In this document: positions 1 to 64,000 of the stretch, piece after piece
How the letters are laid out: each line of letters starts with the position of its first letter
How positions within the stretch are numbered: the stretch's first letter is position 1
The notes under the pieces: generated by a model
Database searches by the model: none
The model's input: the letters and a program-made list of their open reading frames with translations, nothing else
What the model was told of the DNA's origin: nothing
Source of the DNA: Bacteroidales bacterium
GTDB lineage: Bacteria; Bacteroidota; Bacteroidia; Bacteroidales; Marinilabiliaceae
Assembly (NCBI GenBank): GCA_024401355.1
Contig: JAKSLF010000010.1
Location: 24,548 to 88,547 of the forward strand
Reading direction: 5' to 3'
Length of the DNA: 64,000 nucleotides
Translations under genes and position numbers: made by a program

Positions 1-936
1 GGAGGTACTGTCCGCATCTCCGGATACGACCCTTTTGCTAAAAACGAAGAATGGAATGCAACAGCTTCCAATGGCGACAAATATACTGGTGCCGAGGTCA
101 CTTCCGAAGGTTTCCAGATTTTCGGACTTAACCCTTACCAGTACTACTCTGCTGGCTATGCTTGCTACATGACTGGCAACGACTGGATGCAGGATTCATG
201 GGACGTTTGGGACAACAGCATGGATCTCGCTGGTATTACTAATAAAGGTATTGTCGGTTTCAAATATTTCGGCTTCGGCGGACTCGCCAAGGACACAAAG
301 GGCGTCAAGGCTTTCGAAGGCGCTAAGAAGGGCAACCAGACTAAGATCAACCTCTGGATCACTCCAACCCACAAGGAAGCTTTCAAGATTCACGTCATGC
401 TCGATGCTCCTTTCAGCAACGCCACACACAATGGCAAGGAAATCGCAGTAATCGAGGTACCAGCCAACTCAGCTCCTGTTCCTGTCAAACTATCTGCCGA
501 TGTTGCTTCAGCTGTCGAAGGGCTCAAAGGCAAGCATGCTATCTACCTCGTTGCCGAAGGACCTGAGATTGAAAAGCCAAAACAAAATCCATGGGGACCA
601 CGCACACCACAACGTCCTAAAGGACTTTTCGACATGCATGGCATTGCGTTTAGTTCTGCAACGATAGAGGTAGAACGTCCTGTCGCACCATCAATCACAG
701 TCAACGTCAACGGCACGAATCTCATCATTCCTCAAACACCTATTCGTTCTACAAGTCTAAACGGACTCTGCGACCAGGCAACATATCAACTTCATTGCCC
801 TAAATATAAAGAATACAATATTAAGGTCGATGTCAATTTGCCTGATGCACAAATAGAAGTTTCACCTATAATCGAAGGACGTGCCACTATAAAGATTACT
901 TATAAAGGTAAAACCAAGACTTTCCTTCTTAACTAA
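1..936 (+). CDS. C-terminal part of a secreted glycoside hydrolase-type protein (GH43/CBM6-like), 5' end outside window
   Basis: The reading frame is open from base 1, so the protein enters from outside the window and only its last 311 residues are seen. The part up to about residue 205 reads like the C-terminal carbohydrate-binding beta-sandwich (CBM6-like) found after GH43 catalytic domains in Bacteroidetes: a segment near GIVGFKYFGFGG, then paired beta strands ending in LKGKHAIYLVAEG. A second small beta-rich domain of about 75 residues, beginning near PSITVNVNG, closes the protein. No T9SS sorting domain is visible at the C-terminus. The catalytic domain is not in the window, so substrate and family are inferred from the ancillary domain only; xylan or arabinoxylan would fit the GH10-esterase and GH127 genes at 13.5-18.5 kb. 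It could also belong to another hydrolase family carrying a CBM6. Confidence 0.6.
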   Translation, partial: GGTVRISGYDPFAKNEEWNATASNGDKYTGAEVTSEGFQIFGLNPYQYYSAGYACYMTGNDWMQDSWDVWDNSMDLAGITNKGIVGFKYFGFGGLAKDTKGVKAFEGAKKGNQTKINLWITPTHKEAFKIHVMLDAPFSNATHNGKEIAVIEVPANSAPVPVKLSADVASAVEGLKGKHAIYLVAEGPEIEKPKQNPWGPRTPQRPKGLFDMHGIAFSSATIEVERPVAPSITVNVNGTNLIIPQTPIRSTSLNGLCDQATYQLHCPKYKEYNIKVDVNLPDAQIEVSPIIEGRATIKITYKGKTKTFLLN

Positions 937-964
937 TCATTTTTTTCTCTATTTATATTTATGC

Positions 965-1000
965 AGAAGGCTGCCCCACTTTTGGAGCAGCCTTCTACTT
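965..1000 (+). terminator. Hairpin terminator after the partial hydrolase gene
   Basis: AGAAGGCTGC (965-974) pairs perfectly with GCAGCCTTCT (987-996) around a 12-base loop. It lies between the ends of two convergent genes (936 and 1039) and could serve both. The T tract is weak on the plus side. Confidence 0.6.
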
Positions 1001-1038
1001 CGCTAAACTATAACAACACTCAGCAATAACTGAATTAA

Positions 1039-2433
1039 TTATTCTTTTTCTTCATCCTTCAACACAGTCTGTGTCTCCTCATCATAGTACTCTGCCAATT
1101 CTCTCAATCGACCATAATGCTCATCGTGCTGTGAACGGTCCAGGCCCAAAGCCTCTGACTTCTCCGAAACACGCATTGGTATCATTTTGTTCGTCAACCA
1201 GTACAATCCGTATGTCACTCCAAATGTATAGACAAAGACTATCACTACTGCTATTATGTGGTTCATAAGGAAATGCATGTGAGTAAAGTCCTCTGGCAAG
1301 TTTCCTTCTGCATATTCATATTTATATAGGAACACACCTGTCAATATTGTACCTACTATACCACCAACACCATGCGTTGGGAACACATCCAAAGCATCGT
1401 CTACAGATGTATGGTTCTTCCAGTGGCAAGCAAAGTTCGATATTACAGTTGTGATGAATGCTATCGCAATCGACTCTCCAACCGAAACCCATCCTGCCGA
1501 TGGAGTAATGGCAACAAGTCCAAGCACACCGCCTACCGCAGCACCCATACCAGAAGGCTTACGTCCAGCAAGACAGTCAACCAATATCCAAACCATCATG
1601 GCTGTTGCTGCCGCTGTATTTGTATTCAAGAATGCCTTTACTGCCATTCCGTCTGCATGCAACGACGAACCAGCATTGAAACCAAACCAACCGAGCCAAA
1701 GAAGCGATGCTCCAAGTATCACGTATGGAACGTTGCCTGGCTCCGACTTCTTCTCTTTTCTGCGTCCAAGGAATATTGCTCCCACCAAGGCTGCAACACC
1801 CGACGATGCATGAACTACTATACCACCAGCAAAGTCCTTGACATGCATCTGAGCAAAAAGTCCTTCTGGATGCCATGTACAATGCGCCAACGGACAATAC
1901 ACAAAGATACAGAACAACACCATAAATACCGTATATGCCGAAAATCTTACTCGCTCAGCAAAAGAACCCGTAATCAACGATGGTGTAATTATGGCAAATT
2001 TCATCTGGAACAAAGCATAAAGAGCCAAAGGTATTGTCAAGCCCAACGATGTAGACAAATAATCTGTTGCCTGACCACCAACTCCTTTAAACAAGAAGTA
2101 TGTCGACGGATCACCAATGATACCCAAGCCGCCAAGGTCTTCACCAAATGACAACGAAAAACCGACAACCACCCATATCACAGATATGATACCCATGGCT
2201 ATTATCGACTGAAGTATTGTCGAGATGATATTTTTCTTCCTTACCATACCTCCATAGAAGAATGACAGACCAGGTGTCATCATCAATACAAAGATGGTAG
2301 CTGTTATCATCCATGCTACATCTGCTATTTCTATATTCTCGGACAATGTCCATTCAGCATCTTCCGGCAGGGTCAATCCCAACACCGCAAACAGGGCCAT
2401 AAAGGCCATCATAATAATCCAACGTTTTTTCAT
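1039..2433 (-). CDS. amtB: Ammonium transporter AmtB
   Basis: Inner-membrane channel of the Amt/Mep/Rh family that takes up ammonium. With the start chosen here the protein has 464 residues. It shows the family hallmarks: the pore twin histidines in VVHASSG (His-208) and FPTHGVGG (His-354), the segment FAIITPSLITGSFAERV around the phenylalanine gate, and about eleven hydrophobic helices. The N-terminus (MKKRW followed by a hydrophobic stretch) is a likely signal peptide. The frame also allows a start 33 bases upstream at 2466, but the 2433 ATG is preceded by an A-rich ribosome-binding region and gives a normal signal peptide. No GlnB/GlnK gene lies beside it, although the two are often linked, so any PII partner must be encoded elsewhere. 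It is divergent from uvrA and has its own promoter. Confidence 0.95.
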   Translation of the reverse strand: MKKRWIIMMAFMALFAVLGLTLPEDAEWTLSENIEIADVAWMITATIFVLMMTPGLSFFYGGMVRKKNIISTILQSIIAMGIISVIWVVVGFSLSFGEDLGGLGIIGDPSTYFLFKGVGGQATDYLSTSLGLTIPLALYALFQMKFAIITPSLITGSFAERVRFSAYTVFMVLFCIFVYCPLAHCTWHPEGLFAQMHVKDFAGGIVVHASSGVAALVGAIFLGRRKEKKSEPGNVPYVILGASLLWLGWFGFNAGSSLHADGMAVKAFLNTNTAAATAMMVWILVDCLAGRKPSGMGAAVGGVLGLVAITPSAGWVSVGESIAIAFITTVISNFACHWKNHTSVDDALDVFPTHGVGGIVGTILTGVFLYKYEYAEGNLPEDFTHMHFLMNHIIAVVIVFVYTFGVTYGLYWLTNKMIPMRVSEKSEALGLDRSQHDEHYGRLRELAEYYDEETQTVLKDEEKE

Positions 2434-2497
2434 TGTTCTTTTTTGATTTTTAGTAGCAAAATCCATTTGCCACGATTAAACTATTACTAAAACGATG

Positions 2498-2505
2498 CAA
2501 ATATA
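2498..2505 (-). promoter_or_regulatory. Predicted -7 element of the amtB promoter
   Basis: On the minus strand the sequence reads TATATTTG, a full match to the Bacteroidetes -7 consensus TAnnTTTG, about 65 bases before the chosen amtB start. A TTTG lies upstream but at shorter spacing than usual. Confidence 0.55.
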
Positions 2506-2604
2506 CTACAACTTTTATTCAAAACAATACTTTTACTTATAATTCGCAATAAAACACCCTTAAAAATTGCAAAATCATATCCAACAACTGACTTTTCCAT
2601 TCAT

Positions 2605-2637
2605 TTTGTCACTTTTCGTTTTTTATTCCTATCTTTG
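2605..2637 (+). promoter_or_regulatory. Predicted uvrA promoter (TTTG-N21-TATCTTTG)
   Basis: TTTG at 2605-2608 and TATCTTTG at 2630-2637 fit both boxes of the Bacteroidetes housekeeping promoter with normal spacing. Transcription should begin near 2644, only some 15 bases before the ATG at 2660. This decides the uvrA start: an upstream ATG at 2567 lies ahead of the promoter. Confidence 0.75.
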
Positions 2638-2659
2638 CACAATAAACTCTGACAATGTC

Positions 2660-5476
2660 ATGACCAACAACGATAAGACTAAGGAAATAGAGATCAAAAA
2701 CGCACGCGTCAACAACCTCAAAGGCATTGACGTCAAGATTCCACGCAACAAATTTGTCGTCATCACCGGAGTCAGCGGTTCCGGCAAGTCCTCTCTCGCC
2801 TTCGACACTCTCTACGCCGAAGGACAAAGACGATATGTCGAAAGTCTCAATTCCTACGCCAGACAATTCCTTGGCCGTAACAATAAACCAGAGGTAGACT
2901 ATATTAAAGGTATTCCACCTGCAATCGCCATCGAACAGAAGGTCAACACTCGCAACCCTCGTTCTACAGTCGGAACTTCCACCGAGGTCTACGATTATAT
3001 CAAATTGCTCTTCGCACGCATCGGACACACTTTTTCTCCTATATCAGGAGAAGAAGGCAAACGAGATTCCGTCACCGATGTAGTCGACTATATCACAGCA
3101 CTACCCGAAGGCACCAAGGTTGCAATCCTCTGCAAGGTGATTACCGACGTCCGTTCCATGGAGAATAAGCTCACAGCTCTAATGCAACAGGGTTTTTCAC
3201 GCATCGAGGTCAATGGTGACTTCAAGCGCATCGACGAGGACACAATAAAAACAACAAGTGACTCTGACGCGGTCAATTTGGTCATCGACAGACTCTCTGC
3301 CAACAAGGACGCCGACACTATCACTCGACTTGCCGATTCGGTAACAACAGCTTTCTTCGAGGGACAAAGCGCTTGTATTATTAAGGTATACCATTCCGAC
3401 GGTTCAATTTCCGAAAAACGCTTCTCCGACCGTTACGAAGCCGACGGAATGGTTTTCGAAGAGCCTACAGAGCAGCTTTTCACCTTCAACAGTCCCGTTG
3501 GTGCATGTCCTACATGTGAGGGATTTGGCAAGATTATCGGCATCGACGAGGATCTCGTAATACCAGACAAGTCAAAAAGTGTCATGGAGGATTGTGTAGC
3601 ATGCTGGACTGGGTCCAAACTTTCCGACTGGAAACGTGATTTCATGTTCGCTGTAAGTAGACTTAACTTTCCCGTCCATCGTCCTTATCGCGACTTAACC
3701 GAAAAGGAAAAACAGCTTCTGTGGAAAGGCGGACGCGGAATATACGGCATCGACGCCTTTTTTGAGTCGGCCAAAGAACAACAATATAAGATACAGTATC
3801 GCGTAATCCTCTCCCGCTACCGAGGCAAGACAGTTTGCCCCGAATGCAACGGAACACGACTAAGAAAGGAAGCTACATATATTAAGGTAGCAGGAATGAG
3901 TATAACCGACCTTGTCAACATGCCTATCGGCAAACTCAAGACTTGGGCCGACTCCATCACACTCAACCAGCACGAAGCTAAGGTTGCCGAACGCCTCTTG
4001 GCAGAAATCAGGAGCCGACTCAGCATTCTTTGCGAAGTTGGACTCGACTACCTGACACTCAACCGACTTTCATCAACCCTCTCCGGAGGCGAAAGCCAGC
4101 GTATCAATATTGCCACTTCACTTGGCAGCAGCCTTGTTGGCTCTCTATATATTCTCGACGAACCTAGCATCGGTCTCCACTCTCGCGACACAGTCAAACT
4201 CATCAAAGTATTACGCCGACTTCGCGACATTGGCAATACAGTTGTTGTTGTCGAACACGACGAGGACATCATTCGAGCTTCCGACGAGATCATAGACATC
4301 GGACCTGAAGCCGGACGATTAGGTGGTGAAGTCGTCTTCCAAGGTGATTTCAGAAAATTGCGCGACGACGCAAACACACTCACAACAAAATACCTCAACG
4401 GAACATTAAAGATAGAGGTACCCAAGTCTCGCCGTTCATGGAACCGTAAGATTGTTGTCAACAACGCCACTCAAAACAACCTCAAGGGCGTAACAGCGAA
4501 CATTCCACTCAATGTTATGACTGTAGTCACAGGAGTCAGCGGCTCAGGCAAGTCCACCCTAGTCTCGCAGGTTCTCTACCCTGCTCTATGCAAGGTAATG
4601 GGCATTTCCAATGGCGAGAAGACAGGTACATGCGACGGCATTTCAGGTGACATAAAGTCACTTTCTGATGTTGAATATATCGACCAGAATCCTATCGGCA
4701 AAAGCACTCGCTCAAACCCTGCAACATATTTAAAGGCATACGACGAGATACGCAAACTCATGGCTGCACAGCAACTATCAAAACAATGCGGATACACTAC
4801 AGCTCACTTCTCATTCAACACTCAGGGTGGACGATGTGAAGCTTGCCAAGGTGAAGGAATCATCAAGATCGAGATGCAGTTCATGGCCGACATTTCAATC
4901 GAATGCGAAAGTTGCCACGGGAAACGCTTCAAGGACGACATCCTCGAGGTCAAATACCGCGGATGCAACATATCCGACATTCTCGACATGACCATCAACC
5001 AGGCTATCGAGTTCTTCGGCGAACACGAAGAAGGCAAATCCATCGGAGCAACCGAGAAACGTATCATCGCACGCCTGAAGCCACTCCAGGATGTAGGTCT
5101 TGGCTACATCAAACTCGGACAACCTTCTAGCACCCTCTCCGGAGGCGAAAGCCAACGTGTAAAGCTCGCCGCATTTCTAGCCGAAGAACAGGCATCGCCA
5201 ACGCTTTTCATCTTCGACGAACCAACTACCGGACTGCATTTCCACGACATCAACAAGCTCCTGAAGGCGTTCTACTCGCTTATCGAGAAAGGACACAGCC
5301 TCCTCATAATCGAGCACAATATGGATGTAATCAAGTGCGCCGACTGGATAATAGACATGGGACCAGACGGAGGCGAGGCCGGAGGTCAAATTGTCGCAGA
5401 AGGCACACCCGAAACCGTTGCCTCAATTCCCGAATCTTTCACAGGACAGCACCTCAAAGAGTTTCTCAACCTATAA
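2660..5476 (+). CDS. uvrA: Excinuclease ABC subunit A (UvrA)
   Basis: Damage-recognition ATPase of nucleotide excision repair, loading UvrB on DNA; cytoplasmic, 938 residues, the usual length. Two ABC modules are seen: Walker A GVSGSGKSS near residues 37-45 and again GVSGSGKST in the second half, and two signatures LSGGESQRI and LSGGESQRV. The C-terminal zinc module is intact (CEAC about twenty residues before CESC). In the first zinc module only the second pair is kept (CPTCEGFG); where E. coli UvrA has the first CxxC this protein has ADGM. It carries CVACW and CPEC further on, a pattern I associate with the second UvrA paralogue of Bacteroidetes. The region between the first Walker A and the zinc module is full length, so a UvrB-binding domain seems present. 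cysE follows after 19 bases and is probably co-transcribed. Confidence 0.93.
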   Translation: MTNNDKTKEIEIKNARVNNLKGIDVKIPRNKFVVITGVSGSGKSSLAFDTLYAEGQRRYVESLNSYARQFLGRNNKPEVDYIKGIPPAIAIEQKVNTRNPRSTVGTSTEVYDYIKLLFARIGHTFSPISGEEGKRDSVTDVVDYITALPEGTKVAILCKVITDVRSMENKLTALMQQGFSRIEVNGDFKRIDEDTIKTTSDSDAVNLVIDRLSANKDADTITRLADSVTTAFFEGQSACIIKVYHSDGSISEKRFSDRYEADGMVFEEPTEQLFTFNSPVGACPTCEGFGKIIGIDEDLVIPDKSKSVMEDCVACWTGSKLSDWKRDFMFAVSRLNFPVHRPYRDLTEKEKQLLWKGGRGIYGIDAFFESAKEQQYKIQYRVILSRYRGKTVCPECNGTRLRKEATYIKVAGMSITDLVNMPIGKLKTWADSITLNQHEAKVAERLLAEIRSRLSILCEVGLDYLTLNRLSSTLSGGESQRINIATSLGSSLVGSLYILDEPSIGLHSRDTVKLIKVLRRLRDIGNTVVVVEHDEDIIRASDEIIDIGPEAGRLGGEVVFQGDFRKLRDDANTLTTKYLNGTLKIEVPKSRRSWNRKIVVNNATQNNLKGVTANIPLNVMTVVTGVSGSGKSTLVSQVLYPALCKVMGISNGEKTGTCDGISGDIKSLSDVEYIDQNPIGKSTRSNPATYLKAYDEIRKLMAAQQLSKQCGYTTAHFSFNTQGGRCEACQGEGIIKIEMQFMADISIECESCHGKRFKDDILEVKYRGCNISDILDMTINQAIEFFGEHEEGKSIGATEKRIIARLKPLQDVGLGYIKLGQPSSTLSGGESQRVKLAAFLAEEQASPTLFIFDEPTTGLHFHDINKLLKAFYSLIEKGHSLLIIEHNMDVIKCADWIIDMGPDGGEAGGQIVAEGTPETVASIPESFTGQHLKEFLNL

Positions 5477-5495
5477 TATATAATAGTCACCTGAC

Positions 5496-6392
5496 ATGAA
5501 TACAAACAGCAAATCTATCAGAACCGCCATAAGCCAAGCCATCGAACAACTGGCGAACAAGGACTCATACTCACAGATGATTCACACTCATTCTGTCAAT
5601 TGCCAGATGCCATCGACCAAGCGCCTCAGACAAGTGGTTTCACTATGCCGCGAAATTGTCTTCCCTGGCTATTTTGGCGATATAGACATAACACCAGAAA
5701 GTGTCTTATTCCACTCTGGTGTCAACATAGAGAAACTTGCAGACCTCATATCCGACGAAATATATGCCGGACTCTGTTTTACGGCCGAAGACGACCTAGA
5801 TGTCGAAACACTTAAGACCAAGGCCGAAGAGATCACAGCCAGTTTCATCAGCCAGTTGCCAGAGCTCCGCAGACTTCTTAAAGGCGACGTAGTAGCTATG
5901 TACAATGGAGATCCAGCCGCACTAAGCACAAGTGAGGTAATCTTCGCATATCCTGCTATCAAGGCGATTTCCAACTATCGCATCGCACACGCCCTACATC
6001 TCCTCAACGTACCTATAATACCACGTGTAATTAGTGAGATGGCTCATAGCGAAACTGGCATAGACATACATCCCGAGGCTTCAATCGGCGAACAATTCGC
6101 TATCGATCATGGAACTGGAGTCGTAATAGGAGCTACATGTATAATAGGTAACAATGTCAAGCTCTACCAAGGTGTCACTCTTGGAGCCAAGAGCTTCCCA
6201 CTCGACGAAGAAGGGAACCCTATCAAGGGTATACCACGACACCCAATAATCGAAGATAATGTTATCATCTACGCACAAGCCACGATTCTCGGACGTGTCA
6301 CCATTGGACACGACACAACTATAGGAGGAAATGTGTGGATTACCAAAGACGTTCCACCACACTCCGTTTATACTCAGAAAAACGAGAAATAA
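5496..6392 (+). CDS. cysE: Serine O-acetyltransferase (EpsC/CysE type)
   Basis: Acetylates serine with acetyl-CoA, the first step of cysteine synthesis, in the cytoplasm. The 298-residue protein has a helical N-terminal half and a C-terminal left-handed beta-helix of hexapeptide repeats, visible as the run from IDIHPEASIGEQFAID through VVIGATCIIGNNVKLYQG to TIGGNVWITKDVPP. The catalytic-type segment AIDHGTGVVIGA is present. The length and the long N-terminal part fit the EpsC subgroup rather than the short E. coli CysE. It follows uvrA at 19 bases with no visible promoter of its own, so it is probably read from the uvrA promoter; a perfect hairpin lies just behind the stop codon. Confidence 0.93.
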   Translation: MNTNSKSIRTAISQAIEQLANKDSYSQMIHTHSVNCQMPSTKRLRQVVSLCREIVFPGYFGDIDITPESVLFHSGVNIEKLADLISDEIYAGLCFTAEDDLDVETLKTKAEEITASFISQLPELRRLLKGDVVAMYNGDPAALSTSEVIFAYPAIKAISNYRIAHALHLLNVPIIPRVISEMAHSETGIDIHPEASIGEQFAIDHGTGVVIGATCIIGNNVKLYQGVTLGAKSFPLDEEGNPIKGIPRHPIIEDNVIIYAQATILGRVTIGHDTTIGGNVWITKDVPPHSVYTQKNEK

Positions 6393-6406
6393 AGGCGACA
6401 CTTCTA

Positions 6407-6431
6407 TATGGGTGATTTTTTATCACCCATA
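6407..6431 (+). terminator. Perfect 10-bp hairpin after cysE
   Basis: TATGGGTGAT (6407-6416) and ATCACCCATA (6422-6431) are exact reverse complements around TTTTT. No T tract follows the stem, so it may act as an mRNA 3' end stabiliser or pause site rather than a classical terminator. Confidence 0.5.
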
Positions 6432-6553
6432 AAAAGCAAACAAATGGCAGATAATTTCACCCCCATAGCATCCAACAAATGCCATCTACAGCAAAATGAA
6501 CAACTACACACAAAAAAAAACACAAAAACTAGACAAATCTCGTTAACTTTAAC

Positions 6554-6561
6554 TATATTTG
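6554..6561 (+). promoter_or_regulatory. Predicted -7 element of the siaB-siaC operon
   Basis: TATATTTG matches TAnnTTTG 32 bases before the siaB-like ATG. No clear -33 TTTG is seen at the expected distance. Confidence 0.5.
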
Positions 6562-6593
6562 CCACGTCATCATAGACTATAGCAAAAACTGAA

Positions 6594-7148
6594 ATGGAGT
6601 TTGACATAGCTAATTGGGTAAATGAGAAGAAGACAGACAATGTTCTTCTTGAGCATGTAGGCGACTTTACGTCGGATTACATCGACTCTGTTTTACCGTC
6701 AATTGAGGCTCAATTCGACGATAAAATAGCGAGCGACAACATCCGCAAGAAGGTCTTCCACATCTTCGTCGAGTGCATCCAGAACCTATTTCACCATATC
6801 GAGCCAATTAGTTGCTTGACAAGTGTGTTCGGCTCTGATCGCATCGGCGCCATCCTGCTCGTTAAAGACGAAGCCGGATACCGGATTTCTACCGGCAATT
6901 TCATCAAAAAGGAAAAAGAAAAATTCTTGCAGAACAAGATTGACCAACTCAACACTCTTAGTGCTGACGAAATCAAACGCCTTTATCGCGAAACAATCAA
7001 CAACTCAACTTTCTCGGCAAAAGGTGGTGCAGGAATCGGTATGATAGATATGGCCCGTAAAACAGGCAATAAACTTCACTACCAGTTCTATCCAGTCAAG
7101 GGGAATGCAGATATTCTTTTCTATTCCTTTGACGTCCTTATTAATTAA
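6594..7148 (+). CDS. SiaB family serine/threonine protein kinase (DUF6272)
   Basis: A 184-residue soluble protein of the SiaB type, a GHKL-fold kinase related to anti-sigma factor kinases. The ATP-site boxes can be seen: an N-box-like segment FVECIQNLFHH near residue 60-70 and a glycine-rich box GGAGIGMIDMARK near residue 145. In Pseudomonas aeruginosa SiaB phosphorylates SiaC and the phosphatase SiaA reverses it, controlling a diguanylate cyclase and aggregation. Here the next gene, 35 bases on, is the SiaC partner, so the substrate is very likely its product. No SiaA-type phosphatase or GGDEF protein is in the window, so the output in this organism is unknown. Own promoter upstream; the pair ends at a strong terminator. 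Confidence 0.85.
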   Translation: MEFDIANWVNEKKTDNVLLEHVGDFTSDYIDSVLPSIEAQFDDKIASDNIRKKVFHIFVECIQNLFHHIEPISCLTSVFGSDRIGAILLVKDEAGYRISTGNFIKKEKEKFLQNKIDQLNTLSADEIKRLYRETINNSTFSAKGGAGIGMIDMARKTGNKLHYQFYPVKGNADILFYSFDVLIN

Positions 7149-7183
7149 AATATTCTTAACAACGCATAATACACTACAACAAT

Positions 7184-7567
7184 ATGGAGAAGATCACAAT
7201 AGAAGAGAGCTCTAAAACACCTTTCATCTCAATGGATCCTGACAAGGGCCTTATCGAAATCAAGGGCCGTTCTATTCCTGAAAATTCACTCGAGTTCTAC
7301 AAGCCACTCGTTGAATGGCTTTCGGAATACAGCGACACAGAGCCTAAAACAACACAAGTAAAGATTAAACTCGAATACTTCAACACAAGTAGTTCGAAGT
7401 GTATACTTGACATCTTCAAGCGTCTCGAGGTTATGTACAGAAAAGGCTGGACTGTCGAAATCTTCTGGTACTACGACGAAGACGATGAGGACATGTACGA
7501 AAGCGGCGAAGACTACCAGTCTATCCTCACATGCCCTATCTCATTGGTTGAAAACAAGACTTTCTAA
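7184..7567 (+). CDS. SiaC family regulatory phosphoprotein (DUF1987)
   Basis: A 127-residue acidic protein of the DUF1987/SiaC family, the phosphorylatable partner of SiaB kinases. The conserved middle part KLEYFNTSSSKCILDIFKRL near residues 62-81 includes the Thr/Ser cluster where SiaC-type proteins are phosphorylated, and the C-terminal half has the acidic YYDEDDEDMYESGED run before the conserved DYQSILTCPI segment. It lies 35 bases after the kinase gene in the same operon. By analogy with Pseudomonas it should bind and switch a partner enzyme in one phosphorylation state; that partner cannot be identified here. The following LytTR regulator has its own promoter after a terminator, so a link to it is only positional. 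Confidence 0.85.
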   Translation: MEKITIEESSKTPFISMDPDKGLIEIKGRSIPENSLEFYKPLVEWLSEYSDTEPKTTQVKIKLEYFNTSSSKCILDIFKRLEVMYRKGWTVEIFWYYDEDDEDMYESGEDYQSILTCPISLVENKTF

Positions 7568-7605
7568 TTCAACCACATTTATTACCGACTTATCCAAAGC
7601 CATAT

Positions 7606-7645
7606 ATGACTACAACTAGAAATTTCTAGTTGTAGTCATTTTTAT
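7606..7645 (+). terminator. Strong intrinsic terminator of the siaB-siaC operon
   Basis: Bases 7606-7639 form a perfect 34-base palindrome, with outer arms ATGACTACAACTAG and CTAGTTGTAGTCAT; the second arm runs into a T-rich tract (ATTTTTATTTG). Confidence 0.85.
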
Positions 7646-7694
7646 TTGTACATACTTTTTCGAAAAGTTATTTTATTAATTACAAAATAATACT

Positions 7695-7702
7695 TATCTT
7701 TG
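7695..7702 (+). promoter_or_regulatory. Predicted -7 element before the LytTR regulator
   Basis: TATCTTTG matches TAnnTTTG about 52 bases before the ATG at 7755 and follows directly on the preceding terminator. The expected -33 position is T-rich without an exact TTTG. Confidence 0.55.
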
Positions 7703-7754
7703 CATCGTACTCACATAGACTTTGGTCTAACAACTCAAATAAGAGTTTACACTT

Positions 7755-8510
7755 ATGAATTGTATCATCGTTGACGACGACGTGTTTTCTACAAGGTTGA
7801 TGGCTGAACTCATCAAGAGGACTTCAGCACTCGACTTAGTCAACACATTCACAAACGCCATCGATGCCGTCGATTATATGACGATTTCAAAAGACAAGAT
7901 TGACCTCATATTTCTCGACATAGAAATGCCTGAAATGTCTGGAATAGACTTTATGAAGGCTATCGAAACACATACTACACAGATCATAATCTATTCATCT
8001 CAAGAGAAGTACGCGCTCCAATCATACGAGTACAACGTATGTGACTACCTTCTCAAGCCTGTAAACTATACAAGATTCATCAAAGCCGTCAACAAGGCCC
8101 AAATCGCCAGACAGATGTCTGAAATAGTCATACCTGAAGACTACGAGAAAGAGGACAAGACAATAGACGTCAACGATGGCGAACAGGAGATATACCTCAA
8201 GGATAATTCAATGACGACCTACAAGGTCAGATTCAATGACATCATATACGTCGAGGCTTCCGAGAACTACGTAACTGTCGTAACTACTACAAGATCAATA
8301 ATGATTCACTCTCCCTTGAAGAAGATACTTGAGAAGTTACCTGAAAAGTTTGTCATACGTGTACATAGATCCTATGCTATTGGAGTACGATTCATCAAGG
8401 ATATTATCGGTTGCGAGATCACACTACTTCTTACAGAGAAGAGAATTCCTATTGGAAAGTCATTTAGACCTTCTCTCAACGAAATCCTAAAGAACATAGT
8501 AAGAGACTAA
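7755..8510 (+). CDS. LytTR family response regulator
   Basis: A 251-residue two-component regulator. The receiver domain occupies residues 1-120, with the acidic triad Asp-7 to Asp-9 (VDDDV) and the phospho-acceptor Asp-55 in FLDIEMPEMSG. A LytTR DNA-binding domain fills residues about 145-245, recognisable from IIYVEASENYVTV and FVIRVHRSYAI. A charged linker (near EDYEKEDKTIDV) joins them. No sensor kinase lies next to it; the LytS kinase at 55-56 kb already has its own regulator, so the partner is probably elsewhere. A thioredoxin-fold gene follows at 14 bases and is likely in the same transcript. Targets cannot be read from the sequence. Confidence 0.92.
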   Translation: MNCIIVDDDVFSTRLMAELIKRTSALDLVNTFTNAIDAVDYMTISKDKIDLIFLDIEMPEMSGIDFMKAIETHTTQIIIYSSQEKYALQSYEYNVCDYLLKPVNYTRFIKAVNKAQIARQMSEIVIPEDYEKEDKTIDVNDGEQEIYLKDNSMTTYKVRFNDIIYVEASENYVTVVTTTRSIMIHSPLKKILEKLPEKFVIRVHRSYAIGVRFIKDIIGCEITLLLTEKRIPIGKSFRPSLNEILKNIVRD

Positions 8511-8524
8511 ACAAAGAATTACTC

Positions 8525-9106
8525 ATGACAAACAAGGCTTTACTCTTTGTCATTTCATCTCTTCTATATATATCTTCTGTTTCCATTGTATCTGCACAAA
8601 ACAAATATGCACGCGATGAAAATGGACAATGGACAGTATCTATTGGCGACGATCTCCCATCATTTGAATACATCACACTTACAGGCGACACACTTGACAG
8701 CGATTTTCTCAGAGGACAAGTCTGCATCATTGAATTTGTAGCCTCATGGTGCCCTTTTGGCAAAGGACAAATGAAAGCCATGGAAGACCTCATCTGGCGC
8801 AAATATGTAGTCAAAAAGAAACGAGGATATAGTAACGACCTAACCATCCTAGGATTTACAGAGGATTTTCCTCAAGACACAGCCCAATTTCGCAACCTCA
8901 TAAAAGAAAAAGGCATCTCCTACCCTTTCGCATTTGATACTGACGAACGAGTCTTCACGCAATTTGTCACATCCAAGGCATCCGTCACGCGACTAATTAT
9001 TGTAGACAGAGACGGAAAAATCATTGCCCTCGAAGACGAATTCTACAGAGATACCTTCAGACGCACACACCACACAATTAAAAAATTGCTCAAACACAAA
9101 AAATAG
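8525..9106 (+). CDS. Exported thioredoxin-like (TlpA/AhpC-type) protein with a single active-site cysteine
   Basis: A 193-residue protein with a signal peptide (cleavage after VSIVSAQ). The core reads like a TlpA/ResA thioredoxin fold: DLPSFEYITLTGDTLDSDFL, then VCIIEFVASWCPFGKGQM, and a later RLIIVDRDGKIIALE strand pair. The redox motif is altered: Trp-Cys-Pro-Phe-Gly replaces the usual Trp-Cys-x-x-Cys, so Cys-76 is alone and a normal disulphide exchange cycle is impossible. Such a protein could be a monothiol oxidoreductase, a peroxiredoxin-like enzyme or a thiol-binding factor acting in the periplasm. It lies 14 bases behind the LytTR regulator and is presumably co-expressed with it. The fold call is good; the reaction is unknown. 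Confidence 0.75.
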   Translation: MTNKALLFVISSLLYISSVSIVSAQNKYARDENGQWTVSIGDDLPSFEYITLTGDTLDSDFLRGQVCIIEFVASWCPFGKGQMKAMEDLIWRKYVVKKKRGYSNDLTILGFTEDFPQDTAQFRNLIKEKGISYPFAFDTDERVFTQFVTSKASVTRLIIVDRDGKIIALEDEFYRDTFRRTHHTIKKLLKHKK

Positions 9107-9208
9107 GTTACCGCAGAAATAGGTCTATATACCGAAAACACAAGAAAAGTTAGCAATAAACTGATAAAAAAAGAGTGCAACTAGCATATAAATAACAAAG
9201 TGTTTTTA

Positions 9209-9216
9209 TAACTTTG
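9209..9216 (+). promoter_or_regulatory. Predicted -7 element before the LysE-type gene
   Basis: TAACTTTG matches TAnnTTTG, 60 bases before the ATG at 9276. No exact -33 TTTG is seen. Confidence 0.5.
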
Positions 9217-9275
9217 CATTTGGAAGTAAAAAACTTAAAATTCATCAATAACGACTATCGTCGGCAAAAGTACAA

Positions 9276-9974
9276 ATGGACGTAATAGGATTAGCAACAC
9301 ATTTTGGTCAGGGCATATCGATTGGCTTCATAGCATCGATTCCTCTTGGTCCTATTGGTGTCATGTGCATCCAGCGTACTCTCAACAAAGGACGACGTTC
9401 CGGTTTTGTCAGCGGCTTAGGTGCCGCCACTTCCGACCTCATCTATGCTCTTATCGCAGGATTCTCCGTATCTTTCATTATGGATTTTGTCACCGAACAG
9501 CAGAAACTACTCTCTATAATTGGAGCTGTTGTACTCCTCTGTATCGGACTTAAGATATATCTGTCAAACCCAATCAACGAAATGCGTCGCAGACAGCATC
9601 AGGAAATGCTTCTCAAGCAAGTCGAAGAACAGGTTCCACAGATAAGCCGCAAAAAGAGTTCTGGACTTATATCCGACTATTTCTCAACTCTTTTCCTCAC
9701 CATTACCAACCCATTAGCCATCGTCCTGTTTCTTGGTGCATTCAGTCTCGTCGGTGGCGAGAAGACCATATTTACACAGATATTCCTACTCGGTGGAGTA
9801 TTCATAGGCGCTTCGGCATGGTGGCTAACACTTACACTTCTCGTAGGATTATTCCGCAAGAAGCTCACACTCAAACGCCTCTACTACATAAACAAAGTGG
9901 CTGGCGGTGTAATCATCTTCCTTGTAATGAGTGCTCTCTTCATCGAATTCGTGAAGGAGATTATTCTCAAATAA
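9276..9974 (+). CDS. LysE family amino-acid exporter
   Basis: A 232-residue inner-membrane protein of the LysE/RhtB superfamily, which exports amino acids or related small molecules. It has about six hydrophobic segments and the family N-terminus FIASIPLGPIGVMCIQRTLNKGRRSGFVSGLGAATSD, recognisable in pieces (GPIGVMCIQRTL, GLGAATSD). A hydrophilic stretch near residues 100-128 (rich in Arg, Gln and Lys) separates the two halves. The substrate cannot be predicted. It is a single gene with its own promoter and is convergent with the thioesterase gene, whose stop codon is 15 bases away. Confidence 0.85.
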   Translation: MDVIGLATHFGQGISIGFIASIPLGPIGVMCIQRTLNKGRRSGFVSGLGAATSDLIYALIAGFSVSFIMDFVTEQQKLLSIIGAVVLLCIGLKIYLSNPINEMRRRQHQEMLLKQVEEQVPQISRKKSSGLISDYFSTLFLTITNPLAIVLFLGAFSLVGGEKTIFTQIFLLGGVFIGASAWWLTLTLLVGLFRKKLTLKRLYYINKVAGGVIIFLVMSALFIEFVKEIILK

Positions 9975-9989
9975 ATCCTTTATTATCTC

Positions 9990-10397
9990 TTATTCAAAAT
10001 AAGGAGCAACTTTTGCCTTTATAGCGTCAGGCATCTTCATTGGCCTGTTCCTTGTCATGTCAATGAAAGCAAGTGTTGTGTAACCATCGACAAGGAGTTC
10101 TCCTTCTTCGTTGTGAATCTGATAGTCAAACCTTATTTTTACACCAGGAAGCTCTTTTACCGTTGTTGTAACGGTTATGAGATCATCATAACGAGCTGGA
10201 CGTTTATAGTTTATATGAAGGTCTACCAGAGGCAACATCACATTGTTCTTTTCCATTTCGTCATAGGTCATGCCTATCTCCCTGAACATCTCTGTTCGTC
10301 CCACTTCAAAATATACAGCATAGTTTGAATGGTATACCACTCCCATCTTGTCTGTATCAGCATATCTGACTCGTATATCAGTCTTAGTCTCTATCAT
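9990..10397 (-). CDS. Acyl-CoA thioesterase, YbgC/4HBT family
   Basis: A 135-residue single hot-dog-fold protein. The active-site motif TDKMGVVYHSNY near residues 15-26 is that of YbgC and 4-hydroxybenzoyl-CoA thioesterase, with Asp-16 as the catalytic acid. It hydrolyses acyl-CoA thioesters in the cytoplasm; the natural chain length is not evident. The gene begins 12 bases after the stop of the SDR gene, so the two form an operon. This suggests a shared acyl or lipid-related role, but that is inference. Confidence 0.88.
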   Translation of the reverse strand: MIETKTDIRVRYADTDKMGVVYHSNYAVYFEVGRTEMFREIGMTYDEMEKNNVMLPLVDLHINYKRPARYDDLITVTTTVKELPGVKIRFDYQIHNEEGELLVDGYTTLAFIDMTRNRPMKMPDAIKAKVAPYFE

Positions 10398-10409
10398 GAT
10401 ATATGGTTT

Positions 10410-11222
10410 TTATTGTTTCTGCTCGAATTCTTTTCTCATCTTACTATTAGCAAGTCTATCAACAAGCGATGGACACCACTTATTTAGGAACACGGCAAGT
10501 TTACCCTCAATCAGCGTAAGTACTTTTTCGCGAGTTCCTCGGCATATTCCTTTTCTGATTTCGCAAGCAACCTTTTCCGCCGACATCATCTTGCCCTCAT
10601 TTCTTGGAGATTCGCCTTGTTCGCTACCATCTGCAGTCAATGCTTTGTAGCGTATATTAGAAGCCGTAAAGCCTGGCGCTATAACAAACACCTTCAAACC
10701 AGAATGCAGATACTCTGTACGTATGGTATCAAGAAATCCTCTCATAGCATATTTAGAGGCAGAATAACCAGTTCTCCATGGCAGTCCAAGATACCCTGCA
10801 ACAGATGTTACTCCGACTATTGTTCCCTTAGATTTCAAAAGATATGGCAAAGCTGCTTTTGTCGAATAGACCGTTCCCCAGAAATTGACATCCATCAGCT
10901 TGTGCATCACGTCAAGGTCAAGTTCCGAAAATGATGCACGCATTGATATGCCTGCATTGTTGACAAGCACGTCAACACGCCCAAAGTAAGCAACGGTTTC
11001 CTCGACCATACGGCGGCACTGATCGACATCAGTCACATCAGTCGGAACCACAAGTGTACGACGACCCGAAGGGTCAACTTCATCCGCTATATCACACAAA
11101 GCCTGTTCACTTCGCGACGCAAGGGTCACCAACGCACCATGTTTCACAAGATCCAGGGCACAAGCTCGTCCAATGCCAGACGATGCTCCAGTAACTATGA
11201 CTACTTTGTCTTTTATATCCAT
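10410..11222 (-). CDS. Short-chain dehydrogenase/reductase (SDR)
   Basis: A 270-residue NAD(P)-dependent oxidoreductase of the classical SDR family. The cofactor motif TGASSGIG is at residues 11-18, NNAG near 88-91, and the catalytic Ser-140, Tyr-153 and Lys-157 (YSASK) are all present. A positively charged C-terminus follows the catalytic domain, with a somewhat hydrophobic segment near residues 245-260, which may give membrane contact. The substrate is not predictable. It heads a two-gene operon with the downstream thioesterase, and it is separated from aroC upstream by a terminator. Confidence 0.9.
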   Translation of the reverse strand: MDIKDKVVIVTGASSGIGRACALDLVKHGALVTLASRSEQALCDIADEVDPSGRRTLVVPTDVTDVDQCRRMVEETVAYFGRVDVLVNNAGISMRASFSELDLDVMHKLMDVNFWGTVYSTKAALPYLLKSKGTIVGVTSVAGYLGLPWRTGYSASKYAMRGFLDTIRTEYLHSGLKVFVIAPGFTASNIRYKALTADGSEQGESPRNEGKMMSAEKVACEIRKGICRGTREKVLTLIEGKLAVFLNKWCPSLVDRLANSKMRKEFEQKQ

Positions 11223-11230
11223 CTATTGAA

Positions 11231-11272
11231 ATAAAACAGGGGATTTTCACTCCTATCGAAGAGAAAATCCCC
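11231..11272 (-). terminator. Intrinsic terminator of aroC
   Basis: Read on the minus strand, GGGGATTTTC (11272-11263) pairs perfectly with GAAAATCCCC (11248-11239) and is followed by TGTTTTATTTC. It lies between the aroC stop and the SDR start. Confidence 0.8.
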
Positions 11273-11284
11273 TTTATGCTTATA

Positions 11285-12358
11285 TCATCTTACAGCCTTG
11301 TCCATCAAAATGGAATCCGCTACGACCATCGCAGCCATTGCCTCTACAATTGGCACAGCACGAGGCACAACACATGGGTCATGTCGACCTTTGACAGTCG
11401 TTTTCACTTCCTGATGGAGTGAATTAACTGTATCCTGTTCCATGAGGATTGTCGCAGTAGGCTTGAATGCAACATTGAAATAAATATCTTCACCATTAGA
11501 GAGACCGCCTTGTATACCACCCGAATAGTTTGTTCGGGTTCGTACTCGGTCGCCATCCATATAGAACACGTCATTATGTTGCGAACCACGCATAGATACA
11601 CCAGCAAAGCCTGAACCATATTCAAAGCCTTTGACAGCATTGATTGACAGCATTGCATGAGCAAGCAAAGCCTGGAGTTTGTCAAAACATGGTTCTCCAA
11701 GCCCAACAGGACAGCCACTTATCACACACGTTATCACGCCACCAATAGAGTCCTTCGCCATGCGTACCGACTCTATTTCAGCTATCATCTTCTCGGCCAT
11801 TGCCTGATCTGGACAACGAACAATATTATCCTCTGCCGAATCAATGTCAAGCTGTGTATATGGTGTATCAAGAACAATTGACCCGACCTGGCGTGTATAC
11901 GCCTTGACAGTTATGCCATATTCTCTAAGGAATATCTTCGCCAAAGCTCCGCCAACAACGCGAGAGATTGTTTCACGGGCAGATGTACGACCACCTCCAC
12001 GATGATCTCGTATGCCATATTTAGTATGGAAAGTATAGTCTGCATGCGATGGTCGGAACGTATCAACAATATTGTCATAGTCTGACGAATGCTGATTCTC
12101 GTTTTCTACCATGAAACCTATCGGAGTACCAGTCGACTTGCCGTTGAATATTCCACTGAGGAGTCTCACGCGGTCCTTCTCATCACGAGGAGTTGTTATC
12201 TTCGACTGTCCAGGACGTCGACGATTGAGTTCCTTCTGTATTTCCTCTACATCAACAACGAGTCCTGGCGCCATGCCATCAACAACTCCGCCGACAGCTT
12301 CACCATGCGATTCACCAAAGGTGGACAAGCGGAAGAGTGTTCCAAACGTACTGCTCAT
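11285..12358 (-). CDS. aroC: Chorismate synthase
   Basis: Makes chorismate from 5-enolpyruvylshikimate-3-phosphate, the last step of the shikimate pathway; FMN-dependent and cytoplasmic. The 357-residue protein has the family signatures: [15 protein letters not shown] near residue 14, the Arg-rich [11 protein letters not shown] near residue 49, [13 protein letters not shown] near residue 120 and [12 protein letters not shown] in the second half. Length is normal. No other shikimate gene lies beside it. It follows the SlyD-like FKBP gene by 53 bases on the same strand, so read-through from the promoter at 13034 is possible. It ends at an intrinsic terminator. Confidence 0.97.
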
Positions 12359-12411
12359 TTTTGTCTCTCTTTATCGTTATTTCTCTCTAACACATCTCTA
12401 TTCGACCATAA

Positions 12412-13002
12412 TTAGTGGCAACAGCCTCCTTCGCCGCAACCGCCACCGCAGCCACAATCACCTTCACTACCATTGCCACCACAGCCACCAGAGCAGCCTC
12501 CGCCACCACAGCCACCACAACGATGAACTGGATGAAGCTCCTCTTCTGTAGCTTCTCTAACTTCAAGCACCTCACCAGCGAAGTATAAACTTTCGCCAGC
12601 AAGAGGATGGTTGAAGTCCATATTGATAGAGTCTTCATTGATTGCCTTAATAACACCATCAAGACGAACGCCGCCTTCGCCCATCATAGGCACATGACGA
12701 CCGATCTGCAAAAGATCTTGACGCAATTCGCCATTCACCTTGAACACATCAATTGGCACATCGACAACAGCATCCTTATCATACTCGCCGTATGCTTCTT
12801 CTGGAGTAAGTGAAAACTCGAATTTATCTCCTGTCTGCAGACCCTTGATGCCCTGCTCAAACATCTTGAGCATAAAGCCCGATCCGAAGACAAAATTAAA
12901 TGGTCGCTCAGCAGTAACCTTTTCAACCAAAGGTCCGTTTGCTGTGCCTTCTGTGCGTAGCTCGTATGTGAGCGAAACGTATGCGTCCTTCTGTATTTTC
13001 AT
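12412..13002 (-). CDS. slyD: SlyD-like FKBP peptidyl-prolyl isomerase with Cys/His/Gly-rich tail
   Basis: A 196-residue protein of the SlyD type: an FKBP domain with an inserted chaperone flap, starting with VSLTYELRTEGTANGPLVE and including FVFGSGFMLKMFEQGIKGLQ in pieces. Residues 157-196 are a metal-binding tail made almost entirely of Gly, Cys and His, with nine cysteines and three histidines. SlyD of E. coli uses such a tail to bind nickel for hydrogenase maturation; here the tail is richer in Cys than in His, suggesting thiol-preferring metals. Cytoplasmic. It has its own promoter just upstream, and aroC follows 53 bases later. Confidence 0.92.
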   Translation of the reverse strand: MKIQKDAYVSLTYELRTEGTANGPLVEKVTAERPFNFVFGSGFMLKMFEQGIKGLQTGDKFEFSLTPEEAYGEYDKDAVVDVPIDVFKVNGELRQDLLQIGRHVPMMGEGGVRLDGVIKAINEDSINMDFNHPLAGESLYFAGEVLEVREATEEELHPVHRCGGCGGGGCSGGCGGNGSEGDCGCGGGCGEGGCCH

Positions 13003-13033
13003 TGGAGGAAGTTGTTGTTTTTAATTGAATATG

Positions 13034-13041
13034 CAAATATA
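13034..13041 (-). promoter_or_regulatory. Predicted -7 element of the slyD-like gene
   Basis: On the minus strand this reads TATATTTG, an exact match to TAnnTTTG, 31 bases before the ATG. It sits between the ogt stop codon and the slyD-like start. Confidence 0.6.
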
Positions 13042-13066
13042 GTAATTTTATTTATATTCTTTTCAT

Positions 13067-13531
13067 TCAACTCAACACTATCTTGCCTCCCATTTCTATC
13101 TCTAGCAATCTCCTCTTCACTTCAATCCCGCCACCATAACCACCAATCTTGCCTCCTGACGCCACTACTCTATGACATGGCACAACAATCGCTATCGGAT
13201 TCCTATGGTTCGCCATTCCTACCGCCCTCATGGCATTCGGACTGCCTATCATTCTTGCCTCTTCTGCGTATGTCACGGTCTTGCCATAGCCTATTTTCAT
13301 CAAGGCTTCCCAGCATTTTTTCTGAAAGTCAGTTCCGTCCATCTTTATTGGCAAGTCGAACTGCGTTCTTTGTCCTTCAAAGTATTCTTCAAGTTGCTCT
13401 ATGGTTCTCCTGGCAACTTCCGAACATCCACTTTCACAATGCAATGACGAAAACGAAAGGCACCGTAAAGTGCCTTCGTCTGTTCCTATATATAAACGTC
13501 CAACCGGACTATCATATATTGTTTCTACCAT
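13067..13531 (-). CDS. ogt: Methylated-DNA--protein-cysteine S-methyltransferase
   Basis: Suicide DNA repair enzyme that moves the methyl group from O6-methylguanine to its own cysteine. The 154-residue protein carries the signature IVVPCHRVVA with acceptor Cys-119, preceded by the helix-turn-helix segment RAVGMANHRNP, and an N-terminal RNase H-like domain. Length is normal for single-domain Ogt; no AdaA domain is fused. It begins 13 bases after the GH127 stop codon and has no visible promoter, so it appears to sit at the end of the arabinofuranosidase transcript. That pairing has no evident functional logic. Confidence 0.94.
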   Translation of the reverse strand: MVETIYDSPVGRLYIGTDEGTLRCLSFSSLHCESGCSEVARRTIEQLEEYFEGQRTQFDLPIKMDGTDFQKKCWEALMKIGYGKTVTYAEEARMIGSPNAMRAVGMANHRNPIAIVVPCHRVVASGGKIGGYGGGIEVKRRLLEIEMGGKIVLS

Positions 13532-13544
13532 GTGTTTCCGATTA

Positions 13545-15932
13545 TCATTTCTTTATCAGTCTCACTTCGTATATTTCACCTATCTGCTTTCTCTCCTTCG
13601 CCACAAACTTCACTCTCACCTGACTCTTGCCAGCAAGAAGTTCTGCAGGTATCTCATATACTTCATACTTGAATTCCGAAATGCGATATTTACCGGTATT
13701 GTTAACCGACTTCACAACAGTATCATCTATCAGTATATCAAACTCATGGCTCTTCCATTCACCTACACCCCAATATTTTATGCGTAGACTAAGGTCCGAA
13801 ATACCCTGTGTCTGCATGAGATATGAGAAGTAATGTCCGTCAGAAGCATCACGCCAGAAGCAGTCGTTTGTGTTTCCTGTATACGACTGATCTGTTTCCA
13901 TCTTATGGTCAGTCTCTGGCTGCTGTTCACCTGGCTGCACCTTGTCAACGGTACGAGCCTCAAGTTCCTGACGCTCTCGCTCCTGCTGAGCAAGGTTATC
14001 AAGATAGCCCTTGTAGTTTTTCTCCGACAATGCAAGCCAGTACATCATGTAACGCGAGTCATGTATCTCAAAGAATGGCTGAATCTCATTGTCTATAGGA
14101 TTCTCCATCTTTGTCGCAAGAGTAAAATGGAGCGGCTTACCTTCTATCGGGTTGAGCTGCGATGCTATAGATTCGATATTGTCATTAATAAGGATAGGAG
14201 CCTTATCTACAGGAAGTTTCTTACCACCAGCATACTGACCGAAACGGCTATCATCGGCAACAAGATGTGCTAGGTCTTCAGTTCCTGTCTTCATACCGAG
14301 CATGATTGGTCCATGCATAAGTGCAATGTACTGAGGTTCGTTAGGCAGATATTTAATTGCATTATGCATTGGGAACGTCACTTCGACAACATCACCCTTC
14401 TTCCATTTGCGGTCGATGCATACGTATGACGATGGTCCGCTGACGAGAGCAACAGGCTGACCATTGACAGTCACCTTGAACTGTCCTGGGCTGACCCATC
14501 CAGGATAACGCACCATGAGTTTCATCGAGCCTTTACCCTCCGCAATTGTTATGCGGCTTGTCTCACCGTATGGGAACTCAGTACTCTGACGCACCTTGAT
14601 ACCCTTTTCACGCCAGTTGAGTTCCGAAGCGACAAACAGGTTGACGAATAGAGCATCGTTTACCTTAGTATATATAAACTGTCCATACTTACCATGGTTC
14701 TCCATACCCGTGCCGACACAACACCACATCGCTTCGTTTGGCGCAGAATAGTTTCTGTAATGACGAGGACGTGCTGGTGTAAAATAGACGTATCCACCAT
14801 GCTCCGGATGCTGAGTCGAAAGGATGTGGTTAAAAGTAGCGAGCTCGTAATAGTCTGCATATCGTGCTTCAGGATTGCGACGATGAAGATCCTCTGTAAG
14901 CTTGAGCATATTGTTCGTATTGCAGCTTTCTGGACCATCAATGTCATTGATAAAGTCCATACATGCATCTTTGCTTGGGAAGTGTTCACGACGGCTATCA
15001 CCTCCAAAAGCGAGTGACCTCTCACCTGTCACGATATCCCAGAAGAAGTCGCTGGCGACATGATATGTCTCGTCACCCGTAAGCTCAGAAATGCGCTCAA
15101 AGCCAATAACCTTAGGCACCTGTGTGTTAGCATGCATATTATCAAGACAATCCTGACGCTGAGACATCGGTGTGAAGAGTCTCTTGTGAGAGAACCTTTT
15201 TGCGCAGTCAATATATTTCTTCTCACCCGTTATGGCATATGCATCGGCAAGCACTTCGTTCATTCCGCCATGCTCGTTCGACAGCATCTGCTCCATCTGC
15301 TCGTCAGAAAGTGCTGCAGTAAGTTCCACAGCCCAGTCCGAGAACTGCAAGAAGAGTTTCTTTGCCTGTTCATTGCCACAATATAGCCATGCGTCACGCA
15401 AACCAGCATACATCTTATGAAGGTTATAGAATGGTGCCCACGAACCAAAGTAAACACCGAAATCACCTTTCTTGAAATTACTCCATATATTGGCACTATT
15501 TGGCATGCCGCCTATGTAGTTGCGTCCCCATTGCGGATTGTTCTTGATGTTAGCATCTGCACACTCCTGAAGTTCGCTGATGATATATTCCATTCTCTTG
15601 CGACACTCTTCATTACCAGTAGCCGCATTTATTGCCATAGCTGTGAGATAATGACCGCCGACATGTCCGTCAAGACCATCCCAGTTCGGATAAGCCTTCG
15701 CCTTAGGCTGCAGTCCAGCCTCTTTGCGATATGGTGCAAGAAGCCTGTCACAGTCATACTGCAACAATGTCTTTATATTCAAGTCACGCGCCTTCTTCAA
15801 TGGTCCATCAAGAAGAGTGACGTCACCTAGTGGAAACTCATCAGCATACAGTTTGTCCTGAGCTTGAGCATTCTGCGAAACAGTCATAGCCATCGCACAA
15901 GCCGCAAAACCATAAATTATTGAATATCTCAT
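13545..15932 (-). CDS. GH127/GH146-type beta-L-arabinofuranosidase (DUF1680)
   Basis: A 795-residue exported hydrolase with signal peptide (cleavage after NAQAQ). It has the (alpha/alpha)6 catalytic domain of the DUF1680 family. The residues that bind zinc and act in catalysis in HypBA1 are recognisable: Glu-335 and Cys-337 in GPESCNTNNML, and Cys-404 and Cys-405 in MWCCVGTGMENH; the acid/base is probably Glu-316 in RREHF. Beta-sandwich domains follow, and residues about 680-795 form an extra C-terminal domain (near YTGNTNDCFWRD), separated by a Glu/Gln-rich linker. It should release L-arabinofuranose from plant arabinan or arabinoxylan in the periplasm. It is divergent from the xylanase-esterase gene across 368 bases and is followed by ogt. 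Confidence 0.9.
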   Translation of the reverse strand: MRYSIIYGFAACAMAMTVSQNAQAQDKLYADEFPLGDVTLLDGPLKKARDLNIKTLLQYDCDRLLAPYRKEAGLQPKAKAYPNWDGLDGHVGGHYLTAMAINAATGNEECRKRMEYIISELQECADANIKNNPQWGRNYIGGMPNSANIWSNFKKGDFGVYFGSWAPFYNLHKMYAGLRDAWLYCGNEQAKKLFLQFSDWAVELTAALSDEQMEQMLSNEHGGMNEVLADAYAITGEKKYIDCAKRFSHKRLFTPMSQRQDCLDNMHANTQVPKVIGFERISELTGDETYHVASDFFWDIVTGERSLAFGGDSRREHFPSKDACMDFINDIDGPESCNTNNMLKLTEDLHRRNPEARYADYYELATFNHILSTQHPEHGGYVYFTPARPRHYRNYSAPNEAMWCCVGTGMENHGKYGQFIYTKVNDALFVNLFVASELNWREKGIKVRQSTEFPYGETSRITIAEGKGSMKLMVRYPGWVSPGQFKVTVNGQPVALVSGPSSYVCIDRKWKKGDVVEVTFPMHNAIKYLPNEPQYIALMHGPIMLGMKTGTEDLAHLVADDSRFGQYAGGKKLPVDKAPILINDNIESIASQLNPIEGKPLHFTLATKMENPIDNEIQPFFEIHDSRYMMYWLALSEKNYKGYLDNLAQQERERQELEARTVDKVQPGEQQPETDHKMETDQSYTGNTNDCFWRDASDGHYFSYLMQTQGISDLSLRIKYWGVGEWKSHEFDILIDDTVVKSVNNTGKYRISEFKYEVYEIPAELLAGKSQVRVKFVAKERKQIGEIYEVRLIKK

Positions 15933-15954
15933 GTGGTATTTTATTATTTTTTTG

Positions 15955-15989
15955 CAAAACTATAAAAAATAAAACAATTGAAACACAAA
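15955..15989 (-). promoter_or_regulatory. Predicted promoter of the GH127 gene
   Basis: On the minus strand TAGTTTTG (15962-15955) matches TAnnTTTG about 22 bases before the ATG; a TTTG at 15989-15986 lies 23 bases further up, a slightly long spacing. Confidence 0.5.
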
Positions 15990-16300
15990 AAAAGATACAC
16001 GCAACTACCATGATGTTACAACTATAGTTTTTGCTTTAGGTATACATATATATAAATGGTTTCCACCAGAAAACCTTTACCGTTAAAGGCTCCATAGACA
16101 AAAAATCCCACATGATTGCTCAAAATGTCCTACATCGCACTACATTTATTGAAATACAAGCAAGAATATAGCATTTACCAAAAAAAAAGAAAAAAACTTA
16201 TTGAATTCTCTAAATGGTTTCCTAATTTTGCAAAGCTGACTCAACAATGGCAGCATTTGATTAAAATTAATTAATAAATAACGTCCAATCATACTGGAAC
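15963..16300. other. Divergent control region with a repeated 12-bp motif
   Basis: This AT-rich region without genes separates the GH127 gene and the xylanase-esterase gene. The 12-mer TAAATGGTTTCC occurs twice in the same orientation, at 16053-16064 and 16211-16222. The second copy directly abuts the TAATTTTG promoter element of the plus-strand gene, the position expected of an activator or repressor site. No open frame of note is present. Confidence 0.5.
16223..16230 (+). promoter_or_regulatory. Predicted -7 element of the xylanase-esterase gene
   Basis: TAATTTTG matches TAnnTTTG and is followed by a leader of about 65 bases before the ATG. It directly follows the second TAAATGGTTTCC repeat. 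Confidence 0.5.
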
Positions 16301-18523
16301 ATGAGAAAAAAATTTACTTTACTCATGCTTTGTGCAATGAGTTTAGGTTCCGCGATGGCTCAATTCGGACCTCGTCCTGAACCAGAAGACCCAACCGGTC
16401 TCAAGGATGCCTACAAAGATTATTTCAAGGTAGGTGTGGCTGTAAATATGCGCAACATGCGCAACCCTGAAGAGATCAAAGTAATCCTCAAGGAGTACAA
16501 TAGTATCACAGCCGAAAACGACCACAAGGTAGGACAGATCAACCCAAAGGAAGGAGTCTACAATTGGGGACCTGCCGATTCAATCGCCAATTTCTGCCGC
16601 GAGAACAAGATTCCTATGCGTCTCCACAACCTCTGCTGGCACAGCCAGTTTGCAGATTGGATGATGTATGACAAGAAGGGCAACTTCGTAAAGAAAGAGG
16701 TATTCTACGCACGACTCAAGAACTACATCTTCACAGTAGTCAACCGCTACAAGGACATCATCTATGCTATCGATGTTGTCAATGAGGCTATTGCCGACGA
16801 TATGCGTCCACGTTTCCTCGGGCCAGGCAAGGGCTTCGAGCAGCCAAGTCCATACCGTCAGTCTAACCTCTTTAAGCTCTGCGGTGACGAGTTCATCGCT
16901 AAGGCATTTGAATATGCAGCTGAAGCAGCAGGTCCTGACATCGAACTTTACTACAACGACTACAATGCAGCTAATCCAGACAAGCGCGACCGCATCTTCA
17001 ACATGGTCAAGAAGATGAAGGAAGAGTATGGTGTACGTGTCGATGGTATCGGTATGCAGGCTCACTACAATGTCTTCGGACCTAGCAACGAGGATATTGA
17101 TGCTGCAATCACTAAGTATGCAACTCTCGTTAAGCACATTCAGTTCACAGAAATGGACATCCGTGCCAACGAAGAAATGGGTGGACAGCTCCAGTTCAGC
17201 CGTCAGGGCATGGAGATCAAGCCATACGTCAAGGATCTTCACACAGCAAAGTGGAACGATCTCTTCCGCATCCTCCGCAAGCACAAGGATGTTGTCAACT
17301 CTGTCACATTCTGGAATGTTTCCGACAAGGACTCTTGGGTAGGCACATCTAACTATCCTCTTCTCTTCGACAAGGATCTCAAGAAGAAGAGCGCATACAA
17401 TGCAGTAAAGAAGTTCGACGTCAATGTCGACAACGCAGTTATCAAGGAAGACTTCGTTCCTAACAGCCTCAACCAGCCAGGCCAGGAATATCCACAGGTC
17501 AACTCACAGGGTTATGGCCGCTTCCGCATCGATGCTCCACAGGCCAAGTCTGTTATCGTAAGCCTCGGACTCGGTGGACACGGTGGCACAGTACTTCACA
17601 AGAACAAGGAAGGCATCTGGGAAGGCACAACAGAAGTTCCTATGGACCCAGGTTTCCACTACTACCACCTCACAATCGATGGTGCAGTAGTCAACGACCC
17701 AGGAACAGGCAACTACTTCGGCTCATGCCGTTGGGAGAGCGGTATCGAAATACCTACTAACGCAGACAAGGATTTCTATGCTGTTCGCAACAATATCAAG
17801 CATGGTCAGTATCACGAAATACAGTTCTGGAGCGAAAGCACACAGAGCATGAAGCGTGCCTTCGTCTACACTCCTGCTGGTTACGGTCAGAATGTTGACA
17901 AGAAGGGCAATGTGGTTGAAAAGGGCACTCAGAAGCGCTACCCTGTTCTCTACCTCCAGCATGGCTGGGGCGAAAACGAGACATCATGGCCAGTTCAGGG
18001 TCACGTCAAGGACATCATGGACAACATGATTGCTGACGGCAAGTGCGACCCATTCATCGTTGTAATGACATACGGTATGACAAACGACATCAAGTTCGGC
18101 AGCCTCGGATTCGGCAATTTCCACTCGGCATTCGAAAAGGTGCTCATCGACGAACTCATTCCATACGTTGATGCAAACTTCAACACAATAGCAGACCGCA
18201 ATCACCGTGCTATGGCTGGTCTCTCTATGGGTGGTATGGAAACTCACCTTATCACTCTCGACCGTCCTGAGGTATTCGGCTATTGGGGCATCCTCTCTGG
18301 TGGCATGTACACTCCAGAAGAACTTGCTAAGGCTTCTGTCAAGCCAAACTTCGTCTTCATGTCAACAGGCGAGAAGGAGAATCCAACAGGCATCCGCAAG
18401 GCTGCAGACGATCTCAACGCAGCTGGCTACAAGGCAATGAGCCACGTCTCTGACGGCACAGCTCACGAGTTCCTCACTTGGCGTCGTGCTCTCTACAACA
18501 TGGCGCCACAGCTCTTCAAGTAA
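16301..18523 (+). CDS. Bifunctional GH10 endo-xylanase and feruloyl esterase (Xyn10D-Fae1A type)
   Basis: A 740-residue secreted fusion enzyme; signal peptide with cleavage after SAMAQ. Residues about 30-370 are a GH10 barrel with acid/base Glu-162 (DVVNEA) and nucleophile Glu-284 (FTEMDIR). Residues about 400-490 form an E-set/CBM48-like beta-sandwich (near RFRIDAPQAKSVIVSLG), and residues 500-740 an alpha/beta-hydrolase of the CE1 esterase D type with Ser-642 in GLSMGGM and His-722 in GTAHEF. The order is that of the characterised Prevotella ruminicola Xyn10D-Fae1A, which cuts xylan and frees ferulic acid. No T9SS sorting domain and no lipobox are seen, so a periplasmic site is most likely. 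It is a single gene ending at a strong terminator. No SusC/SusD pair is near, so this is not a complete xylan utilisation locus. Confidence 0.95.
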   Translation: MRKKFTLLMLCAMSLGSAMAQFGPRPEPEDPTGLKDAYKDYFKVGVAVNMRNMRNPEEIKVILKEYNSITAENDHKVGQINPKEGVYNWGPADSIANFCRENKIPMRLHNLCWHSQFADWMMYDKKGNFVKKEVFYARLKNYIFTVVNRYKDIIYAIDVVNEAIADDMRPRFLGPGKGFEQPSPYRQSNLFKLCGDEFIAKAFEYAAEAAGPDIELYYNDYNAANPDKRDRIFNMVKKMKEEYGVRVDGIGMQAHYNVFGPSNEDIDAAITKYATLVKHIQFTEMDIRANEEMGGQLQFSRQGMEIKPYVKDLHTAKWNDLFRILRKHKDVVNSVTFWNVSDKDSWVGTSNYPLLFDKDLKKKSAYNAVKKFDVNVDNAVIKEDFVPNSLNQPGQEYPQVNSQGYGRFRIDAPQAKSVIVSLGLGGHGGTVLHKNKEGIWEGTTEVPMDPGFHYYHLTIDGAVVNDPGTGNYFGSCRWESGIEIPTNADKDFYAVRNNIKHGQYHEIQFWSESTQSMKRAFVYTPAGYGQNVDKKGNVVEKGTQKRYPVLYLQHGWGENETSWPVQGHVKDIMDNMIADGKCDPFIVVMTYGMTNDIKFGSLGFGNFHSAFEKVLIDELIPYVDANFNTIADRNHRAMAGLSMGGMETHLITLDRPEVFGYWGILSGGMYTPEELAKASVKPNFVFMSTGEKENPTGIRKAADDLNAAGYKAMSHVSDGTAHEFLTWRRALYNMAPQLFK

Positions 18524-18547
18524 ACCACACGTCTAGTACGTAATTAT

Positions 18548-18584
18548 AAAGTCCCCGACAGTCAAACTGCCGGGGACTTTTATT
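18548..18584 (+). terminator. Intrinsic terminator of the xylanase-esterase gene
   Basis: AAAGTCCCCG (18548-18557) pairs with CGGGGACTTT (18571-18580), followed by TATTATTTG. Confidence 0.85.
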
Positions 18585-19081
18585 ATTTGATTTCAATCGC
18601 AACCTTTGCATCGCCAAGTATTACGTCAACCTCTATCTGTGTATAAGTGCGCCAAACAGGAAAACACTTTCATCTTCAATTATTTGCAGCCTACGTATTA
18701 TCATAGTATGCATTTTTAAACAACGCCAATATACATACTTTTTCTAATTTCTACTGCGAATTTTCATTAAAAATCTGAAGTACCACTGCGGAATTTATAT
18801 CAAAACTACGTGCGTGTTTTGATGTTAGGAGTGAGAGTTAGTACATGGTTGCCATGCATGGATGATTTTATAGTAAGTGAGAAAGACGGCTGTGCAGGAG
18901 CTTGGGCTTTTTCTTGCTTTATTCTTTCTATTTCTGTTTGACTTGTTAAGAAGACAATGTCCAAGCAAATATATGCAAAAACGACTGAAAAGTTGCGATG
19001 AAACATGTTAAATATGAGGAGAAGGCAGGCAAATGGTGTGATGTAGATGTTAAATATTGTTGTAAAAATGGGGGTGAAATG

Positions 19082-19381
19082 CCGAAAATCAACTTTGACA
19101 TTTTGACCATGACCATTGTTAAAGTAGGTTAAGGAAATGCTTTTTTTAATGGTGTCAAAAAGGTATGGTAAGGGTACGGTAAGGTACCGTTATCCCTCCG
19201 AGAAAAGTGTCTAAAGTCGAGGGATGGGTATTTTGCAAAATATACTTAAATATTACTAAATGGAGCATGCTGATTTTAACAGACGAATTGAGCATTTTAA
19301 CTTATAGAGGCGATGGAACATTGGAATAAAACGCCGAAAAGTTGGAATGGTCACGGTCAAATGGTCAAAGTTGATTTTCGG
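19082..19381. repeat. Inverted repeat pair of about 36 bp enclosing a 300-bp segment (MITE-like)
   Basis: The left arm 19082-19117 starts CCGAAAATCAACTTTGAC. The right arm 19346-19381 ends GTCAAAGTTGATTTTCGG. The reverse complement of the left arm matches the right arm at 33 of 36 positions, with an exact outer match of 18 bases. Each arm also contains spaced TTGACC/GGTCAA units. No obvious target-site duplication flanks the arms (GTGAAATG on the left, TCTTATTT on the right). The inner 228 bases carry no transposase. It could be a short non-autonomous transposable element, or a large regulatory or attachment structure. Confidence 0.65.
19162..19196. repeat. 11-bp tandem repeat running into a small hairpin
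   Basis: GGTATGGTAAG (19162-19172) is repeated as GGTACGGTAAG (19173-19183) with one change. The second unit forms a hairpin with what follows: ACGGTA (19176-19181) and TACCGT (19185-19190). The structure lies inside the inverted repeat pair. Confidence 0.6.
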
Positions 19382-19391
19382 TCTTATTTAA

Positions 19392-19428
19392 GAAACAAAA
19401 GTGGTGCCCAGGAAAGCCCAGACACCAC
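19392..19428 (-). terminator. Probable terminator of the cobalamin operon
   Basis: On the minus strand GTGGTG (19428-19423) pairs with CACCAC (19406-19401), and TTTTGTTTC follows. It lies about 30 bases after the last gene of the operon. Confidence 0.6.
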
Positions 19429-19459
19429 CTTGAAACAAAATTATATTACCTCTATAAAA

Positions 19460-20428
19460 CTAAAAAGCCTTCTTCACGCTCTCCACCTTGCCATCTGAGT
19501 ATGTCGTCTTGACAATAACGATTCCACGCTCCGGAGCAATCAACTTCTGACCGCCAATAGTGAAATATTCAACAGAGACGACTTCTGAATCTACATCATC
19601 AACAGATGTTTCAGTGTCTTCCTTAGCAAAACGGACCTTGATGTCGTCTATTGCGAAATAAGATGCCTGATTAACTCCGTATGTGTCAGAATCATTCGAA
19701 TCTATCGTAAATAGAACCATAGTAACTTTACCCAAAGGCAGAAGAGAAACCTCGGTCCAGTCTTCTACAAAAGAGCCATCTTTTGCAAGATCAAAAGATA
19801 CTGAACCAGTTTGTGTTTCCCCGTTATAACCATAGAATGTAATTGTCAAATAGTCACCTTCTTCAGTCAAGGCTCTTGCTGGAGAATTTCCATTTTTGGC
19901 AACATTGAGCTGATATGTTGTTGGTCCAACGTTAACAGATTCAATAACATGAGCTTCATCGGCAAATGCAATATAAGCCTGTGGATTATATTCCGATATA
20001 GTAGGATTTGAATTGCAATATACTACAGCAAAATTATCAGAACCATTCGACGTTGGGACTGACAACTGGTGCAAATAATCTCCATTTCCCAAATTGTCGT
20101 CAATATAGTTTGAAATAGCAATGCCACCGCCCCAGAAGCAGCCATCTGAATAATTGTTGATGAGCTCAGACATGATTTCCGTATTGCCCTCGTCATACCA
20201 TCCATACAGGACATCTTCGTCTTCATCAAAATCATTAGGATACAACATAGGTCCACCATACTGAACATTTTCAATAAGTGACGACCATGTGTCAACGCCA
20301 CCATTGTAGTTCACAATGCCATTCGCATCTTCATCTTCAAATGTCAATACTCTGACTTCATAGTTGGCCTCCTGAGCCATCGCACTCATGCTTACGAGTG
20401 CTCCAAACAAAATAAAAATCTTTTTCAT
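19460..20428 (-). CDS. DUF4465 secreted protein, probable cobalamin-binding BtuH-like, with T9SS-like C-terminus
   Basis: A 322-residue exported protein with a type I signal peptide (cleavage after SAMAQ). The body is beta-rich and reads like DUF4465: a TFED segment near the N-terminus, then WGGGIAISNYIDD and later FAVVYCNSN, with a C-terminal FAIDDIKVRF strand. DUF4465 proteins in Bacteroides cobalamin loci (BtuH) are, as I recall, surface cobalamin binders. Here the protein is the last gene of a btuB-btuG operon under a cobalamin riboswitch. There is no lipobox; instead the last 40 residues (VEYFTIGGQKL, then RGIVIVKTTYSDGKV) look like a T9SS type A sorting domain. Export by T9SS would thus replace lipid anchoring. 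The cobalamin role is inferred from family and context. Confidence 0.75.
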   Translation of the reverse strand: MKKIFILFGALVSMSAMAQEANYEVRVLTFEDEDANGIVNYNGGVDTWSSLIENVQYGGPMLYPNDFDEDEDVLYGWYDEGNTEIMSELINNYSDGCFWGGGIAISNYIDDNLGNGDYLHQLSVPTSNGSDNFAVVYCNSNPTISEYNPQAYIAFADEAHVIESVNVGPTTYQLNVAKNGNSPARALTEEGDYLTITFYGYNGETQTGSVSFDLAKDGSFVEDWTEVSLLPLGKVTMVLFTIDSNDSDTYGVNQASYFAIDDIKVRFAKEDTETSVDDVDSEVVSVEYFTIGGQKLIAPERGIVIVKTTYSDGKVESVKKAF

Positions 20429-20453
20429 TAATTTGAGTTTTAATTATATATAG

Positions 20454-21557
20454 TTATTTGATTATCGCCTTCTTTACTTTGCCGCCTTCACGTATTATAT
20501 AGACACCCTTGTGAACCATCCCGTCCACGCGTCGGCCCGTGATGTCATAAATTTCACGCGTTGTACCTTCTGGCATTATAGTCTCGACTTCGGTCTTCAC
20601 CTCTCGTGGCCAATATTCATCAACGTCGTCACCACCTTTCATGTGCAGATCCCAAGCATTAGCCACTTCCGTGCTTGTCTCGCCAAGCCAACCGGCATAT
20701 TGGTTGAGGGCAGTATATACCTTGACAAAATCGACGCCATCGAGCACTACCCTATTGCCTTCAGCATCCACCGCCCAATCTATATTGAATTTCGAACGGT
20801 TCTTCGCATCCGTGTTGGGATGATTGTCCACATAGCCATAACCATAACTATAAAGGATATAATTGGTGCCCTTGCCGCTAGCGTCTACAGCATTGTTCGC
20901 CAACAGCGTTCCAGTAAACGAATATTGGTCATCCTTTATCCAGTTTGGATAGTAATTCTGCCTATGGAATGAATTCTTGTAAATATGACCCGTGCCACCA
21001 GTAGACGTCTTCCAAGCGACAAACGAGGTATCTACCAGCGACTTATTGTTCTGGTCGGGAGTCGCGACATGGTCTTCTGGTGTGCGGAAATACGTAATTG
21101 TAAAATTGTGACGCGTTTTCGACTTATAGTATTCCGAACCTGCCAATTCATACCACTTGTCATCGGGGATGCCATTTTCATTTTCGTCACGACTGACCAT
21201 TACAACTCCCGGTTCACAACTTCCACCTTCTTCACCCAGTCCATTCTGATAAAAAGCATTGCCCAGCACGGTAAAGTCATAGTGACCTTCTACATTCTTT
21301 ATCATGTGGTCAAATCCAAAAACGACATAACCGCCAAATCCTCCCAGGCAAATCATCGAACCATTGTTGTTGGCTATGAGATCTTCTGCCTTCTTGGCCA
21401 TAGATAATTCGTCATCACCATCTTCCCACGCAGGCATTGTGTTGATGAACTGGCCTGGAGCAGGACGATATTCGTAGACCCTGTCTATATAGGCATTGAC
21501 TTGTGCACTTGACAAAGTTGAGGCAAATGCGAAAAATAAAAGTAATTGTGTTTTCAT
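20454..21557 (-). CDS. Secreted cell-surface protein of cobalamin loci with T9SS type A sorting domain
   Basis: A 367-residue protein with a signal peptide (cleavage near TLSSAQ). The central part (GGYVVFGFDHMIKNVEG, DENENGIPDDKWYELAGSEY, followed by conserved aromatic stretches) belongs to a family of unnamed Bacteroidetes surface proteins seen beside BtuB and BtuG genes; the segment DENENGIPDD resembles a calcium-binding loop. The C-terminus from YDITGRRVDG to VYIIREGGKVKKAIIK is a typical T9SS type A sorting domain. It lies third in the riboswitch-controlled operon, 16 bases after btuG, so a part in cobalamin capture is likely. The exact function is unknown. Confidence 0.75.
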   Translation of the reverse strand: MKTQLLLFFAFASTLSSAQVNAYIDRVYEYRPAPGQFINTMPAWEDGDDELSMAKKAEDLIANNNGSMICLGGFGGYVVFGFDHMIKNVEGHYDFTVLGNAFYQNGLGEEGGSCEPGVVMVSRDENENGIPDDKWYELAGSEYYKSKTRHNFTITYFRTPEDHVATPDQNNKSLVDTSFVAWKTSTGGTGHIYKNSFHRQNYYPNWIKDDQYSFTGTLLANNAVDASGKGTNYILYSYGYGYVDNHPNTDAKNRSKFNIDWAVDAEGNRVVLDGVDFVKVYTALNQYAGWLGETSTEVANAWDLHMKGGDDVDEYWPREVKTEVETIMPEGTTREIYDITGRRVDGMVHKGVYIIREGGKVKKAIIK

Positions 21558-21573
21558 TGACTATTTGATGAGA

Positions 21574-22722
21574 TTAATAAACAAATGCGATATGAGCCGG
21601 GATATCACCTGTGACAACTGTCCATTTCAAATGTCCTTCTGAACTATAGCAATGCAGACGTCCAGGAGACACATAATTGCGGGCATCTGTGACATAGATT
21701 TCCCTTGACCAAGGATTAACCTTAAGACCATAAGGGACAGTAATCATAGCATCACTTCCGTCAGTAATAAAATTGTCGCAGACGACCTGATGCGTGGCGG
21801 TGTTCACAATCCGATATGAACATTGCGTCTCGTAGGTCTCATAGCTGAACTCAGCCCCATAGACATACAACGAATCACCCACAAGGTCAAAATCAGACAC
21901 AGGAATAGAGACACTATCGACAACCGTCTCGCTCTCAATATCAATGCAGTAAAGACGTGAAGGCTGTTCAAAGTAATCTCCTCTGGACGACACCCAAAGC
22001 TGTCCGTGGTTGTCGGCCTTAAGACGATGCAGATTGTTGACTACCTCGATGCGCTTCAGCTCCTTGAATGTATTGAGGTCTATGACAGATACTGTATTTT
22101 CATAATTAGGAGCCATATATCCGCCAGAATTAGCCACGTATATCCTGTCACCAACAATCTCTATCTCATCAGGCTGGAATCCGACAAAACATGTGTCAAC
22201 AACCTGGAATGTTGCCGTATCAAACTTTGCGACATATCCTATCTGCTTATAATTAGGGTCAATCGACACAGGTCCGGCATAGCTCGTCAGATAACCATAT
22301 TTCCCTGCAAACGCCAGATAGCGACAATTAGGGACACAGACCATACCGACATGTTTTGCATTCCTTACATCCATCACCTCAACAAAGTTGGAACAGTTGA
22401 TAACGGCATACATCTTACCACCATATATCTGAAGGTCATTGCCTACATCACCCAGCTCCTGAACCATATTAGGATTGGCCGAAGCATATACGTTTCGAGA
22501 ATATTCTCCACTAATAATATCGTAATAATCGAGCGTTGCCTTATTGCTTCCCATATTGCCCTCATTAAGCAGGAAGAAACCTTTGGGTGCATGCGGCATA
22601 TCGACAGATGAGGAGTCAACCTTCTCAGTCTGTGGAGTAAGCACCTGCTTGTCATCGCGGCAAGCACAAACAGCCACGGCCAACAGCAACAAATCAACAA
22701 CAAACTTTACTCTTTTTGTCAT
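21574..22722 (-). CDS. btuG: BtuG-like cobalamin-binding surface lipoprotein (YncE/DUF5074 beta-propeller)
   Basis: A 382-residue lipoprotein. The signal peptide ends in VCAC with lipidated Cys-21, and the next residues RDDK are acidic as in Bacteroidetes surface export signals. The rest is a beta-propeller of YncE/DUF5074 type with repeated strands such as VDTCFVGFQPDEIEIVGDRIYVANSGG in part. In Bacteroides BtuG sits on the BtuB receptor and takes cobalamin from host intrinsic factor with very high affinity. Here it overlaps btuB by 4 bases (stop and start interleaved), which fits a tight complex. Expression should be governed by the cobalamin riboswitch upstream. Confidence 0.87.
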   Translation of the reverse strand: MTKRVKFVVDLLLLAVAVCACRDDKQVLTPQTEKVDSSSVDMPHAPKGFFLLNEGNMGSNKATLDYYDIISGEYSRNVYASANPNMVQELGDVGNDLQIYGGKMYAVINCSNFVEVMDVRNAKHVGMVCVPNCRYLAFAGKYGYLTSYAGPVSIDPNYKQIGYVAKFDTATFQVVDTCFVGFQPDEIEIVGDRIYVANSGGYMAPNYENTVSVIDLNTFKELKRIEVVNNLHRLKADNHGQLWVSSRGDYFEQPSRLYCIDIESETVVDSVSIPVSDFDLVGDSLYVYGAEFSYETYETQCSYRIVNTATHQVVCDNFITDGSDAMITVPYGLKVNPWSREIYVTDARNYVSPGRLHCYSSEGHLKWTVVTGDIPAHIAFVY

Positions 22723-24752
22723 ATCGAAAGCGTTAATTTAATCTTGTAGTTACGTCCTGGCATCGGATAGTTAAGCACAACGTCGTATTGCTGGTCAAGG
22801 ATGTTAATGACCTCGGCCGATGCCACAAACTCCATTTTGTTATTGACACAAAGTCTCTTTTGGACATTCAAGTCGTGCGTATACCATGATGGTTCATAAT
22901 TTTCTGGTATATTGGCCGACACATGATAGCGCTCACCAACATATATGAAACTGTAGTTAAAGCTATATCCATCATACGACACATTAGCCACCACCGAACC
23001 GCTATGTCGTGGTATGTAACTGATCTGTCCTTTGTAAGTACCACGTGGTCCGTCGTCATTCTTGTCAGTCATGTCGAGAGCCTTCTGATAGGTGTATGAC
23101 AACGTCAATCGTCCTTGTACATTCTGGTTTTGGTTTGTTGAAAGTGACGATTTCATATCTATTCCATTGATAGACACCTTGCCAATGTTCATCATCATCC
23201 AGCGGAATTGTGAATTGCCTTTGGGAACGGCAACTATCTTGTCCGTAATCTTATTATGATAGACATCTACAGCAATATTCCAGTCTATCGCAGACTGTAT
23301 ACCTGTTGTCACACCAATATCAAACTGTTCTGCATATTCTGGTCGTAGCGAGATATTGCCAAGGTCGGTATAGTAGAGGTCGTTGAAAGTTGGCATACGG
23401 AACATCTTCTTGTAGAAGGCACGTATGTCGACAACATCGACAGGTTTATAGTCAGCAATAATCGCAGGGGTTAACTTTTTCGTGTTACGCGACACCTCCT
23501 TTTCTATTGGCATCAGGATTGTTGTCGCATCATGGAAGAAATTATACAGCAGACTTACCTGAAGATTGATTTTGCTTGTTGTCAACGACAAGGCAACCGC
23601 AGCGAGCAACACATCACGCTTGGGCGAGGGGAACATGGCCATGTCTGATTTCATCCAATTACGTTCATAGTCAACACATACATCAGAGCTAAACCATTCG
23701 TTCCAAGCAAACATATTGGCCGAAGAGCCATAAACCGCATATTGTCTGAAACGATTATCGACATACAGCAAGGTCGTGTCGGGATTAAAATATCGCATAA
23801 AGTCATACGAATACTTGGCGCTCGCCTTGGTAGAATACAAATCAGTCAGACGGCGCTGGTACATGCTTTGGACAAAGAAAGAGCGATCCCATTGTCGCTG
23901 CGAACTTGTCCATACATTCCTGACAATTGCTCTGGGAATACCACGTTCAGAGTTATAATAATATATCTTTGCATGCCAAGCGCCATCTTCGACAGACCCA
24001 AAGACAGAACCTTCAAGTCGCAACGAACGGATATCGCCATTCTGTCTCGTTCCAGTCGTGTCCCATGCAGTAATTCTTCTACCATCAATATCTTCCAGCA
24101 CCTTGTGGTAACGGAAATTATACTTGCCTGTTGCATGCGTAAACTCAGCATTGACCGATGCAGACAGATTCTTGGTCAAAAATCTTTCAAGAAGCATGCT
24201 GACATTCTTTAGTCCAAAGGAACCGCCACTAAGACTCATCTTAAAGTTTGTAAGTCTGCCATTGCTAAAAACGGGACGACGAGTACGTATATAGAGAGAA
24301 CCAGACGTTCCAAAATCCTTTGCAGATTGAAAGACATCCGACTTCTGCCCGTTATAGACAGCAACTTCTTCAACATTATCGAGTGAGAACTTACCCAAGT
24401 CAACAGTTCCATTCTGCGCATTACCAATCTGAAGTCCATCATAGAACACTCCAAGATGATTAGAACCCATCGAACGAATATCGACTGTCTTTAATCCGCC
24501 GACGCCACCATAGTCTTTAATCTGCACACCAGAGAAGTATCTCACAGCATCAGCCACGGAGTAAGCATTCAAATTACGCAAGCCTTCACCCGACAACTTT
24601 TGAACTGGAATAATCTCTTTCTGACGGGATGCAAAGACAGATACCTCGCTGACTTCACGATGTACGACCGAATCTGTCGCCATTTGAGCATAAACACAGC
24701 AAGGCAAGGCAATGATGCCCACCAACAATATCACTATACTTTTAATATTCAT
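22719..24752 (-). CDS. btuB: TonB-dependent cobalamin receptor BtuB
   Basis: A 677-residue outer-membrane receptor with a signal peptide (cleavage after VYAQ). The plug domain is seen at residues about 30-160 (SVADAVRYFSGVQIKDYGGVGG, in part, then DIRSMGSNHLGVFYDGLQIG), followed by a 22-strand-type barrel ending in YPMPGRNYKIKLTLSI with a terminal hydrophobic residue. Direct position behind a cobalamin riboswitch and in front of the BtuG-like gene identifies the substrate as a corrinoid. It is the first gene of a four-gene operon. The protein lacks the N-terminal carboxypeptidase-like extension of SusC proteins, as expected for BtuB. Confidence 0.93.
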   Translation of the reverse strand: MNIKSIVILLVGIIALPCCVYAQMATDSVVHREVSEVSVFASRQKEIIPVQKLSGEGLRNLNAYSVADAVRYFSGVQIKDYGGVGGLKTVDIRSMGSNHLGVFYDGLQIGNAQNGTVDLGKFSLDNVEEVAVYNGQKSDVFQSAKDFGTSGSLYIRTRRPVFSNGRLTNFKMSLSGGSFGLKNVSMLLERFLTKNLSASVNAEFTHATGKYNFRYHKVLEDIDGRRITAWDTTGTRQNGDIRSLRLEGSVFGSVEDGAWHAKIYYYNSERGIPRAIVRNVWTSSQRQWDRSFFVQSMYQRRLTDLYSTKASAKYSYDFMRYFNPDTTLLYVDNRFRQYAVYGSSANMFAWNEWFSSDVCVDYERNWMKSDMAMFPSPKRDVLLAAVALSLTTSKINLQVSLLYNFFHDATTILMPIEKEVSRNTKKLTPAIIADYKPVDVVDIRAFYKKMFRMPTFNDLYYTDLGNISLRPEYAEQFDIGVTTGIQSAIDWNIAVDVYHNKITDKIVAVPKGNSQFRWMMMNIGKVSINGIDMKSSLSTNQNQNVQGRLTLSYTYQKALDMTDKNDDGPRGTYKGQISYIPRHSGSVVANVSYDGYSFNYSFIYVGERYHVSANIPENYEPSWYTHDLNVQKRLCVNNKMEFVASAEVINILDQQYDVVLNYPMPGRNYKIKLTLSI

Positions 24753-24811
24753 CCGTTTCGTAACTCCAAACCGCGAGAGTCTATTCTCTTTTTATTTGAG
24801 AATGAAACATT

Positions 24812-25010
24812 ATTATTGGCAGGTCTTCTGACTCATCATTGCCTTTCCGTCTTCCCGACCGGCACGCAAAAAGAAACGTGTTGGTCAGTGACATTAGTGG
24901 AGAGACATCCGTAAAAAAACGGCAGGACTCACAGCAGCGCGACTGTTCGGGACTTGCACCCGATTCCCTATTAATCCAATTTGCCAAGGGCCGCATTCTG
25001 CAAGAAGAAT
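24812..25010 (-). ncRNA. Cobalamin riboswitch
   Basis: On the minus strand the conserved core reads GGTGCAAGTCCCGAACAGTC, then CGCTGCTGTGAGTCC, and the B12 box GAGTCAGAAGACCTGCC (24834-24818). It lies between the promoter at 25046 and btuB at 24752 and should reduce expression of the operon when adenosylcobalamin is plentiful. The ends are approximate. Confidence 0.95.
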
Positions 25011-25045
25011 GTTCTTGACTCCTTGGAACCAATAATATTACAATG

Positions 25046-25073
25046 CAAAGTTATTACAAAAAAAAGAATCAAA
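25046..25073 (-). promoter_or_regulatory. Predicted promoter of the cobalamin operon
   Basis: On the minus strand TAACTTTG (25053-25046) matches TAnnTTTG and would start transcription just before the riboswitch. A TTTG at 25073-25070 is 16 bases up, a short spacing. The element overlaps the last codons region of the upstream FKBP gene. Confidence 0.55.
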
Positions 25074-25470
25074 CAACATTGACCACCTCTATTTCAAAGA
25101 CTAGAGTCGAGTTGCCTGGAATCTGATCCATGCGTTTCTCACCATATCCGACTGTAGCAGGAATATAAACCTCCCATCTGTCACCTATGTGCATACCAAG
25201 AAGTGCAATCTGAAAACCATCAATAAGATCTCTTACTCTCAAAGCCTCAGCATATCCTTGTCCGAAGGTATTATCAAATACAGTACCGTTGATAAGTGAA
25301 CCCTTATAGTAACAGCTGACAACACTTCCTGGAGTAACAAGTCCTTTTCCTTCACCACTTTTTATCACCTTGTAAAGGACCCCTTTCGACAAGTGCGACA
25401 CACCATCCTCAAGACGCTTCTTCTTGAGAAAGTCAATATTAATCTGTTTATACTCTTCTTTATTTGCCAT
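25069..25470 (-). CDS. FKBP-type peptidyl-prolyl cis-trans isomerase
   Basis: A 133-residue FKBP. The start is placed at 25470 (MANKEEYKQ), because the 17 residues ahead of it in the frame are unlike any FKBP and overlap the end of the RNase P RNA leader region. After a short helical N-terminus, the FKBP fold runs from VLYKVIKSGEG through VVSCYYKGSLINGTVFDNTF and IDGFQIALLGMHIGDRWEVYIPATVGYG to VFEIEVVNV; motif pieces include the active-site Tyr and Asp of YKG and FDNT. No signal peptide is seen, so the protein is probably cytoplasmic. It lies between rnpB and the cobalamin operon promoter. Confidence 0.88.
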   Translation of the reverse strand: MANKEEYKQINIDFLKKKRLEDGVSHLSKGVLYKVIKSGEGKGLVTPGSVVSCYYKGSLINGTVFDNTFGQGYAEALRVRDLIDGFQIALLGMHIGDRWEVYIPATVGYGEKRMDQIPGNSTLVFEIEVVNVV

Positions 25471-25532
25471 ATTCAAAATCTTAAAAAGACAAAAAATGCC
25501 GCACATATAAATGTACGGCATATATAATTATC

Positions 25533-25903
25533 AGCAAGCCAATAAGCCGAGTTCTGTCTCCCCGAAGGGCGTCTATCATTTATCTCGGACGACAGTCACC
25601 TGCCGCCTCAATCGACCTACCCCCTTCTGCAAGCATTTCTGCTACTGCAGCGAGCAACCGCAGTGACTTACGTCAGCAAAAGTATACATGGTCTTTCAAT
25701 CTATGGGTCGTACAGCAGCCAATGTCACCACGGCCCGGTGAGCTCTTACCTCGCCTTTTCACCCTTGCCCTTTCGGGCGGTTATTTTCTGTTACGACTAC
25801 TGACCATTGCTGGCCACTTCCCGTTAAGAAGCATAGTGCTCTGTATTGCCCGGACTTTCCTCTAAGACTGTAAACAGCCGTAGCGATAGACAGGCCTACT
25901 GAT
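25533..25903 (-). ncRNA. rnpB: RNase P RNA
   Basis: The catalytic RNA of ribonuclease P, which matures tRNA 5' ends. Read on the minus strand it has the invariant P4 region GAGGAAAGTCCGGGC near its 5' end and ACAGAACTCGGCTTATT at its 3' end, the two halves of the conserved core, and the length of about 370 bases is normal. Its 5' end lies only a few bases behind the stop codon of the SPOR-like gene (25911). I see no TAnnTTTG element in the 3' end of that gene, so the RNA may be processed from the long upstream transcript or use an unusual promoter. Confidence 0.95.
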
Positions 25904-25910
25904 TAAATCA

Positions 25911-26540
25911 TTATTCGATACGGAATGCAGCGTACTTCTGATATTCAACGATGAACGCCTTCTCGTAACCGAGCGACTTCATCTGCTGCTGCAAAGCCTC
26001 TACCTCACTACCCTTTACAGGAGGTGTTGTATAACGAAAAATCTTATCGTTGAGCCTGTACTCATATACATCATCAACCTTTTCAAAGAAAGTGAGATAT
26101 ACAGGGTATCTGAAAGCCGCAAGCTGAACTACATAATCCTTTGAAGGGTCGATAACCAACTTGCCACTCTTGGCGCTCTGAGCATACTCTGATTCAGTAA
26201 TTGAGAATCTCTTTGTATTAGTCACGAAAGCCTCAGCATATCCATTGTTTCTGATAGCAGCGAGCTGAGCATTGGCATCAGCGTATGTATTGAACTGACC
26301 GACACAATAACGTGCGTAACCATCAGTACAAGGATATTCATACACCTTGTCAAGATTCTTGAAGAAATTGGCATCTGAAGGTGCCTGCTTAAGAGCCAAA
26401 ACCTGAACAGTAAAGACACTTGAAGGTTCCTCAACTGTTACAATCTGCTTTTGAGTACGAAGCTCTGAAAGCTTATCCTGAGCAAATGATGCTACGCTTG
26501 TTGCGGCCAGAATTGCTATTGCTAATATCTTATTCATCAT
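25911..26540 (-). CDS. Exported protein with two SPOR-like repeats
   Basis: A 209-residue protein with a signal peptide (cleavage after VASFAQ). Two related segments of about 75 residues, FTVQVLALKQAPSDANFF to AFVTNT and YVVQLAAFRYPVYLTFF to AFIVEY, each have the beta-alpha-beta pattern of SPOR domains, which bind peptidoglycan stripped of stem peptides. It is the last protein gene of the series that begins with the giant adhesin, 34 bases behind the PorE-like gene. A role in tying the export or anchoring machine to the cell wall is a reasonable inference; no experiment is known to me. Confidence 0.72.
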   Translation of the reverse strand: MMNKILAIAILAATSVASFAQDKLSELRTQKQIVTVEEPSSVFTVQVLALKQAPSDANFFKNLDKVYEYPCTDGYARYCVGQFNTYADANAQLAAIRNNGYAEAFVTNTKRFSITESEYAQSAKSGKLVIDPSKDYVVQLAAFRYPVYLTFFEKVDDVYEYRLNDKIFRYTTPPVKGSEVEALQQQMKSLGYEKAFIVEYQKYAAFRIE

Positions 26541-26574
26541 CAGATCTAATTATTCATGAATAGTAGGGTTCACA

Positions 26575-28647
26575 TTAATGTCTAACATTCCATACGACAA
26601 CCTCGATACGACGGTTGGTCAAATGCTGTGACTTATCGCAGTAGATACCACGATGGCAACGGTTTTTGAGGTAACGTTCGCCATAGCCACGAGGTATAAG
26701 CTGGTCTTCATTGACACCCTTTGATACCAAGTATGACTTAGACTTATCTGCCATATTCTGGCTGACATTCAAATTACCATAACGATTACCCTTTGCCTCT
26801 GTGTGACCATTGAGCTTAACAACGATGTTAGGATTCTGGAGAAGATAAGCAGCGAGCTTGTCGAGAGTCTCCTTAGCCTTGTCATCAAGGTCATTTTCGT
26901 ATGGAATTTCCATACCAGAAATATCATCAAGAACAGCATCATTGAAAATAGGAGTAAGCTGGATTCCATCCTTACCCATAGATTCAAGTTCGCCTATTGT
27001 AGCAACAAGGTTTTTCTCGTTGTAACCCTCCTTTGAAACATTAACGCAGTAGTCTGCCTCGTTATTGACATTCTCGCCAGGGATAGTAACAGTAACCTTA
27101 CCATTTTTGTCAGTAACGCCTGTAGCAATCTTCTTGCCAGTAGCAGCATCAGTAATAGTAATAACAGCGCCTTCAATCTTAGTGCCGTTGAAAGTACTTA
27201 TAACAGTAGTGTTGAAAGTGAAAGGATCAGCCTTTTTCACATCAACAACAGGCGCAGGCTCTGGTTCTGGTTCTGTAACAGGTGCTGGAGCAGGAGTAGC
27301 AACAACAGGTTCTTCACCGAATACGAGCATCTCCTCGCCCATCATAGGAGCCATTTCCTCAACAGGTGCATCTACATGAACACGAGGACGAACAGTAAAG
27401 ATCTTATCTGCATAACCATCACCCATCTGGTTAGAAGAGACGAAACCGAAATTATCGATCTTAGGGTCCATCACATAGGAGAAGTCATCCTTGTTAGAGT
27501 TAAAAGGCTTCATCATATTACGAACATTCTGCCACTTACCATCAATCTGCTCGGCACAGAAAATATCGAGACCGCCGAAACCAGGATGACCCTTAGAAGA
27601 GAAGTAGAACTTACCGTCACGATTGACAACAGGATAAACCTCGTCTTCGTAAGTATTGATCTGCTTACCCATATTCTTAACCTTGCCGAAAGAGTTAGGA
27701 CCCTTGCGCTCGCAATAGTAGATATCCTTACCACCGAAACCACCATCCATATTAGAAACGAAGTAAAGAGTATTATTATCGAGAGACAAAGCAGGGTGTG
27801 CACAGTCATATTCGTTAGAGTTGATAGTCAACTCACGATCATTAACCCAGTCATTGCCGTCAAATTCCACTACGAAGATCTTCATTACATCATGATCGCC
27901 TACGACAACCGACTTGGTATAATACATATACTTAAAATCATTGGTGAAACAGATAGCACCAACGTGATAAGGAGAAGTCAAATTCTTAGAGAACAACTGA
28001 TAAGAATTATCCTTAACGAAACCATTGTCATCAACAGTAGAGCAGAAAAGATTCAAGAAGTCAGCACCATTCTTATCCTTCTTAGCTCCTTCAACAGCCG
28101 ATGAATATACGACCTTATCCTTATAGTACTGAATACCGAAAGACTGTGTAGCAGCCAACAACTCAGCACAAGGGTTAACCATGATAGACATATCCATTCG
28201 GTCGTTATTGGAAGCCCACTTACAATGCTCTATGAGGTCGTTTACTCGAAGAGTGTTGGCACCTTCCTGCTTAGAACGGTTATACCATACAATAGCTTCG
28301 TCATACAAACCCATCTGGTGGATTGTAGAAGCATAGAGGAAGACATCTTCACCTGTAAGATTATTTTCGATTTCGACGAAAGTTTCGAAAGCATGCTCGA
28401 CACTATTGATGTAGGAAAAGCTTCGAGCGAGCTTTTTAGCTTCATCAAGAGAAAGAGTTGCACCGAGATCGCGAGCCGCAACATAATTGTTGGACGCGTT
28501 GAAATAATCCTCGTCACTGTAATTGGAGTTAGCCTCCTTGAGAATCTTCTTGATCTTCTTCTGTACATCCTTAGGTAGCTGAGCAGAACTATCTACCGTC
28601 CACAACATAGGACATAGAAGTAAAACAAGTAAAGCAATGTATTTCAT
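26575..28647 (-). CDS. PorE-like T9SS protein: TPR, PD40 propeller, regulatory domain and OmpA domain
   Basis: A 690-residue exported protein. After the signal peptide (near VDSSAQ) come TPR-like helices (about 25-140), a PD40/WD40-type beta-propeller (about 180-420, with ALSLDNNTLYFVSN and FYFSSKGHPGFGGLDIF), a Pro/Glu/Ala-rich linker (about 425-470), a carboxypeptidase-like regulatory domain (about 475-555) and a C-terminal OmpA-like domain (about 575-690, ending in NRRIEVVVW). This is the order of Porphyromonas gingivalis PorE, a T9SS component that holds the apparatus to peptidoglycan. No lipobox is seen, unlike PorE. In the OmpA domain the usual HTD is HTE and the LSxxRA helix reads VSQNMADK, so wall binding may differ. 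It follows the PorP/SprF gene by 58 bases. Confidence 0.82.
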   Translation of the reverse strand: MKYIALLVLLLCPMLWTVDSSAQLPKDVQKKIKKILKEANSNYSDEDYFNASNNYVAARDLGATLSLDEAKKLARSFSYINSVEHAFETFVEIENNLTGEDVFLYASTIHQMGLYDEAIVWYNRSKQEGANTLRVNDLIEHCKWASNNDRMDMSIMVNPCAELLAATQSFGIQYYKDKVVYSSAVEGAKKDKNGADFLNLFCSTVDDNGFVKDNSYQLFSKNLTSPYHVGAICFTNDFKYMYYTKSVVVGDHDVMKIFVVEFDGNDWVNDRELTINSNEYDCAHPALSLDNNTLYFVSNMDGGFGGKDIYYCERKGPNSFGKVKNMGKQINTYEDEVYPVVNRDGKFYFSSKGHPGFGGLDIFCAEQIDGKWQNVRNMMKPFNSNKDDFSYVMDPKIDNFGFVSSNQMGDGYADKIFTVRPRVHVDAPVEEMAPMMGEEMLVFGEEPVVATPAPAPVTEPEPEPAPVVDVKKADPFTFNTTVISTFNGTKIEGAVITITDAATGKKIATGVTDKNGKVTVTIPGENVNNEADYCVNVSKEGYNEKNLVATIGELESMGKDGIQLTPIFNDAVLDDISGMEIPYENDLDDKAKETLDKLAAYLLQNPNIVVKLNGHTEAKGNRYGNLNVSQNMADKSKSYLVSKGVNEDQLIPRGYGERYLKNRCHRGIYCDKSQHLTNRRIEVVVWNVRH

Positions 28648-28705
28648 AGTGGATGAATAATTAATCGTATTGTCAGTTATAATCCTATCAAATTAAGTAA
28701 TAATA

Positions 28706-29722
28706 TTAGAAGTATCTGATTGAGCGCATACCAGGGCTCTTCTTAGGAGTGAAATCCATGAAGACACCAATTTCATGCGAACCAACAGTAGCATACTTTC
28801 TTATATCACTTATAGAGTAATCAAATGAGTATCTAACACCCCATGTTGAAGAACTCTTCTTATTTGACTTTTTAGAACCTATCTTACCAACCTGATATTC
28901 GGCAAGGATTACAGCTTCAGAGACAGTTCTGTAAGAGAAGCCGACCCAAAGTTCCTGATTCTTGATAGGCTTAACGCTACAAGAAATATCCATTGTAAGT
29001 GGAGCTCCAGGAATAACACGCGCAAGAGCAGTTGGTTTAATCTTTATATCATTGACGTCAAACACATAACCACCATAAACGTATGAATGAAGATCCTTGA
29101 AACTAACTGTATTCTTGATTTCCTGCTTATTGCTATTATACTTATTAGTAAAGAAGCGAGGAACGCTCAAACCAACAAAGTACTTAGCAGTATAGAGATA
29201 AGCACCGAAACCAGTATTGAAACCGAACTTAGAAACCTTTTCCTTAAGGAACAGAGGGTCATTCGGATGAGTAATTATAGCTTTAGTTCCATCATAAAGG
29301 ATATTCTTGAAACCGACTTGAAGACCAAGACGAAGATTAGTCTTGTTATTAAGTTTCAAACGATACGAACCTGCAGCGAAGAACTCAAAATTGTTAGTAA
29401 AACCGAGGTGGTCATTGGAAACAACCACGCCTACACCAACGTCCTTAAGCGCTTTAATGCTAGTTATAGGTCCATGAACGTTAACAGCACCAGTATAAGG
29501 CGCGCCCTTAAATCCGGTCCACTGTGAGCGGAACACTAACAATCCACTGATCGCATCTCGCGATCCAGAGTAGGCAGGATTGAGAATACCCTGGTTAGAG
29601 ATATAATGGTTGTATACGGCCTGGTCCTGAGCGCGGACCACCAAAGTGGTCACGCCCATAACAGCCAATATCACAATATATCTTACTAAATCTCTCATAT
29701 ATGTTATGCGTTTAATCGTCAT
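28706..29722 (-). CDS. PorP/SprF family T9SS outer-membrane protein
   Basis: A 338-residue outer-membrane barrel of the PorP/SprF family. The mature N-terminus QAVYNHYISNQGILNPAYSGSRD (recognised in its pieces YISN and NPAYSG) and the following FRSQWTGFKGAP are family hallmarks. In Flavobacterium johnsoniae SprF is needed to put the giant adhesin SprB, a type B T9SS cargo, on the surface, and sprF lies directly downstream of sprB. Here the gene begins 28 bases after the stop of a 5301-residue type B cargo, so the same partnership is very likely. The signal peptide is preceded by a short charged stretch (MTIKRITYMRD); a start 24 bases downstream at the second Met is also possible. Confidence 0.92.
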   Translation of the reverse strand: MTIKRITYMRDLVRYIVILAVMGVTTLVVRAQDQAVYNHYISNQGILNPAYSGSRDAISGLLVFRSQWTGFKGAPYTGAVNVHGPITSIKALKDVGVGVVVSNDHLGFTNNFEFFAAGSYRLKLNNKTNLRLGLQVGFKNILYDGTKAIITHPNDPLFLKEKVSKFGFNTGFGAYLYTAKYFVGLSVPRFFTNKYNSNKQEIKNTVSFKDLHSYVYGGYVFDVNDIKIKPTALARVIPGAPLTMDISCSVKPIKNQELWVGFSYRTVSEAVILAEYQVGKIGSKKSNKKSSSTWGVRYSFDYSISDIRKYATVGSHEIGVFMDFTPKKSPGMRSIRYF

Positions 29723-29750
29723 TACTCAGTTATCTTTACGTCTACCTCCA

Positions 29751-32700
29751 TTATCTTCTTAATTCAATATATCCATTAAGTTTCTTGGTCCTAACCTTAT
29801 TGTCAACATTGAAGTTGATAGTGAAGACGTAGAAGTAAGTACCCTGTGGTAACTGTTCACCAACAGTAAGCATATTAGATGTCTTAGAAGTACCATCCCA
29901 GTTTGGACAATCACGTCCATATCTTGAACCAGAAGATCTATATACCAATGTACCCCAACGGTTGAAAACTTCAAGGTATGAAGAATGGCATTCCTCGTAT
30001 GAAGGTGGAAGAGTTACAATAAACTCATCATTAAAACCATCACCATTAGGAGATATAGCATTCGGCATCAAGAATCCGACAGAATCGCCTGGTACAGTTT
30101 CGTTACCGCAAAGTATCGTAATATACGAGATATTTGAGTAGCGCAGATTTCTCATCTTTTCGTTGTATGCACGATAAGGAATCTTAATCTCACCATAGAA
30201 TGTATTAGAAGGTTTGCGATATACGAATAAACCAGTCTTACTTGAAGTGTGGAGATCAGTTGTACCGTCGAAATCATCAAAGCCCCAGTTACCCATTCCA
30301 TCGTAGATGTCACGCAGGCTCACATACTTGTAGTATACAGGCTTCCAATACTTGTAGATAGGATCCATTACATAGTACTGGTAACCGCCTATGCTTACAG
30401 AGTCAACCTTATAATTAGGGTTGTCAAAGTCCTCAGCAGTAAGTTTGTCAACCTTAATCTTAGTATTGTCATCGTATACCTTGAAGTATTCGTATCCAGT
30501 GCTTACATAAGTTGAGTCACAACCATCTTCGTACTTATCGAGAACTCTCTTAGAATAGAGAGTATCGACATTGCAACCCTTCACATAATTGTCGAATACT
30601 GTGATTGAATCACGGTCGGTATAGATGCCTTCACCAGGTTCGTCAACATATACCTTCTCGGCATTGTCGAGCCATTCGAATACGATGTTTGCATCCTTAG
30701 ACAAATTGCCACGCAATGAAGAGTAACCTGTTTCTGGACCGAACTTCTCTATGAACAAATCGCTTGTGACAGTAGAAGAACCATCCATTGCAGTTTCATA
30801 CTCTGGCAAATAAACCTTATCAATAGCCGTACTCCAATCGAGGAACTTGTGATTACCCTTATGGCCGTAACCAGGAATCAATGGCTGTGGATGTGAAGAG
30901 TCATCAGAATTCAAGTAGATGAATACATCGTATGTAGTAAGCTCCTCATCGATGAATGTCAAGTATCCAAGATCATTCTGACATTCTGTAGCATGAGTCA
31001 TATCGGTAACACGGATTGTGTAATCACCGATACCCATTACATTGACAGAATCAGCAGATACGGTTACACCATTTTCATCGGTAGTAGAAATAACCTTCTT
31101 AAGGTCGGATACAATAGGACCGAAGTAGAGTGTCTGACCCTCGTTTACATCGTCGATAGTCTGAAGAACGTAGTCCTCACCATTAGCAACCGAGAGATGG
31201 ACAAGTTCATACTTGTAACCCTTATGAGCATTCTCGAATACCACGAAGCCGTTATCGAGCAAGCCATATTCAGGGTTCTTAGTATCCTCAGCTATTACGT
31301 AAGAGCCATCAACAACATTACCAGCAGCGAAGTAAACGTTAGGAATTGAATCAACGTTAGTATCATTGTCGCTGAATGGAAGTGGGTTCTGAACAATCTC
31401 AACGATGTTAGAAGTAGCATCACATCCATCGTCAGTCTTAAGCGTTACGAAATAGAAGCCGTTAGTAGCATTCTTATTGTAAGTAGTGCCGTTGAATGAC
31501 CAACCGTTGAAGATAATTTCCGCAGCATGACTTGCACCGAAGTAGTCAGGGAGTTCCTGAACATCGACAAGGTCGAGAGAATCAACATTGATTTCAGAGA
31601 GATCAGTTACCTTCTCATAAGGATCAGTATACTTGAAGAGTCGGTAAGTAATGCCCTTATCAACATCCTTGAATGCGAGAGTCAAACCAGACTCGCCTTC
31701 GCAATACTCGTTGATATCCTCCTTAACGTAGAGTCTTTCACCAGGGAGTGTAGAATTCTTGACGTAGAGGGTTCTGCTTGCGATGCTGTCGTATGGACAA
31801 CCAGTTGCCATTACAGCACTCATCACAACTACAATAGTATCACCATTAGTGAAATTAGTAGGCTTATAGATGAATCCAGCGTTAACCTTGCTGAATGTGT
31901 CATCGACAACCTTAGTCTTAACAACACCATCCTCAGTGTACTGCTTGTAGAGCTTGAAGCCGTAGCTTGAGACAATTGAATTGTTAGTATCACCATAGAA
32001 CCATATTCTAGAAGAAGGACAGATTTCAACATTATCCTTATCCTCCTGATCACCGTTGAGAAGCATTATCATCTTAGTGTCAGGCAAGATAGAAGCTGTG
32101 AAGTCGACCTCAACAGAATTCATAGCGATCTTGCATCCCTCCTTATCAGCATAGAATGTGTAAGTAGCGACGTTGTTACCAGTAGCGATCCAGTAGATGC
32201 CATCCTCAGATACGATAGCCTCACCGAGCTGGTCGCTGAAGTACTTAGTACCATCGACTGGGTTAACCACTCTAATAGTAGTCTTGTCAGAGCAGCCAGA
32301 AGCGTCGGCTACCACAGTCTCACCCTCGAGAGATGGACGATAGAAGTTGACATGGCTGACAACCAAGTCGCAGACATCACTTGCACCACGAGCCCAGATA
32401 GTGTACTTACCAGTAGTTGTGAGAGTGAATGTTGGATGATCCTTAGTTGCGATAGCGTAAACAGCGCCATCTTCGGCAACAAGTTCGTATGTAACACCCT
32501 CAGTGAGCTTCGCAGACTCAGAAGCAACACTATTAAGGTCGATAACAACCTCGTTGCAGTCAGTCTGATCATCGAAGTCAGCAAGAACATTAATCACACC
32601 ATTAACCTCAACATTGAATGGTTCGGTAGCCATCTGAGAATTACCCTTGACAGCAGTGATAACCATGCTATGAACACCGAGTGGTTCAGTAATAGTCCAA

Positions 32701-35700
32701 GCAACCTCGCCAGAACCTGCAGTAATAGGCTCGAGAGTGATATCATTATCGGCACAAGCGATAGAGTACTTCCAACCAGCCTTAGGTTCAGTAACCTTGA
32801 CAATAGTACCAGCCTGACAGTCGATAACCACTTCCTTAGTGATGATAGCGACAGTAAGCTCAGTGAATGTCACAGGACCGTAGAGAGAAGAACATTCGCC
32901 GTTAGAAGCCTTAACATAGTAGTCACCGATGCCCTCACCTGGGTGAGCCTCAACGTCACCGTTGATAGGACCGAAGAATACCTTATAAACTGGAGCTGCA
33001 GGTTCAGCAGGAACTACAGGTTCTGCAGGCTCTTCACCCTCAGCAGGCTCCTCGGCAGGAATCTCAGGAACTACATAGAGTTCAGCATACTTAGTTTCGA
33101 GCTCGACACCCTTATGAACAAGAGTATAAGCGATACCAGGCTGAGCATTTTCAACAACTACCCTACCAGCAGGATCATCGACAGTACCAACAGTCTCGTT
33201 GACAGTAGAAGCGATAATCACGTTGTTTTCATCGACATCAGCGAAGTAGATATTACCATCGATGCTTATAGGGTTGATAACAACCTCGGTAGCGGCAACT
33301 TCACTAGGACAATCGCTACCAACCGCAGTTGCTACAGCTGATACAGTCACAACGCCCTCGACATCAGAGATATTGAGCTTGAATGTTGAAGAAGTAGAAT
33401 TCTGCTTTTCAACACCGTTGACGTAGAATGTATAGTTAACATCAGTAACATCACTAACAGCCTCGAATACTACCGAAGTAGACTTACAGATGTTAGGAGT
33501 AACAGTTCCAGTATAAGTCTTACCGTCGATATTAGTAGTCAACACGATAGAAGGCTTGGTCTTCTTCTCGAACTGAACAGAGATATTATCAATGTATTCT
33601 GAGCATCCATCAAGTTCAGCCTTGATAGCATAACCATCATTAGGCTCAGTAACCTTCCATGAGTAGTCAGAGATCTTAGTGTTAGCACCAAGGAATGTGT
33701 AAGTAGCCTCAGGAACGGTATTGCTGATAGAGATGATAGCCTCGCCGTTACCGTCACAATCGCTAGTAGCATCTATAGAGTAGATGACATCTGAGAGACC
33801 GTGGATATTGTAGCTAACCTCAGCAACCTTTTCAACACAGTCGTCAGTTGTAGCACGAACGATGTAAGTACCGAGAGTAATTATACGGAACGACTTATCA
33901 GCAGCAGAACCATCATAAACGAATGGCTTACCGACAGGCTTTTCAACATTATCAGTTCTCAACTTGTAGACATCGTAAGTAACACCATTTACAAGGCTAG
34001 ACGCCTTAATAATGAGGTTAGCAGCAATTTCAGGACAAGTTGGAGCAGTTATTACATTATCATCATCATCAGTGAGGTAAACATCAGCCATAGTGATAGC
34101 TGCAGTGCTTGTGGCAGATGCATCATTGTACATGAACTCACAAGAACCGTTACTAGCCTTGACAGAGAATACATGAGTGCCGACAATGTCAACAATCCAA
34201 ACACCATCAGAGTGGATGTATGAAGGCTCAGCCAAACCATCGATGTAGAGAGTGTAGTCGACACCAGACTCGATAGCCGAGAGGACTACAGTGACACTAC
34301 CAGCGCAACCGCCTTCAGCAGTCACCTCAGCATCAGCGAAAGTAGAGGACTTGAAGTCAGAAGGACGGATCACATCGATAACCTCTTCGCAGTTGCCGAG
34401 GTAAGCGATGAGCTTGCTAGTAACATCCTTAGAAACATTCCAAGTGATAGTGCTTCCGACAGCAGTGCCTTCAACACCGCTAAGTTTGTAAGTTACACCA
34501 TCCTGAGCATTATCGAGATTAACCTTAGCGGAACCGTCGCAATCAACAGTTGCAGAGACAACCACATCTTCAGTAGCAATAACAGTCTTCTGGAAGTTGA
34601 ATGAAGCAACATCGTTGAAGCATCCATTATTACGAGTAGCAATGATCTTGTAGTCGCCATCAGCATCGAGGAGGAACTGGAGAGGAACAATGCCATCAGT
34701 TACCTGTGCCTGAGAATCGGACTGTGGAGCCGAAGCAGAGGCGTCGACGAGATAGTAAGTAACATTACTTTCGATGTTAGCAGAAATCTTAAGAGTGTAA
34801 GCAGCCTCGCAAGACTTGATATCGGCAACAGAAAGAGCCTTAACCTTAGAGTAGTCGATAGTTTCAGCAAATACTATGAATGGTACGCAACCACTAGCAT
34901 TGCTTGCCTCAATCTTGTAGAGAGCCTTACCACCATTATTAATAGTCCAGCTAATAGCCTTTTCCTGAGCGACACCGTCTACATAGAGAGTGTAATCGAC
35001 ATCATCCTGAGGATCGGCAATAGAGAACTTAGTAATAGCATTCTCGCAGTCGTAGTCGACATCAACCTTAACATTATCAAATGTCTCGGAAACGAAGCTG
35101 TTGACAGCAAGAGTAGCAATATTGATATCGCAAGAACCAACAGTAGCATTCAAGAAGACAACCTCAGTAGGACGTTCAGAGAGGTTCCAAACGATAGGGC
35201 TACCAGTACCATTCTTCTTATTAGCACCATTGAGAGTGTAGACAACACCAGGCTGAGAGCCATCCATTGTGATAGTAACCTTACCATCGCAAGACTGCTC
35301 GGCAGCAACCTTGAAGTTAGTGTTAATCTTACGAGTATTGAAGAGAACAGCGTAAACCTCCATGAAGCATTCGTTGTTCAAAGTAGCATATACTGAGTAA
35401 GTACCAGTCTCCTTGAGAGTGAACTCGAGGTTAGAACCAGTATATCTGTGGAACTCGAGGCTACCAGTAGCAGGGTCAGCATTGCCCTTAACGAGGTAGT
35501 AAGTAGCGCCATAGAAGAGGTCCTCACCAAGGAGAACGAACTTACCGTCACCACTGTCATCGCAGTTAGTAACAGTTATCTGATCAACCATTACATCAGG
35601 CAATACAGTAGCTGAAGCCTGACCAATAACAGACTCACAAGCATCGACAGAACCGATAACAGTGAATGTCTCAGTACCACCAGTAGTTGGGATAGTCCAA

Positions 35701-38700
35701 ACAAGCTTGCCACCAACTACAGATGAAGTGATAGACTCATGGTTCTGAACGAAGTAGTCAACGCCCTTCTCGTAGTCAGACAAGATAACACTTGCAGTAC
35801 CATCGCAATTAGCCTCAGCCTCGACAGGGAATGTTGCAAGAGGCTCCATAGAGAAGTCGATAGTTGCATAAGCTGTGAGACAAGAATAATCATCGCCGTA
35901 AGCACCATAGATAGTATACTTGCCATTCTCGACGAGAGCGAACTTGACAGGTGAGATACCATCTGAGAGAACCGACTTAACGAAGCCATCAGCTGGGCTT
36001 GCGCTACCCTTAACAAGGTAGTAAGTAGCATCAGCAGTAAGGTTGTCAGTGAGTGAGATAGTCTTCTCTGAGCAAGATCTTACGATAAGCTTCTCAGGGT
36101 CGATACCAATACCAAGCTTATCGATAGCAGGACGCTGGATGATAACAGGCTCACCAAGCATGCTAGAAGTACACTTAGTAACAGTGTTGCGAGCAGAAGC
36201 CTCATAAGTACCAACCTTGACAGGCTTGAACTTAATCTCCTTGCCAGTACCGATGATAGTCTCGATTGGAGAGAGAACATCGTCAGCAGCCTTAGAGTAG
36301 AGAGTATATTCAACACCTATTTCACTGCCAGAGAGTGAAAGTACACTGCCCTCCTCATCACAATAAGCAGAGTTACCATTCAACTCGAATGAAACAGGGA
36401 GAGGATAAACCTTGAAGTCGACCTCAGGGTACATCTTAATTTCGCAACCAGAAGCATTAGCACCAGTTACGTAGTAGACGCCCTCCTGAATCATGAGGCT
36501 GTTGAAGAAGAAGCCTGTAGCGACCTCGGCAGCAGTAGCAGTATGCTCCTCAGGAGTTGTGAGACTTGGACCATAGAGACGGTAAGTAACACCAGCCTCG
36601 GCGCCTGCAAGACCTACAGACAAGCCCTCATCACCCTGACACATTGACTTGTCGCCAATTACAGTCTGAGGATCAACATACTTAGTATTAACCAAAGTAA
36701 CAGTACCAACAGGGTCTTCACAAGAACCGTTGCTTACATATACCTTGAATGTACCATTGTTAGTCTTAATATTGAAGAATCTATCAGCCTCAGGGTCACC
36801 GACAGCAGTGAATGTGTAATCATTCATTGGGTATTCGTCAGAACCCTCGACACGATAAATCTTATAGATAAATCCAGGAGTTGCATCCTTAACGATAACA
36901 TCCTCACCGTAGCAAGGGTCGGCAGCCAACTTATCAGCAGGCATCTCATGATCGAGAGTAGCCGAACCAGCAGGACGGGCAACAACAGTAACCTTAACTG
37001 TCTCGTCGAAAGTAGTTACGCAGCTTGTAAACTTGCCATCACCGAGATCGTAAGTAACAGTAGCACGAACGCTGTAGAGACCACCTACACCGATGTTCTC
37101 GAAGTTGAATGAGTGGATTTCAGTATCGTCGACACGAGAATCGACAAGAGCACCATCTCTCAAGAGTTCGTAGAGAACACCAGCCTGAGTGTTGTAGATA
37201 TTAATAGTAGCGTAGTCATCCTGGCAGATAGTAGCCTCGACATCCTGAACGCCATTAGCATCAGTTACACGGATAACAGCCTCGGCAGGGATTTCATCCT
37301 TAACGAGAGTAAACGCATCGAGAACAGTTTCACAACCAGAATCAACAACTGGAATAGTAATCTTAATAGTGTATGTACCCTGAGGAACATCGGTCCAAGT
37401 AAATGAATCGCCAGTAGCATTGCCGATATAGCTGTAAGCCACATTAGAATCATCGTATACGACCTCGTCACCATTGTAGAGAGTATAGAGGTAACCTTCC
37501 TCCTGGCTGCCGACAGTTACAACACCACCCTTTTCATCAGAGCAGTAGTGACCGTAGTTAGCAAGAGTTACAACCTGAGTAGCAGGACGAGCCCACTTCT
37601 TAAGGTTAACCTCGCCAGCCATTGGAGAGTTACATCCGTCGAAGAAGCAAACTACAGTGTACTTGCCATCGACAGCATAGCTACCGAAGCTGATTTCAGA
37701 ACCAGTACCATCAACAGCAACCTCATTGCTTTCAGAATCCAAGACAACAACACCATCGCGGAGCAACTTGTAGACCTTACCTACCTCAGAACCCTCGAGT
37801 TTAATCTCGATAGCGTCGCCGTCCTCACAGTAGTTACCGTTGACATCAACGAGGCTGAATTCAGCAGCAAGAGGAACATCGATACGATAAGTGCCGAGCA
37901 TCTTGATCTTACATGCATCAACAAGGTTGCCACCAGCGTCGAGGAACTGAGAGTAAGCGAAGACTTCGTACTTACCAATCTGGTCAGCAACAATGAACTC
38001 AAGAGGCGAACCAGTACCAGCCAAAGGAGCGCCGAGTTCAACGCCATTGAAGTAAAGCTGATACATAACGCCAACCTCAGAAGAAGAGAGCTCAATGAGA
38101 GCAGCAGCATCGCATCGATTGTCAGTTCTATCAGGAGTCAACTGGAACTGAACTGGAGAGTGAACCTCAGTAACAGTAACAGTGTTGTTCATAGCGATAG
38201 ACTCATCAGGCAAAGAAGCATGGAACGACTTAACTGAGTAAGTAGAAGTAGTCTCGCCTGTGAGAACACGGATATTATTCCAAGCGACCTCATTAGAACC
38301 GTCGTAAACTATAGGTTCACAAGTAGCGCACTCGTTGAGAACATAAGTGATGCCCTCCTGAGGAGTGAGAACACTAACAGTCACGCCCTCGTCGTTAGAG
38401 CAGTAGTAGTCGTTAGAAACAACTACATCGCTAGGAACGAGACCTTCGAGAACCTTAACAGTAGTGTTGTCCTCGTCAGTACAATTGTAATAAGTAGTAG
38501 CTATAACCGAAACATTGATATCAGCATCGGCAACAGTGTACTTGAAGATATTCTTGTCGGCCATAGAGCCTGACTGAACAGCCTGAGAAACTCCGTCAAC
38601 GAAGAACTCGTAAGACTCATAACCAGGAGTAGCAGTAAGAGCAACAGAAGTACCAGCGATTACAAGAGAAGCAGAAGGAGTGATAGTAACCTCTGGGTTC

Positions 38701-41700
38701 TTGTAAACTCGGAATGAAACCACGAGGTCATCCTCGCAAGTGCCGACATAACCCTTGTAAGTAAGTTCGTACTCATTGTAGTCAGTACCATTCTCTATAT
38801 AAGAGATAGGCTGGCTAATGAGGAACTCACTACCATCGTAAGACTCAGGGAACTCAGTGAAGTCAGCACCATCGAGCTTAACAGCAAGAGTGTAGCGGCT
38901 TGCACCAGTAGCCTTGATGTTTATAGTCTCATCAGAACAGATCTTATTACCAGTATAACCAGTGAATGAGACGTAGATGCTATTGTCATCAGCATTAGTG
39001 AATTCGACAGCAGTCTTAGGTGCCTTCATAGTGCGGATCGTCACAGTACGAGAGCAATCGGCAGTAGAAGCCACGAGAATCTGATCCTTGTAATCCTCAG
39101 AGCCAAGAACCTGAGCATCGACAGTAGCTGAATTGTTACCAGCAGAAGCACCGTCGAGAGTAAGAGCGATATTGTCAGTAACATCGGCAGCAGCGAAGTT
39201 AACAGTAATATTATCACCCTCACAAATCATAAGGAGATTAGAATCGTCGATATCGACAGGACCTTCTGCAGTGCTGTAAGTAGCAGTAATCTTAGCATGA
39301 GGCTTAACAACAACCTCATTAGACTTATTATCACAGAAGCCATCGTTGACAGTCACATAGATAGTATGTGATTCAGGGTAAGCCGGAGAGTAAGTAACCG
39401 TAGTACCAGCGACCTCGAATCCTGCAACAGCAAGATCAGTTACATCAACACCGTCAAGGTTAAGAGTAAATGCTGCGTTAGAAACATTGAATACGAAGCT
39501 TTCACCGTCGCAAGGCTCATAGATATTTGCGCTTGTTGGAGTATGGCTTGTAGGAGTTATAGTAGCTTCTGGGAGTTCATGAACAGTTACATAGTAAGTG
39601 TAAGAATCGTTGCAGAAGCCATTAAGGTCGATAGCGAGAACCTCGATAGAATGGTCACCAGGCGTAGTGAAAGTAACTGGGAACGTATATTCTGAATCGC
39701 GGTTAGTCACATCAGCAGCAGCTGAAGCTACAGAACCAGCTTCGTCGCTAATGATAACATAGTTCATATCGACACCAACGATGCCGCCTACCTCAGCCTG
39801 AATAGCGCCAGAAGTAGTAACCTTAACATTGTAAGTCTGACCTACGCAGAAATCAGTATTATCATCATCAGTAGCGACATTATTGATAGCGATGTGGCTC
39901 ATTACAGGAGCGAGATCGTTAGTTTCTGAAACGCAACCCTCAACGCTAGTCACAACGAACTTGATGCTATAGTCTACATCATCCTTATACTTATACTGAG
40001 CAGTCTTAGAAGGAGTTTCGAGTACTACCTCTTCAACAAACTCGAAAGGATTGCCTTCCTTAGAAACCATCACCTGATAAGACTTAATATCGAGAGTAGT
40101 TGAAGCGATAGTATAAGGAACAATAGCATTCTCACAAACCTGAGAGTATGAAGAGAAATCAGCAGTAGGTTCGAAAGTAGCGAAGTAGTGAACCTGCTGA
40201 GTTTCTGAAGTGACAGAGCAAGAAGCGAGAGACAATACAGCGTAAACCTCAGTATTCTCTGCGAGACCCGTCATAGTGAAAGTATTAGAAGTCTGAACAC
40301 CCTGAGAAGCGCCATCGACGAAGAACTCCCACTTATCAGCATTAGCATCGGCAACGAAAGTAATTGCAGAACCGATACAAGCAGGACTTGTAGTAAGAGT
40401 CTTAGAAGGCGACTCAACAACAGTTACCGTCAGAACCTCAGCCTTCTTAGAGCAGCCGAATGGAGAGTGAGCAGTAACGGTAAGAGTGTAGACACCAAGA
40501 TCGAGAGTAGAAACAGATGCATAAGAGTAAGAATCACCTGCAGCAGACTTGCTGTCGACTACATTATCAGAAGCATCAGTGAGAACGTAGTCGTAAGTGA
40601 AGAGTGAAGCATCTTCATCAGTAGTGACAGAAGCGTTGACATTGAGAGCATCGCCGCTATCCTTACAGAACTTAGCCTCAGTAATATCGAGAGAAACCTC
40701 AAAATCGAATACATCAACATTGAAAGGCAGCTCATTGCCCTTACAGATCAACTTATCACCGATATACTCAACTGCATATACAGACCAGCTACCCTCAGCA
40801 GTGAGAGCAACAACTGGAGAATAAACATTAGTAGTAGTCTCGACAGGAGCGCCACCGTTGTATGACCAGTAATACTTATAAGTAGAACCGGCAACAGGGT
40901 TAGCGAGGTTAGCAGTAAGATTCATGTCACCAGCATCGACAAGGCAATAAGCGAGATTGTCGACCGAAGCAACAGTAGGAAGCTCGCGAACAGTAACAGT
41001 CTGAGTAAGCTGCTTGCCTACGCAGTAGTCATCTTCGTAGTCGAGAGTTACAATAATCTTCTTACCAGCAGCGAGAGCTGAAGCATCGTAAGAGAAGTCG
41101 TAAGTAGTAGTAGTAGCTACAGTAGAGCCATCGACAGTAGCAACCCAGCTATAAGACTTCATTGTCTTGTCAGCAGCTTCGAGAGCGACAGTACCACCGA
41201 GGCATACATAATCGTCACCGACAATCTCGGTAAGAGCATAATCGTTAACAACGAGAGTAACATGTACCTCAGTAGAGCATCCCTTAGCATTAGAAATAGT
41301 CACTGTGTAGTCGCCAGCATCTGAAAGCTCAGCGTGAGCCTTAGTCAACTTATTAGAAGTAGACTTAGATACACCGTCCTTAACCCACTCATAAGTATAA
41401 GTAGAAGCATCGAGATCGGTAGAAGTGATAGTAATATCGATAGCATTGTCGGTGCAGACAGTAGTATTGCCCTCTACAGCGACATTAGGCTTAGCATAGA
41501 CATTGAGTTCGAAAGACTCAGTCACGCTACAGCCAGTAGCGATATCATAAATATCGATATAATATTCAGTGTCGACCTCAGGAGTGAAAGTGAGAGGATT
41601 GTTAGTCCAAACCAAAGCTACAGGTCCTTCCTTCTTGTACCCCCAAGTGAGCAGAGGATCAGCAGCATCAGTAGTAGCCGAAATAGTGATATCGTCGCCT

Positions 41701-44700
41701 TCACAAACATTGCGATCAGCAGGAGCAATAGTATAAGAAGGAATCTTATTAGCTACATATTCGAACTCAATCTCGTCGGACTTACAAGAAGTAACAGTAT
41801 TGATAGCATAAACAGTCACCTTATTAGTGCCGACAGATGAAGAAGATATTTTAATAGAAGTATTGTCGAGGTTAGCATATTCATCTACAGACCAGTGATA
41901 CTGGAGATTCTCGCCAACGCTAGTAATTTCAAGAACAATCTCGTCATTCTGGCAGATAGTCTTATCGTAGAGAGTCTCGCTAATTTCTGGTGTAATATTG
42001 ATAGTCAATACTACAGGCGAAGAAGGATCAGACTCGCAACCAGTAGCATTAGTAGCGGTTACGTAGTAAGAGACAGTCTCAGAAGGAGTAACTGAAATAG
42101 AAGTGCCAGTACCGACAACAGAGTCGTCAGCTGAATTCTTCCAAGTATAAGTAAGACCTGTAAGAGGATCCTTGACATTAAGAGTTACGCCCAAAGCAGC
42201 ATCAGCACTACAGAGCGTAGAAGAAGGAGTCTCAATAACAGGAACAGCTGGATAAGCAATAACATTGACAGTTACTGGAGTTACATCAGACTCACAGTCA
42301 CCGAGCATAGACTTAACGTAGAACGTTGTTGGAACAGTAAGTACGTCAGTATTATAAGTAGCACCGGCAGAGCCATTACCCTCGAAGAGAGGAGTAGTAG
42401 CGCAAGCGGCATCAGAATACCACTTATAGATATAAGTAGACTTTGGAGAAGATATCTTCAAAGTAGTCTTCTCGCCAGCGCAAATATCCTTAGGAGCAGG
42501 AATTACTGGAGCGTCAGGCTTAGTGTTGACAACCACATTAACAGTAACGGCATCGGCAGGATCGTTGTAGTTACACTCGGCATTCTCAGCAGTAAGCTTG
42601 AAGACAGTAGGATTAGTCGTCCAAGTCTGAGTGATATCGAAGTTCACCTTACCAGCTACAACAGCCTTACGTTCACCACCTTCCAACGTGATATAAGAAG
42701 CGGTACCATCAGTAACCTCAACCTCGACAGTCACGGTAGTATTAGAGCCGTAGCAAACCTCAGTATTAGGAGTTGCAGTGAACTTAGGCTTATTATTTAC
42801 AGTGATAGTCTTATCAGCCTCAGACTTACAGCCGCTGTTCTTATCAGTAACAACGAGATGATAAGCGATAGTAGAGAGAGGCTTAGCAGTAACCTGAGCA
42901 ACATTAGACTTGTTAAGAGCAGTCTTAGGAGTCCAAGCGTAACTGTATCCTGTTCCAGTCAGTGAAGAAGAGAGGACTGTAGATTCACCTTCACAAATAG
43001 CATCCTTAGTGGCTGTGATAGTAAGAGGTTCAGGTGAGCTAACCTTCACATTTACAGAAGCCTTCTGAGTACAAGTAGTAGACTTATTCTTTACTGTGAC
43101 GTAGTAAGTGAGATCGCCAGTTGATGTAGGTTCGTAAGTGATAGACTTACCATTGCCAATAATAGCATTAGAAGCATCAGTCCAAACATATTCTGCATCA
43201 GCATCAGCCACATTAGAAGTAGCAGTCAACTTAACAGACATGCCCAAACAGATGTCGTTGTCGTTGACAGCGGCAGATACTGTTGGGAGTGGATTAACCT
43301 TCATCTTGAAAGTGAAAGTATTTTCGCAAGAAGGAGTTGTTGTAGTATTACCCTTTATCTCGAACTCGTACTCCTTTACCTCAGTAAGATCCTGCAGCGG
43401 GAAGTTAACAGTACAAACATCGCCAGAAACCGATGTAGTCGTACCACTTGGTGCGTTGCTAGAAACCACAGAATAAACAAGAGTATTATCAGAGAAAGTA
43501 AACGTACCCGACTCACCATCGCACGCCTCAGTAGGAGTGGCAGTGAACTCAGGAGTCTGCATAACAGTGACCTTACCAGTCATTGGCTTACCGAGAGCAC
43601 AATGCTTAGCATCAGTAGCAGAGACAGTTACATCATAAGTTGTAGTAGTTGTAATATCTGCAGTTGGAGTAAAGAGATAAGAACCAATATTAGAAGAAGA
43701 CGTAGTCTTTTCTGAGTAATCAGTACCACCCTCAGTCCAAGTCCAAGTAAACTCATAAGGAGCGACACCACCTGAAACAGTAGCATTGAGAGTAGCGCTA
43801 CCCTCTTCGCAGAGCGTCACATCAGGGAATGCAACGATATCGGGCTGAGTATTAACCTTAACATCGATCTTAGCCGGAGTCTTTGTAGTACAAGTGAACT
43901 TGTTAACAGCGGTAACGAAGTAAGACTTATCATTCTTACCTATAATAGTATTAGTAAGTCCGTCAGCAGAAGGAGTACCATCGTTAGAGCCAAACTCAGA
44001 ATTTTCATGCCATGCAATGACAACGCCGTAAGAGCTAAGATCCTGAGAAGAACTAACCTCAAGTTCGACTGACTCATCATAGCAAACCTCAACTGGAGTT
44101 TTAACAGCAGAAAGAATAGGACGTTCGTGAGTAGTAACCTCAACATCCTTAAAGATCTCACAGCCCTCGTTGCTAACAGTCAAGCGATAAGTACGCTTAC
44201 CACCATTGTAAGCGATCTCCTTATCACTCAAAGTAAGAGTATTAATAGGAGAAGCATTCAAAGAGCAGTCGACTCCGCTCCATGTATAAGTATAAGCAGA
44301 AGAAGAAGTACCAGAGACAGAAGCGGTTATATCAACAGTACCATCTTCGCAAGCTTCGAGACCATCAGGGAGAGTTATTTCAGCATCCTTTTCTATGGCA
44401 GTTACAGTAAACACTTCCTCGGACCAACAGTCAGCCTCTCCCCAGTTATATGTCATATCATGAGAAGCCAACTTATACTTGTAGGTCGTATTCTTTTTAT
44501 CCACAACGACCATCTTTCCAAGTTCGAAAGTAACATCAGATAGATCACCTGTGTAATCTATCTCCTCCCAATCACTTATCTCTTCATTCCATATATAAAG
44601 ATACGCCTCACCTTCAGTCAAGTAATCGGTATAACCATAAAACAACTTCTGGAAATCAGCAGTCAAAGTAACATACTCGCCATCACAGACTCTAAGCGCA

Positions 44701-45656
44701 TTAGAATTCACACCATTAAGCTTATAAGAGATATCGACCTTTGCATCGAACTGAACAACAATAGCCTCCAACGGAGAGCTACAAGGAGCAGAACCAAGTT
44801 CAACACCATCCTTATACACAACAAAGGTAGCAATAGGAGTAAACTTATATATATTAGTAGCAGTACCCTTAGCACCCAAGCCTTCAACATGAAGCGACTT
44901 ATCAAGACTATACTTAGGTTCTGTCGTATTCTTATTTTCATCTTCGAAAGTCCACGAGTAGCTTGCCTGGTAAGTATATCCATTGTATGTAGGTTCTGTA
45001 CCAAATGGATAATCCTCATTTAGCATCTGGACATCAAAAGCCTCGTCCTCGCAAAGAGTATACACATAACAGCCCTGTTCCTCACTATAATCAACACCGT
45101 TATACTCAGCAATAGGAGCCTTAAGCAAATCATAAACATAGACAAGAGTCATTCCAGAAGCGAACTTGACAGTCACTCTATTAGTCTTACCCTCACATCC
45201 CTGAGGAGCCTTATTCTGATTGACAGACAAACCCTGAAGACGGAATGTACTATAACCGAGTCGAGTACTAGAAGTACCGCCAGTATTACGCAAGTGGTAT
45301 TCAAGGTAATAACCATTGTTACAACCTATATATTTGGTACCACCAGTAGGATTGGACGCAGTCGTCATAGCTTTAGTAAGTTCCTCGATAGTAGTTGAAG
45401 TTCCATCGGACTCAAGTACTTCTATTTTGAGGCTAACAACTTGCCATGATGTAGCCGTACCATTTACGATACTAGCATAGACACCTTGATCTGTACCATT
45501 AGAAACGAAACCTTTATACTCTTTATCGTCGCCAGTAGCACAAATAGGCTCCAAAAACTTTGTTTCATAATAATCCTGTGCGCTAACGACAACAGATGAC
45601 ATTAGCGATAAAACACAAGCCACGCAGAGCGTGAATATTTTGAATCTATTACTCAT
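29751..45656 (-). CDS. Giant T9SS type B surface adhesin, SprB-like, 5301 residues
   Basis: A secreted protein of about 560 kDa. It has a signal peptide (cleavage after VVVSAQ), a unique head to about residue 300, and then on the order of fifty modules of 80-95 residues. Up to about residue 2400 these are Ig/PKD-like, opening with a Cys-x-Gly or Cys-Asp-Gly motif and carrying YxW core strands. From about 2400 to 4900 a second class prevails, built around YC.DE, then GVxYxL, then GxYxVxA. Between about 3180 and 4000 two subtypes, one with TYYLVKG and one with CDGxA, recur in turn. The end (about 5190-5301) is a CHU_C gliding-motility type B sorting domain: MPNAISPNGDGFND, NRWGTLVYRS, LPQGTYFYVF, GYIELRR. 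It heads the series with PorP/SprF, PorE-like and SPOR-like genes. Adhesion or surface-fibre function is inferred. Confidence 0.93.
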   Translation of the reverse strand: MSNRFKIFTLCVACVLSLMSSVVVSAQDYYETKFLEPICATGDDKEYKGFVSNGTDQGVYASIVNGTATSWQVVSLKIEVLESDGTSTTIEELTKAMTTASNPTGGTKYIGCNNGYYLEYHLRNTGGTSSTRLGYSTFRLQGLSVNQNKAPQGCEGKTNRVTVKFASGMTLVYVYDLLKAPIAEYNGVDYSEEQGCYVYTLCEDEAFDVQMLNEDYPFGTEPTYNGYTYQASYSWTFEDENKNTTEPKYSLDKSLHVEGLGAKGTATNIYKFTPIATFVVYKDGVELGSAPCSSPLEAIVVQFDAKVDISYKLNGVNSNALRVCDGEYVTLTADFQKLFYGYTDYLTEGEAYLYIWNEEISDWEEIDYTGDLSDVTFELGKMVVVDKKNTTYKYKLASHDMTYNWGEADCWSEEVFTVTAIEKDAEITLPDGLEACEDGTVDITASVSGTSSSAYTYTWSGVDCSLNASPINTLTLSDKEIAYNGGKRTYRLTVSNEGCEIFKDVEVTTHERPILSAVKTPVEVCYDESVELEVSSSQDLSSYGVVIAWHENSEFGSNDGTPSADGLTNTIIGKNDKSYFVTAVNKFTCTTKTPAKIDVKVNTQPDIVAFPDVTLCEEGSATLNATVSGGVAPYEFTWTWTEGGTDYSEKTTSSSNIGSYLFTPTADITTTTTYDVTVSATDAKHCALGKPMTGKVTVMQTPEFTATPTEACDGESGTFTFSDNTLVYSVVSSNAPSGTTTSVSGDVCTVNFPLQDLTEVKEYEFEIKGNTTTTPSCENTFTFKMKVNPLPTVSAAVNDNDICLGMSVKLTATSNVADADAEYVWTDASNAIIGNGKSITYEPTSTGDLTYYVTVKNKSTTCTQKASVNVKVSSPEPLTITATKDAICEGESTVLSSSLTGTGYSYAWTPKTALNKSNVAQVTAKPLSTIAYHLVVTDKNSGCKSEADKTITVNNKPKFTATPNTEVCYGSNTTVTVEVEVTDGTASYITLEGGERKAVVAGKVNFDITQTWTTNPTVFKLTAENAECNYNDPADAVTVNVVVNTKPDAPVIPAPKDICAGEKTTLKISSPKSTYIYKWYSDAACATTPLFEGNGSAGATYNTDVLTVPTTFYVKSMLGDCESDVTPVTVNVIAYPAVPVIETPSSTLCSADAALGVTLNVKDPLTGLTYTWKNSADDSVVGTGTSISVTPSETVSYYVTATNATGCESDPSSPVVLTINITPEISETLYDKTICQNDEIVLEITSVGENLQYHWSVDEYANLDNTSIKISSSSVGTNKVTVYAINTVTSCKSDEIEFEYVANKIPSYTIAPADRNVCEGDDITISATTDAADPLLTWGYKKEGPVALVWTNNPLTFTPEVDTEYYIDIYDIATGCSVTESFELNVYAKPNVAVEGNTTVCTDNAIDITITSTDLDASTYTYEWVKDGVSKSTSNKLTKAHAELSDAGDYTVTISNAKGCSTEVHVTLVVNDYALTEIVGDDYVCLGGTVALEAADKTMKSYSWVATVDGSTVATTTTYDFSYDASALAAGKKIIVTLDYEDDYCVGKQLTQTVTVRELPTVASVDNLAYCLVDAGDMNLTANLANPVAGSTYKYYWSYNGGAPVETTTNVYSPVVALTAEGSWSVYAVEYIGDKLICKGNELPFNVDVFDFEVSLDITEAKFCKDSGDALNVNASVTTDEDASLFTYDYVLTDASDNVVDSKSAAGDSYSYASVSTLDLGVYTLTVTAHSPFGCSKKAEVLTVTVVESPSKTLTTSPACIGSAITFVADANADKWEFFVDGASQGVQTSNTFTMTGLAENTEVYAVLSLASCSVTSETQQVHYFATFEPTADFSSYSQVCENAIVPYTIASTTLDIKSYQVMVSKEGNPFEFVEEVVLETPSKTAQYKYKDDVDYSIKFVVTSVEGCVSETNDLAPVMSHIAINNVATDDDNTDFCVGQTYNVKVTTSGAIQAEVGGIVGVDMNYVIISDEAGSVASAAADVTNRDSEYTFPVTFTTPGDHSIEVLAIDLNGFCNDSYTYYVTVHELPEATITPTSHTPTSANIYEPCDGESFVFNVSNAAFTLNLDGVDVTDLAVAGFEVAGTTVTYSPAYPESHTIYVTVNDGFCDNKSNEVVVKPHAKITATYSTAEGPVDIDDSNLLMICEGDNITVNFAAADVTDNIALTLDGASAGNNSATVDAQVLGSEDYKDQILVASTADCSRTVTIRTMKAPKTAVEFTNADDNSIYVSFTGYTGNKICSDETINIKATGASRYTLAVKLDGADFTEFPESYDGSEFLISQPISYIENGTDYNEYELTYKGYVGTCEDDLVVSFRVYKNPEVTITPSASLVIAGTSVALTATPGYESYEFFVDGVSQAVQSGSMADKNIFKYTVADADINVSVIATTYYNCTDEDNTTVKVLEGLVPSDVVVSNDYYCSNDEGVTVSVLTPQEGITYVLNECATCEPIVYDGSNEVAWNNIRVLTGETTSTYSVKSFHASLPDESIAMNNTVTVTEVHSPVQFQLTPDRTDNRCDAAALIELSSSEVGVMYQLYFNGVELGAPLAGTGSPLEFIVADQIGKYEVFAYSQFLDAGGNLVDACKIKMLGTYRIDVPLAAEFSLVDVNGNYCEDGDAIEIKLEGSEVGKVYKLLRDGVVVLDSESNEVAVDGTGSEISFGSYAVDGKYTVVCFFDGCNSPMAGEVNLKKWARPATQVVTLANYGHYCSDEKGGVVTVGSQEEGYLYTLYNGDEVVYDDSNVAYSYIGNATGDSFTWTDVPQGTYTIKITIPVVDSGCETVLDAFTLVKDEIPAEAVIRVTDANGVQDVEATICQDDYATINIYNTQAGVLYELLRDGALVDSRVDDTEIHSFNFENIGVGGLYSVRATVTYDLGDGKFTSCVTTFDETVKVTVVARPAGSATLDHEMPADKLAADPCYGEDVIVKDATPGFIYKIYRVEGSDEYPMNDYTFTAVGDPEADRFFNIKTNNGTFKVYVSNGSCEDPVGTVTLVNTKYVDPQTVIGDKSMCQGDEGLSVGLAGAEAGVTYRLYGPSLTTPEEHTATAAEVATGFFFNSLMIQEGVYYVTGANASGCEIKMYPEVDFKVYPLPVSFELNGNSAYCDEEGSVLSLSGSEIGVEYTLYSKAADDVLSPIETIIGTGKEIKFKPVKVGTYEASARNTVTKCTSSMLGEPVIIQRPAIDKLGIGIDPEKLIVRSCSEKTISLTDNLTADATYYLVKGSASPADGFVKSVLSDGISPVKFALVENGKYTIYGAYGDDYSCLTAYATIDFSMEPLATFPVEAEANCDGTASVILSDYEKGVDYFVQNHESITSSVVGGKLVWTIPTTGGTETFTVIGSVDACESVIGQASATVLPDVMVDQITVTNCDDSGDGKFVLLGEDLFYGATYYLVKGNADPATGSLEFHRYTGSNLEFTLKETGTYSVYATLNNECFMEVYAVLFNTRKINTNFKVAAEQSCDGKVTITMDGSQPGVVYTLNGANKKNGTGSPIVWNLSERPTEVVFLNATVGSCDINIATLAVNSFVSETFDNVKVDVDYDCENAITKFSIADPQDDVDYTLYVDGVAQEKAISWTINNGGKALYKIEASNASGCVPFIVFAETIDYSKVKALSVADIKSCEAAYTLKISANIESNVTYYLVDASASAPQSDSQAQVTDGIVPLQFLLDADGDYKIIATRNNGCFNDVASFNFQKTVIATEDVVVSATVDCDGSAKVNLDNAQDGVTYKLSGVEGTAVGSTITWNVSKDVTSKLIAYLGNCEEVIDVIRPSDFKSSTFADAEVTAEGGCAGSVTVVLSAIESGVDYTLYIDGLAEPSYIHSDGVWIVDIVGTHVFSVKASNGSCEFMYNDASATSTAAITMADVYLTDDDDNVITAPTCPEIAANLIIKASSLVNGVTYDVYKLRTDNVEKPVGKPFVYDGSAADKSFRIITLGTYIVRATTDDCVEKVAEVSYNIHGLSDVIYSIDATSDCDGNGEAIISISNTVPEATYTFLGANTKISDYSWKVTEPNDGYAIKAELDGCSEYIDNISVQFEKKTKPSIVLTTNIDGKTYTGTVTPNICKSTSVVFEAVSDVTDVNYTFYVNGVEKQNSTSSTFKLNISDVEGVVTVSAVATAVGSDCPSEVAATEVVINPISIDGNIYFADVDENNVIIASTVNETVGTVDDPAGRVVVENAQPGIAYTLVHKGVELETKYAELYVVPEIPAEEPAEGEEPAEPVVPAEPAAPVYKVFFGPINGDVEAHPGEGIGDYYVKASNGECSSLYGPVTFTELTVAIITKEVVIDCQAGTIVKVTEPKAGWKYSIACADNDITLEPITAGSGEVAWTITEPLGVHSMVITAVKGNSQMATEPFNVEVNGVINVLADFDDQTDCNEVVIDLNSVASESAKLTEGVTYELVAEDGAVYAIATKDHPTFTLTTTGKYTIWARGASDVCDLVVSHVNFYRPSLEGETVVADASGCSDKTTIRVVNPVDGTKYFSDQLGEAIVSEDGIYWIATGNNVATYTFYADKEGCKIAMNSVEVDFTASILPDTKMIMLLNGDQEDKDNVEICPSSRIWFYGDTNNSIVSSYGFKLYKQYTEDGVVKTKVVDDTFSKVNAGFIYKPTNFTNGDTIVVVMSAVMATGCPYDSIASRTLYVKNSTLPGERLYVKEDINEYCEGESGLTLAFKDVDKGITYRLFKYTDPYEKVTDLSEINVDSLDLVDVQELPDYFGASHAAEIIFNGWSFNGTTYNKNATNGFYFVTLKTDDGCDATSNIVEIVQNPLPFSDNDTNVDSIPNVYFAAGNVVDGSYVIAEDTKNPEYGLLDNGFVVFENAHKGYKYELVHLSVANGEDYVLQTIDDVNEGQTLYFGPIVSDLKKVISTTDENGVTVSADSVNVMGIGDYTIRVTDMTHATECQNDLGYLTFIDEELTTYDVFIYLNSDDSSHPQPLIPGYGHKGNHKFLDWSTAIDKVYLPEYETAMDGSSTVTSDLFIEKFGPETGYSSLRGNLSKDANIVFEWLDNAEKVYVDEPGEGIYTDRDSITVFDNYVKGCNVDTLYSKRVLDKYEDGCDSTYVSTGYEYFKVYDDNTKIKVDKLTAEDFDNPNYKVDSVSIGGYQYYVMDPIYKYWKPVYYKYVSLRDIYDGMGNWGFDDFDGTTDLHTSSKTGLFVYRKPSNTFYGEIKIPYRAYNEKMRNLRYSNISYITILCGNETVPGDSVGFLMPNAISPNGDGFNDEFIVTLPPSYEECHSSYLEVFNRWGTLVYRSSGSRYGRDCPNWDGTSKTSNMLTVGEQLPQGTYFYVFTINFNVDNKVRTKKLNGYIELRR

Positions 45657-45717
45657 AATTAATTAATAGATAAGTATTTACACATTATGTTCCTAATATA
45701 GTATACAATAGAACAAG

Positions 45718-45751
45718 CAAATTTAATAAAAAAGAAGAAGATATAACCAAA
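45718..45751 (-). promoter_or_regulatory. Predicted promoter of the giant adhesin operon
   Basis: On the minus strand TAAATTTG (45725-45718) matches TAnnTTTG and TTTG lies at 45751-45748, 22 bases further up. The leader before the ATG at 45656 would be about 55 bases and is very AT-rich. Confidence 0.65.
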
Positions 45752-45876
45752 AAAATTACAATTTTTTCCATACATCACACATATTCTTTTTCCATAAAAT
45801 GACCAAAACAGTCATATAGAAACATATATATAGGTACTTTTAAACATATATTCTTGGAATATTAAAATATAAATTC

Positions 45877-45884
45877 TATCTTAG
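45877..45884 (+). promoter_or_regulatory. Possible -7 element before the small T9SS cargo gene
   Basis: TATCTTAG differs from TAnnTTTG at one base, 27 bases before the ATG at 45911. Weak evidence. Confidence 0.3.
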
Positions 45885-45910
45885 CATAGCTAAACACAAA
45901 ACAAAAAACA

Positions 45911-46651
45911 ATGAAAAAAATATTTCTTACAATTGTTGCCATTTTAACCGTCAACGTAGCAATGATGGCTCAAGATAAAGGAAGATTGACACAACAATCA
46001 TATTATGAAGTGTCAAATGGCCAGAATGGAGAAGGATTCAACTACATTCAAATCAACGAGCTTCATTTTATAGAAGGAGACGAAGAACTAATAGTAGACG
46101 AGCAGTACGCAAAACTTCCTGGAAACCCAACACTGACATGTGTTGCAAGAATAATAGGAAATGGCTCAAAAGCGATATCAAGCAAACCAGAGGCTATAAA
46201 AACTGTCACAATCAATGCAGAAGAGATAGCTTCTATCAGTTCAAAAGCATTTGCCGGAATGACAAATACAACCTCATTCGAAATTGCAACTGCTACAGCT
46301 CCAGCGGTTGCGGAGGATGCATTTCCTTCTGGATGGGCAACTAGTTGCGAATTGACGGTTCCTGCAGAGGCATACGAGAGCTATTTGGCTGCGTGGGGCA
46401 AGTACTTCAAGAGCATTAACGGAGTAGATGTAGACCATACAGCTACGGCGATTGAAGAGGAAGAGGCAGGATTAATCACAGCCAAGGTTGTCGGCAAGAA
46501 GATTATGATAAGCGAAGAGGCACCCGTAACAGTATACTCAATTACAGGCAAGGTGGTGTTCATGGGCATAGCAGACGCAGTTGAGGTAAGCGGCAACGGC
46601 ATCTACATCGTAAAGACACCTAACACTACTTCAAAGGTTGTGATCAAGTAA
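45911..46651 (+). CDS. Small secreted protein with a BspA-like segment and T9SS type A sorting domain
   Basis: A 246-residue protein with a signal peptide (cleavage after AMMAQ). Residues about 95-165 resemble the last turn of BspA-type leucine-rich repeats (KAFAGMTNTTSFEIATATAP, then LTVPAEAYESYLAAWGKYFKSI, cited in part). The C-terminus from VTVYSITGKVVFMGIADAVEVSGNGIYIV to the terminal KVVIK reads as a T9SS type A sorting domain. It is divergent from the giant adhesin, with 254 bases between the two starts, and ends at a clear terminator. It may be a surface accessory of the same system, but only position supports that. There is no family assignment for residues 25-95. Confidence 0.78.
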   Translation: MKKIFLTIVAILTVNVAMMAQDKGRLTQQSYYEVSNGQNGEGFNYIQINELHFIEGDEELIVDEQYAKLPGNPTLTCVARIIGNGSKAISSKPEAIKTVTINAEEIASISSKAFAGMTNTTSFEIATATAPAVAEDAFPSGWATSCELTVPAEAYESYLAAWGKYFKSINGVDVDHTATAIEEEEAGLITAKVVGKKIMISEEAPVTVYSITGKVVFMGIADAVEVSGNGIYIVKTPNTTSKVVIK

Positions 46652-46677
46652 TAACATCTAGGAAGATAGCTATATAT

Positions 46678-46714
46678 AATAAAGGCTGGCTATGTGGCTG
46701 GCCTTTATTTTTTT
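46678..46714 (+). terminator. Intrinsic terminator of the small T9SS cargo gene
   Basis: AATAAAGGC (46678-46686) pairs exactly with GCCTTTATT (46701-46709), followed by TTTTT. Confidence 0.8.
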
Positions 46715-46751
46715 GACAGAATGAAAGCAAATACAAACAGATAAAAAGAAA

Positions 46752-46784
46752 AAAACCTCATGAATAAGAAATTCACAAGGTTTT
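46752..46784 (-). terminator. Terminator of tRNA-Arg
   Basis: On the minus strand AAAACCTTGTGAAT and ATTCATGAGGTTTT pair over 14 positions (with wobble pairs) directly behind the tRNA, and the stem runs into a T-rich tract. Confidence 0.75.
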
Positions 46785-46789
46785 GTAAG

Positions 46790-46863
46790 TGATACCAGAG
46801 GGATTCGAACCCCCAATCTTCTGGGCCGTAACCAGAGGCATTATCCAATTGTGCTATGGTACC
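46790..46863 (-). tRNA. tRNA-Arg (anticodon ACG)
   Basis: Read on the minus strand the arms are complete: acceptor GGTACCA with TGGTATC, anticodon stem TCTGG/CCAGA with loop TTACGGC (anticodon ACG, decoding CGU), and T arm with loop TTCGAAT. The discriminator is A. The CCA end is not encoded. A promoter element lies 50 bases upstream. Confidence 0.95.
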
Positions 46864-46912
46864 ATCCTCTAACTTAAGGCTCGCCAACCCAGGTTGTTTC
46901 CTTAAGACGATG

Positions 46913-46920
46913 CAAATATA
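46913..46920 (-). promoter_or_regulatory. Predicted -7 element of tRNA-Arg
   Basis: On the minus strand this reads TATATTTG, an exact match to TAnnTTTG, about 50 bases before the tRNA 5' end. Confidence 0.6.
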
Positions 46921-46983
46921 GTGCTTTTTTATTTATCCGCAATGCATTTCACAAATTTTAATCACAAATAATCAGAATTGCGA

Positions 46984-49245
46984 CTAAGACTCGGAAGGTT
47001 CGGCATCATTGTTGGCCTCGTCGTCATTTTCTTCGGACTCTTCCTCATCTTCGATGATAGAAGTTTCGCTCTTACCGCCACTAAGGAGGGACTTTGCGTC
47101 GAACTTGTCGCGGAACGTCATGAAGCGCTTATCGTTCTTTTCAACCCTTATGCAATTGTAGCCGCTGGTGCGGAAAGGGTTCTGCGCCATATAGTCGTTG
47201 AACTCGTCGTCGGAGCAGCGGAGGTTCATAGTATAGCGCTTGTTTGTTGGGTCGTGCATAAGATTGATGTAGAGCCAGAAACCGTCGGAGGTAGTGAGCA
47301 TGAGATAAGCACGAGGGAAGACACCTCGCTGCTGGTTGGTCACGAAGAGTTCGCCCTTGAGGTGCATCTTGCGGTTGACATTGCGTCCGCGCATCATCAT
47401 GAGATTGACATCGGTATCGATGATATAAGCCTTCTCTCGTGAGAGCCAAGTCATAGCGACATTATCGAACGTGAAGAGCTCGAGGTCGGTTGGCAGGAGA
47501 TTAGTCTTCTTGTCAAGTGGCAGCCAGCGAGTCTCCTTGATATACTTCATCTCGGCAGTATCGTAGAGCTCCATCATGCGCTTCTCGTACTTGAAGCCGG
47601 CACTATCACAAGCAGGGGCTTCGGAGGCGAGAATCTTCTTGAAGAGCATAGTTGCGGCCTCGTTGCTGATGCCGAAATCGAGTAGCATGAGAGAATTGAC
47701 CGTCTGGACATTAGTCTTGCGGTCGTCGCGTATATCACCGGCAGCTATGACATTCATCCTACCACGAGAGCCCATAATTTCGGAAACGCCGAGACCTATC
47801 TTACCAAATCCTGTTATGGCATCCTCCTTAGGTACGAAGCTCATGACAGAACCGACAGTATCGGGCTTGAACATCTTCTCGCGGCTAGATATATCGAAAC
47901 GTTCGAACACATTATTATAATATAGGAGTCCTTCGGCAGTAAGCATAGAGAGGTCGGCAGGTCGCTTACGCGTCTCGGTGAACGAGCTATAGAGAGCAGC
48001 GGAATCCTTCATCATGAAGAAATCCTTGAAAATCTGATGACGCTGCTTAGGGTCTGGCTTGTAGACGAGAAGCTGTTCGCCGATAGGGATACGGACAGAC
48101 TCCATGTTGAGGACAGACTCGAAGTAGGAGTAAGTCTTAGGTCCGTGAGGGGCATCGTGGAGCATACGGACACCGCCACGCCATTCGAGAAGCTTACGCC
48201 AGCCCTTGATCTCGACCTGTCCGCGGAAAGTAAAGTGACGGTCGAAGTCGAGGTCGGAGCTACGAGTACCGAGACATGTAGTAACATAGCGATCTTCCTT
48301 AGTACCGTCGGCAAGTATTACAGGCTCCTTGTTGACCCAAATGGAATCCATCTCGAGAGTATACTTGACCTTCTCCTTGTTGAAGAAATCGTATTGTCCG
48401 CCGGCCTTATAGTCGACAGCGCCCTTGACGAGAGCCCATGCGTTGTAGACCTGATGGTAAGAAGAGTCGGTGCGCATATCGATAGAAGCGTCGCGGAGAC
48501 GATCGATATTGATATGCTTGCGGTCGGATGAAGAGCGGATAGTCAACAAGCCCTGCTTTTCGAGATTAATCTGAGCATCGGCACAATTGACATGCTTGAC
48601 CTCCTCGCACTTCATGACACCATTGGTAGCATCGTAGATAGCATAAGGGACGCTGAAGACGAGAGGGTCGACGCCACGGGGTTCATCCTTAGTACACTCG
48701 AAACGGAGACCAGGATCGGAGCCACGCTTACCGATAGTCTGTTCGTTGCGTTCCATATCCCAAGTAAACTGAGTAACCCACGTCTTGAAACGGATAGTAT
48801 TGTAGTACTTCTCGCCGCCCTTATCGTTCTTGTAGTTGAACGTACCGATGCGGGCCTCGAAATCGATATTAGCGAGCATACACTTGCGGTCGAGGTATTC
48901 GGAGAGAGCCATGCTCTGTTCGTCATTAGCGTCATTGATGCGGTAGAACGTCTCCATCTGAGTAAGGGCATCGTTGGTTTCCTTCTTCGTAAGTCCGCGA
49001 GCTCTATCGTAGACGCCCTGCCACTTAGGGTCGTAGTCGCGGTCCTCGTTGAGTTCGCGGTTACAGAGGTCGCGTCGGAGACCGTCGGAGCCGAGACGTT
49101 TCTGATCGTTGACCATAGAATACTGTGCGAAGTAGGAAGTATCGGCCATGAATGAATGGTCGGAGAACTGCATCATAGCTGCCTCGAGCATAGCGCCGTG
49201 AGGGAGTTTAGTTTCGCCGACACCCTCAAGCCAGTGAGGAGTCAC
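46984..49245 (-). CDS. C-terminal part of a very large exported protein, separated from its N-terminal part by an in-frame TAA
   Basis: This 753-codon frame begins formally with GTG at 49245, but it is in exactly the same reading frame as the gene before it (49279-52044). Only one TAA (49281-49279) and eleven sense codons, reading GFNCLLNGGLC, stand between them. The sequence has no signal peptide or ribosome-binding site of its own and starts in the middle of a protein-like stretch, so it is most likely the second half of one protein of about 1686 residues. It is beta-rich with repeated strand motifs (YYNNVFERFDISSREKMF, LHLKGELFVTNQQRGVF-like pieces) and ends in a strongly acidic tail (EEESEENDDEANNDAEPSES). 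I do not recognise the family. If the stop is real, this part is probably not made. Confidence 0.65.
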   Translation of the reverse strand: MTPHWLEGVGETKLPHGAMLEAAMMQFSDHSFMADTSYFAQYSMVNDQKRLGSDGLRRDLCNRELNEDRDYDPKWQGVYDRARGLTKKETNDALTQMETFYRINDANDEQSMALSEYLDRKCMLANIDFEARIGTFNYKNDKGGEKYYNTIRFKTWVTQFTWDMERNEQTIGKRGSDPGLRFECTKDEPRGVDPLVFSVPYAIYDATNGVMKCEEVKHVNCADAQINLEKQGLLTIRSSSDRKHINIDRLRDASIDMRTDSSYHQVYNAWALVKGAVDYKAGGQYDFFNKEKVKYTLEMDSIWVNKEPVILADGTKEDRYVTTCLGTRSSDLDFDRHFTFRGQVEIKGWRKLLEWRGGVRMLHDAPHGPKTYSYFESVLNMESVRIPIGEQLLVYKPDPKQRHQIFKDFFMMKDSAALYSSFTETRKRPADLSMLTAEGLLYYNNVFERFDISSREKMFKPDTVGSVMSFVPKEDAITGFGKIGLGVSEIMGSRGRMNVIAAGDIRDDRKTNVQTVNSLMLLDFGISNEAATMLFKKILASEAPACDSAGFKYEKRMMELYDTAEMKYIKETRWLPLDKKTNLLPTDLELFTFDNVAMTWLSREKAYIIDTDVNLMMMRGRNVNRKMHLKGELFVTNQQRGVFPRAYLMLTTSDGFWLYINLMHDPTNKRYTMNLRCSDDEFNDYMAQNPFRTSGYNCIRVEKNDKRFMTFRDKFDAKSLLSGGKSETSIIEDEEESEENDDEANNDAEPSES

Positions 49246-49278
49246 GCAGAGACCACCGTTGAGCAGGCAGTTGAAGCC

Positions 49279-52044
49279 TTAGGCAGGGACGATAGCATCC
49301 TCGTTAGGGAACATGTGGAAACGTCCGACAGTATTATAGAGATTCATCTTATCATCGTAAGGGAAGAATTCGAGTTCGGTAGCACCGCTCTTGACCCTTC
49401 CGTTCTCGTAGGTCTCCTGCTGTTCAGGTCCGAGCTGTACGCCAGGGAACTTGACACCTTCGACCGTCTTGTCGACGCGGAAATTCTGAGTTTCGGCGAG
49501 AGCGAGGTCGGGAAGGAAAGTAAAATCATTGCTGGAAGCCGTAGCCTTCTGATAGATAAGGTCGCCACCGCCATGCAGACCCGCATTGGAGAGGTCGATA
49601 GTTGCGATAAAATTGGCACGTCCGTCGTAGGTAGGATAGCCTTCGTCGGGAGACTTAGCAACGAAGCCGAGAGAATTATCTTCTGGTCGGATGATGAGTT
49701 CGTGACGAATCTCTGGGAAGATGCCGGAAGTAAGGACACCATCGAACTTAGTGTTGGAGTAGCGGATATTATTCATATCGTTGAAGACGAACGGATCGAC
49801 CGTGAAGTAGAACTTATCGCGCTTATACTGACCGTCTTGAATGTAGTCGGCATCGAAATAGACCTTAGAATTGCCAGTAGAAGTGAGTTCAGGGTACTTA
49901 GGGTCGCGTCCGCGGAGACCGCTCTTGTTGTTAGGCAAGTCGATTTGGAGGTAGCCAGTAAGGTCGCAGATAGTATTCATTACAGGAGCCTTTTCGGGAG
50001 CGCCATATCTGTCGGCACCATTAGTATAGACCTTCATATCGAGGGACTTGATGCGCTTGAGCTCGATATTGTAATTGTCGTAGGAGAAGTAGAAATTCTC
50101 GCCCTTAAGTTCAGCCATACCGGCAACGACCATACCATTGAACTCGAAATCGCGATTCTTCTTGAGACGAATCTCTCCGTTGTCAGGGTGGAACTCGACA
50201 TTCTGGAAATCGGAGATAGAGACATTGGAGACACCGTAGAGCTTGATATCGTAGTTGCGGAGGTCGATGATACCATTGACAGCCTTATTAGTATAGTAGT
50301 ACTCATTTTCGGAAACGGTACGGCTCTCGAATATCATAACATCGTAGTCGACATCGGCGAGTCGTGGGTTGCGAAGTTTAGGGTTGAGACGCTTACGTTC
50401 GTCGGCAGCCTCGACCTCGGCCAGTCGGTTGTCGAGATAGTTGAAAAGACGCTGAGTAGGCTTTACCTCATCGGTAGCATCGTTGTAGTCGACAAAGCTA
50501 TCATAGGAATAAAGGAGCATCTGCTGTCGCATCTGATGAGCATCGAAGCCGAGATACTGAGCGAAAGCCTCGACAGTGAAAGGATAGCCGCCGTTGTACT
50601 TATAGAAATCCTTGATATTCTGGAATGGGTGGACCATAGCCATACCCTGAATCTGATTGTAGTCGGCCTGGCGATAGTAGTCGATAGACTCGAATCGGGC
50701 GAGACCCTGTGCAGCGCCCTCGACCATACCGAGAGTCATCTCGTTGCTATCGAGCTTCCACTTAATCTGTTCGACATCGAAAGTAACCTGATGATAAGTA
50801 TCGTAGTAGTTACTCTTTTCAAGCCCCTCACCACCACGAAGCATAGAAATCTCCTTAGTATTATCGTCGTAACGGAAGCGGAGGCCAGGATGCTGTATCT
50901 CACCATCGTTGAGGATGACATTGATGCGGACGCCGGTACCGTCGAGACGGTCGTGAGTGAGTCCGAAACTCTGTGCGCGAGCAACGATGAAGAGTGTATC
51001 CTTGCGGAATACAGAAAGCACGGCAGGATTCTGTGGAGTGCCGCTACCCTGGAACACCTTACCGACCTGCTCGAAACCGCCCTCGTAGTCGATATCCTTG
51101 AAGATATTCTTAACCACTCGACGTTCTTCGTCCTTAGTCTTGAACTTAGGGTAGCTCTGTCCGAGAGTACTCTTGGTAGGCACCACCTTATGTTCGATAC
51201 GACCGTAGAGAGGATAGTCGAAGTATTCGTTATTAATGAACTTAACGCTATCGATAGAGAAGAAGCTCTTAGTCATATCAATCTTATAGGTGCCGAACTC
51301 GGCATTGGTATGGCTACGTGAGAGACCGCAGCGTTCCCATGTGATGACACCATAATCGCCGACGAAACGCTTCTCGTCGAAATCGAGAGTACCTTCAGTC
51401 TCGACAATGTCGATACTATCGCCCTGAGCGAAACAAGCGATACGTGACTTAGGAATATCGATGTAGAGCTTAGCGCCCTCATTGCGGAAAGAGAGAGACT
51501 GGGCGTCGGACTTCCAGAGAGCGGTATTGGACTTGGCGAGAGCATCCTCCTGAAGGAAAGCATTTGTGGCGTTGAGGTAAGACTGAATCTTCTGTAGAGA
51601 GAACGACTTATTGCGGAGCTTTTCGCCCAGCACCTCGTGCCATACATTATAGTTGCGGTCGGCGATCTTGGCATCCGGCTTGCTGAGGAGCATCATAGTA
51701 GAGATGAGACCGTGATAGTCGGGGAAGGCGCGTGCCTTACGCTTCTTGAGAAGGTTGCAGTCGGCGATAATCTGTCCCTTACGGCTTTCGTCGAACTGTG
51801 GCGTATTCATGAACACCTTGAGAGTCTGTATAAACTCCTTGGCCTTCTTCTTGTCTTGAGATATCTTGAAGACCTCGTCCATCTGCTTTACGAACTCAGT
51901 CGGGTCGGAACTAAAATCGGTATTCTGCGCCTCGGCAGGACTGAACCCATCATGCAAGAACGCAACAGCCAGAGCAGCGACGGCAACGAGAGCCATAGCA
52001 CAACGGAGAATGGATGAACGCGAAAAACTTATATTATACGCCAT
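49279..52044 (-). CDS. N-terminal part of a very large exported beta-rich protein of unknown function
   Basis: A 921-codon frame with a signal peptide (residues 1-40, ending FSPAEAQ). Residues 40-170 are helical; the rest is rich in short beta strands with repeated patterns such as LRNYDIKLYGVSNVSISDFQ and FKFEFNGMVVAGMAELKG-like pieces (the latter around residues 620-660), reminiscent of stacked beta-jelly-roll or beta-taco proteins of the envelope. I do not recognise the family. The frame ends with TAA after AIVPA and then continues open in the same frame for another 764 codons, so the gene is probably interrupted by a nonsense change (CAA, GAA or AAA to TAA). It follows prmA by 37 bases in the minus-strand series beginning with the LytS/LytTR pair. 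Confidence 0.75.
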   Translation of the reverse strand: MAYNISFSRSSILRCAMALVAVAALAVAFLHDGFSPAEAQNTDFSSDPTEFVKQMDEVFKISQDKKKAKEFIQTLKVFMNTPQFDESRKGQIIADCNLLKKRKARAFPDYHGLISTMMLLSKPDAKIADRNYNVWHEVLGEKLRNKSFSLQKIQSYLNATNAFLQEDALAKSNTALWKSDAQSLSFRNEGAKLYIDIPKSRIACFAQGDSIDIVETEGTLDFDEKRFVGDYGVITWERCGLSRSHTNAEFGTYKIDMTKSFFSIDSVKFINNEYFDYPLYGRIEHKVVPTKSTLGQSYPKFKTKDEERRVVKNIFKDIDYEGGFEQVGKVFQGSGTPQNPAVLSVFRKDTLFIVARAQSFGLTHDRLDGTGVRINVILNDGEIQHPGLRFRYDDNTKEISMLRGGEGLEKSNYYDTYHQVTFDVEQIKWKLDSNEMTLGMVEGAAQGLARFESIDYYRQADYNQIQGMAMVHPFQNIKDFYKYNGGYPFTVEAFAQYLGFDAHQMRQQMLLYSYDSFVDYNDATDEVKPTQRLFNYLDNRLAEVEAADERKRLNPKLRNPRLADVDYDVMIFESRTVSENEYYYTNKAVNGIIDLRNYDIKLYGVSNVSISDFQNVEFHPDNGEIRLKKNRDFEFNGMVVAGMAELKGENFYFSYDNYNIELKRIKSLDMKVYTNGADRYGAPEKAPVMNTICDLTGYLQIDLPNNKSGLRGRDPKYPELTSTGNSKVYFDADYIQDGQYKRDKFYFTVDPFVFNDMNNIRYSNTKFDGVLTSGIFPEIRHELIIRPEDNSLGFVAKSPDEGYPTYDGRANFIATIDLSNAGLHGGGDLIYQKATASSNDFTFLPDLALAETQNFRVDKTVEGVKFPGVQLGPEQQETYENGRVKSGATELEFFPYDDKMNLYNTVGRFHMFPNEDAIVPA

Positions 52045-52081
52045 AACAATGAATCAATTAATAAACCATAGCGACATTGGG

Positions 52082-52921
52082 CTATGCCTTCACAAGCATG
52101 AGTCCGTTCCAGTCGTTAATCTCTTTACGTTCTACGAGTGAAAGTCCGAAACGTTGTGCTTCGCGGACAACAATTTCGGCATCGGCAGTATAGAAACCGC
52201 TGAGGAACATCTGTCCGCCCGACTTGAGGCAGCGGGCATAGAAGTGCATATCGTTGACAAGGATATTCCTATTTATATTAGCAATCACCACATCGTAGAG
52301 AGGTTGCTGAGGAAGCACATCGGCACCGCCGAGAATTATGTTGATACCGTTGACGCCATTGAGAGCCACATTGTCGGTTGTATTGCGGTAGCACCATTCG
52401 TCGATATCGACACAATCGACCTCGCCCGAAAGACGAAGGCGAGCCATGATACCGAGAATGCCAGTGCCGCAGCCCATGTCGAGAATGCGCTTGCCGATAA
52501 AATCCTTCTCCATGAGATATTGGAGCATCATAGTGGTAGTCTCGTGATAGCCAGTACCAAAAGACATCTTAGGGTCGATAACAATCTCGTACTGCATGGA
52601 AGAGTCGGCCTCCTGGAAGGGGCTACGGATTCGACAGCGACCATCGATGACGATAGGCTTGAAATAGTTTTCCTCCCACTCCTTATTCCAGTCTTCATCC
52701 TCGACAACATCCTCGTCGAAAGAGAAAGAGACACCCTCGACAAGAGTCTGGAGAGAAGCGAGCGAGCCCTCGACATAATTAGCAATCTGTGCATATCCGA
52801 TGAAGCCATCGGGAGTTTCTTCGAAACTATCGAAGCCCAAATCGCCCATCTGCGCCATGAGAATCTGTGAAGCAGTCTCATCGTAAGGAGTGAGTCGTAT
52901 AGTAATCTTCTTGTATTGCAT
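52082..52921 (-). CDS. prmA: Ribosomal protein L11 methyltransferase
   Basis: Trimethylates ribosomal protein L11 using S-adenosylmethionine; cytoplasmic. The 279-residue protein has the N-terminal substrate-recognition domain, then the catalytic domain with DPKMSFGTGYHETT (about 117-130), the SAM motif ILDMGCGTGILGI (about 145-157) and the ANINRNIL active-site segment (about 210-217). Length is near the family norm. It lies 18 bases after the DUF2851 gene and 37 before the large exported protein, all in one orientation. Confidence 0.94.
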   Translation of the reverse strand: MQYKKITIRLTPYDETASQILMAQMGDLGFDSFEETPDGFIGYAQIANYVEGSLASLQTLVEGVSFSFDEDVVEDEDWNKEWEENYFKPIVIDGRCRIRSPFQEADSSMQYEIVIDPKMSFGTGYHETTTMMLQYLMEKDFIGKRILDMGCGTGILGIMARLRLSGEVDCVDIDEWCYRNTTDNVALNGVNGINIILGGADVLPQQPLYDVVIANINRNILVNDMHFYARCLKSGGQMFLSGFYTADAEIVVREAQRFGLSLVERKEINDWNGLMLVKA

Positions 52922-52939
52922 AGAATAGGTAGTTATCTG

Positions 52940-54253
52940 TTATAGTATATTATCGTCATTAAAATCCTTGCTGAGCAGGACGTGTCCCCAGCGACAGAGG
53001 AGGCACTTACGCTGTTCGCAATAATTATTGTAGAGGAGCATGAGAGCCTGTGCCTCGGCCTCGTTCTGTGGTTCGATGCCGCATTCGGTCCAACGCGCCA
53101 CCTTGCCATTCTTCTCCGTCGGCACGAAAGAGAGCATATTGAAGACATTGAGCTGTCCTTTCTGGTCGCCCAAGCGACGTGAATAGGCAAAGAGGAAAGG
53201 GATCACAGCATTGATGATAACCACACGGCGTGTGGAAATGCCGAGAGCCTTCTTCCTGCTGGCACGTGCTGGGTGCGAGAGTGAATAGTGAGAATCCCAA
53301 TAGTCAGATGCAGCTACATCGAGGCAATCCATAAGGCGTGAAGAATCGAGAGTGCGGAATACGCTTTCAAAATTGCCTGGACAGCGAGCCACGAGAGCGG
53401 CGACCTGGACAATCCTTATAGTCGGGAAATTGTCAGGGCGGAGACGAGCCATCTTCCACTCGCTCTGATCCATCGGTGAAAGCGAGAATTTGGAGCGGAG
53501 GAAATCATATTCGCGACAGAGGAGACGAGTATAGTCGTCGGGAGTCTCGGTTCCTTCAATAAACGGAGTGAGGAATCCGGCCTGTCCGAGGAGAAGAGCC
53601 TCCATCTGGAGTGGTTCGTTGTGCTTGAGAAGAATCTTGAGAGGAGTGGCAAGAGCCAGTCGTTCCATAGGCTGTCCATTGACATGTCCGCCCAGAGATC
53701 GGCACAGGAGCGTGAAGAACGTCTGGTCGAGATCGAAGGCAGTAAGCTGCATAATACGTTCGACACGTGCGTTGAACTCCTCGAAACGTTCCCATGTGAG
53801 ACGGTCGAGCCATGAATCGCGGTCGAGCTTAGTGAGAGTCGGCAATTCGCGTGCGCACCTTATGGTATTAGTGGAGCTCATAAGCGAATCGTAGCGAGAG
53901 AAAAGGTCGTCGGGGTAACGCAGGACGACCTCGGGCACTACCCTACCCTTGCTTGTTATTGCGGGGCGTCCGGTTGAGCGATGCACCACATGGAGAATAA
54001 CATTATCGTAGGAGGAGTCGCCGTCGTGATGATGGTGAAACCAGTCGTCGGCCTCGACATGCACCTCGACATTGCCAGCCCAGAGAGTATCGCCGATGCG
54101 CACCTGAGCATTGAAGAAATCGGGTCCGGCATCGGTGTTGAGCTTGCCGGGATTAACGACCTCGACAGGCTCGCCATCGGCAGTAGAGATACCTTCGGGA
54201 TAGAAGAGGCGATGGAGCCAGACATATTGGAGGAAACTCTCGGGAATCATCAC
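52940..54253 (-). CDS. DUF2851 family protein
   Basis: A 437-residue soluble protein of the DUF2851 family, widespread in Bacteroidetes and of unknown function. Typical features are the N-terminal VWLHRLFYP segment, the conserved LNTDAGPDFFNAQVRIGDTLWAGNVEVHV region (cited in part: AGPDFFNAQ, GNVEVHV) and a histidine-rich WFHHHHD near residue 90, which looks like a metal site. Near the C-terminus the cysteines in NYCEQRKCLLCRWG may bind a metal. The start codon overlaps the stop of the LytTR regulator by 4 bases, so the two are translationally coupled. Confidence 0.88.
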   Translation of the reverse strand: MMIPESFLQYVWLHRLFYPEGISTADGEPVEVVNPGKLNTDAGPDFFNAQVRIGDTLWAGNVEVHVEADDWFHHHHDGDSSYDNVILHVVHRSTGRPAITSKGRVVPEVVLRYPDDLFSRYDSLMSSTNTIRCARELPTLTKLDRDSWLDRLTWERFEEFNARVERIMQLTAFDLDQTFFTLLCRSLGGHVNGQPMERLALATPLKILLKHNEPLQMEALLLGQAGFLTPFIEGTETPDDYTRLLCREYDFLRSKFSLSPMDQSEWKMARLRPDNFPTIRIVQVAALVARCPGNFESVFRTLDSSRLMDCLDVAASDYWDSHYSLSHPARASRKKALGISTRRVVIINAVIPFLFAYSRRLGDQKGQLNVFNMLSFVPTEKNGKVARWTECGIEPQNEAEAQALMLLYNNYCEQRKCLLCRWGHVLLSKDFNDDNIL

Positions 54254-55044
54254 AGCACCCTCCCGTTCATGAGATTAGCGAACTCAGTCCTATACTTGTC
54301 GCCAACAGGCACACGAGTGCCATCGGAGAGTAGCAACTGACTGCGTTCGACACCGGTGATATACTTTGTGTTGACGATGAAAGACCTATGAAGGCGTACG
54401 AACAGCTTCTCGTCGAGCTTCTGCATAGCATCCTTGAGGCTCATGAGAGTGAGTACAGGTTTGACATCGCCATCGATATTGATGCGTATATAGTCCTTGA
54501 GTCCCTCGATATAAGTAATCTTAGACATCTCGATGCGGACCAGTTTATACTCACTCTTGACGAAGATAAAACCGTCGTCGGGTGAAGCATTATCAGTATT
54601 CCTAGTCTCAGTCTCCTTGCTAGCATTGTCGGCCGAAGCGACATTCAAAGCCAGTTGCTCGAGTTCGATAAGGCGTCGAGCCTTACCCACCGACTTAGCG
54701 AACTCCTCGTCGTCGAAAGGCTTGAGGAGATAGTCGACAGCATCGAGCCTAAAACCATCGAGAGCATACTCGGGGAAAGCCGTAGTAAAGATGACCTTAG
54801 GGAGAGTAGAAGCGCTATGGAGGGCCTTCATGAGCGTCAGTCCGGACATGCCAGGCATCTGTATATCGCAGAGGAGCAAGTCGACCCCTCCTGCGATGAT
54901 ACGTTCGAAAGCGTCCTTAGCGTTGGAGCAACGTCCGACGAGTTCGAGAAAAGGAGTCTGCAGAACATAGTCTGCGACAAGGTCGAGAGCGAGAGGTTCG
55001 TCGTCGACAACCAGTGTTCGTATATTAATTACGGTAGGTTCCAT
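54250..55044 (-). CDS. LytTR family response regulator, partner of the adjacent LytS-type kinase
   Basis: A 264-residue regulator. The receiver domain has Asp-14/Asp-15 (VVDDEP) and phospho-acceptor Asp-60 in LLCDIQMPGMSG; the LytTR DNA-binding domain fills residues about 160-260 (ITYIEGLKDYIRI, then FVRLHRSFIVN). It lies 24 bases after the sensor kinase gene and overlaps the DUF2851 gene, so kinase, regulator, DUF2851 and prmA very probably form one transcript. Its targets and signal are unknown. Confidence 0.92.
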   Translation of the reverse strand: MEPTVINIRTLVVDDEPLALDLVADYVLQTPFLELVGRCSNAKDAFERIIAGGVDLLLCDIQMPGMSGLTLMKALHSASTLPKVIFTTAFPEYALDGFRLDAVDYLLKPFDDEEFAKSVGKARRLIELEQLALNVASADNASKETETRNTDNASPDDGFIFVKSEYKLVRIEMSKITYIEGLKDYIRINIDGDVKPVLTLMSLKDAMQKLDEKLFVRLHRSFIVNTKYITGVERSQLLLSDGTRVPVGDKYRTEFANLMNGRVL

Positions 55045-55068
55045 AACATATTAGAGGGGAAGAAACAG

Positions 55069-56094
55069 TTATTTATTATTCGACACAGGGATTTCAATCT
55101 GTGCGACGAACGTGCCATGGTCAGTCGGTCCGGCATGAAACGAAGCCTTGTCGTCATAGATAATCTCAAGTCGCTTCACGAGGTTTTGTATGCCGATACC
55201 GGAATTGACCCTATCCTCGTCGTTGGCATCAGGCAGACCATTCTCGACACGGAAAACCAGTCGTCCATTGTCGATAGAGAGATTACCATTGATAAAACCC
55301 TTGCCATGCTTGTATGCATTCTCGACGAGTGGTATAAGCAGCAGAGGTGGCACACGGATACCCTCAACGTCGGGTGGTAGTGCGAGAGTCACCTTCATGC
55401 TATCGCCGATGCGCAACAGCATCAATTTATTATAGTTGCGGACGAAATCGATCTCCTTATCGAGATCCATCTCCTCGTCCATATTCTCATAGAGCACATA
55501 CCTCATCATCTTGGAGAGGCTATGGACAGCCTTCTGTGCGTCCTGTGGCGACTTGCCGATGAGGGCGTAGATGTTGTTGAGCGTATTGAAGAAGAAATGT
55601 GGCTGCATCTGATACTTGAGCATAGCGATTTCGGACTTAAGTTTCTCATTGGCCAGTTCTTCCCTTTCGCGTTCGGCGATGATGAATCGCTTAGAGTAGT
55701 AGGCAGCGAAAGCGGCGCCAATGCCCATGCCAGTATAGATGAGTCGGTAGTAGACATTCATCGTCTGCATCACAGCCGAACGTTCACGACGAGGACGTGG
55801 GAAGTAGGCATCATAGAGGATGCTGGAAACAGTCTCGATAGAGTCGTTGAGGAGAAAAATGCAGACATTGAATAGAATGAACCACAGATATTTCTTGCTA
55901 TAGAACAGGCGGTCGAGAGCGAAAAGGTAGTTGCCATAGAAAGCGACGAGCAATCCGAACACCATAACCCAGAAGTGTCGCATATATCTCATGGATAGTG
56001 ACATACTTTCGAGCTGTAGCGTCAGTGGGATAACGATCAGCACGACAAGAATGATAATGTGCACGACATATTCGGACTTGATTTTCTTCATCAT
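55069..56094 (-). CDS. LytS/YpdA-type sensor histidine kinase
   Basis: A 341-residue membrane kinase. About four hydrophobic segments lie in residues 10-140, without a large external domain. A short helical linker (EREREELANEKLKSEIAMLKYQ, residues 141-162, cited in part) leads to the His_kinase domain with phospho-acceptor His-166 in MQPHFFFNTLNNI. A GHKL ATPase domain follows (ENAYKHG as N-box; NSGIGIQNLVKRL as G-box). It phosphorylates the LytTR regulator encoded just behind it. A TATCTTTG promoter element lies about 46 bases before the ATG. The signal is unknown; envelope state is the usual input for this class. Confidence 0.92.
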   Translation of the reverse strand: MMKKIKSEYVVHIIILVVLIVIPLTLQLESMSLSMRYMRHFWVMVFGLLVAFYGNYLFALDRLFYSKKYLWFILFNVCIFLLNDSIETVSSILYDAYFPRPRRERSAVMQTMNVYYRLIYTGMGIGAAFAAYYSKRFIIAEREREELANEKLKSEIAMLKYQMQPHFFFNTLNNIYALIGKSPQDAQKAVHSLSKMMRYVLYENMDEEMDLDKEIDFVRNYNKLMLLRIGDSMKVTLALPPDVEGIRVPPLLLIPLVENAYKHGKGFINGNLSIDNGRLVFRVENGLPDANDEDRVNSGIGIQNLVKRLEIIYDDKASFHAGPTDHGTFVAQIEIPVSNNK

Positions 56095-56139
56095 AATCTA
56101 TTCAATTGAAGTGGCGTGCACAAGACGTGCGACGACAAG

Positions 56140-56147
56140 CAAAGATA
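56140..56147 (-). promoter_or_regulatory. Predicted -7 element of the lytS-type operon
   Basis: On the minus strand this reads TATCTTTG, an exact match to TAnnTTTG, about 46 bases before the ATG at 56094. Confidence 0.6.
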
Positions 56148-56192
56148 AGACTTTTCTGCCTAAAGACATGGGGAACGGGATATTTTTATATA

Positions 56193-56231
56193 AAAAAAAC
56201 AAAGGTCTCAAGTCGATGACTCAAGACCTTT
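56193..56231 (-). terminator. Terminator of tRNA-Pro
   Basis: On the minus strand AAAGGTCT (56231-56224) pairs with AGACCTTT (56208-56201), with further pairing inside, followed by GTTTTTTTT. It lies directly behind the tRNA. Confidence 0.85.
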
Positions 56232-56237
56232 AATTAG

Positions 56238-56312
56238 TCGGGGTACAAGGATTCGAACCTTGGACCCCCTGCTCCCAAAGCAGGTGCGCTAACCGGACTG
56301 CGCTACACCCCG
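56238..56312 (-). tRNA. tRNA-Pro (anticodon TGG)
   Basis: On the minus strand: acceptor CGGGGTG with TACCCCG, D stem GCGC/GCGC, anticodon stem CCTGC/GCAGG with loop TTTGGGA (anticodon TGG), T stem CAAGG/CCTTG with loop TTCGAAT. Discriminator A; no encoded CCA. Confidence 0.96.
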
Positions 56313-56372
56313 AACAATCTACTAAGCATTGTTTCCAGAAGCAAATCACGTACCTCCTTCTCAAATGCGATG

Positions 56373-56380
56373 CAAAGGTA
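56373..56380 (-). promoter_or_regulatory. Predicted -7 element of tRNA-Pro
   Basis: On the minus strand this reads TACCTTTG, an exact match to TAnnTTTG, about 60 bases before the tRNA. Confidence 0.6.
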
Positions 56381-56476
56381 GTCACTATTTTTTAATACGC
56401 AATAGCTTTGGCGGAAAAATTTGTCAAGGAGGTGCACTTTTTTATTTCATTAACATTAAAAGAGGAACAATGGGGG

Positions 56477-56484
56477 TATATTTG
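56477..56484 (+). promoter_or_regulatory. Predicted -7 element of the DUF1294 gene
   Basis: TATATTTG matches TAnnTTTG 31 bases before the ATG at 56516. It lies inside an upstream extension of the frame and so supports the downstream start. Confidence 0.6.
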
Positions 56485-56515
56485 CGGCAACAAACATAAA
56501 GAAGAAGAGGAAAAG

Positions 56516-56794
56516 ATGGAAAAAGCGGCATACATATATCTGGCGGTGATCAGCATTGTAGCCTTTGCGGCATACGGGATAGACAAGTACAAAGCGCGGC
56601 ATGGGAAATGGAGAATCCCCGAATCGACACTCATACTGCTAGCCGTTGCTGGAGGTTCGATTGGGGCGTTGGCAGGTATGAGAGTGTTTCGCCACAAGAC
56701 GAAGCATTGGAAATTCATCATCGGCATACCTATGATACTTATATTACAGATAGCATTGATAGCCTATTGTGTTTTTAACACAGGAGAACAGTAA
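56516..56794 (+). CDS. DUF1294 family small membrane protein
   Basis: A 92-residue protein with three hydrophobic segments: residues 5-18, 37-52 and 73-88. Between the first two is the DUF1294 signature YGIDKYKARHGKWRIPES, and GGSIGALAGMRVFRHKTKHWKF completes it (cited in part). The start is set at 56516 because a promoter element precedes it and the 36 residues before it in frame are hydrophilic and atypical. The family is found in many bacteria; its function is unknown. Confidence 0.85.
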   Translation: MEKAAYIYLAVISIVAFAAYGIDKYKARHGKWRIPESTLILLAVAGGSIGALAGMRVFRHKTKHWKFIIGIPMILILQIALIAYCVFNTGEQ

Positions 56795-56812
56795 GAAATG
56801 GCAGTTTTTTTG

Positions 56813-56820
56813 TAGCTTTG
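56813..56820 (+). promoter_or_regulatory. Predicted -7 element of the DUF4380 gene
   Basis: TAGCTTTG matches TAnnTTTG 32 bases before the ATG at 56853, and supports that start against an in-frame ATG at 56769. Confidence 0.6.
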
Positions 56821-56852
56821 CAAGAGTAAACACAAAAACCTTAAAATCTACT

Positions 56853-57704
56853 ATGAAACGAGTAATTCTACTTTTCACCCTGGCCATCATGGCCGTAGGC
56901 TTGTGCAGTGCACAGCCACCACACTTCAGATTCAAGAAAAACGACGAGAAGCGCTACACACTACGCCTCAACGAAGTAACAATGGACATTGACGCCAACA
57001 ATGGTGCTCGTATTGTATCGCTGAAACACGACACAACCGAAGTACTTTCGCAGATTAACTTTCCAAACATGTATGGCAGTACATTCTGGACAAGTCCACA
57101 GAAAGAGTGGAACTGGCCACCAGTATTTGAGCATGACATGGCACCATACACTGTCGAGCAGGATGGTGAGGCGATAGTGATGACAAGTCCGCTTTCGCAG
57201 AAGCTTCCATTGCGCATCAGCAAGCGCTTTGAAGTGGACTATGCCAATGAGTGCTTTGTAGTGACATACACAGTAAAGAACGAATCGGGCGAAGCGAGGA
57301 AAGTAGCTCCATGGGAGATCACACGAGTATTGGCCCAGGGGTCGATATACTTTGACGCGGACGTAAACAAGATAACACCTGCTGGACTGATGAACTTCGT
57401 CAAGAAAGACGGCTATGCGTGGTTTGACATTGACCACGTTGAGGGTCAGAACCGCAAGATAAACGCAGACGGCAAGGGATGGCTATCGTTTACGAACGGC
57501 AACCTCGTGCTGACAAAGAAATTTGAGGACCTGAATGCATCGGAGCCTGCACCTGACGAGGCAGAGATACAGGTATACGTGCATCAGGGCAACGCATACG
57601 TAGAGCTCGAGAGCCAGGGACGCTATACAGAACTCAAGCCGGGTGAATCGCTCGACTGGACAGTAATGTGGTATCTGACAACAAAAGACGCAGCCAAGAA
57701 GTAG
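56853..57704 (+). CDS. DUF4380 family exported protein (mutarotase-like fold)
   Basis: A 283-residue protein with a signal peptide (cleavage after GLCSAQ). The conserved core NGARIVSLKHDTTEVL (about 47-62) and NMYGSTFWTSPQKEWNWPP (about 68-86) identifies DUF4380. Proteins of this family are predicted to have the galactose mutarotase-like beta-sandwich and often occur near carbohydrate genes, but no reaction is established. The start at 56853 is preceded by its own promoter element. It ends at an intrinsic terminator and is convergent with the phenylacetate-CoA ligase gene. Confidence 0.8.
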   Translation: MKRVILLFTLAIMAVGLCSAQPPHFRFKKNDEKRYTLRLNEVTMDIDANNGARIVSLKHDTTEVLSQINFPNMYGSTFWTSPQKEWNWPPVFEHDMAPYTVEQDGEAIVMTSPLSQKLPLRISKRFEVDYANECFVVTYTVKNESGEARKVAPWEITRVLAQGSIYFDADVNKITPAGLMNFVKKDGYAWFDIDHVEGQNRKINADGKGWLSFTNGNLVLTKKFEDLNASEPAPDEAEIQVYVHQGNAYVELESQGRYTELKPGESLDWTVMWYLTTKDAAKK

Positions 57705-57732
57705 ACCTGAAGTAAAACCATAATAGAAAAAG

Positions 57733-57766
57733 AAAGGGGGACACACAGAAGTACGTCCCCTTTTTG
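57733..57766 (+). terminator. Intrinsic terminator of the DUF4380 gene
   Basis: GGGGAC (57737-57742) pairs with GTCCCC (57755-57760), extended by A-T pairs, followed by TTTTTG. Confidence 0.8.
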
Positions 57767-57798
57767 TTATTAGATACCCTCCGTCAGAGAGTTTGGTT

Positions 57799-59115
57799 CT
57801 ACTGATAGACAGTGCGCAGATCCTTGACGCGGACAGCCTTACCCTCAGTCTGAGGGAGCGTGCCGAGTGTGAGGAGCTTGACATGAGGAGTAAGGAGAAT
57901 CTCGTCCTTGAGGGCACGAGTGATATCCTTAGCCAGAGACTGCAGAAGCACCTCGCTGAGATGTATGCCAGCAGCGAGTTCGACCTCGACAGTCATATTG
58001 TCATTATCATTGTCAGTGGTGAGTGTGATGAGATAGTTGGTAGACAACTCCTTGAACTGCATCAGGATCTTCTCGATCTGTATAGGGAAGATATTGACAC
58101 CACGGAGCACCATCATATCGTCGGAGCGGCCCTTCATGCGGTCGAGACGGATATGGTTGCGTCCGCAAGGGCAAGTACGTCCGAGTACACGAGTAAGGTC
58201 GCGAGTACGGTAGCGGATGAGAGGCATAGCCTCGCGGTTGAGAGTAGTGAGCACGAGTTCGCCTATTTCACCATCCTTGACAGGTTCGAGAGTTTCTGGG
58301 TCGACAATCTCGACAATATAGTAGTCCTCCCAGAAGTGGAGTCCGTTTTGTTCTTTACATTCGAAAGCGACACCAGGTCCGCACATTTCGCTCATGCCGA
58401 AGCTGTTGTATGCCTTGACACCCATCATCTCCTCGATTCGCTTGCGCTGTTCCTCAGAGTGAGGTTCGGCACCGATAGCGAGGACCTTTAGCTTAGTATC
58501 GCGACGAGGGTCGACGCCCTGCTGGTCCATGACCTCCTTGATGCGAGTGACATAGGAAGGGACGGCGTGTATGGCTGTAGTGCCGAAGTCCTTAATGAAC
58601 TTAATCTGTCGGAGAGTATTGCCGGCAGCGGCAGGTACAGTGAGCATGCCGAGACGTTCGGCACCATACTGGAATCCGAGACCGCCGGTAAACATGCCAT
58701 AGCCCGATGAATTCTGGAACACATCATTAGGACGGAGGCCGACCATGTGGAGGCATCGAGCGACAGCATTGGCCCATTCGTCGATATCCTTCTGTGTATG
58801 GAGGATCACTGTAGGGTTGCCTGTAGTACCGCTTGATGAATGGAGGCGGACACACTTTTCGAGAGGCACGCTAGCCATACCGAAAGGATATGTATCGCGA
58901 AGATCCTGCTTGGTAGTGAAAGGGAGCTTGCGCACATCGGCTACAGTCTTTATATCCTCGGGCTTGATGCCCATCTCTTCAAACTTCTTCTTATAGAAAG
59001 GAGAATTCATGCAGTGTCTGATAGTAGCCTGTAGACGCTCGACCTGCAGCTTCTCTATCTCTTGCCTTGAGAGGCATTCTTTATCTGGGTGTAGATATTC
59101 ACTCTTGTCCAACAT
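57799..59115 (-). CDS. paaK: Phenylacetate-CoA ligase
   Basis: ATP-dependent ligase of the ANL superfamily that joins an aromatic acid, typically phenylacetate, to CoA. The 438-residue protein has the usual length and motifs: LHSSSGTTGNPTVI (about 91-104) for ATP/AMP binding, YNSFGMSEMCGPGVAFEC (about 234-251), YRTRDLTRV (about 302-310) and the C-terminal lid domain from GRSDDMMVLRGVNIFP. Gut Bacteroidetes often carry PaaK for arylacetates derived from amino-acid fermentation. No indolepyruvate oxidoreductase or other phenylacetate gene is adjacent. It has its own promoter and is divergent from the porin-symporter operon, which might import its substrate. Confidence 0.92.
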   Translation of the reverse strand: MLDKSEYLHPDKECLSRQEIEKLQVERLQATIRHCMNSPFYKKKFEEMGIKPEDIKTVADVRKLPFTTKQDLRDTYPFGMASVPLEKCVRLHSSSGTTGNPTVILHTQKDIDEWANAVARCLHMVGLRPNDVFQNSSGYGMFTGGLGFQYGAERLGMLTVPAAAGNTLRQIKFIKDFGTTAIHAVPSYVTRIKEVMDQQGVDPRRDTKLKVLAIGAEPHSEEQRKRIEEMMGVKAYNSFGMSEMCGPGVAFECKEQNGLHFWEDYYIVEIVDPETLEPVKDGEIGELVLTTLNREAMPLIRYRTRDLTRVLGRTCPCGRNHIRLDRMKGRSDDMMVLRGVNIFPIQIEKILMQFKELSTNYLITLTTDNDNDNMTVEVELAAGIHLSEVLLQSLAKDITRALKDEILLTPHVKLLTLGTLPQTEGKAVRVKDLRTVYQ

Positions 59116-59165
59116 AACTAATTGAGTAAAACTTTTCTTTTTGTGTTAATAGAACTAAACTTGTG

Positions 59166-59195
59166 CAAATATACGTATTCTGTTGCGAAAACAAA
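59166..59195 (-). promoter_or_regulatory. Predicted paaK promoter (TTTG-N18-TATATTTG)
   Basis: On the minus strand TATATTTG (59173-59166) and TTTG (59195-59192) fit both boxes of the Bacteroidetes promoter, about 50 bases before the ATG. Confidence 0.65.
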
Positions 59196-59278
59196 TAAAA
59201 AACATGATATATTTAACGTGATATTTGGATATTATACAACCAAATGTTAATTTAGCGAAAATTATAAAAAACGCAAGC

Positions 59279-60352
59279 ATGAAATACAAGAAGACGGCCA
59301 TAGGCATAATGGCAGCCATGATGGTGGCAAGCGCGACAGCGAGTGCCCAGACAGAAAACGACGAGGCGAGCAAAGCCAAACAGTTCCTTACCGACGTAGC
59401 CGACCGCATCCATCTGCATGGATATGCCCAGGCTGGCTACACCCTGCAGCACAAGGGAGGCGAGACAACCAACACCTTTGACATCAAGCGCACCCTATTG
59501 TGGGCCATAGCTCAGATCAATGAAAAGTGGTCATTCATGTTCATGCACGACTTCAACTCGCAGGTGCAGGAATTCTATACCGACTACCGCGTGACCAACG
59601 GGAACCAGATGAACATACGCTTTGGTCAGTTCAAGAACTGCCTGACCCTGGAAAACCCACTATCGCCAACAAGCATGGAGACCATCGACGTATATTCAGA
59701 GAGTGTCACCTTCCTAACCGGATGCGGCAGCGACCCACTCTTTGGAGTGCAGTATGGACGAGACCTTGGCATGGCCATCTTTGGTGAGCTTGGCGAAGGG
59801 AAAGTGAGGTATGAAGTGAACATACTGAACGGCCAGGGCATCAACCGCAAAGACAGGAACAAGCAGAAAGACATCATCGGGCGACTGGAATTCAGACCAT
59901 TCAGTGGCTTCAACATCGTCGTAACAGGTCAGAAGGGCAAAGGTCATGCAGTAGCGACATCGCTCTACAACCCAGAGATACAGATAGGCGACAACTACCG
60001 TCGTGACCGCTTCAGCGTAGGCTTTGACTACAAGTCGCGTCCGTTCAACATCCACAGTGAATATGTGGCAGGCAAAGACGGCAAAGTAGTGAGCCGAGGA
60101 GCATACGTGACAGGAAGTGTAGCGCTCGTACCGACGAAGCTGGACCTCATAGCATCATACGACATCTTCGACTTCAATGACGACCTTGACATGGAGCAGC
60201 AAAAAATAGTGGCTGGCATCCAGTGGTGGTATTTCAAGCGATGCAGACTACAGGTGCAGTATGTGCACAAGAACGCCTACACCACAGCGACCGAATTTGT
60301 GAAGGGCGGCAACAACTCGCTGATGTGCCAGATGCAGATACGCTTCAACTAA
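59279..60352 (+). CDS. Outer-membrane porin (OprO/OprP-like)
   Basis: A 357-residue protein with a signal peptide (MKYKKTAIG to ATASAQ), so the start is taken at 59279 rather than 54 bases upstream. The mature part is a beta-barrel of the phosphate-selective porin O/P type, with IHLHGYAQAGYTLQ at the first strand, FDIKRTLLWAIAQINEKWSFMFMHDF (in part) and a final strand ending in QMQIRFN with the terminal aromatic followed by Asn. The family is used for several anions and small solutes, so substrate is open. It is the first gene of an operon with a sodium:solute symporter that starts 20 bases behind it, suggesting that both handle the same compound. Confidence 0.85.
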   Translation: MKYKKTAIGIMAAMMVASATASAQTENDEASKAKQFLTDVADRIHLHGYAQAGYTLQHKGGETTNTFDIKRTLLWAIAQINEKWSFMFMHDFNSQVQEFYTDYRVTNGNQMNIRFGQFKNCLTLENPLSPTSMETIDVYSESVTFLTGCGSDPLFGVQYGRDLGMAIFGELGEGKVRYEVNILNGQGINRKDRNKQKDIIGRLEFRPFSGFNIVVTGQKGKGHAVATSLYNPEIQIGDNYRRDRFSVGFDYKSRPFNIHSEYVAGKDGKVVSRGAYVTGSVALVPTKLDLIASYDIFDFNDDLDMEQQKIVAGIQWWYFKRCRLQVQYVHKNAYTTATEFVKGGNNSLMCQMQIRFN

Positions 60353-60372
60353 GTAACTAGAGTTATTAAGAT

Positions 60373-61932
60373 ATGTTAGTAAAGATTATTCTTACGGTCA
60401 TCTTTCTCGCGGTGATGGTCGGTGTGGGTATATACTCACGCAAGGGAGCGAGCAGCGTCGACGGCTTTGTGCTGGGCGGACGTTCAGTGGGTCCGTGGCT
60501 CACAGCATTTGCCTACGGAACATCATACTTTTCGGCAGTAGTCTTTGTGGGCTATGCAGGACAATTTGGTTGGAAATATGGACTTTCGGCATCGTGGATA
60601 GGCATAGGCAATGCGGTGATAGGCTCACTTATAGCATGGCTAGTGCTGGGACGCAGGACAAAGCTGATGACACAGCACATACAGAGCCGCACCATGCCGG
60701 ACTTCTTCGGCACACGCTATGACAGCGAGGGATTGCGAGTCGTTGCGTCGATTATAGCCTTTGTTTTCCTCATACCATACACAGCAGGTGTCTACATGGG
60801 CATATCAAAGCTCTTTGAGATGGGCTTTGGCATACCGTATTCATATTGTGCCATCATCATGGCGTGCCTCACGGCAGTATACGTCATCTTGGGCGGATAT
60901 AAGGCGACAGCGATAAACGACTTCATCCAGGGCATCATCATGCTATTTGGCATCACGACAGTGATAGCCGTAGTGTTGAACAACCAGGGAGGTCTTTCGG
61001 CAGCCGTAGCGAACATGGCTCAGCAGGTGCCAACGGAGCATGACCTGGCGGACAAATCGGGTCTGTTTGCGGCATTCGAGGCAGGTGACTTTGCGTCATG
61101 GTTTGGTCCGAACCCATTGAGCCTCCTCGGAGTGGTAGTGCTGACCTCGCTAGGCACATGGGGACTGCCGCAGATGGTAGGTAAATTCTACTCCATCACC
61201 GACGAGTCGGCCATAAAGCGTGGCACCGTGATATCGACCATCTTTGCCTTGATTGTATCGGGTGGATGCTACTTCCTTGGCAGCTTCGGACGACTCTATC
61301 CAGAGCCAGCATGGAGCGTAGAGAAAGGCAAATATGCCTACGACTCCATCGTGCCATCGATGCTTGAGACATTGCCAGACATACTGATAGCCCTTGTAGT
61401 GCTGCTGGTGCTCTCGGCATCCATGTCGACATTGGCAAGCCTTGTGCTGACATCATCATCGACGATGACCCTCGACCTTATCTACCGTGACAAGAAATCG
61501 GAGAATGGCGAAGTGGCAAACGGAGAGATAGACGACACCGTAGCGGCAAAGATAGAGCGTCGCAAAGTGGTTGTGATGCGCGTGCTGATAGTCTTCTTCA
61601 TCGTTCTGTCGCTTATGACAGCGCTCAACCCTCCTCAGTTCATAGCCCAGCTGATGGGCATCTCGTGGGGAGCATTGGCAGGAGCCTTCCTTGCGCCATT
61701 CATGCTTGGTCTCTACTGGAAAGGCGTGACGACAGCCAGTGTATGGGCATGCTTCGTATGGGGTGTAGGTCTTACGGTAGTCAACATGCTGATGGGCAAC
61801 TCGCTGCTCAACCCTATAGACTGCGGAGCCGTAGCAATGGTTGGCGGATTTGTCGTAGTGTGGGTAGTCAGCATCTTCACCAAGAAGATGAAAGCATCGG
61901 CAGTAGACAGCATCTTCAAATGCTACAAATAA
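60373..61932 (+). CDS. Sodium:solute symporter (SSS family)
   Basis: A 519-residue inner-membrane transporter of the SSS family with about thirteen hydrophobic segments. Signatures are DGFVLGGRSVGPWLTAFAYGTSYFSAVVFVGYAG (in part: GGRSVGPWLTAFAYGTSYFS) at the N-terminus and the GLPQMVGKFYSI and SASMSTLASLVLTSSST segments, the latter carrying sodium-site residues of TM8. It resembles the proline/pantothenate branch but substrate cannot be told. It is co-transcribed with the porin gene upstream and shares a bidirectional terminator with the convergent gene at 62041. Confidence 0.92.
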   Translation: MLVKIILTVIFLAVMVGVGIYSRKGASSVDGFVLGGRSVGPWLTAFAYGTSYFSAVVFVGYAGQFGWKYGLSASWIGIGNAVIGSLIAWLVLGRRTKLMTQHIQSRTMPDFFGTRYDSEGLRVVASIIAFVFLIPYTAGVYMGISKLFEMGFGIPYSYCAIIMACLTAVYVILGGYKATAINDFIQGIIMLFGITTVIAVVLNNQGGLSAAVANMAQQVPTEHDLADKSGLFAAFEAGDFASWFGPNPLSLLGVVVLTSLGTWGLPQMVGKFYSITDESAIKRGTVISTIFALIVSGGCYFLGSFGRLYPEPAWSVEKGKYAYDSIVPSMLETLPDILIALVVLLVLSASMSTLASLVLTSSSTMTLDLIYRDKKSENGEVANGEIDDTVAAKIERRKVVVMRVLIVFFIVLSLMTALNPPQFIAQLMGISWGALAGAFLAPFMLGLYWKGVTTASVWACFVWGVGLTVVNMLMGNSLLNPIDCGAVAMVGGFVVVWVVSIFTKKMKASAVDSIFKCYK

Positions 61933-61986
61933 GACTTTTTTCATATTAATTATATTTAATCTGTGCACCGTGACGGCCAAACAGAA

Positions 61987-62020
61987 AAAGGAGCTTCCTG
62001 GAAGGGAAGCTCCTTTAATA
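61987..62020 (+). terminator. Bidirectional intrinsic terminator
   Basis: AAAGGAGCTTCC (61987-61998) pairs perfectly with GGAAGCTCCTTT (62005-62016). A T-rich run follows on the plus side (TTTAATATTT) and CTTTTTCTG on the minus side, so it can serve both convergent genes. Confidence 0.85.
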
Positions 62021-62040
62021 TTTAAGCATGATTACGAGAT

Positions 62041-63492
62041 CTACATCGGCAGCGAATCTATATCCTCAGAGACATTATTGATGCGTGGCGAATCCATGCC
62101 ATAAGCAGGCAAGATGTAAATCATATTGAACGCACCTCCGGAGAAAGACGAGAGAAGATTCTGCATGCGGAGGTAATCGGCATCGGCAGCCTTGGCCTTC
62201 TTCTTCAGAGCCTCTACACGCTCGGCGAAATCAGCGTTGCGCTTAGCGAAAGGCATGAAATAGTCGATGCATTCCTGCAACTTAGCTCTCCACTGCTCGA
62301 CCATTTTCTCATTATACTTGTTGATGATAGCATTCTGTTCCTGGTGGTCGGTACGCCAGAACTCAGGGTAGCGATCGTTGTAGCCCATATTGTTGGCGCG
62401 GAAATATTCGTTTACCCTCTTGTTGAGATCCTCCTCCATGGCAAAGATCTTGGCGCATTCGGGTGACTTTTCCCACTGTGCGAGCAGCTGGTTGGCAAAA
62501 GTGGTCAGTTCACTTTCGAGAGCGAACATCTTACCAAGGGCAGCCTTATATGCTTCATCGTTTTGTGTCTGAAGCATCTCATCAAAGAGCTTACGGGCCT
62601 CTTCCATCTCTGGGCTTACCTTAAGCATTTCCTGTGCCTTCTTGCTTTCCTCCTCGACAGGCTGCAGTTTCTTGGCTGCTGCCGGGTAGTTCTTCTTCAT
62701 GTATGCTGTAGCGGCGTCGGGGTTGGTCTGTGACATCTTGATCATCTTGACCATTTCCTGCTCGGGGATGCCATACTCCTTGCTCATGACACCGGCAGCC
62801 ACCTTCATGACCTGCTCCTCGTCGGCATTCTCCATGTCGATACCGCTGTTCATGAGTGCTTCGACCATCTTCTGCGCCAGAGCATTGGTAGCAGGCATAG
62901 GAGTGGTTGTAGGACGGCTTGGAACACCCAAAGAAGCACCACTAGTCACGGCAGCCTGATACTCCTTCATCGAAGCATCAATGGTAGCCTGCTCGACACG
63001 AGCCTGATAGTCCTGGAAAGCCAAATTGAAATGGATGAGCTTGTCGATAGTAGCCGCGTCGGCGCTAAGAATCTGTCGTGTAGTAGGGATGGCAGGCAGT
63101 GCTGCGAGCATATCCTTCTGATTCTTGAAGTTGAGGTTGGACTTCTTGATGCGCTTCACGTAGTAGCCTTCATCATCGGTCTCATCAGTGCTATTGGCCC
63201 GTTCGAGGGAGAAATATTCGCCGCTGCGCCAAGGTTCGACAGAGACATTTTCAGGCTGGATAATAAACTCGTCGTTGCTGCTGTTGGCAGAATTGTCATT
63301 TTTCTTTCTGCCGAAGACATTGCCGAGTGCGTTGTCAATAGCATCATCGACCTTATTGTCAACCTTCTGCTCCATCTTGTCCTTGGCCTTACCGGCCAAA
63401 CCTCTGAGGAAGCTCTGTGCCTGTGCATCGGGTGTGACAGCAAAAGCCGAGAGGGCAAATGCTCCTAATGCGATATTAGATAAGTGTTTCAT
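62041..63492 (-). CDS. Exported, mostly helical protein of unknown function
   Basis: A 483-residue protein with a signal peptide (cleavage after PDAQAQ). After it comes a Lys/Asp-rich amphipathic segment (GKAKDKMEQKVDNKVDDAI, about 33-51) and an Asn/Ser-rich stretch. The body (about 100-460) is predominantly helical with many Glu, Lys, Met and Gln, including repeated EEQMVKMIKMSQ-like and MLQTQNDEAYKAALGKMF helices and likely coiled coil. A hydrophobic SFSGGAFNMIYILPAYGMD segment lies near the C-terminus. I do not recognise a family. It is a single gene with its own promoter. Confidence 0.8.
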   Translation of the reverse strand: MKHLSNIALGAFALSAFAVTPDAQAQSFLRGLAGKAKDKMEQKVDNKVDDAIDNALGNVFGRKKNDNSANSSNDEFIIQPENVSVEPWRSGEYFSLERANSTDETDDEGYYVKRIKKSNLNFKNQKDMLAALPAIPTTRQILSADAATIDKLIHFNLAFQDYQARVEQATIDASMKEYQAAVTSGASLGVPSRPTTTPMPATNALAQKMVEALMNSGIDMENADEEQVMKVAAGVMSKEYGIPEQEMVKMIKMSQTNPDAATAYMKKNYPAAAKKLQPVEEESKKAQEMLKVSPEMEEARKLFDEMLQTQNDEAYKAALGKMFALESELTTFANQLLAQWEKSPECAKIFAMEEDLNKRVNEYFRANNMGYNDRYPEFWRTDHQEQNAIINKYNEKMVEQWRAKLQECIDYFMPFAKRNADFAERVEALKKKAKAADADYLRMQNLLSSFSGGAFNMIYILPAYGMDSPRINNVSEDIDSLPM

Positions 63493-63537
63493 GTTCAGTT
63501 TTTTTGATTATTCTCGTAACTCGTTGTGTTGTGCTGG

Positions 63538-63568
63538 TAAAGGTAGTGAATAGTTTTGGAAAAACAAA
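63538..63568 (-). promoter_or_regulatory. Predicted promoter of the helical exported protein gene
   Basis: On the minus strand TTTG (63568-63565) lies 19 bases before TACCTTTA (63545-63538), one base off TAnnTTTG, about 46 bases before the ATG. Confidence 0.5.
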
Positions 63569-63728
63569 TTTTTAGAAAGGAGGAGTATAAATCGAAAAAG
63601 AAAATTGGGAACGGAGGGGTGGTTTCATATTGTCAGTGTGGAATGATTCTACATTGTCCGTTAAGGGTCCGTTTGTCCTCCGTTGAAATGTGGATATTAG
63701 CGATATGACGAAATGAAAGTAAAATGAA

Positions 63729-64000
63729 TGATGTTCGTTATAAATCGTCAGATCAACACAAAGCGAAACAAGGGAAGGGTTGTTGTGGGTCAAAACGTCA
63801 TTTAGAGTTCGTAACTCAGCCAGTAACAATGCCAGTAATGACGCCATAACAGCCACCGTTACCGATGCCGTTACCTACATTGTAACAAGTCCTGTAACGG
63901 AGTTATTAACAATACGTGATTTTACTAACATACAGCAACATAACCACCGACAAGATAAAGATACAGCTAAAGATAAATATATAAATACTAAAACATCTGA
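63729..64000 (+). CDS. Possible start of a gene running off the right edge
   Basis: A plus-strand frame opens at ATG 63729 (behind TGA and an A-rich stretch) and stays open to the last base, at least 90 codons. It begins MMFVINRQINTKRN. Between 63819 and 63881 the DNA consists of successive units that each begin with GCC and are 12, 12, 9, 15 and 15 bases long, all multiples of three, so in this frame they give an Ala/Ser/Thr/Val/Asn-rich low-complexity segment. The later part is Gln, Asp and Lys-rich. Codon use is unlike the neighbouring genes (AGA, CGA and ATA occur). No family is recognised and no promoter is evident, so it may equally be non-coding repeat DNA. Confidence 0.3.

Follow-up and report, generated by a model that had tools for sequence, protein, structure and literature searches.

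A conserved type IX secretion unit with a SPOR protein in Marinilabiliaceae, predicted to hold a giant adhesin in place

In Porphyromonas gingivalis, the type B protein PG1035 is found together with PorP and the lipoprotein PorE, and type B proteins encoded beside a PorE-like neighbour have been proposed to be non-mobile (PMC9143113). P. gingivalis PorE binds a DAP residue through Asp576, Asn584, and Arg591, with the arginine forming a bidentate bond (PMC7192894). In Flavobacterium johnsoniae, Fjoh_3952, which shares an operon with a carrier and a PorE homologue, is seen only as static foci, which supports a PorE-like neighbour as the sign of a static adhesin (PMC12618676). SprB and Fjoh_4750, which have no PorE neighbour, are mobile, and Fjoh_1123, likewise without one, is mostly static and moves in 3% of cells (PMC12618676). 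The carrier SprF has a C-terminal Cys-Xaa-Cys tail bonded to GldK that is required to attach it to the gliding track and for sustained movement but not for export (PMC12635249). Cysteine-less SprF still made short contacts with the track, and P. gingivalis PorG carries a single cysteine (PMC12635249). Because SprF without cysteines contacts the track and Fjoh_1123 is mostly static, neither a PorE neighbour nor a tail cysteine is an absolute sign of behaviour. SPOR domains have a glycan site with a preferred Gln and a Phe four places on, and proteins with such domains are often active where the cell divides (PMC6895207).

The window analysed here is a stretch of 64,000 nucleotides from contig JAKSLF010000010.1 of assembly GCA_024401355.1. 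Four of its open reading frames, all on the minus strand, encode an adhesin, a carrier, a PorE-like protein, and a SPOR protein, separated by 28, 58, and 34 bases as an earlier, sequence-only reading had described them (Table 1). The closest described system is Fjoh_3952-3951-3950, which has the same first three genes in the same order (type B gene, carrier, and directly after it the PorE-like gene) and whose adhesin is static, as is predicted here (PMC12618676). Beyond those three genes, the window unit has an added tandem SPOR gene, an OmpA domain without the arginine, and conservation throughout a family, features in which it may differ from the Fjoh locus. With PG1035-PorP-PorE the unit shares the predicted arrangement of a type B protein bound to PorP, itself bound to PorE (PMC9143113). 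PG1035, however, is small, about 50 kDa by blot, whereas the window cargo has 5301 residues and its genes form one unit; the host also has better PorE-like genes elsewhere and a separate PorP beside a GldK-like gene. With SprB-SprF the locus shares a giant type B adhesin gene followed by a carrier gene, but its carrier lacks the Cys-Xaa-Cys tail and PorE-like and SPOR genes adjoin it (PMC12635249, PMC12618676). The SPOR domains of RlpA, FtsN, and a sporulation amidase (PMC6895207; 1x60) share with the window protein the SPOR match and, in its second half, the Gln with an aromatic residue four places on; here the SPOR protein is instead a free-standing tandem within an adhesin unit, with no enzyme domain found and a weak sequence likeness (E 0.05).

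Gene content, conserved order, and core T9SS genes support the earlier proposal of one dedicated unit that makes, exports, and anchors a giant surface fibre. The reading we regard as probable is that of a giant adhesin kept static, served by a dedicated carrier, and joined to the wall through a PorE-like adaptor and a SPOR tether. Sec would take the adhesin across the inner membrane and the shared T9SS would take it across the outer one, as its signals suggest and as is shown for other type B proteins. By analogy with PG1035-PorP, SprB-SprF, and Fjoh_3952-3951, the adjacent PorP/SprF carrier would catch the type B signal and hold the adhesin on the surface. The periplasmic side of the carrier would meet the PorE-like protein, which in turn would meet the tandem SPOR protein. 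That protein is predicted to make the chief contact with the wall, by binding glycan strands that lack stem peptides. The fibre would then give fixed attachment, plausibly to plant particles, although this choice of target is tentative.

Table 1. Features of the adhesin locus, with positions numbered along the window
Feature	Position	Strand	Basis
Giant type B T9SS adhesin gene, 5301 aa	29751..45656	-	Translation, Ig_7, CHU_C
Type B C-terminal signal (final 100 adhesin residues)	29754..30053	-	CHU_C, 75.8 bits
PorP/SprF-family outer-membrane carrier, 338 aa, Cys-free C-tail ending RSIRYF	28706..29722	-	Profile matches
PorE-like paralogue, 690 aa, with PD40 propeller, CRD-like and OmpA-like domains	26575..28647	-	Profile matches, alignment
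Tandem SPOR protein of 209 aa with a signal peptide (by eye) and glycan-site Gln46, Gln139, Phe143	25911..26540	-	SPOR match, alignment
Promoter-like motif TTTG-N22-TAAATTTG, 61 bases ahead of the adhesin ATG	45718..45751	-	Match to Bacteroidota-type consensus
Terminator-like hairpin and T run, about 390 bases past the SPOR gene, where an FKBP ORF starts	25496..25521	-	

The adhesin locus and its host

The adhesin carries a CHU_C domain at its very C-terminus (cut-off 27 bits), which bears out the description of the 15.9-kb gene as coding for a type B T9SS cargo. A separate profile scan gave 70.2 bits for CHU_C and placed Ig_7 in seven stretches of the N-terminal half, and a Sec signal peptide is recognized by eye. 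The protein contains 113 cysteines, with 46 pairs spaced 22-40 residues apart; 1000 random placements gave 19.8 such pairs on average and never more than 30. This spacing fits a chain of roughly 50 disulfide-bonded Ig-like domains. The fibre may be of the order of 200 nm long, and a length of about 200 nm is given for SprB (PMC12635249).

The internal repeats are judged to be old, and they are about 24-46% identical among the matches listed. Complete adhesins longer than 2000 residues (n = 37, including that of the window) range from 2147 to 5301 residues with a median of 3115; three short adhesin frames (L094, L100, and L144) are excluded from this range, and the adhesin of L138 may also be split. 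Within the genus (7 to 14 sequences), mean identity is 59.7% for the SPOR protein, 56.6% for the PorE-like protein, 63.6% for the carrier, and 64.4% for the type B signal. For the body of the adhesin it is lower, at 39.1% over the 590 residues that precede the signal and 27.8% over the N-terminal 600 residues. The launcher and anchor thus appear to be kept while the exposed fibre changes fast.

The motif at 45751-45718 matches a Bacteroidota-type promoter consensus. Such patterns occur five times in the window against 1.31 expected, and 1 of 100 shuffles reached five. What had been called one clear promoter is retained as a plausible candidate. The terminator-like hairpin is weak, with four such hairpins found in the region and 2.8 expected. 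Upstream of the adhesin gene lies a divergent gene for a 246-residue protein (window 45911-46651) without a Pfam match.

The host is a gut bacterium with a 2.9-Mb assembly of 69 contigs, 85% complete. Among named sequences, the one closest to the PorE-like protein, at 73% identity, lies on contig CAJONN010000024.1 of the uncultured Marinilabiliaceae bacterium isolate Reindeer_2_mag_9. A Prevotella-like host, as first supposed, is rejected; there is no sign of Prevotella, and a related genome of the same genus matches the reindeer MAG deposited as Marinilabiliaceae. On host contig C12, genes for PorP, a GldK-like protein (FGE-sulfatase fold), GldL, GldM, and GldN are clustered; GldM/PorM is split there into frames of 401 and 109 residues (L018:5622-7181), possibly through an error of MAG assembly. 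A GldJ-like protein scores 429.9 bits, under the cut-off of 458.2 that 32 of 41 family genomes exceed, and 14 type A signals are found, seven of them over cut-off. SprA had no match in the 85%-complete assembly (TIGR04189, PF14349). Because 39 of the 41 sampled family genomes have SprA, including all four other sampled members of the genus, an assembly gap is likelier than a true absence. The check for core T9SS genes thus turned out well for porP and gldK-N, yielded GldJ only as a match under cut-off, and left SprA missing from the assembly. The earlier word "self-contained" is too strong for the unit, as secretion still depends on the shared T9SS.

Other possible T9SS cargo is present in the host. 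Frames of 2609 to 3364 residues on contigs C67 and C6 (L005-L007) carry type A signals and are perhaps further giant cargo. A second type B locus on contig C5 (L019:8217-12437) encodes a CHU_C protein, a PorP/SprF carrier of 307 residues, and a PD40-PKD protein without an OmpA match, and similar trios recur in other family genomes. An orphan type B CHU_C protein of 396 residues on contig C8 (L020:4069-5259) has no adjacent carrier, and its neighbour resembles RelA/SpoT by eye. Within the window, GH127 and GH10-esterase enzymes (13545-15932 and 16301-18523) point to plant cell-wall feeding, fitting a host that feeds on plant fibre, and a TonB receptor with DUF5074 and DUF4465 proteins (19460-24752) is perhaps an uptake locus.

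The PorE-like and SPOR proteins at the wall

Of the architecture TPR-PD40-CRD-OmpA originally assigned to the PorE-like protein, the OmpA part (50.9 bits, cut-off 27.2) and the PD40 part (26.5, cut-off 20.9) hold, whereas CarboxypepD_reg stays at 22.7, under its cut-off of 32.3, and no TPR match appears at E values up to 0.1. Its score for PorE (NF052230) is 241.6 bits, or 191.6 in the genome scan, against a curated cut-off of 600, and two genes elsewhere in the host are better PorE-like matches at 472.7 and 329.6 bits versus 191.6. By a simple pattern, a lipobox-like motif is absent from the window protein and from 58 of 59 unit proteins, and is present in one. The protein is, as judged from its sequence, a dedicated and altered PorE paralogue. 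The top PorE-like matches of four family genomes (L258, which is the best of the host, L260, L263, and L265) have no OmpA-like domain in the fetched stretch. Core PorE may lack a wall domain in genomes of the family.

By spacing and alignment, the window protein has Glu, Asn, and Met at the positions equivalent to Asp576, Asn584, and Arg591 of P. gingivalis PorE. The arginine is absent from all 59 unit proteins, replaced by Met (28), Ile (15), Val (13), or Ala (3). The asparagine is kept in every one, and the aspartate position is Asp in 22 and Glu in 37. All 23 of the further OmpA-like domains taken from PorE-like proteins of family genomes, the host contributing one, have the arginine; this control set covered 27 loci, of which four, the best PorE match of the host among them, showed no such domain in the fetched stretch. 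An initial control set of 18 stretches, which included other families, had Arg in 17 and a gap in one. Anchoring by the unit is supported, but wall binding by the PorE-like protein itself, as the sequence-only reading had it, is doubtful, since the arginine that contacts DAP is gone from its OmpA domain.

The SPOR protein of the window matches PF05036 at 23.1 bits (cut-off 21), and all 19 members scanned match the SPOR model at E values up to 0.01. Its two halves are 27% identical to each other, and it resembles solved SPOR domains only weakly (1x60, E 0.05). All 64 sequences have both Gln46 and Gln139. An aromatic residue, Phe or Tyr, occupies position 143 in 63 of them; the corresponding position of the first half, 50, is Leu in 58. 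The loss of the OmpA arginine together with a glycan-site Gln in both SPOR halves suggests that wall binding has passed from OmpA to SPOR.

The best 30 SPOR loci of the order sample include four of the family's unit and 26 from other families. In 15 of these 26, SPOR and a PorE-like propeller share one frame; in six, a PorE-like ORF lies beside the SPOR gene; and in five, neither arrangement is in view. Single proteins from other Bacteroidales families (L085:5499-9050 and L087:4388-7297) have PD40, OmpA, and SPOR over Pfam cut-offs and TPR under. As the four aligned SPOR fusions (L085-L088) keep the OmpA arginine, the comparison suggests that two wall contacts came first and that the OmpA contact was later lost in the family.

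The OmpA domain could instead still be wall-bound through a changed pocket, with SPOR doing something else, for instance marking the wall or clearing it so that the fibre can pass. The OmpA-like sequence is retained, with a PAL as its top solved match (1.4e-9), and the pocket may bind the wall in another way, given the Asn found in 59/59 and the Asp or Glu at the aspartate position. This alternative is nevertheless rather unlikely, since a residue whose bidentate bond holds DAP (PMC7192894) is replaced throughout the unit and kept in the other domains of the family. A still less probable possibility is that the OmpA domain is off the wall and serves only as a carrier-SPOR adaptor, while SPOR places the fibre through septum-enriched denuded glycan, and hence at new poles, as a holdfast at the division site or the poles that every division would renew. 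A wall tether formed by the SPOR protein acting with the PorE-like protein is the reading towards which we lean, by a modest degree.

Conservation of the unit in the family

At 1e-8, the SPOR protein has matches in 65 of 71 family genomes, in 51 of the 52 of good quality, and in 18 of the 21 genera of the family. The gene is full-length in 64 of the 71; the match in G343 is only partial and lies within a longer frame. Of the 295 genomes sampled from the order, 129 have a match at 1e-3 and only six have one at 1e-15 or better, four of these belonging to the Marinilabiliaceae family, and in the phylum sample only the genome of the window, out of 395, matches at 1e-12.

Sixty-three loci were compared, from 62 of the 63 other genomes with a full-length SPOR gene (G315 was left out). 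The PorE-like gene adjoins the SPOR gene in all 63, five of which end at a contig edge inside the PorE-like gene. The carrier gene is next to the PorE-like gene in 58 of the 58 loci that reach it, with an extra PD40 gene between in L098, and a type B gene is next to the carrier gene in 57 of the 57 that extend to it. Gene order is kept in 63/63 as far as the contigs run, and the intergenic gaps are mostly short. The unit is conserved family-wide and is near-universal in the sampled family; the locus is not a product of chance, because the same genes recur in the same order.

Outside the family, L083:10315-14105 has carrier, PorE-like, and SPOR genes in order with no type B gene in view, and upstream, on the opposite strand, genes that by eye resemble those for an ECF sigma factor and an anti-sigma factor. 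This one occurrence favours, to a degree, a reading in which the PorE-like and SPOR proteins serve envelope integrity or division and merely lie beside an adhesin-carrier pair, as do the frequent presence of SPOR proteins at the division site (PMC6895207) and a score for the outer-membrane integrity family NF053607 of 246.6 bits, compared with 241.6 for NF052230, both far under cut-offs. Mere adjacency is very unlikely, however, given an order kept over 62 genomes, matches across so many genera, mostly short gaps, and the single complex of type B, carrier, and PorE proteins in P. gingivalis (PMC9143113).

Among the papers listed by a literature search, judged by title or abstract start and with most subscription journals outside its scope, none reports the four-gene unit, and the one paper listed for SPOR domains together with type IX secretion concerns a type 2 system. 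The SPOR gene, the loss of the DAP-binding arginine, and the fixation across the family are apparently undescribed, while the trio of type B, carrier, and PorE-like genes is of a known kind.

Carrier tails and a predicted fixed adhesin

The PorP/SprF identity given earlier to the second gene is secure, with 204 bits for PorP_SprF (PF11751, cut-off 22.3) and 201 for TIGR03519 (cut-off 90.55). The Cys-Xaa-Cys motif is absent from the C-tail of the window carrier and from the last 30 residues of all 59 unit carriers; any cysteine in those residues occurs in only one of the 59 (L153), single and by sequence in a barrel strand. Without a tail cysteine, the carrier could not form the disulfide by which SprF is joined to the GldK track, and so is probably not driven. 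The name SprB-SprF-like, proposed for the locus, consequently does not suit carriers without this tail beside a PorE-like gene in every locus compared. The ending RSIRYF is found in 51 of 58 unit carriers. It was considered as a specific dock for PorE and dropped, as similar endings occur on second carriers without a PorE-like neighbour (L201, L206, L230, L236, and L239).

A contrast set of 67 other carriers was drawn from 12 family genomes and that of the window; it holds part of the carriers of each genome, L252 repeats L239, four of the 67 are unassigned to a class, and L249 and L250 are counted beyond the 67. A cysteine lies in the last 45 residues of 2 of 13 core carriers beside GldK, of 1 of 19 type B carriers with an adjacent PorE-like gene (L249, 33 places from the end), and of 26 of 33 type B carriers without such a neighbour, the other seven having none. 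Before L249 and L250 joined the set, 0/18 versus 25/32 gave a Fisher p of 5e-8, a value that ignores kinship. Kinship could explain the link, because on a tree of 80 rows (63 of the 67 other carriers and 17 of 58 unit carriers) one of the two traits, PorE neighbour and tail cysteine, needs only two changes and the other three, and a sign test is without power; a phylogenetic proof that the two exclude each other was attempted on this tree and abandoned for that reason. The exact Cys-Xaa-Cys of SprF is absent from the last 32 residues of all 67 other carriers, where the common form is a single Pro-Cys. A single tail cysteine may do the job of the SprF pair, by analogy with PorG.

In eight tandem loci (L201, L206, L212, L224, L230, L236, L239, and L245), a type B gene and a Cys-tailed carrier are followed by a second carrier. 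These second carriers are mostly Cys-free and often end in SIRYF or a similar sequence; in most cases they are preceded by a short type B gene, about 150-330 residues in length.

A gliding unit like SprB-SprF, in which the carrier rides a GldJ/GldK track and the fibre propels the cell, would suit the SprB-like giant size, the shared carrier family, and the GldJ-like, GldK-like, GldL, GldM, and GldN proteins of the host, but it is highly improbable given the tails of the 59 unit carriers and the better gliding candidates in the same genus, L195 and L197, in which the tail contains a cysteine and no PorE-like gene is seen alongside. Gliding by other adhesins of the host, which has a GldJ-like protein, may occur. 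For the window locus, a static dedicated adhesin unit is very probable.

The division of one family's carriers into classes by tail cysteine and PorE-like neighbour makes the question of a moving or fixed T9SS adhesin testable from sequence. The conserved loss of a known peptidoglycan contact leads to a clear biochemical prediction, and the SPOR protein is a likely wall-binding addition to type B anchoring. Since nearly all sampled members of the family carry the unit, it may be one of their core ways of attaching.
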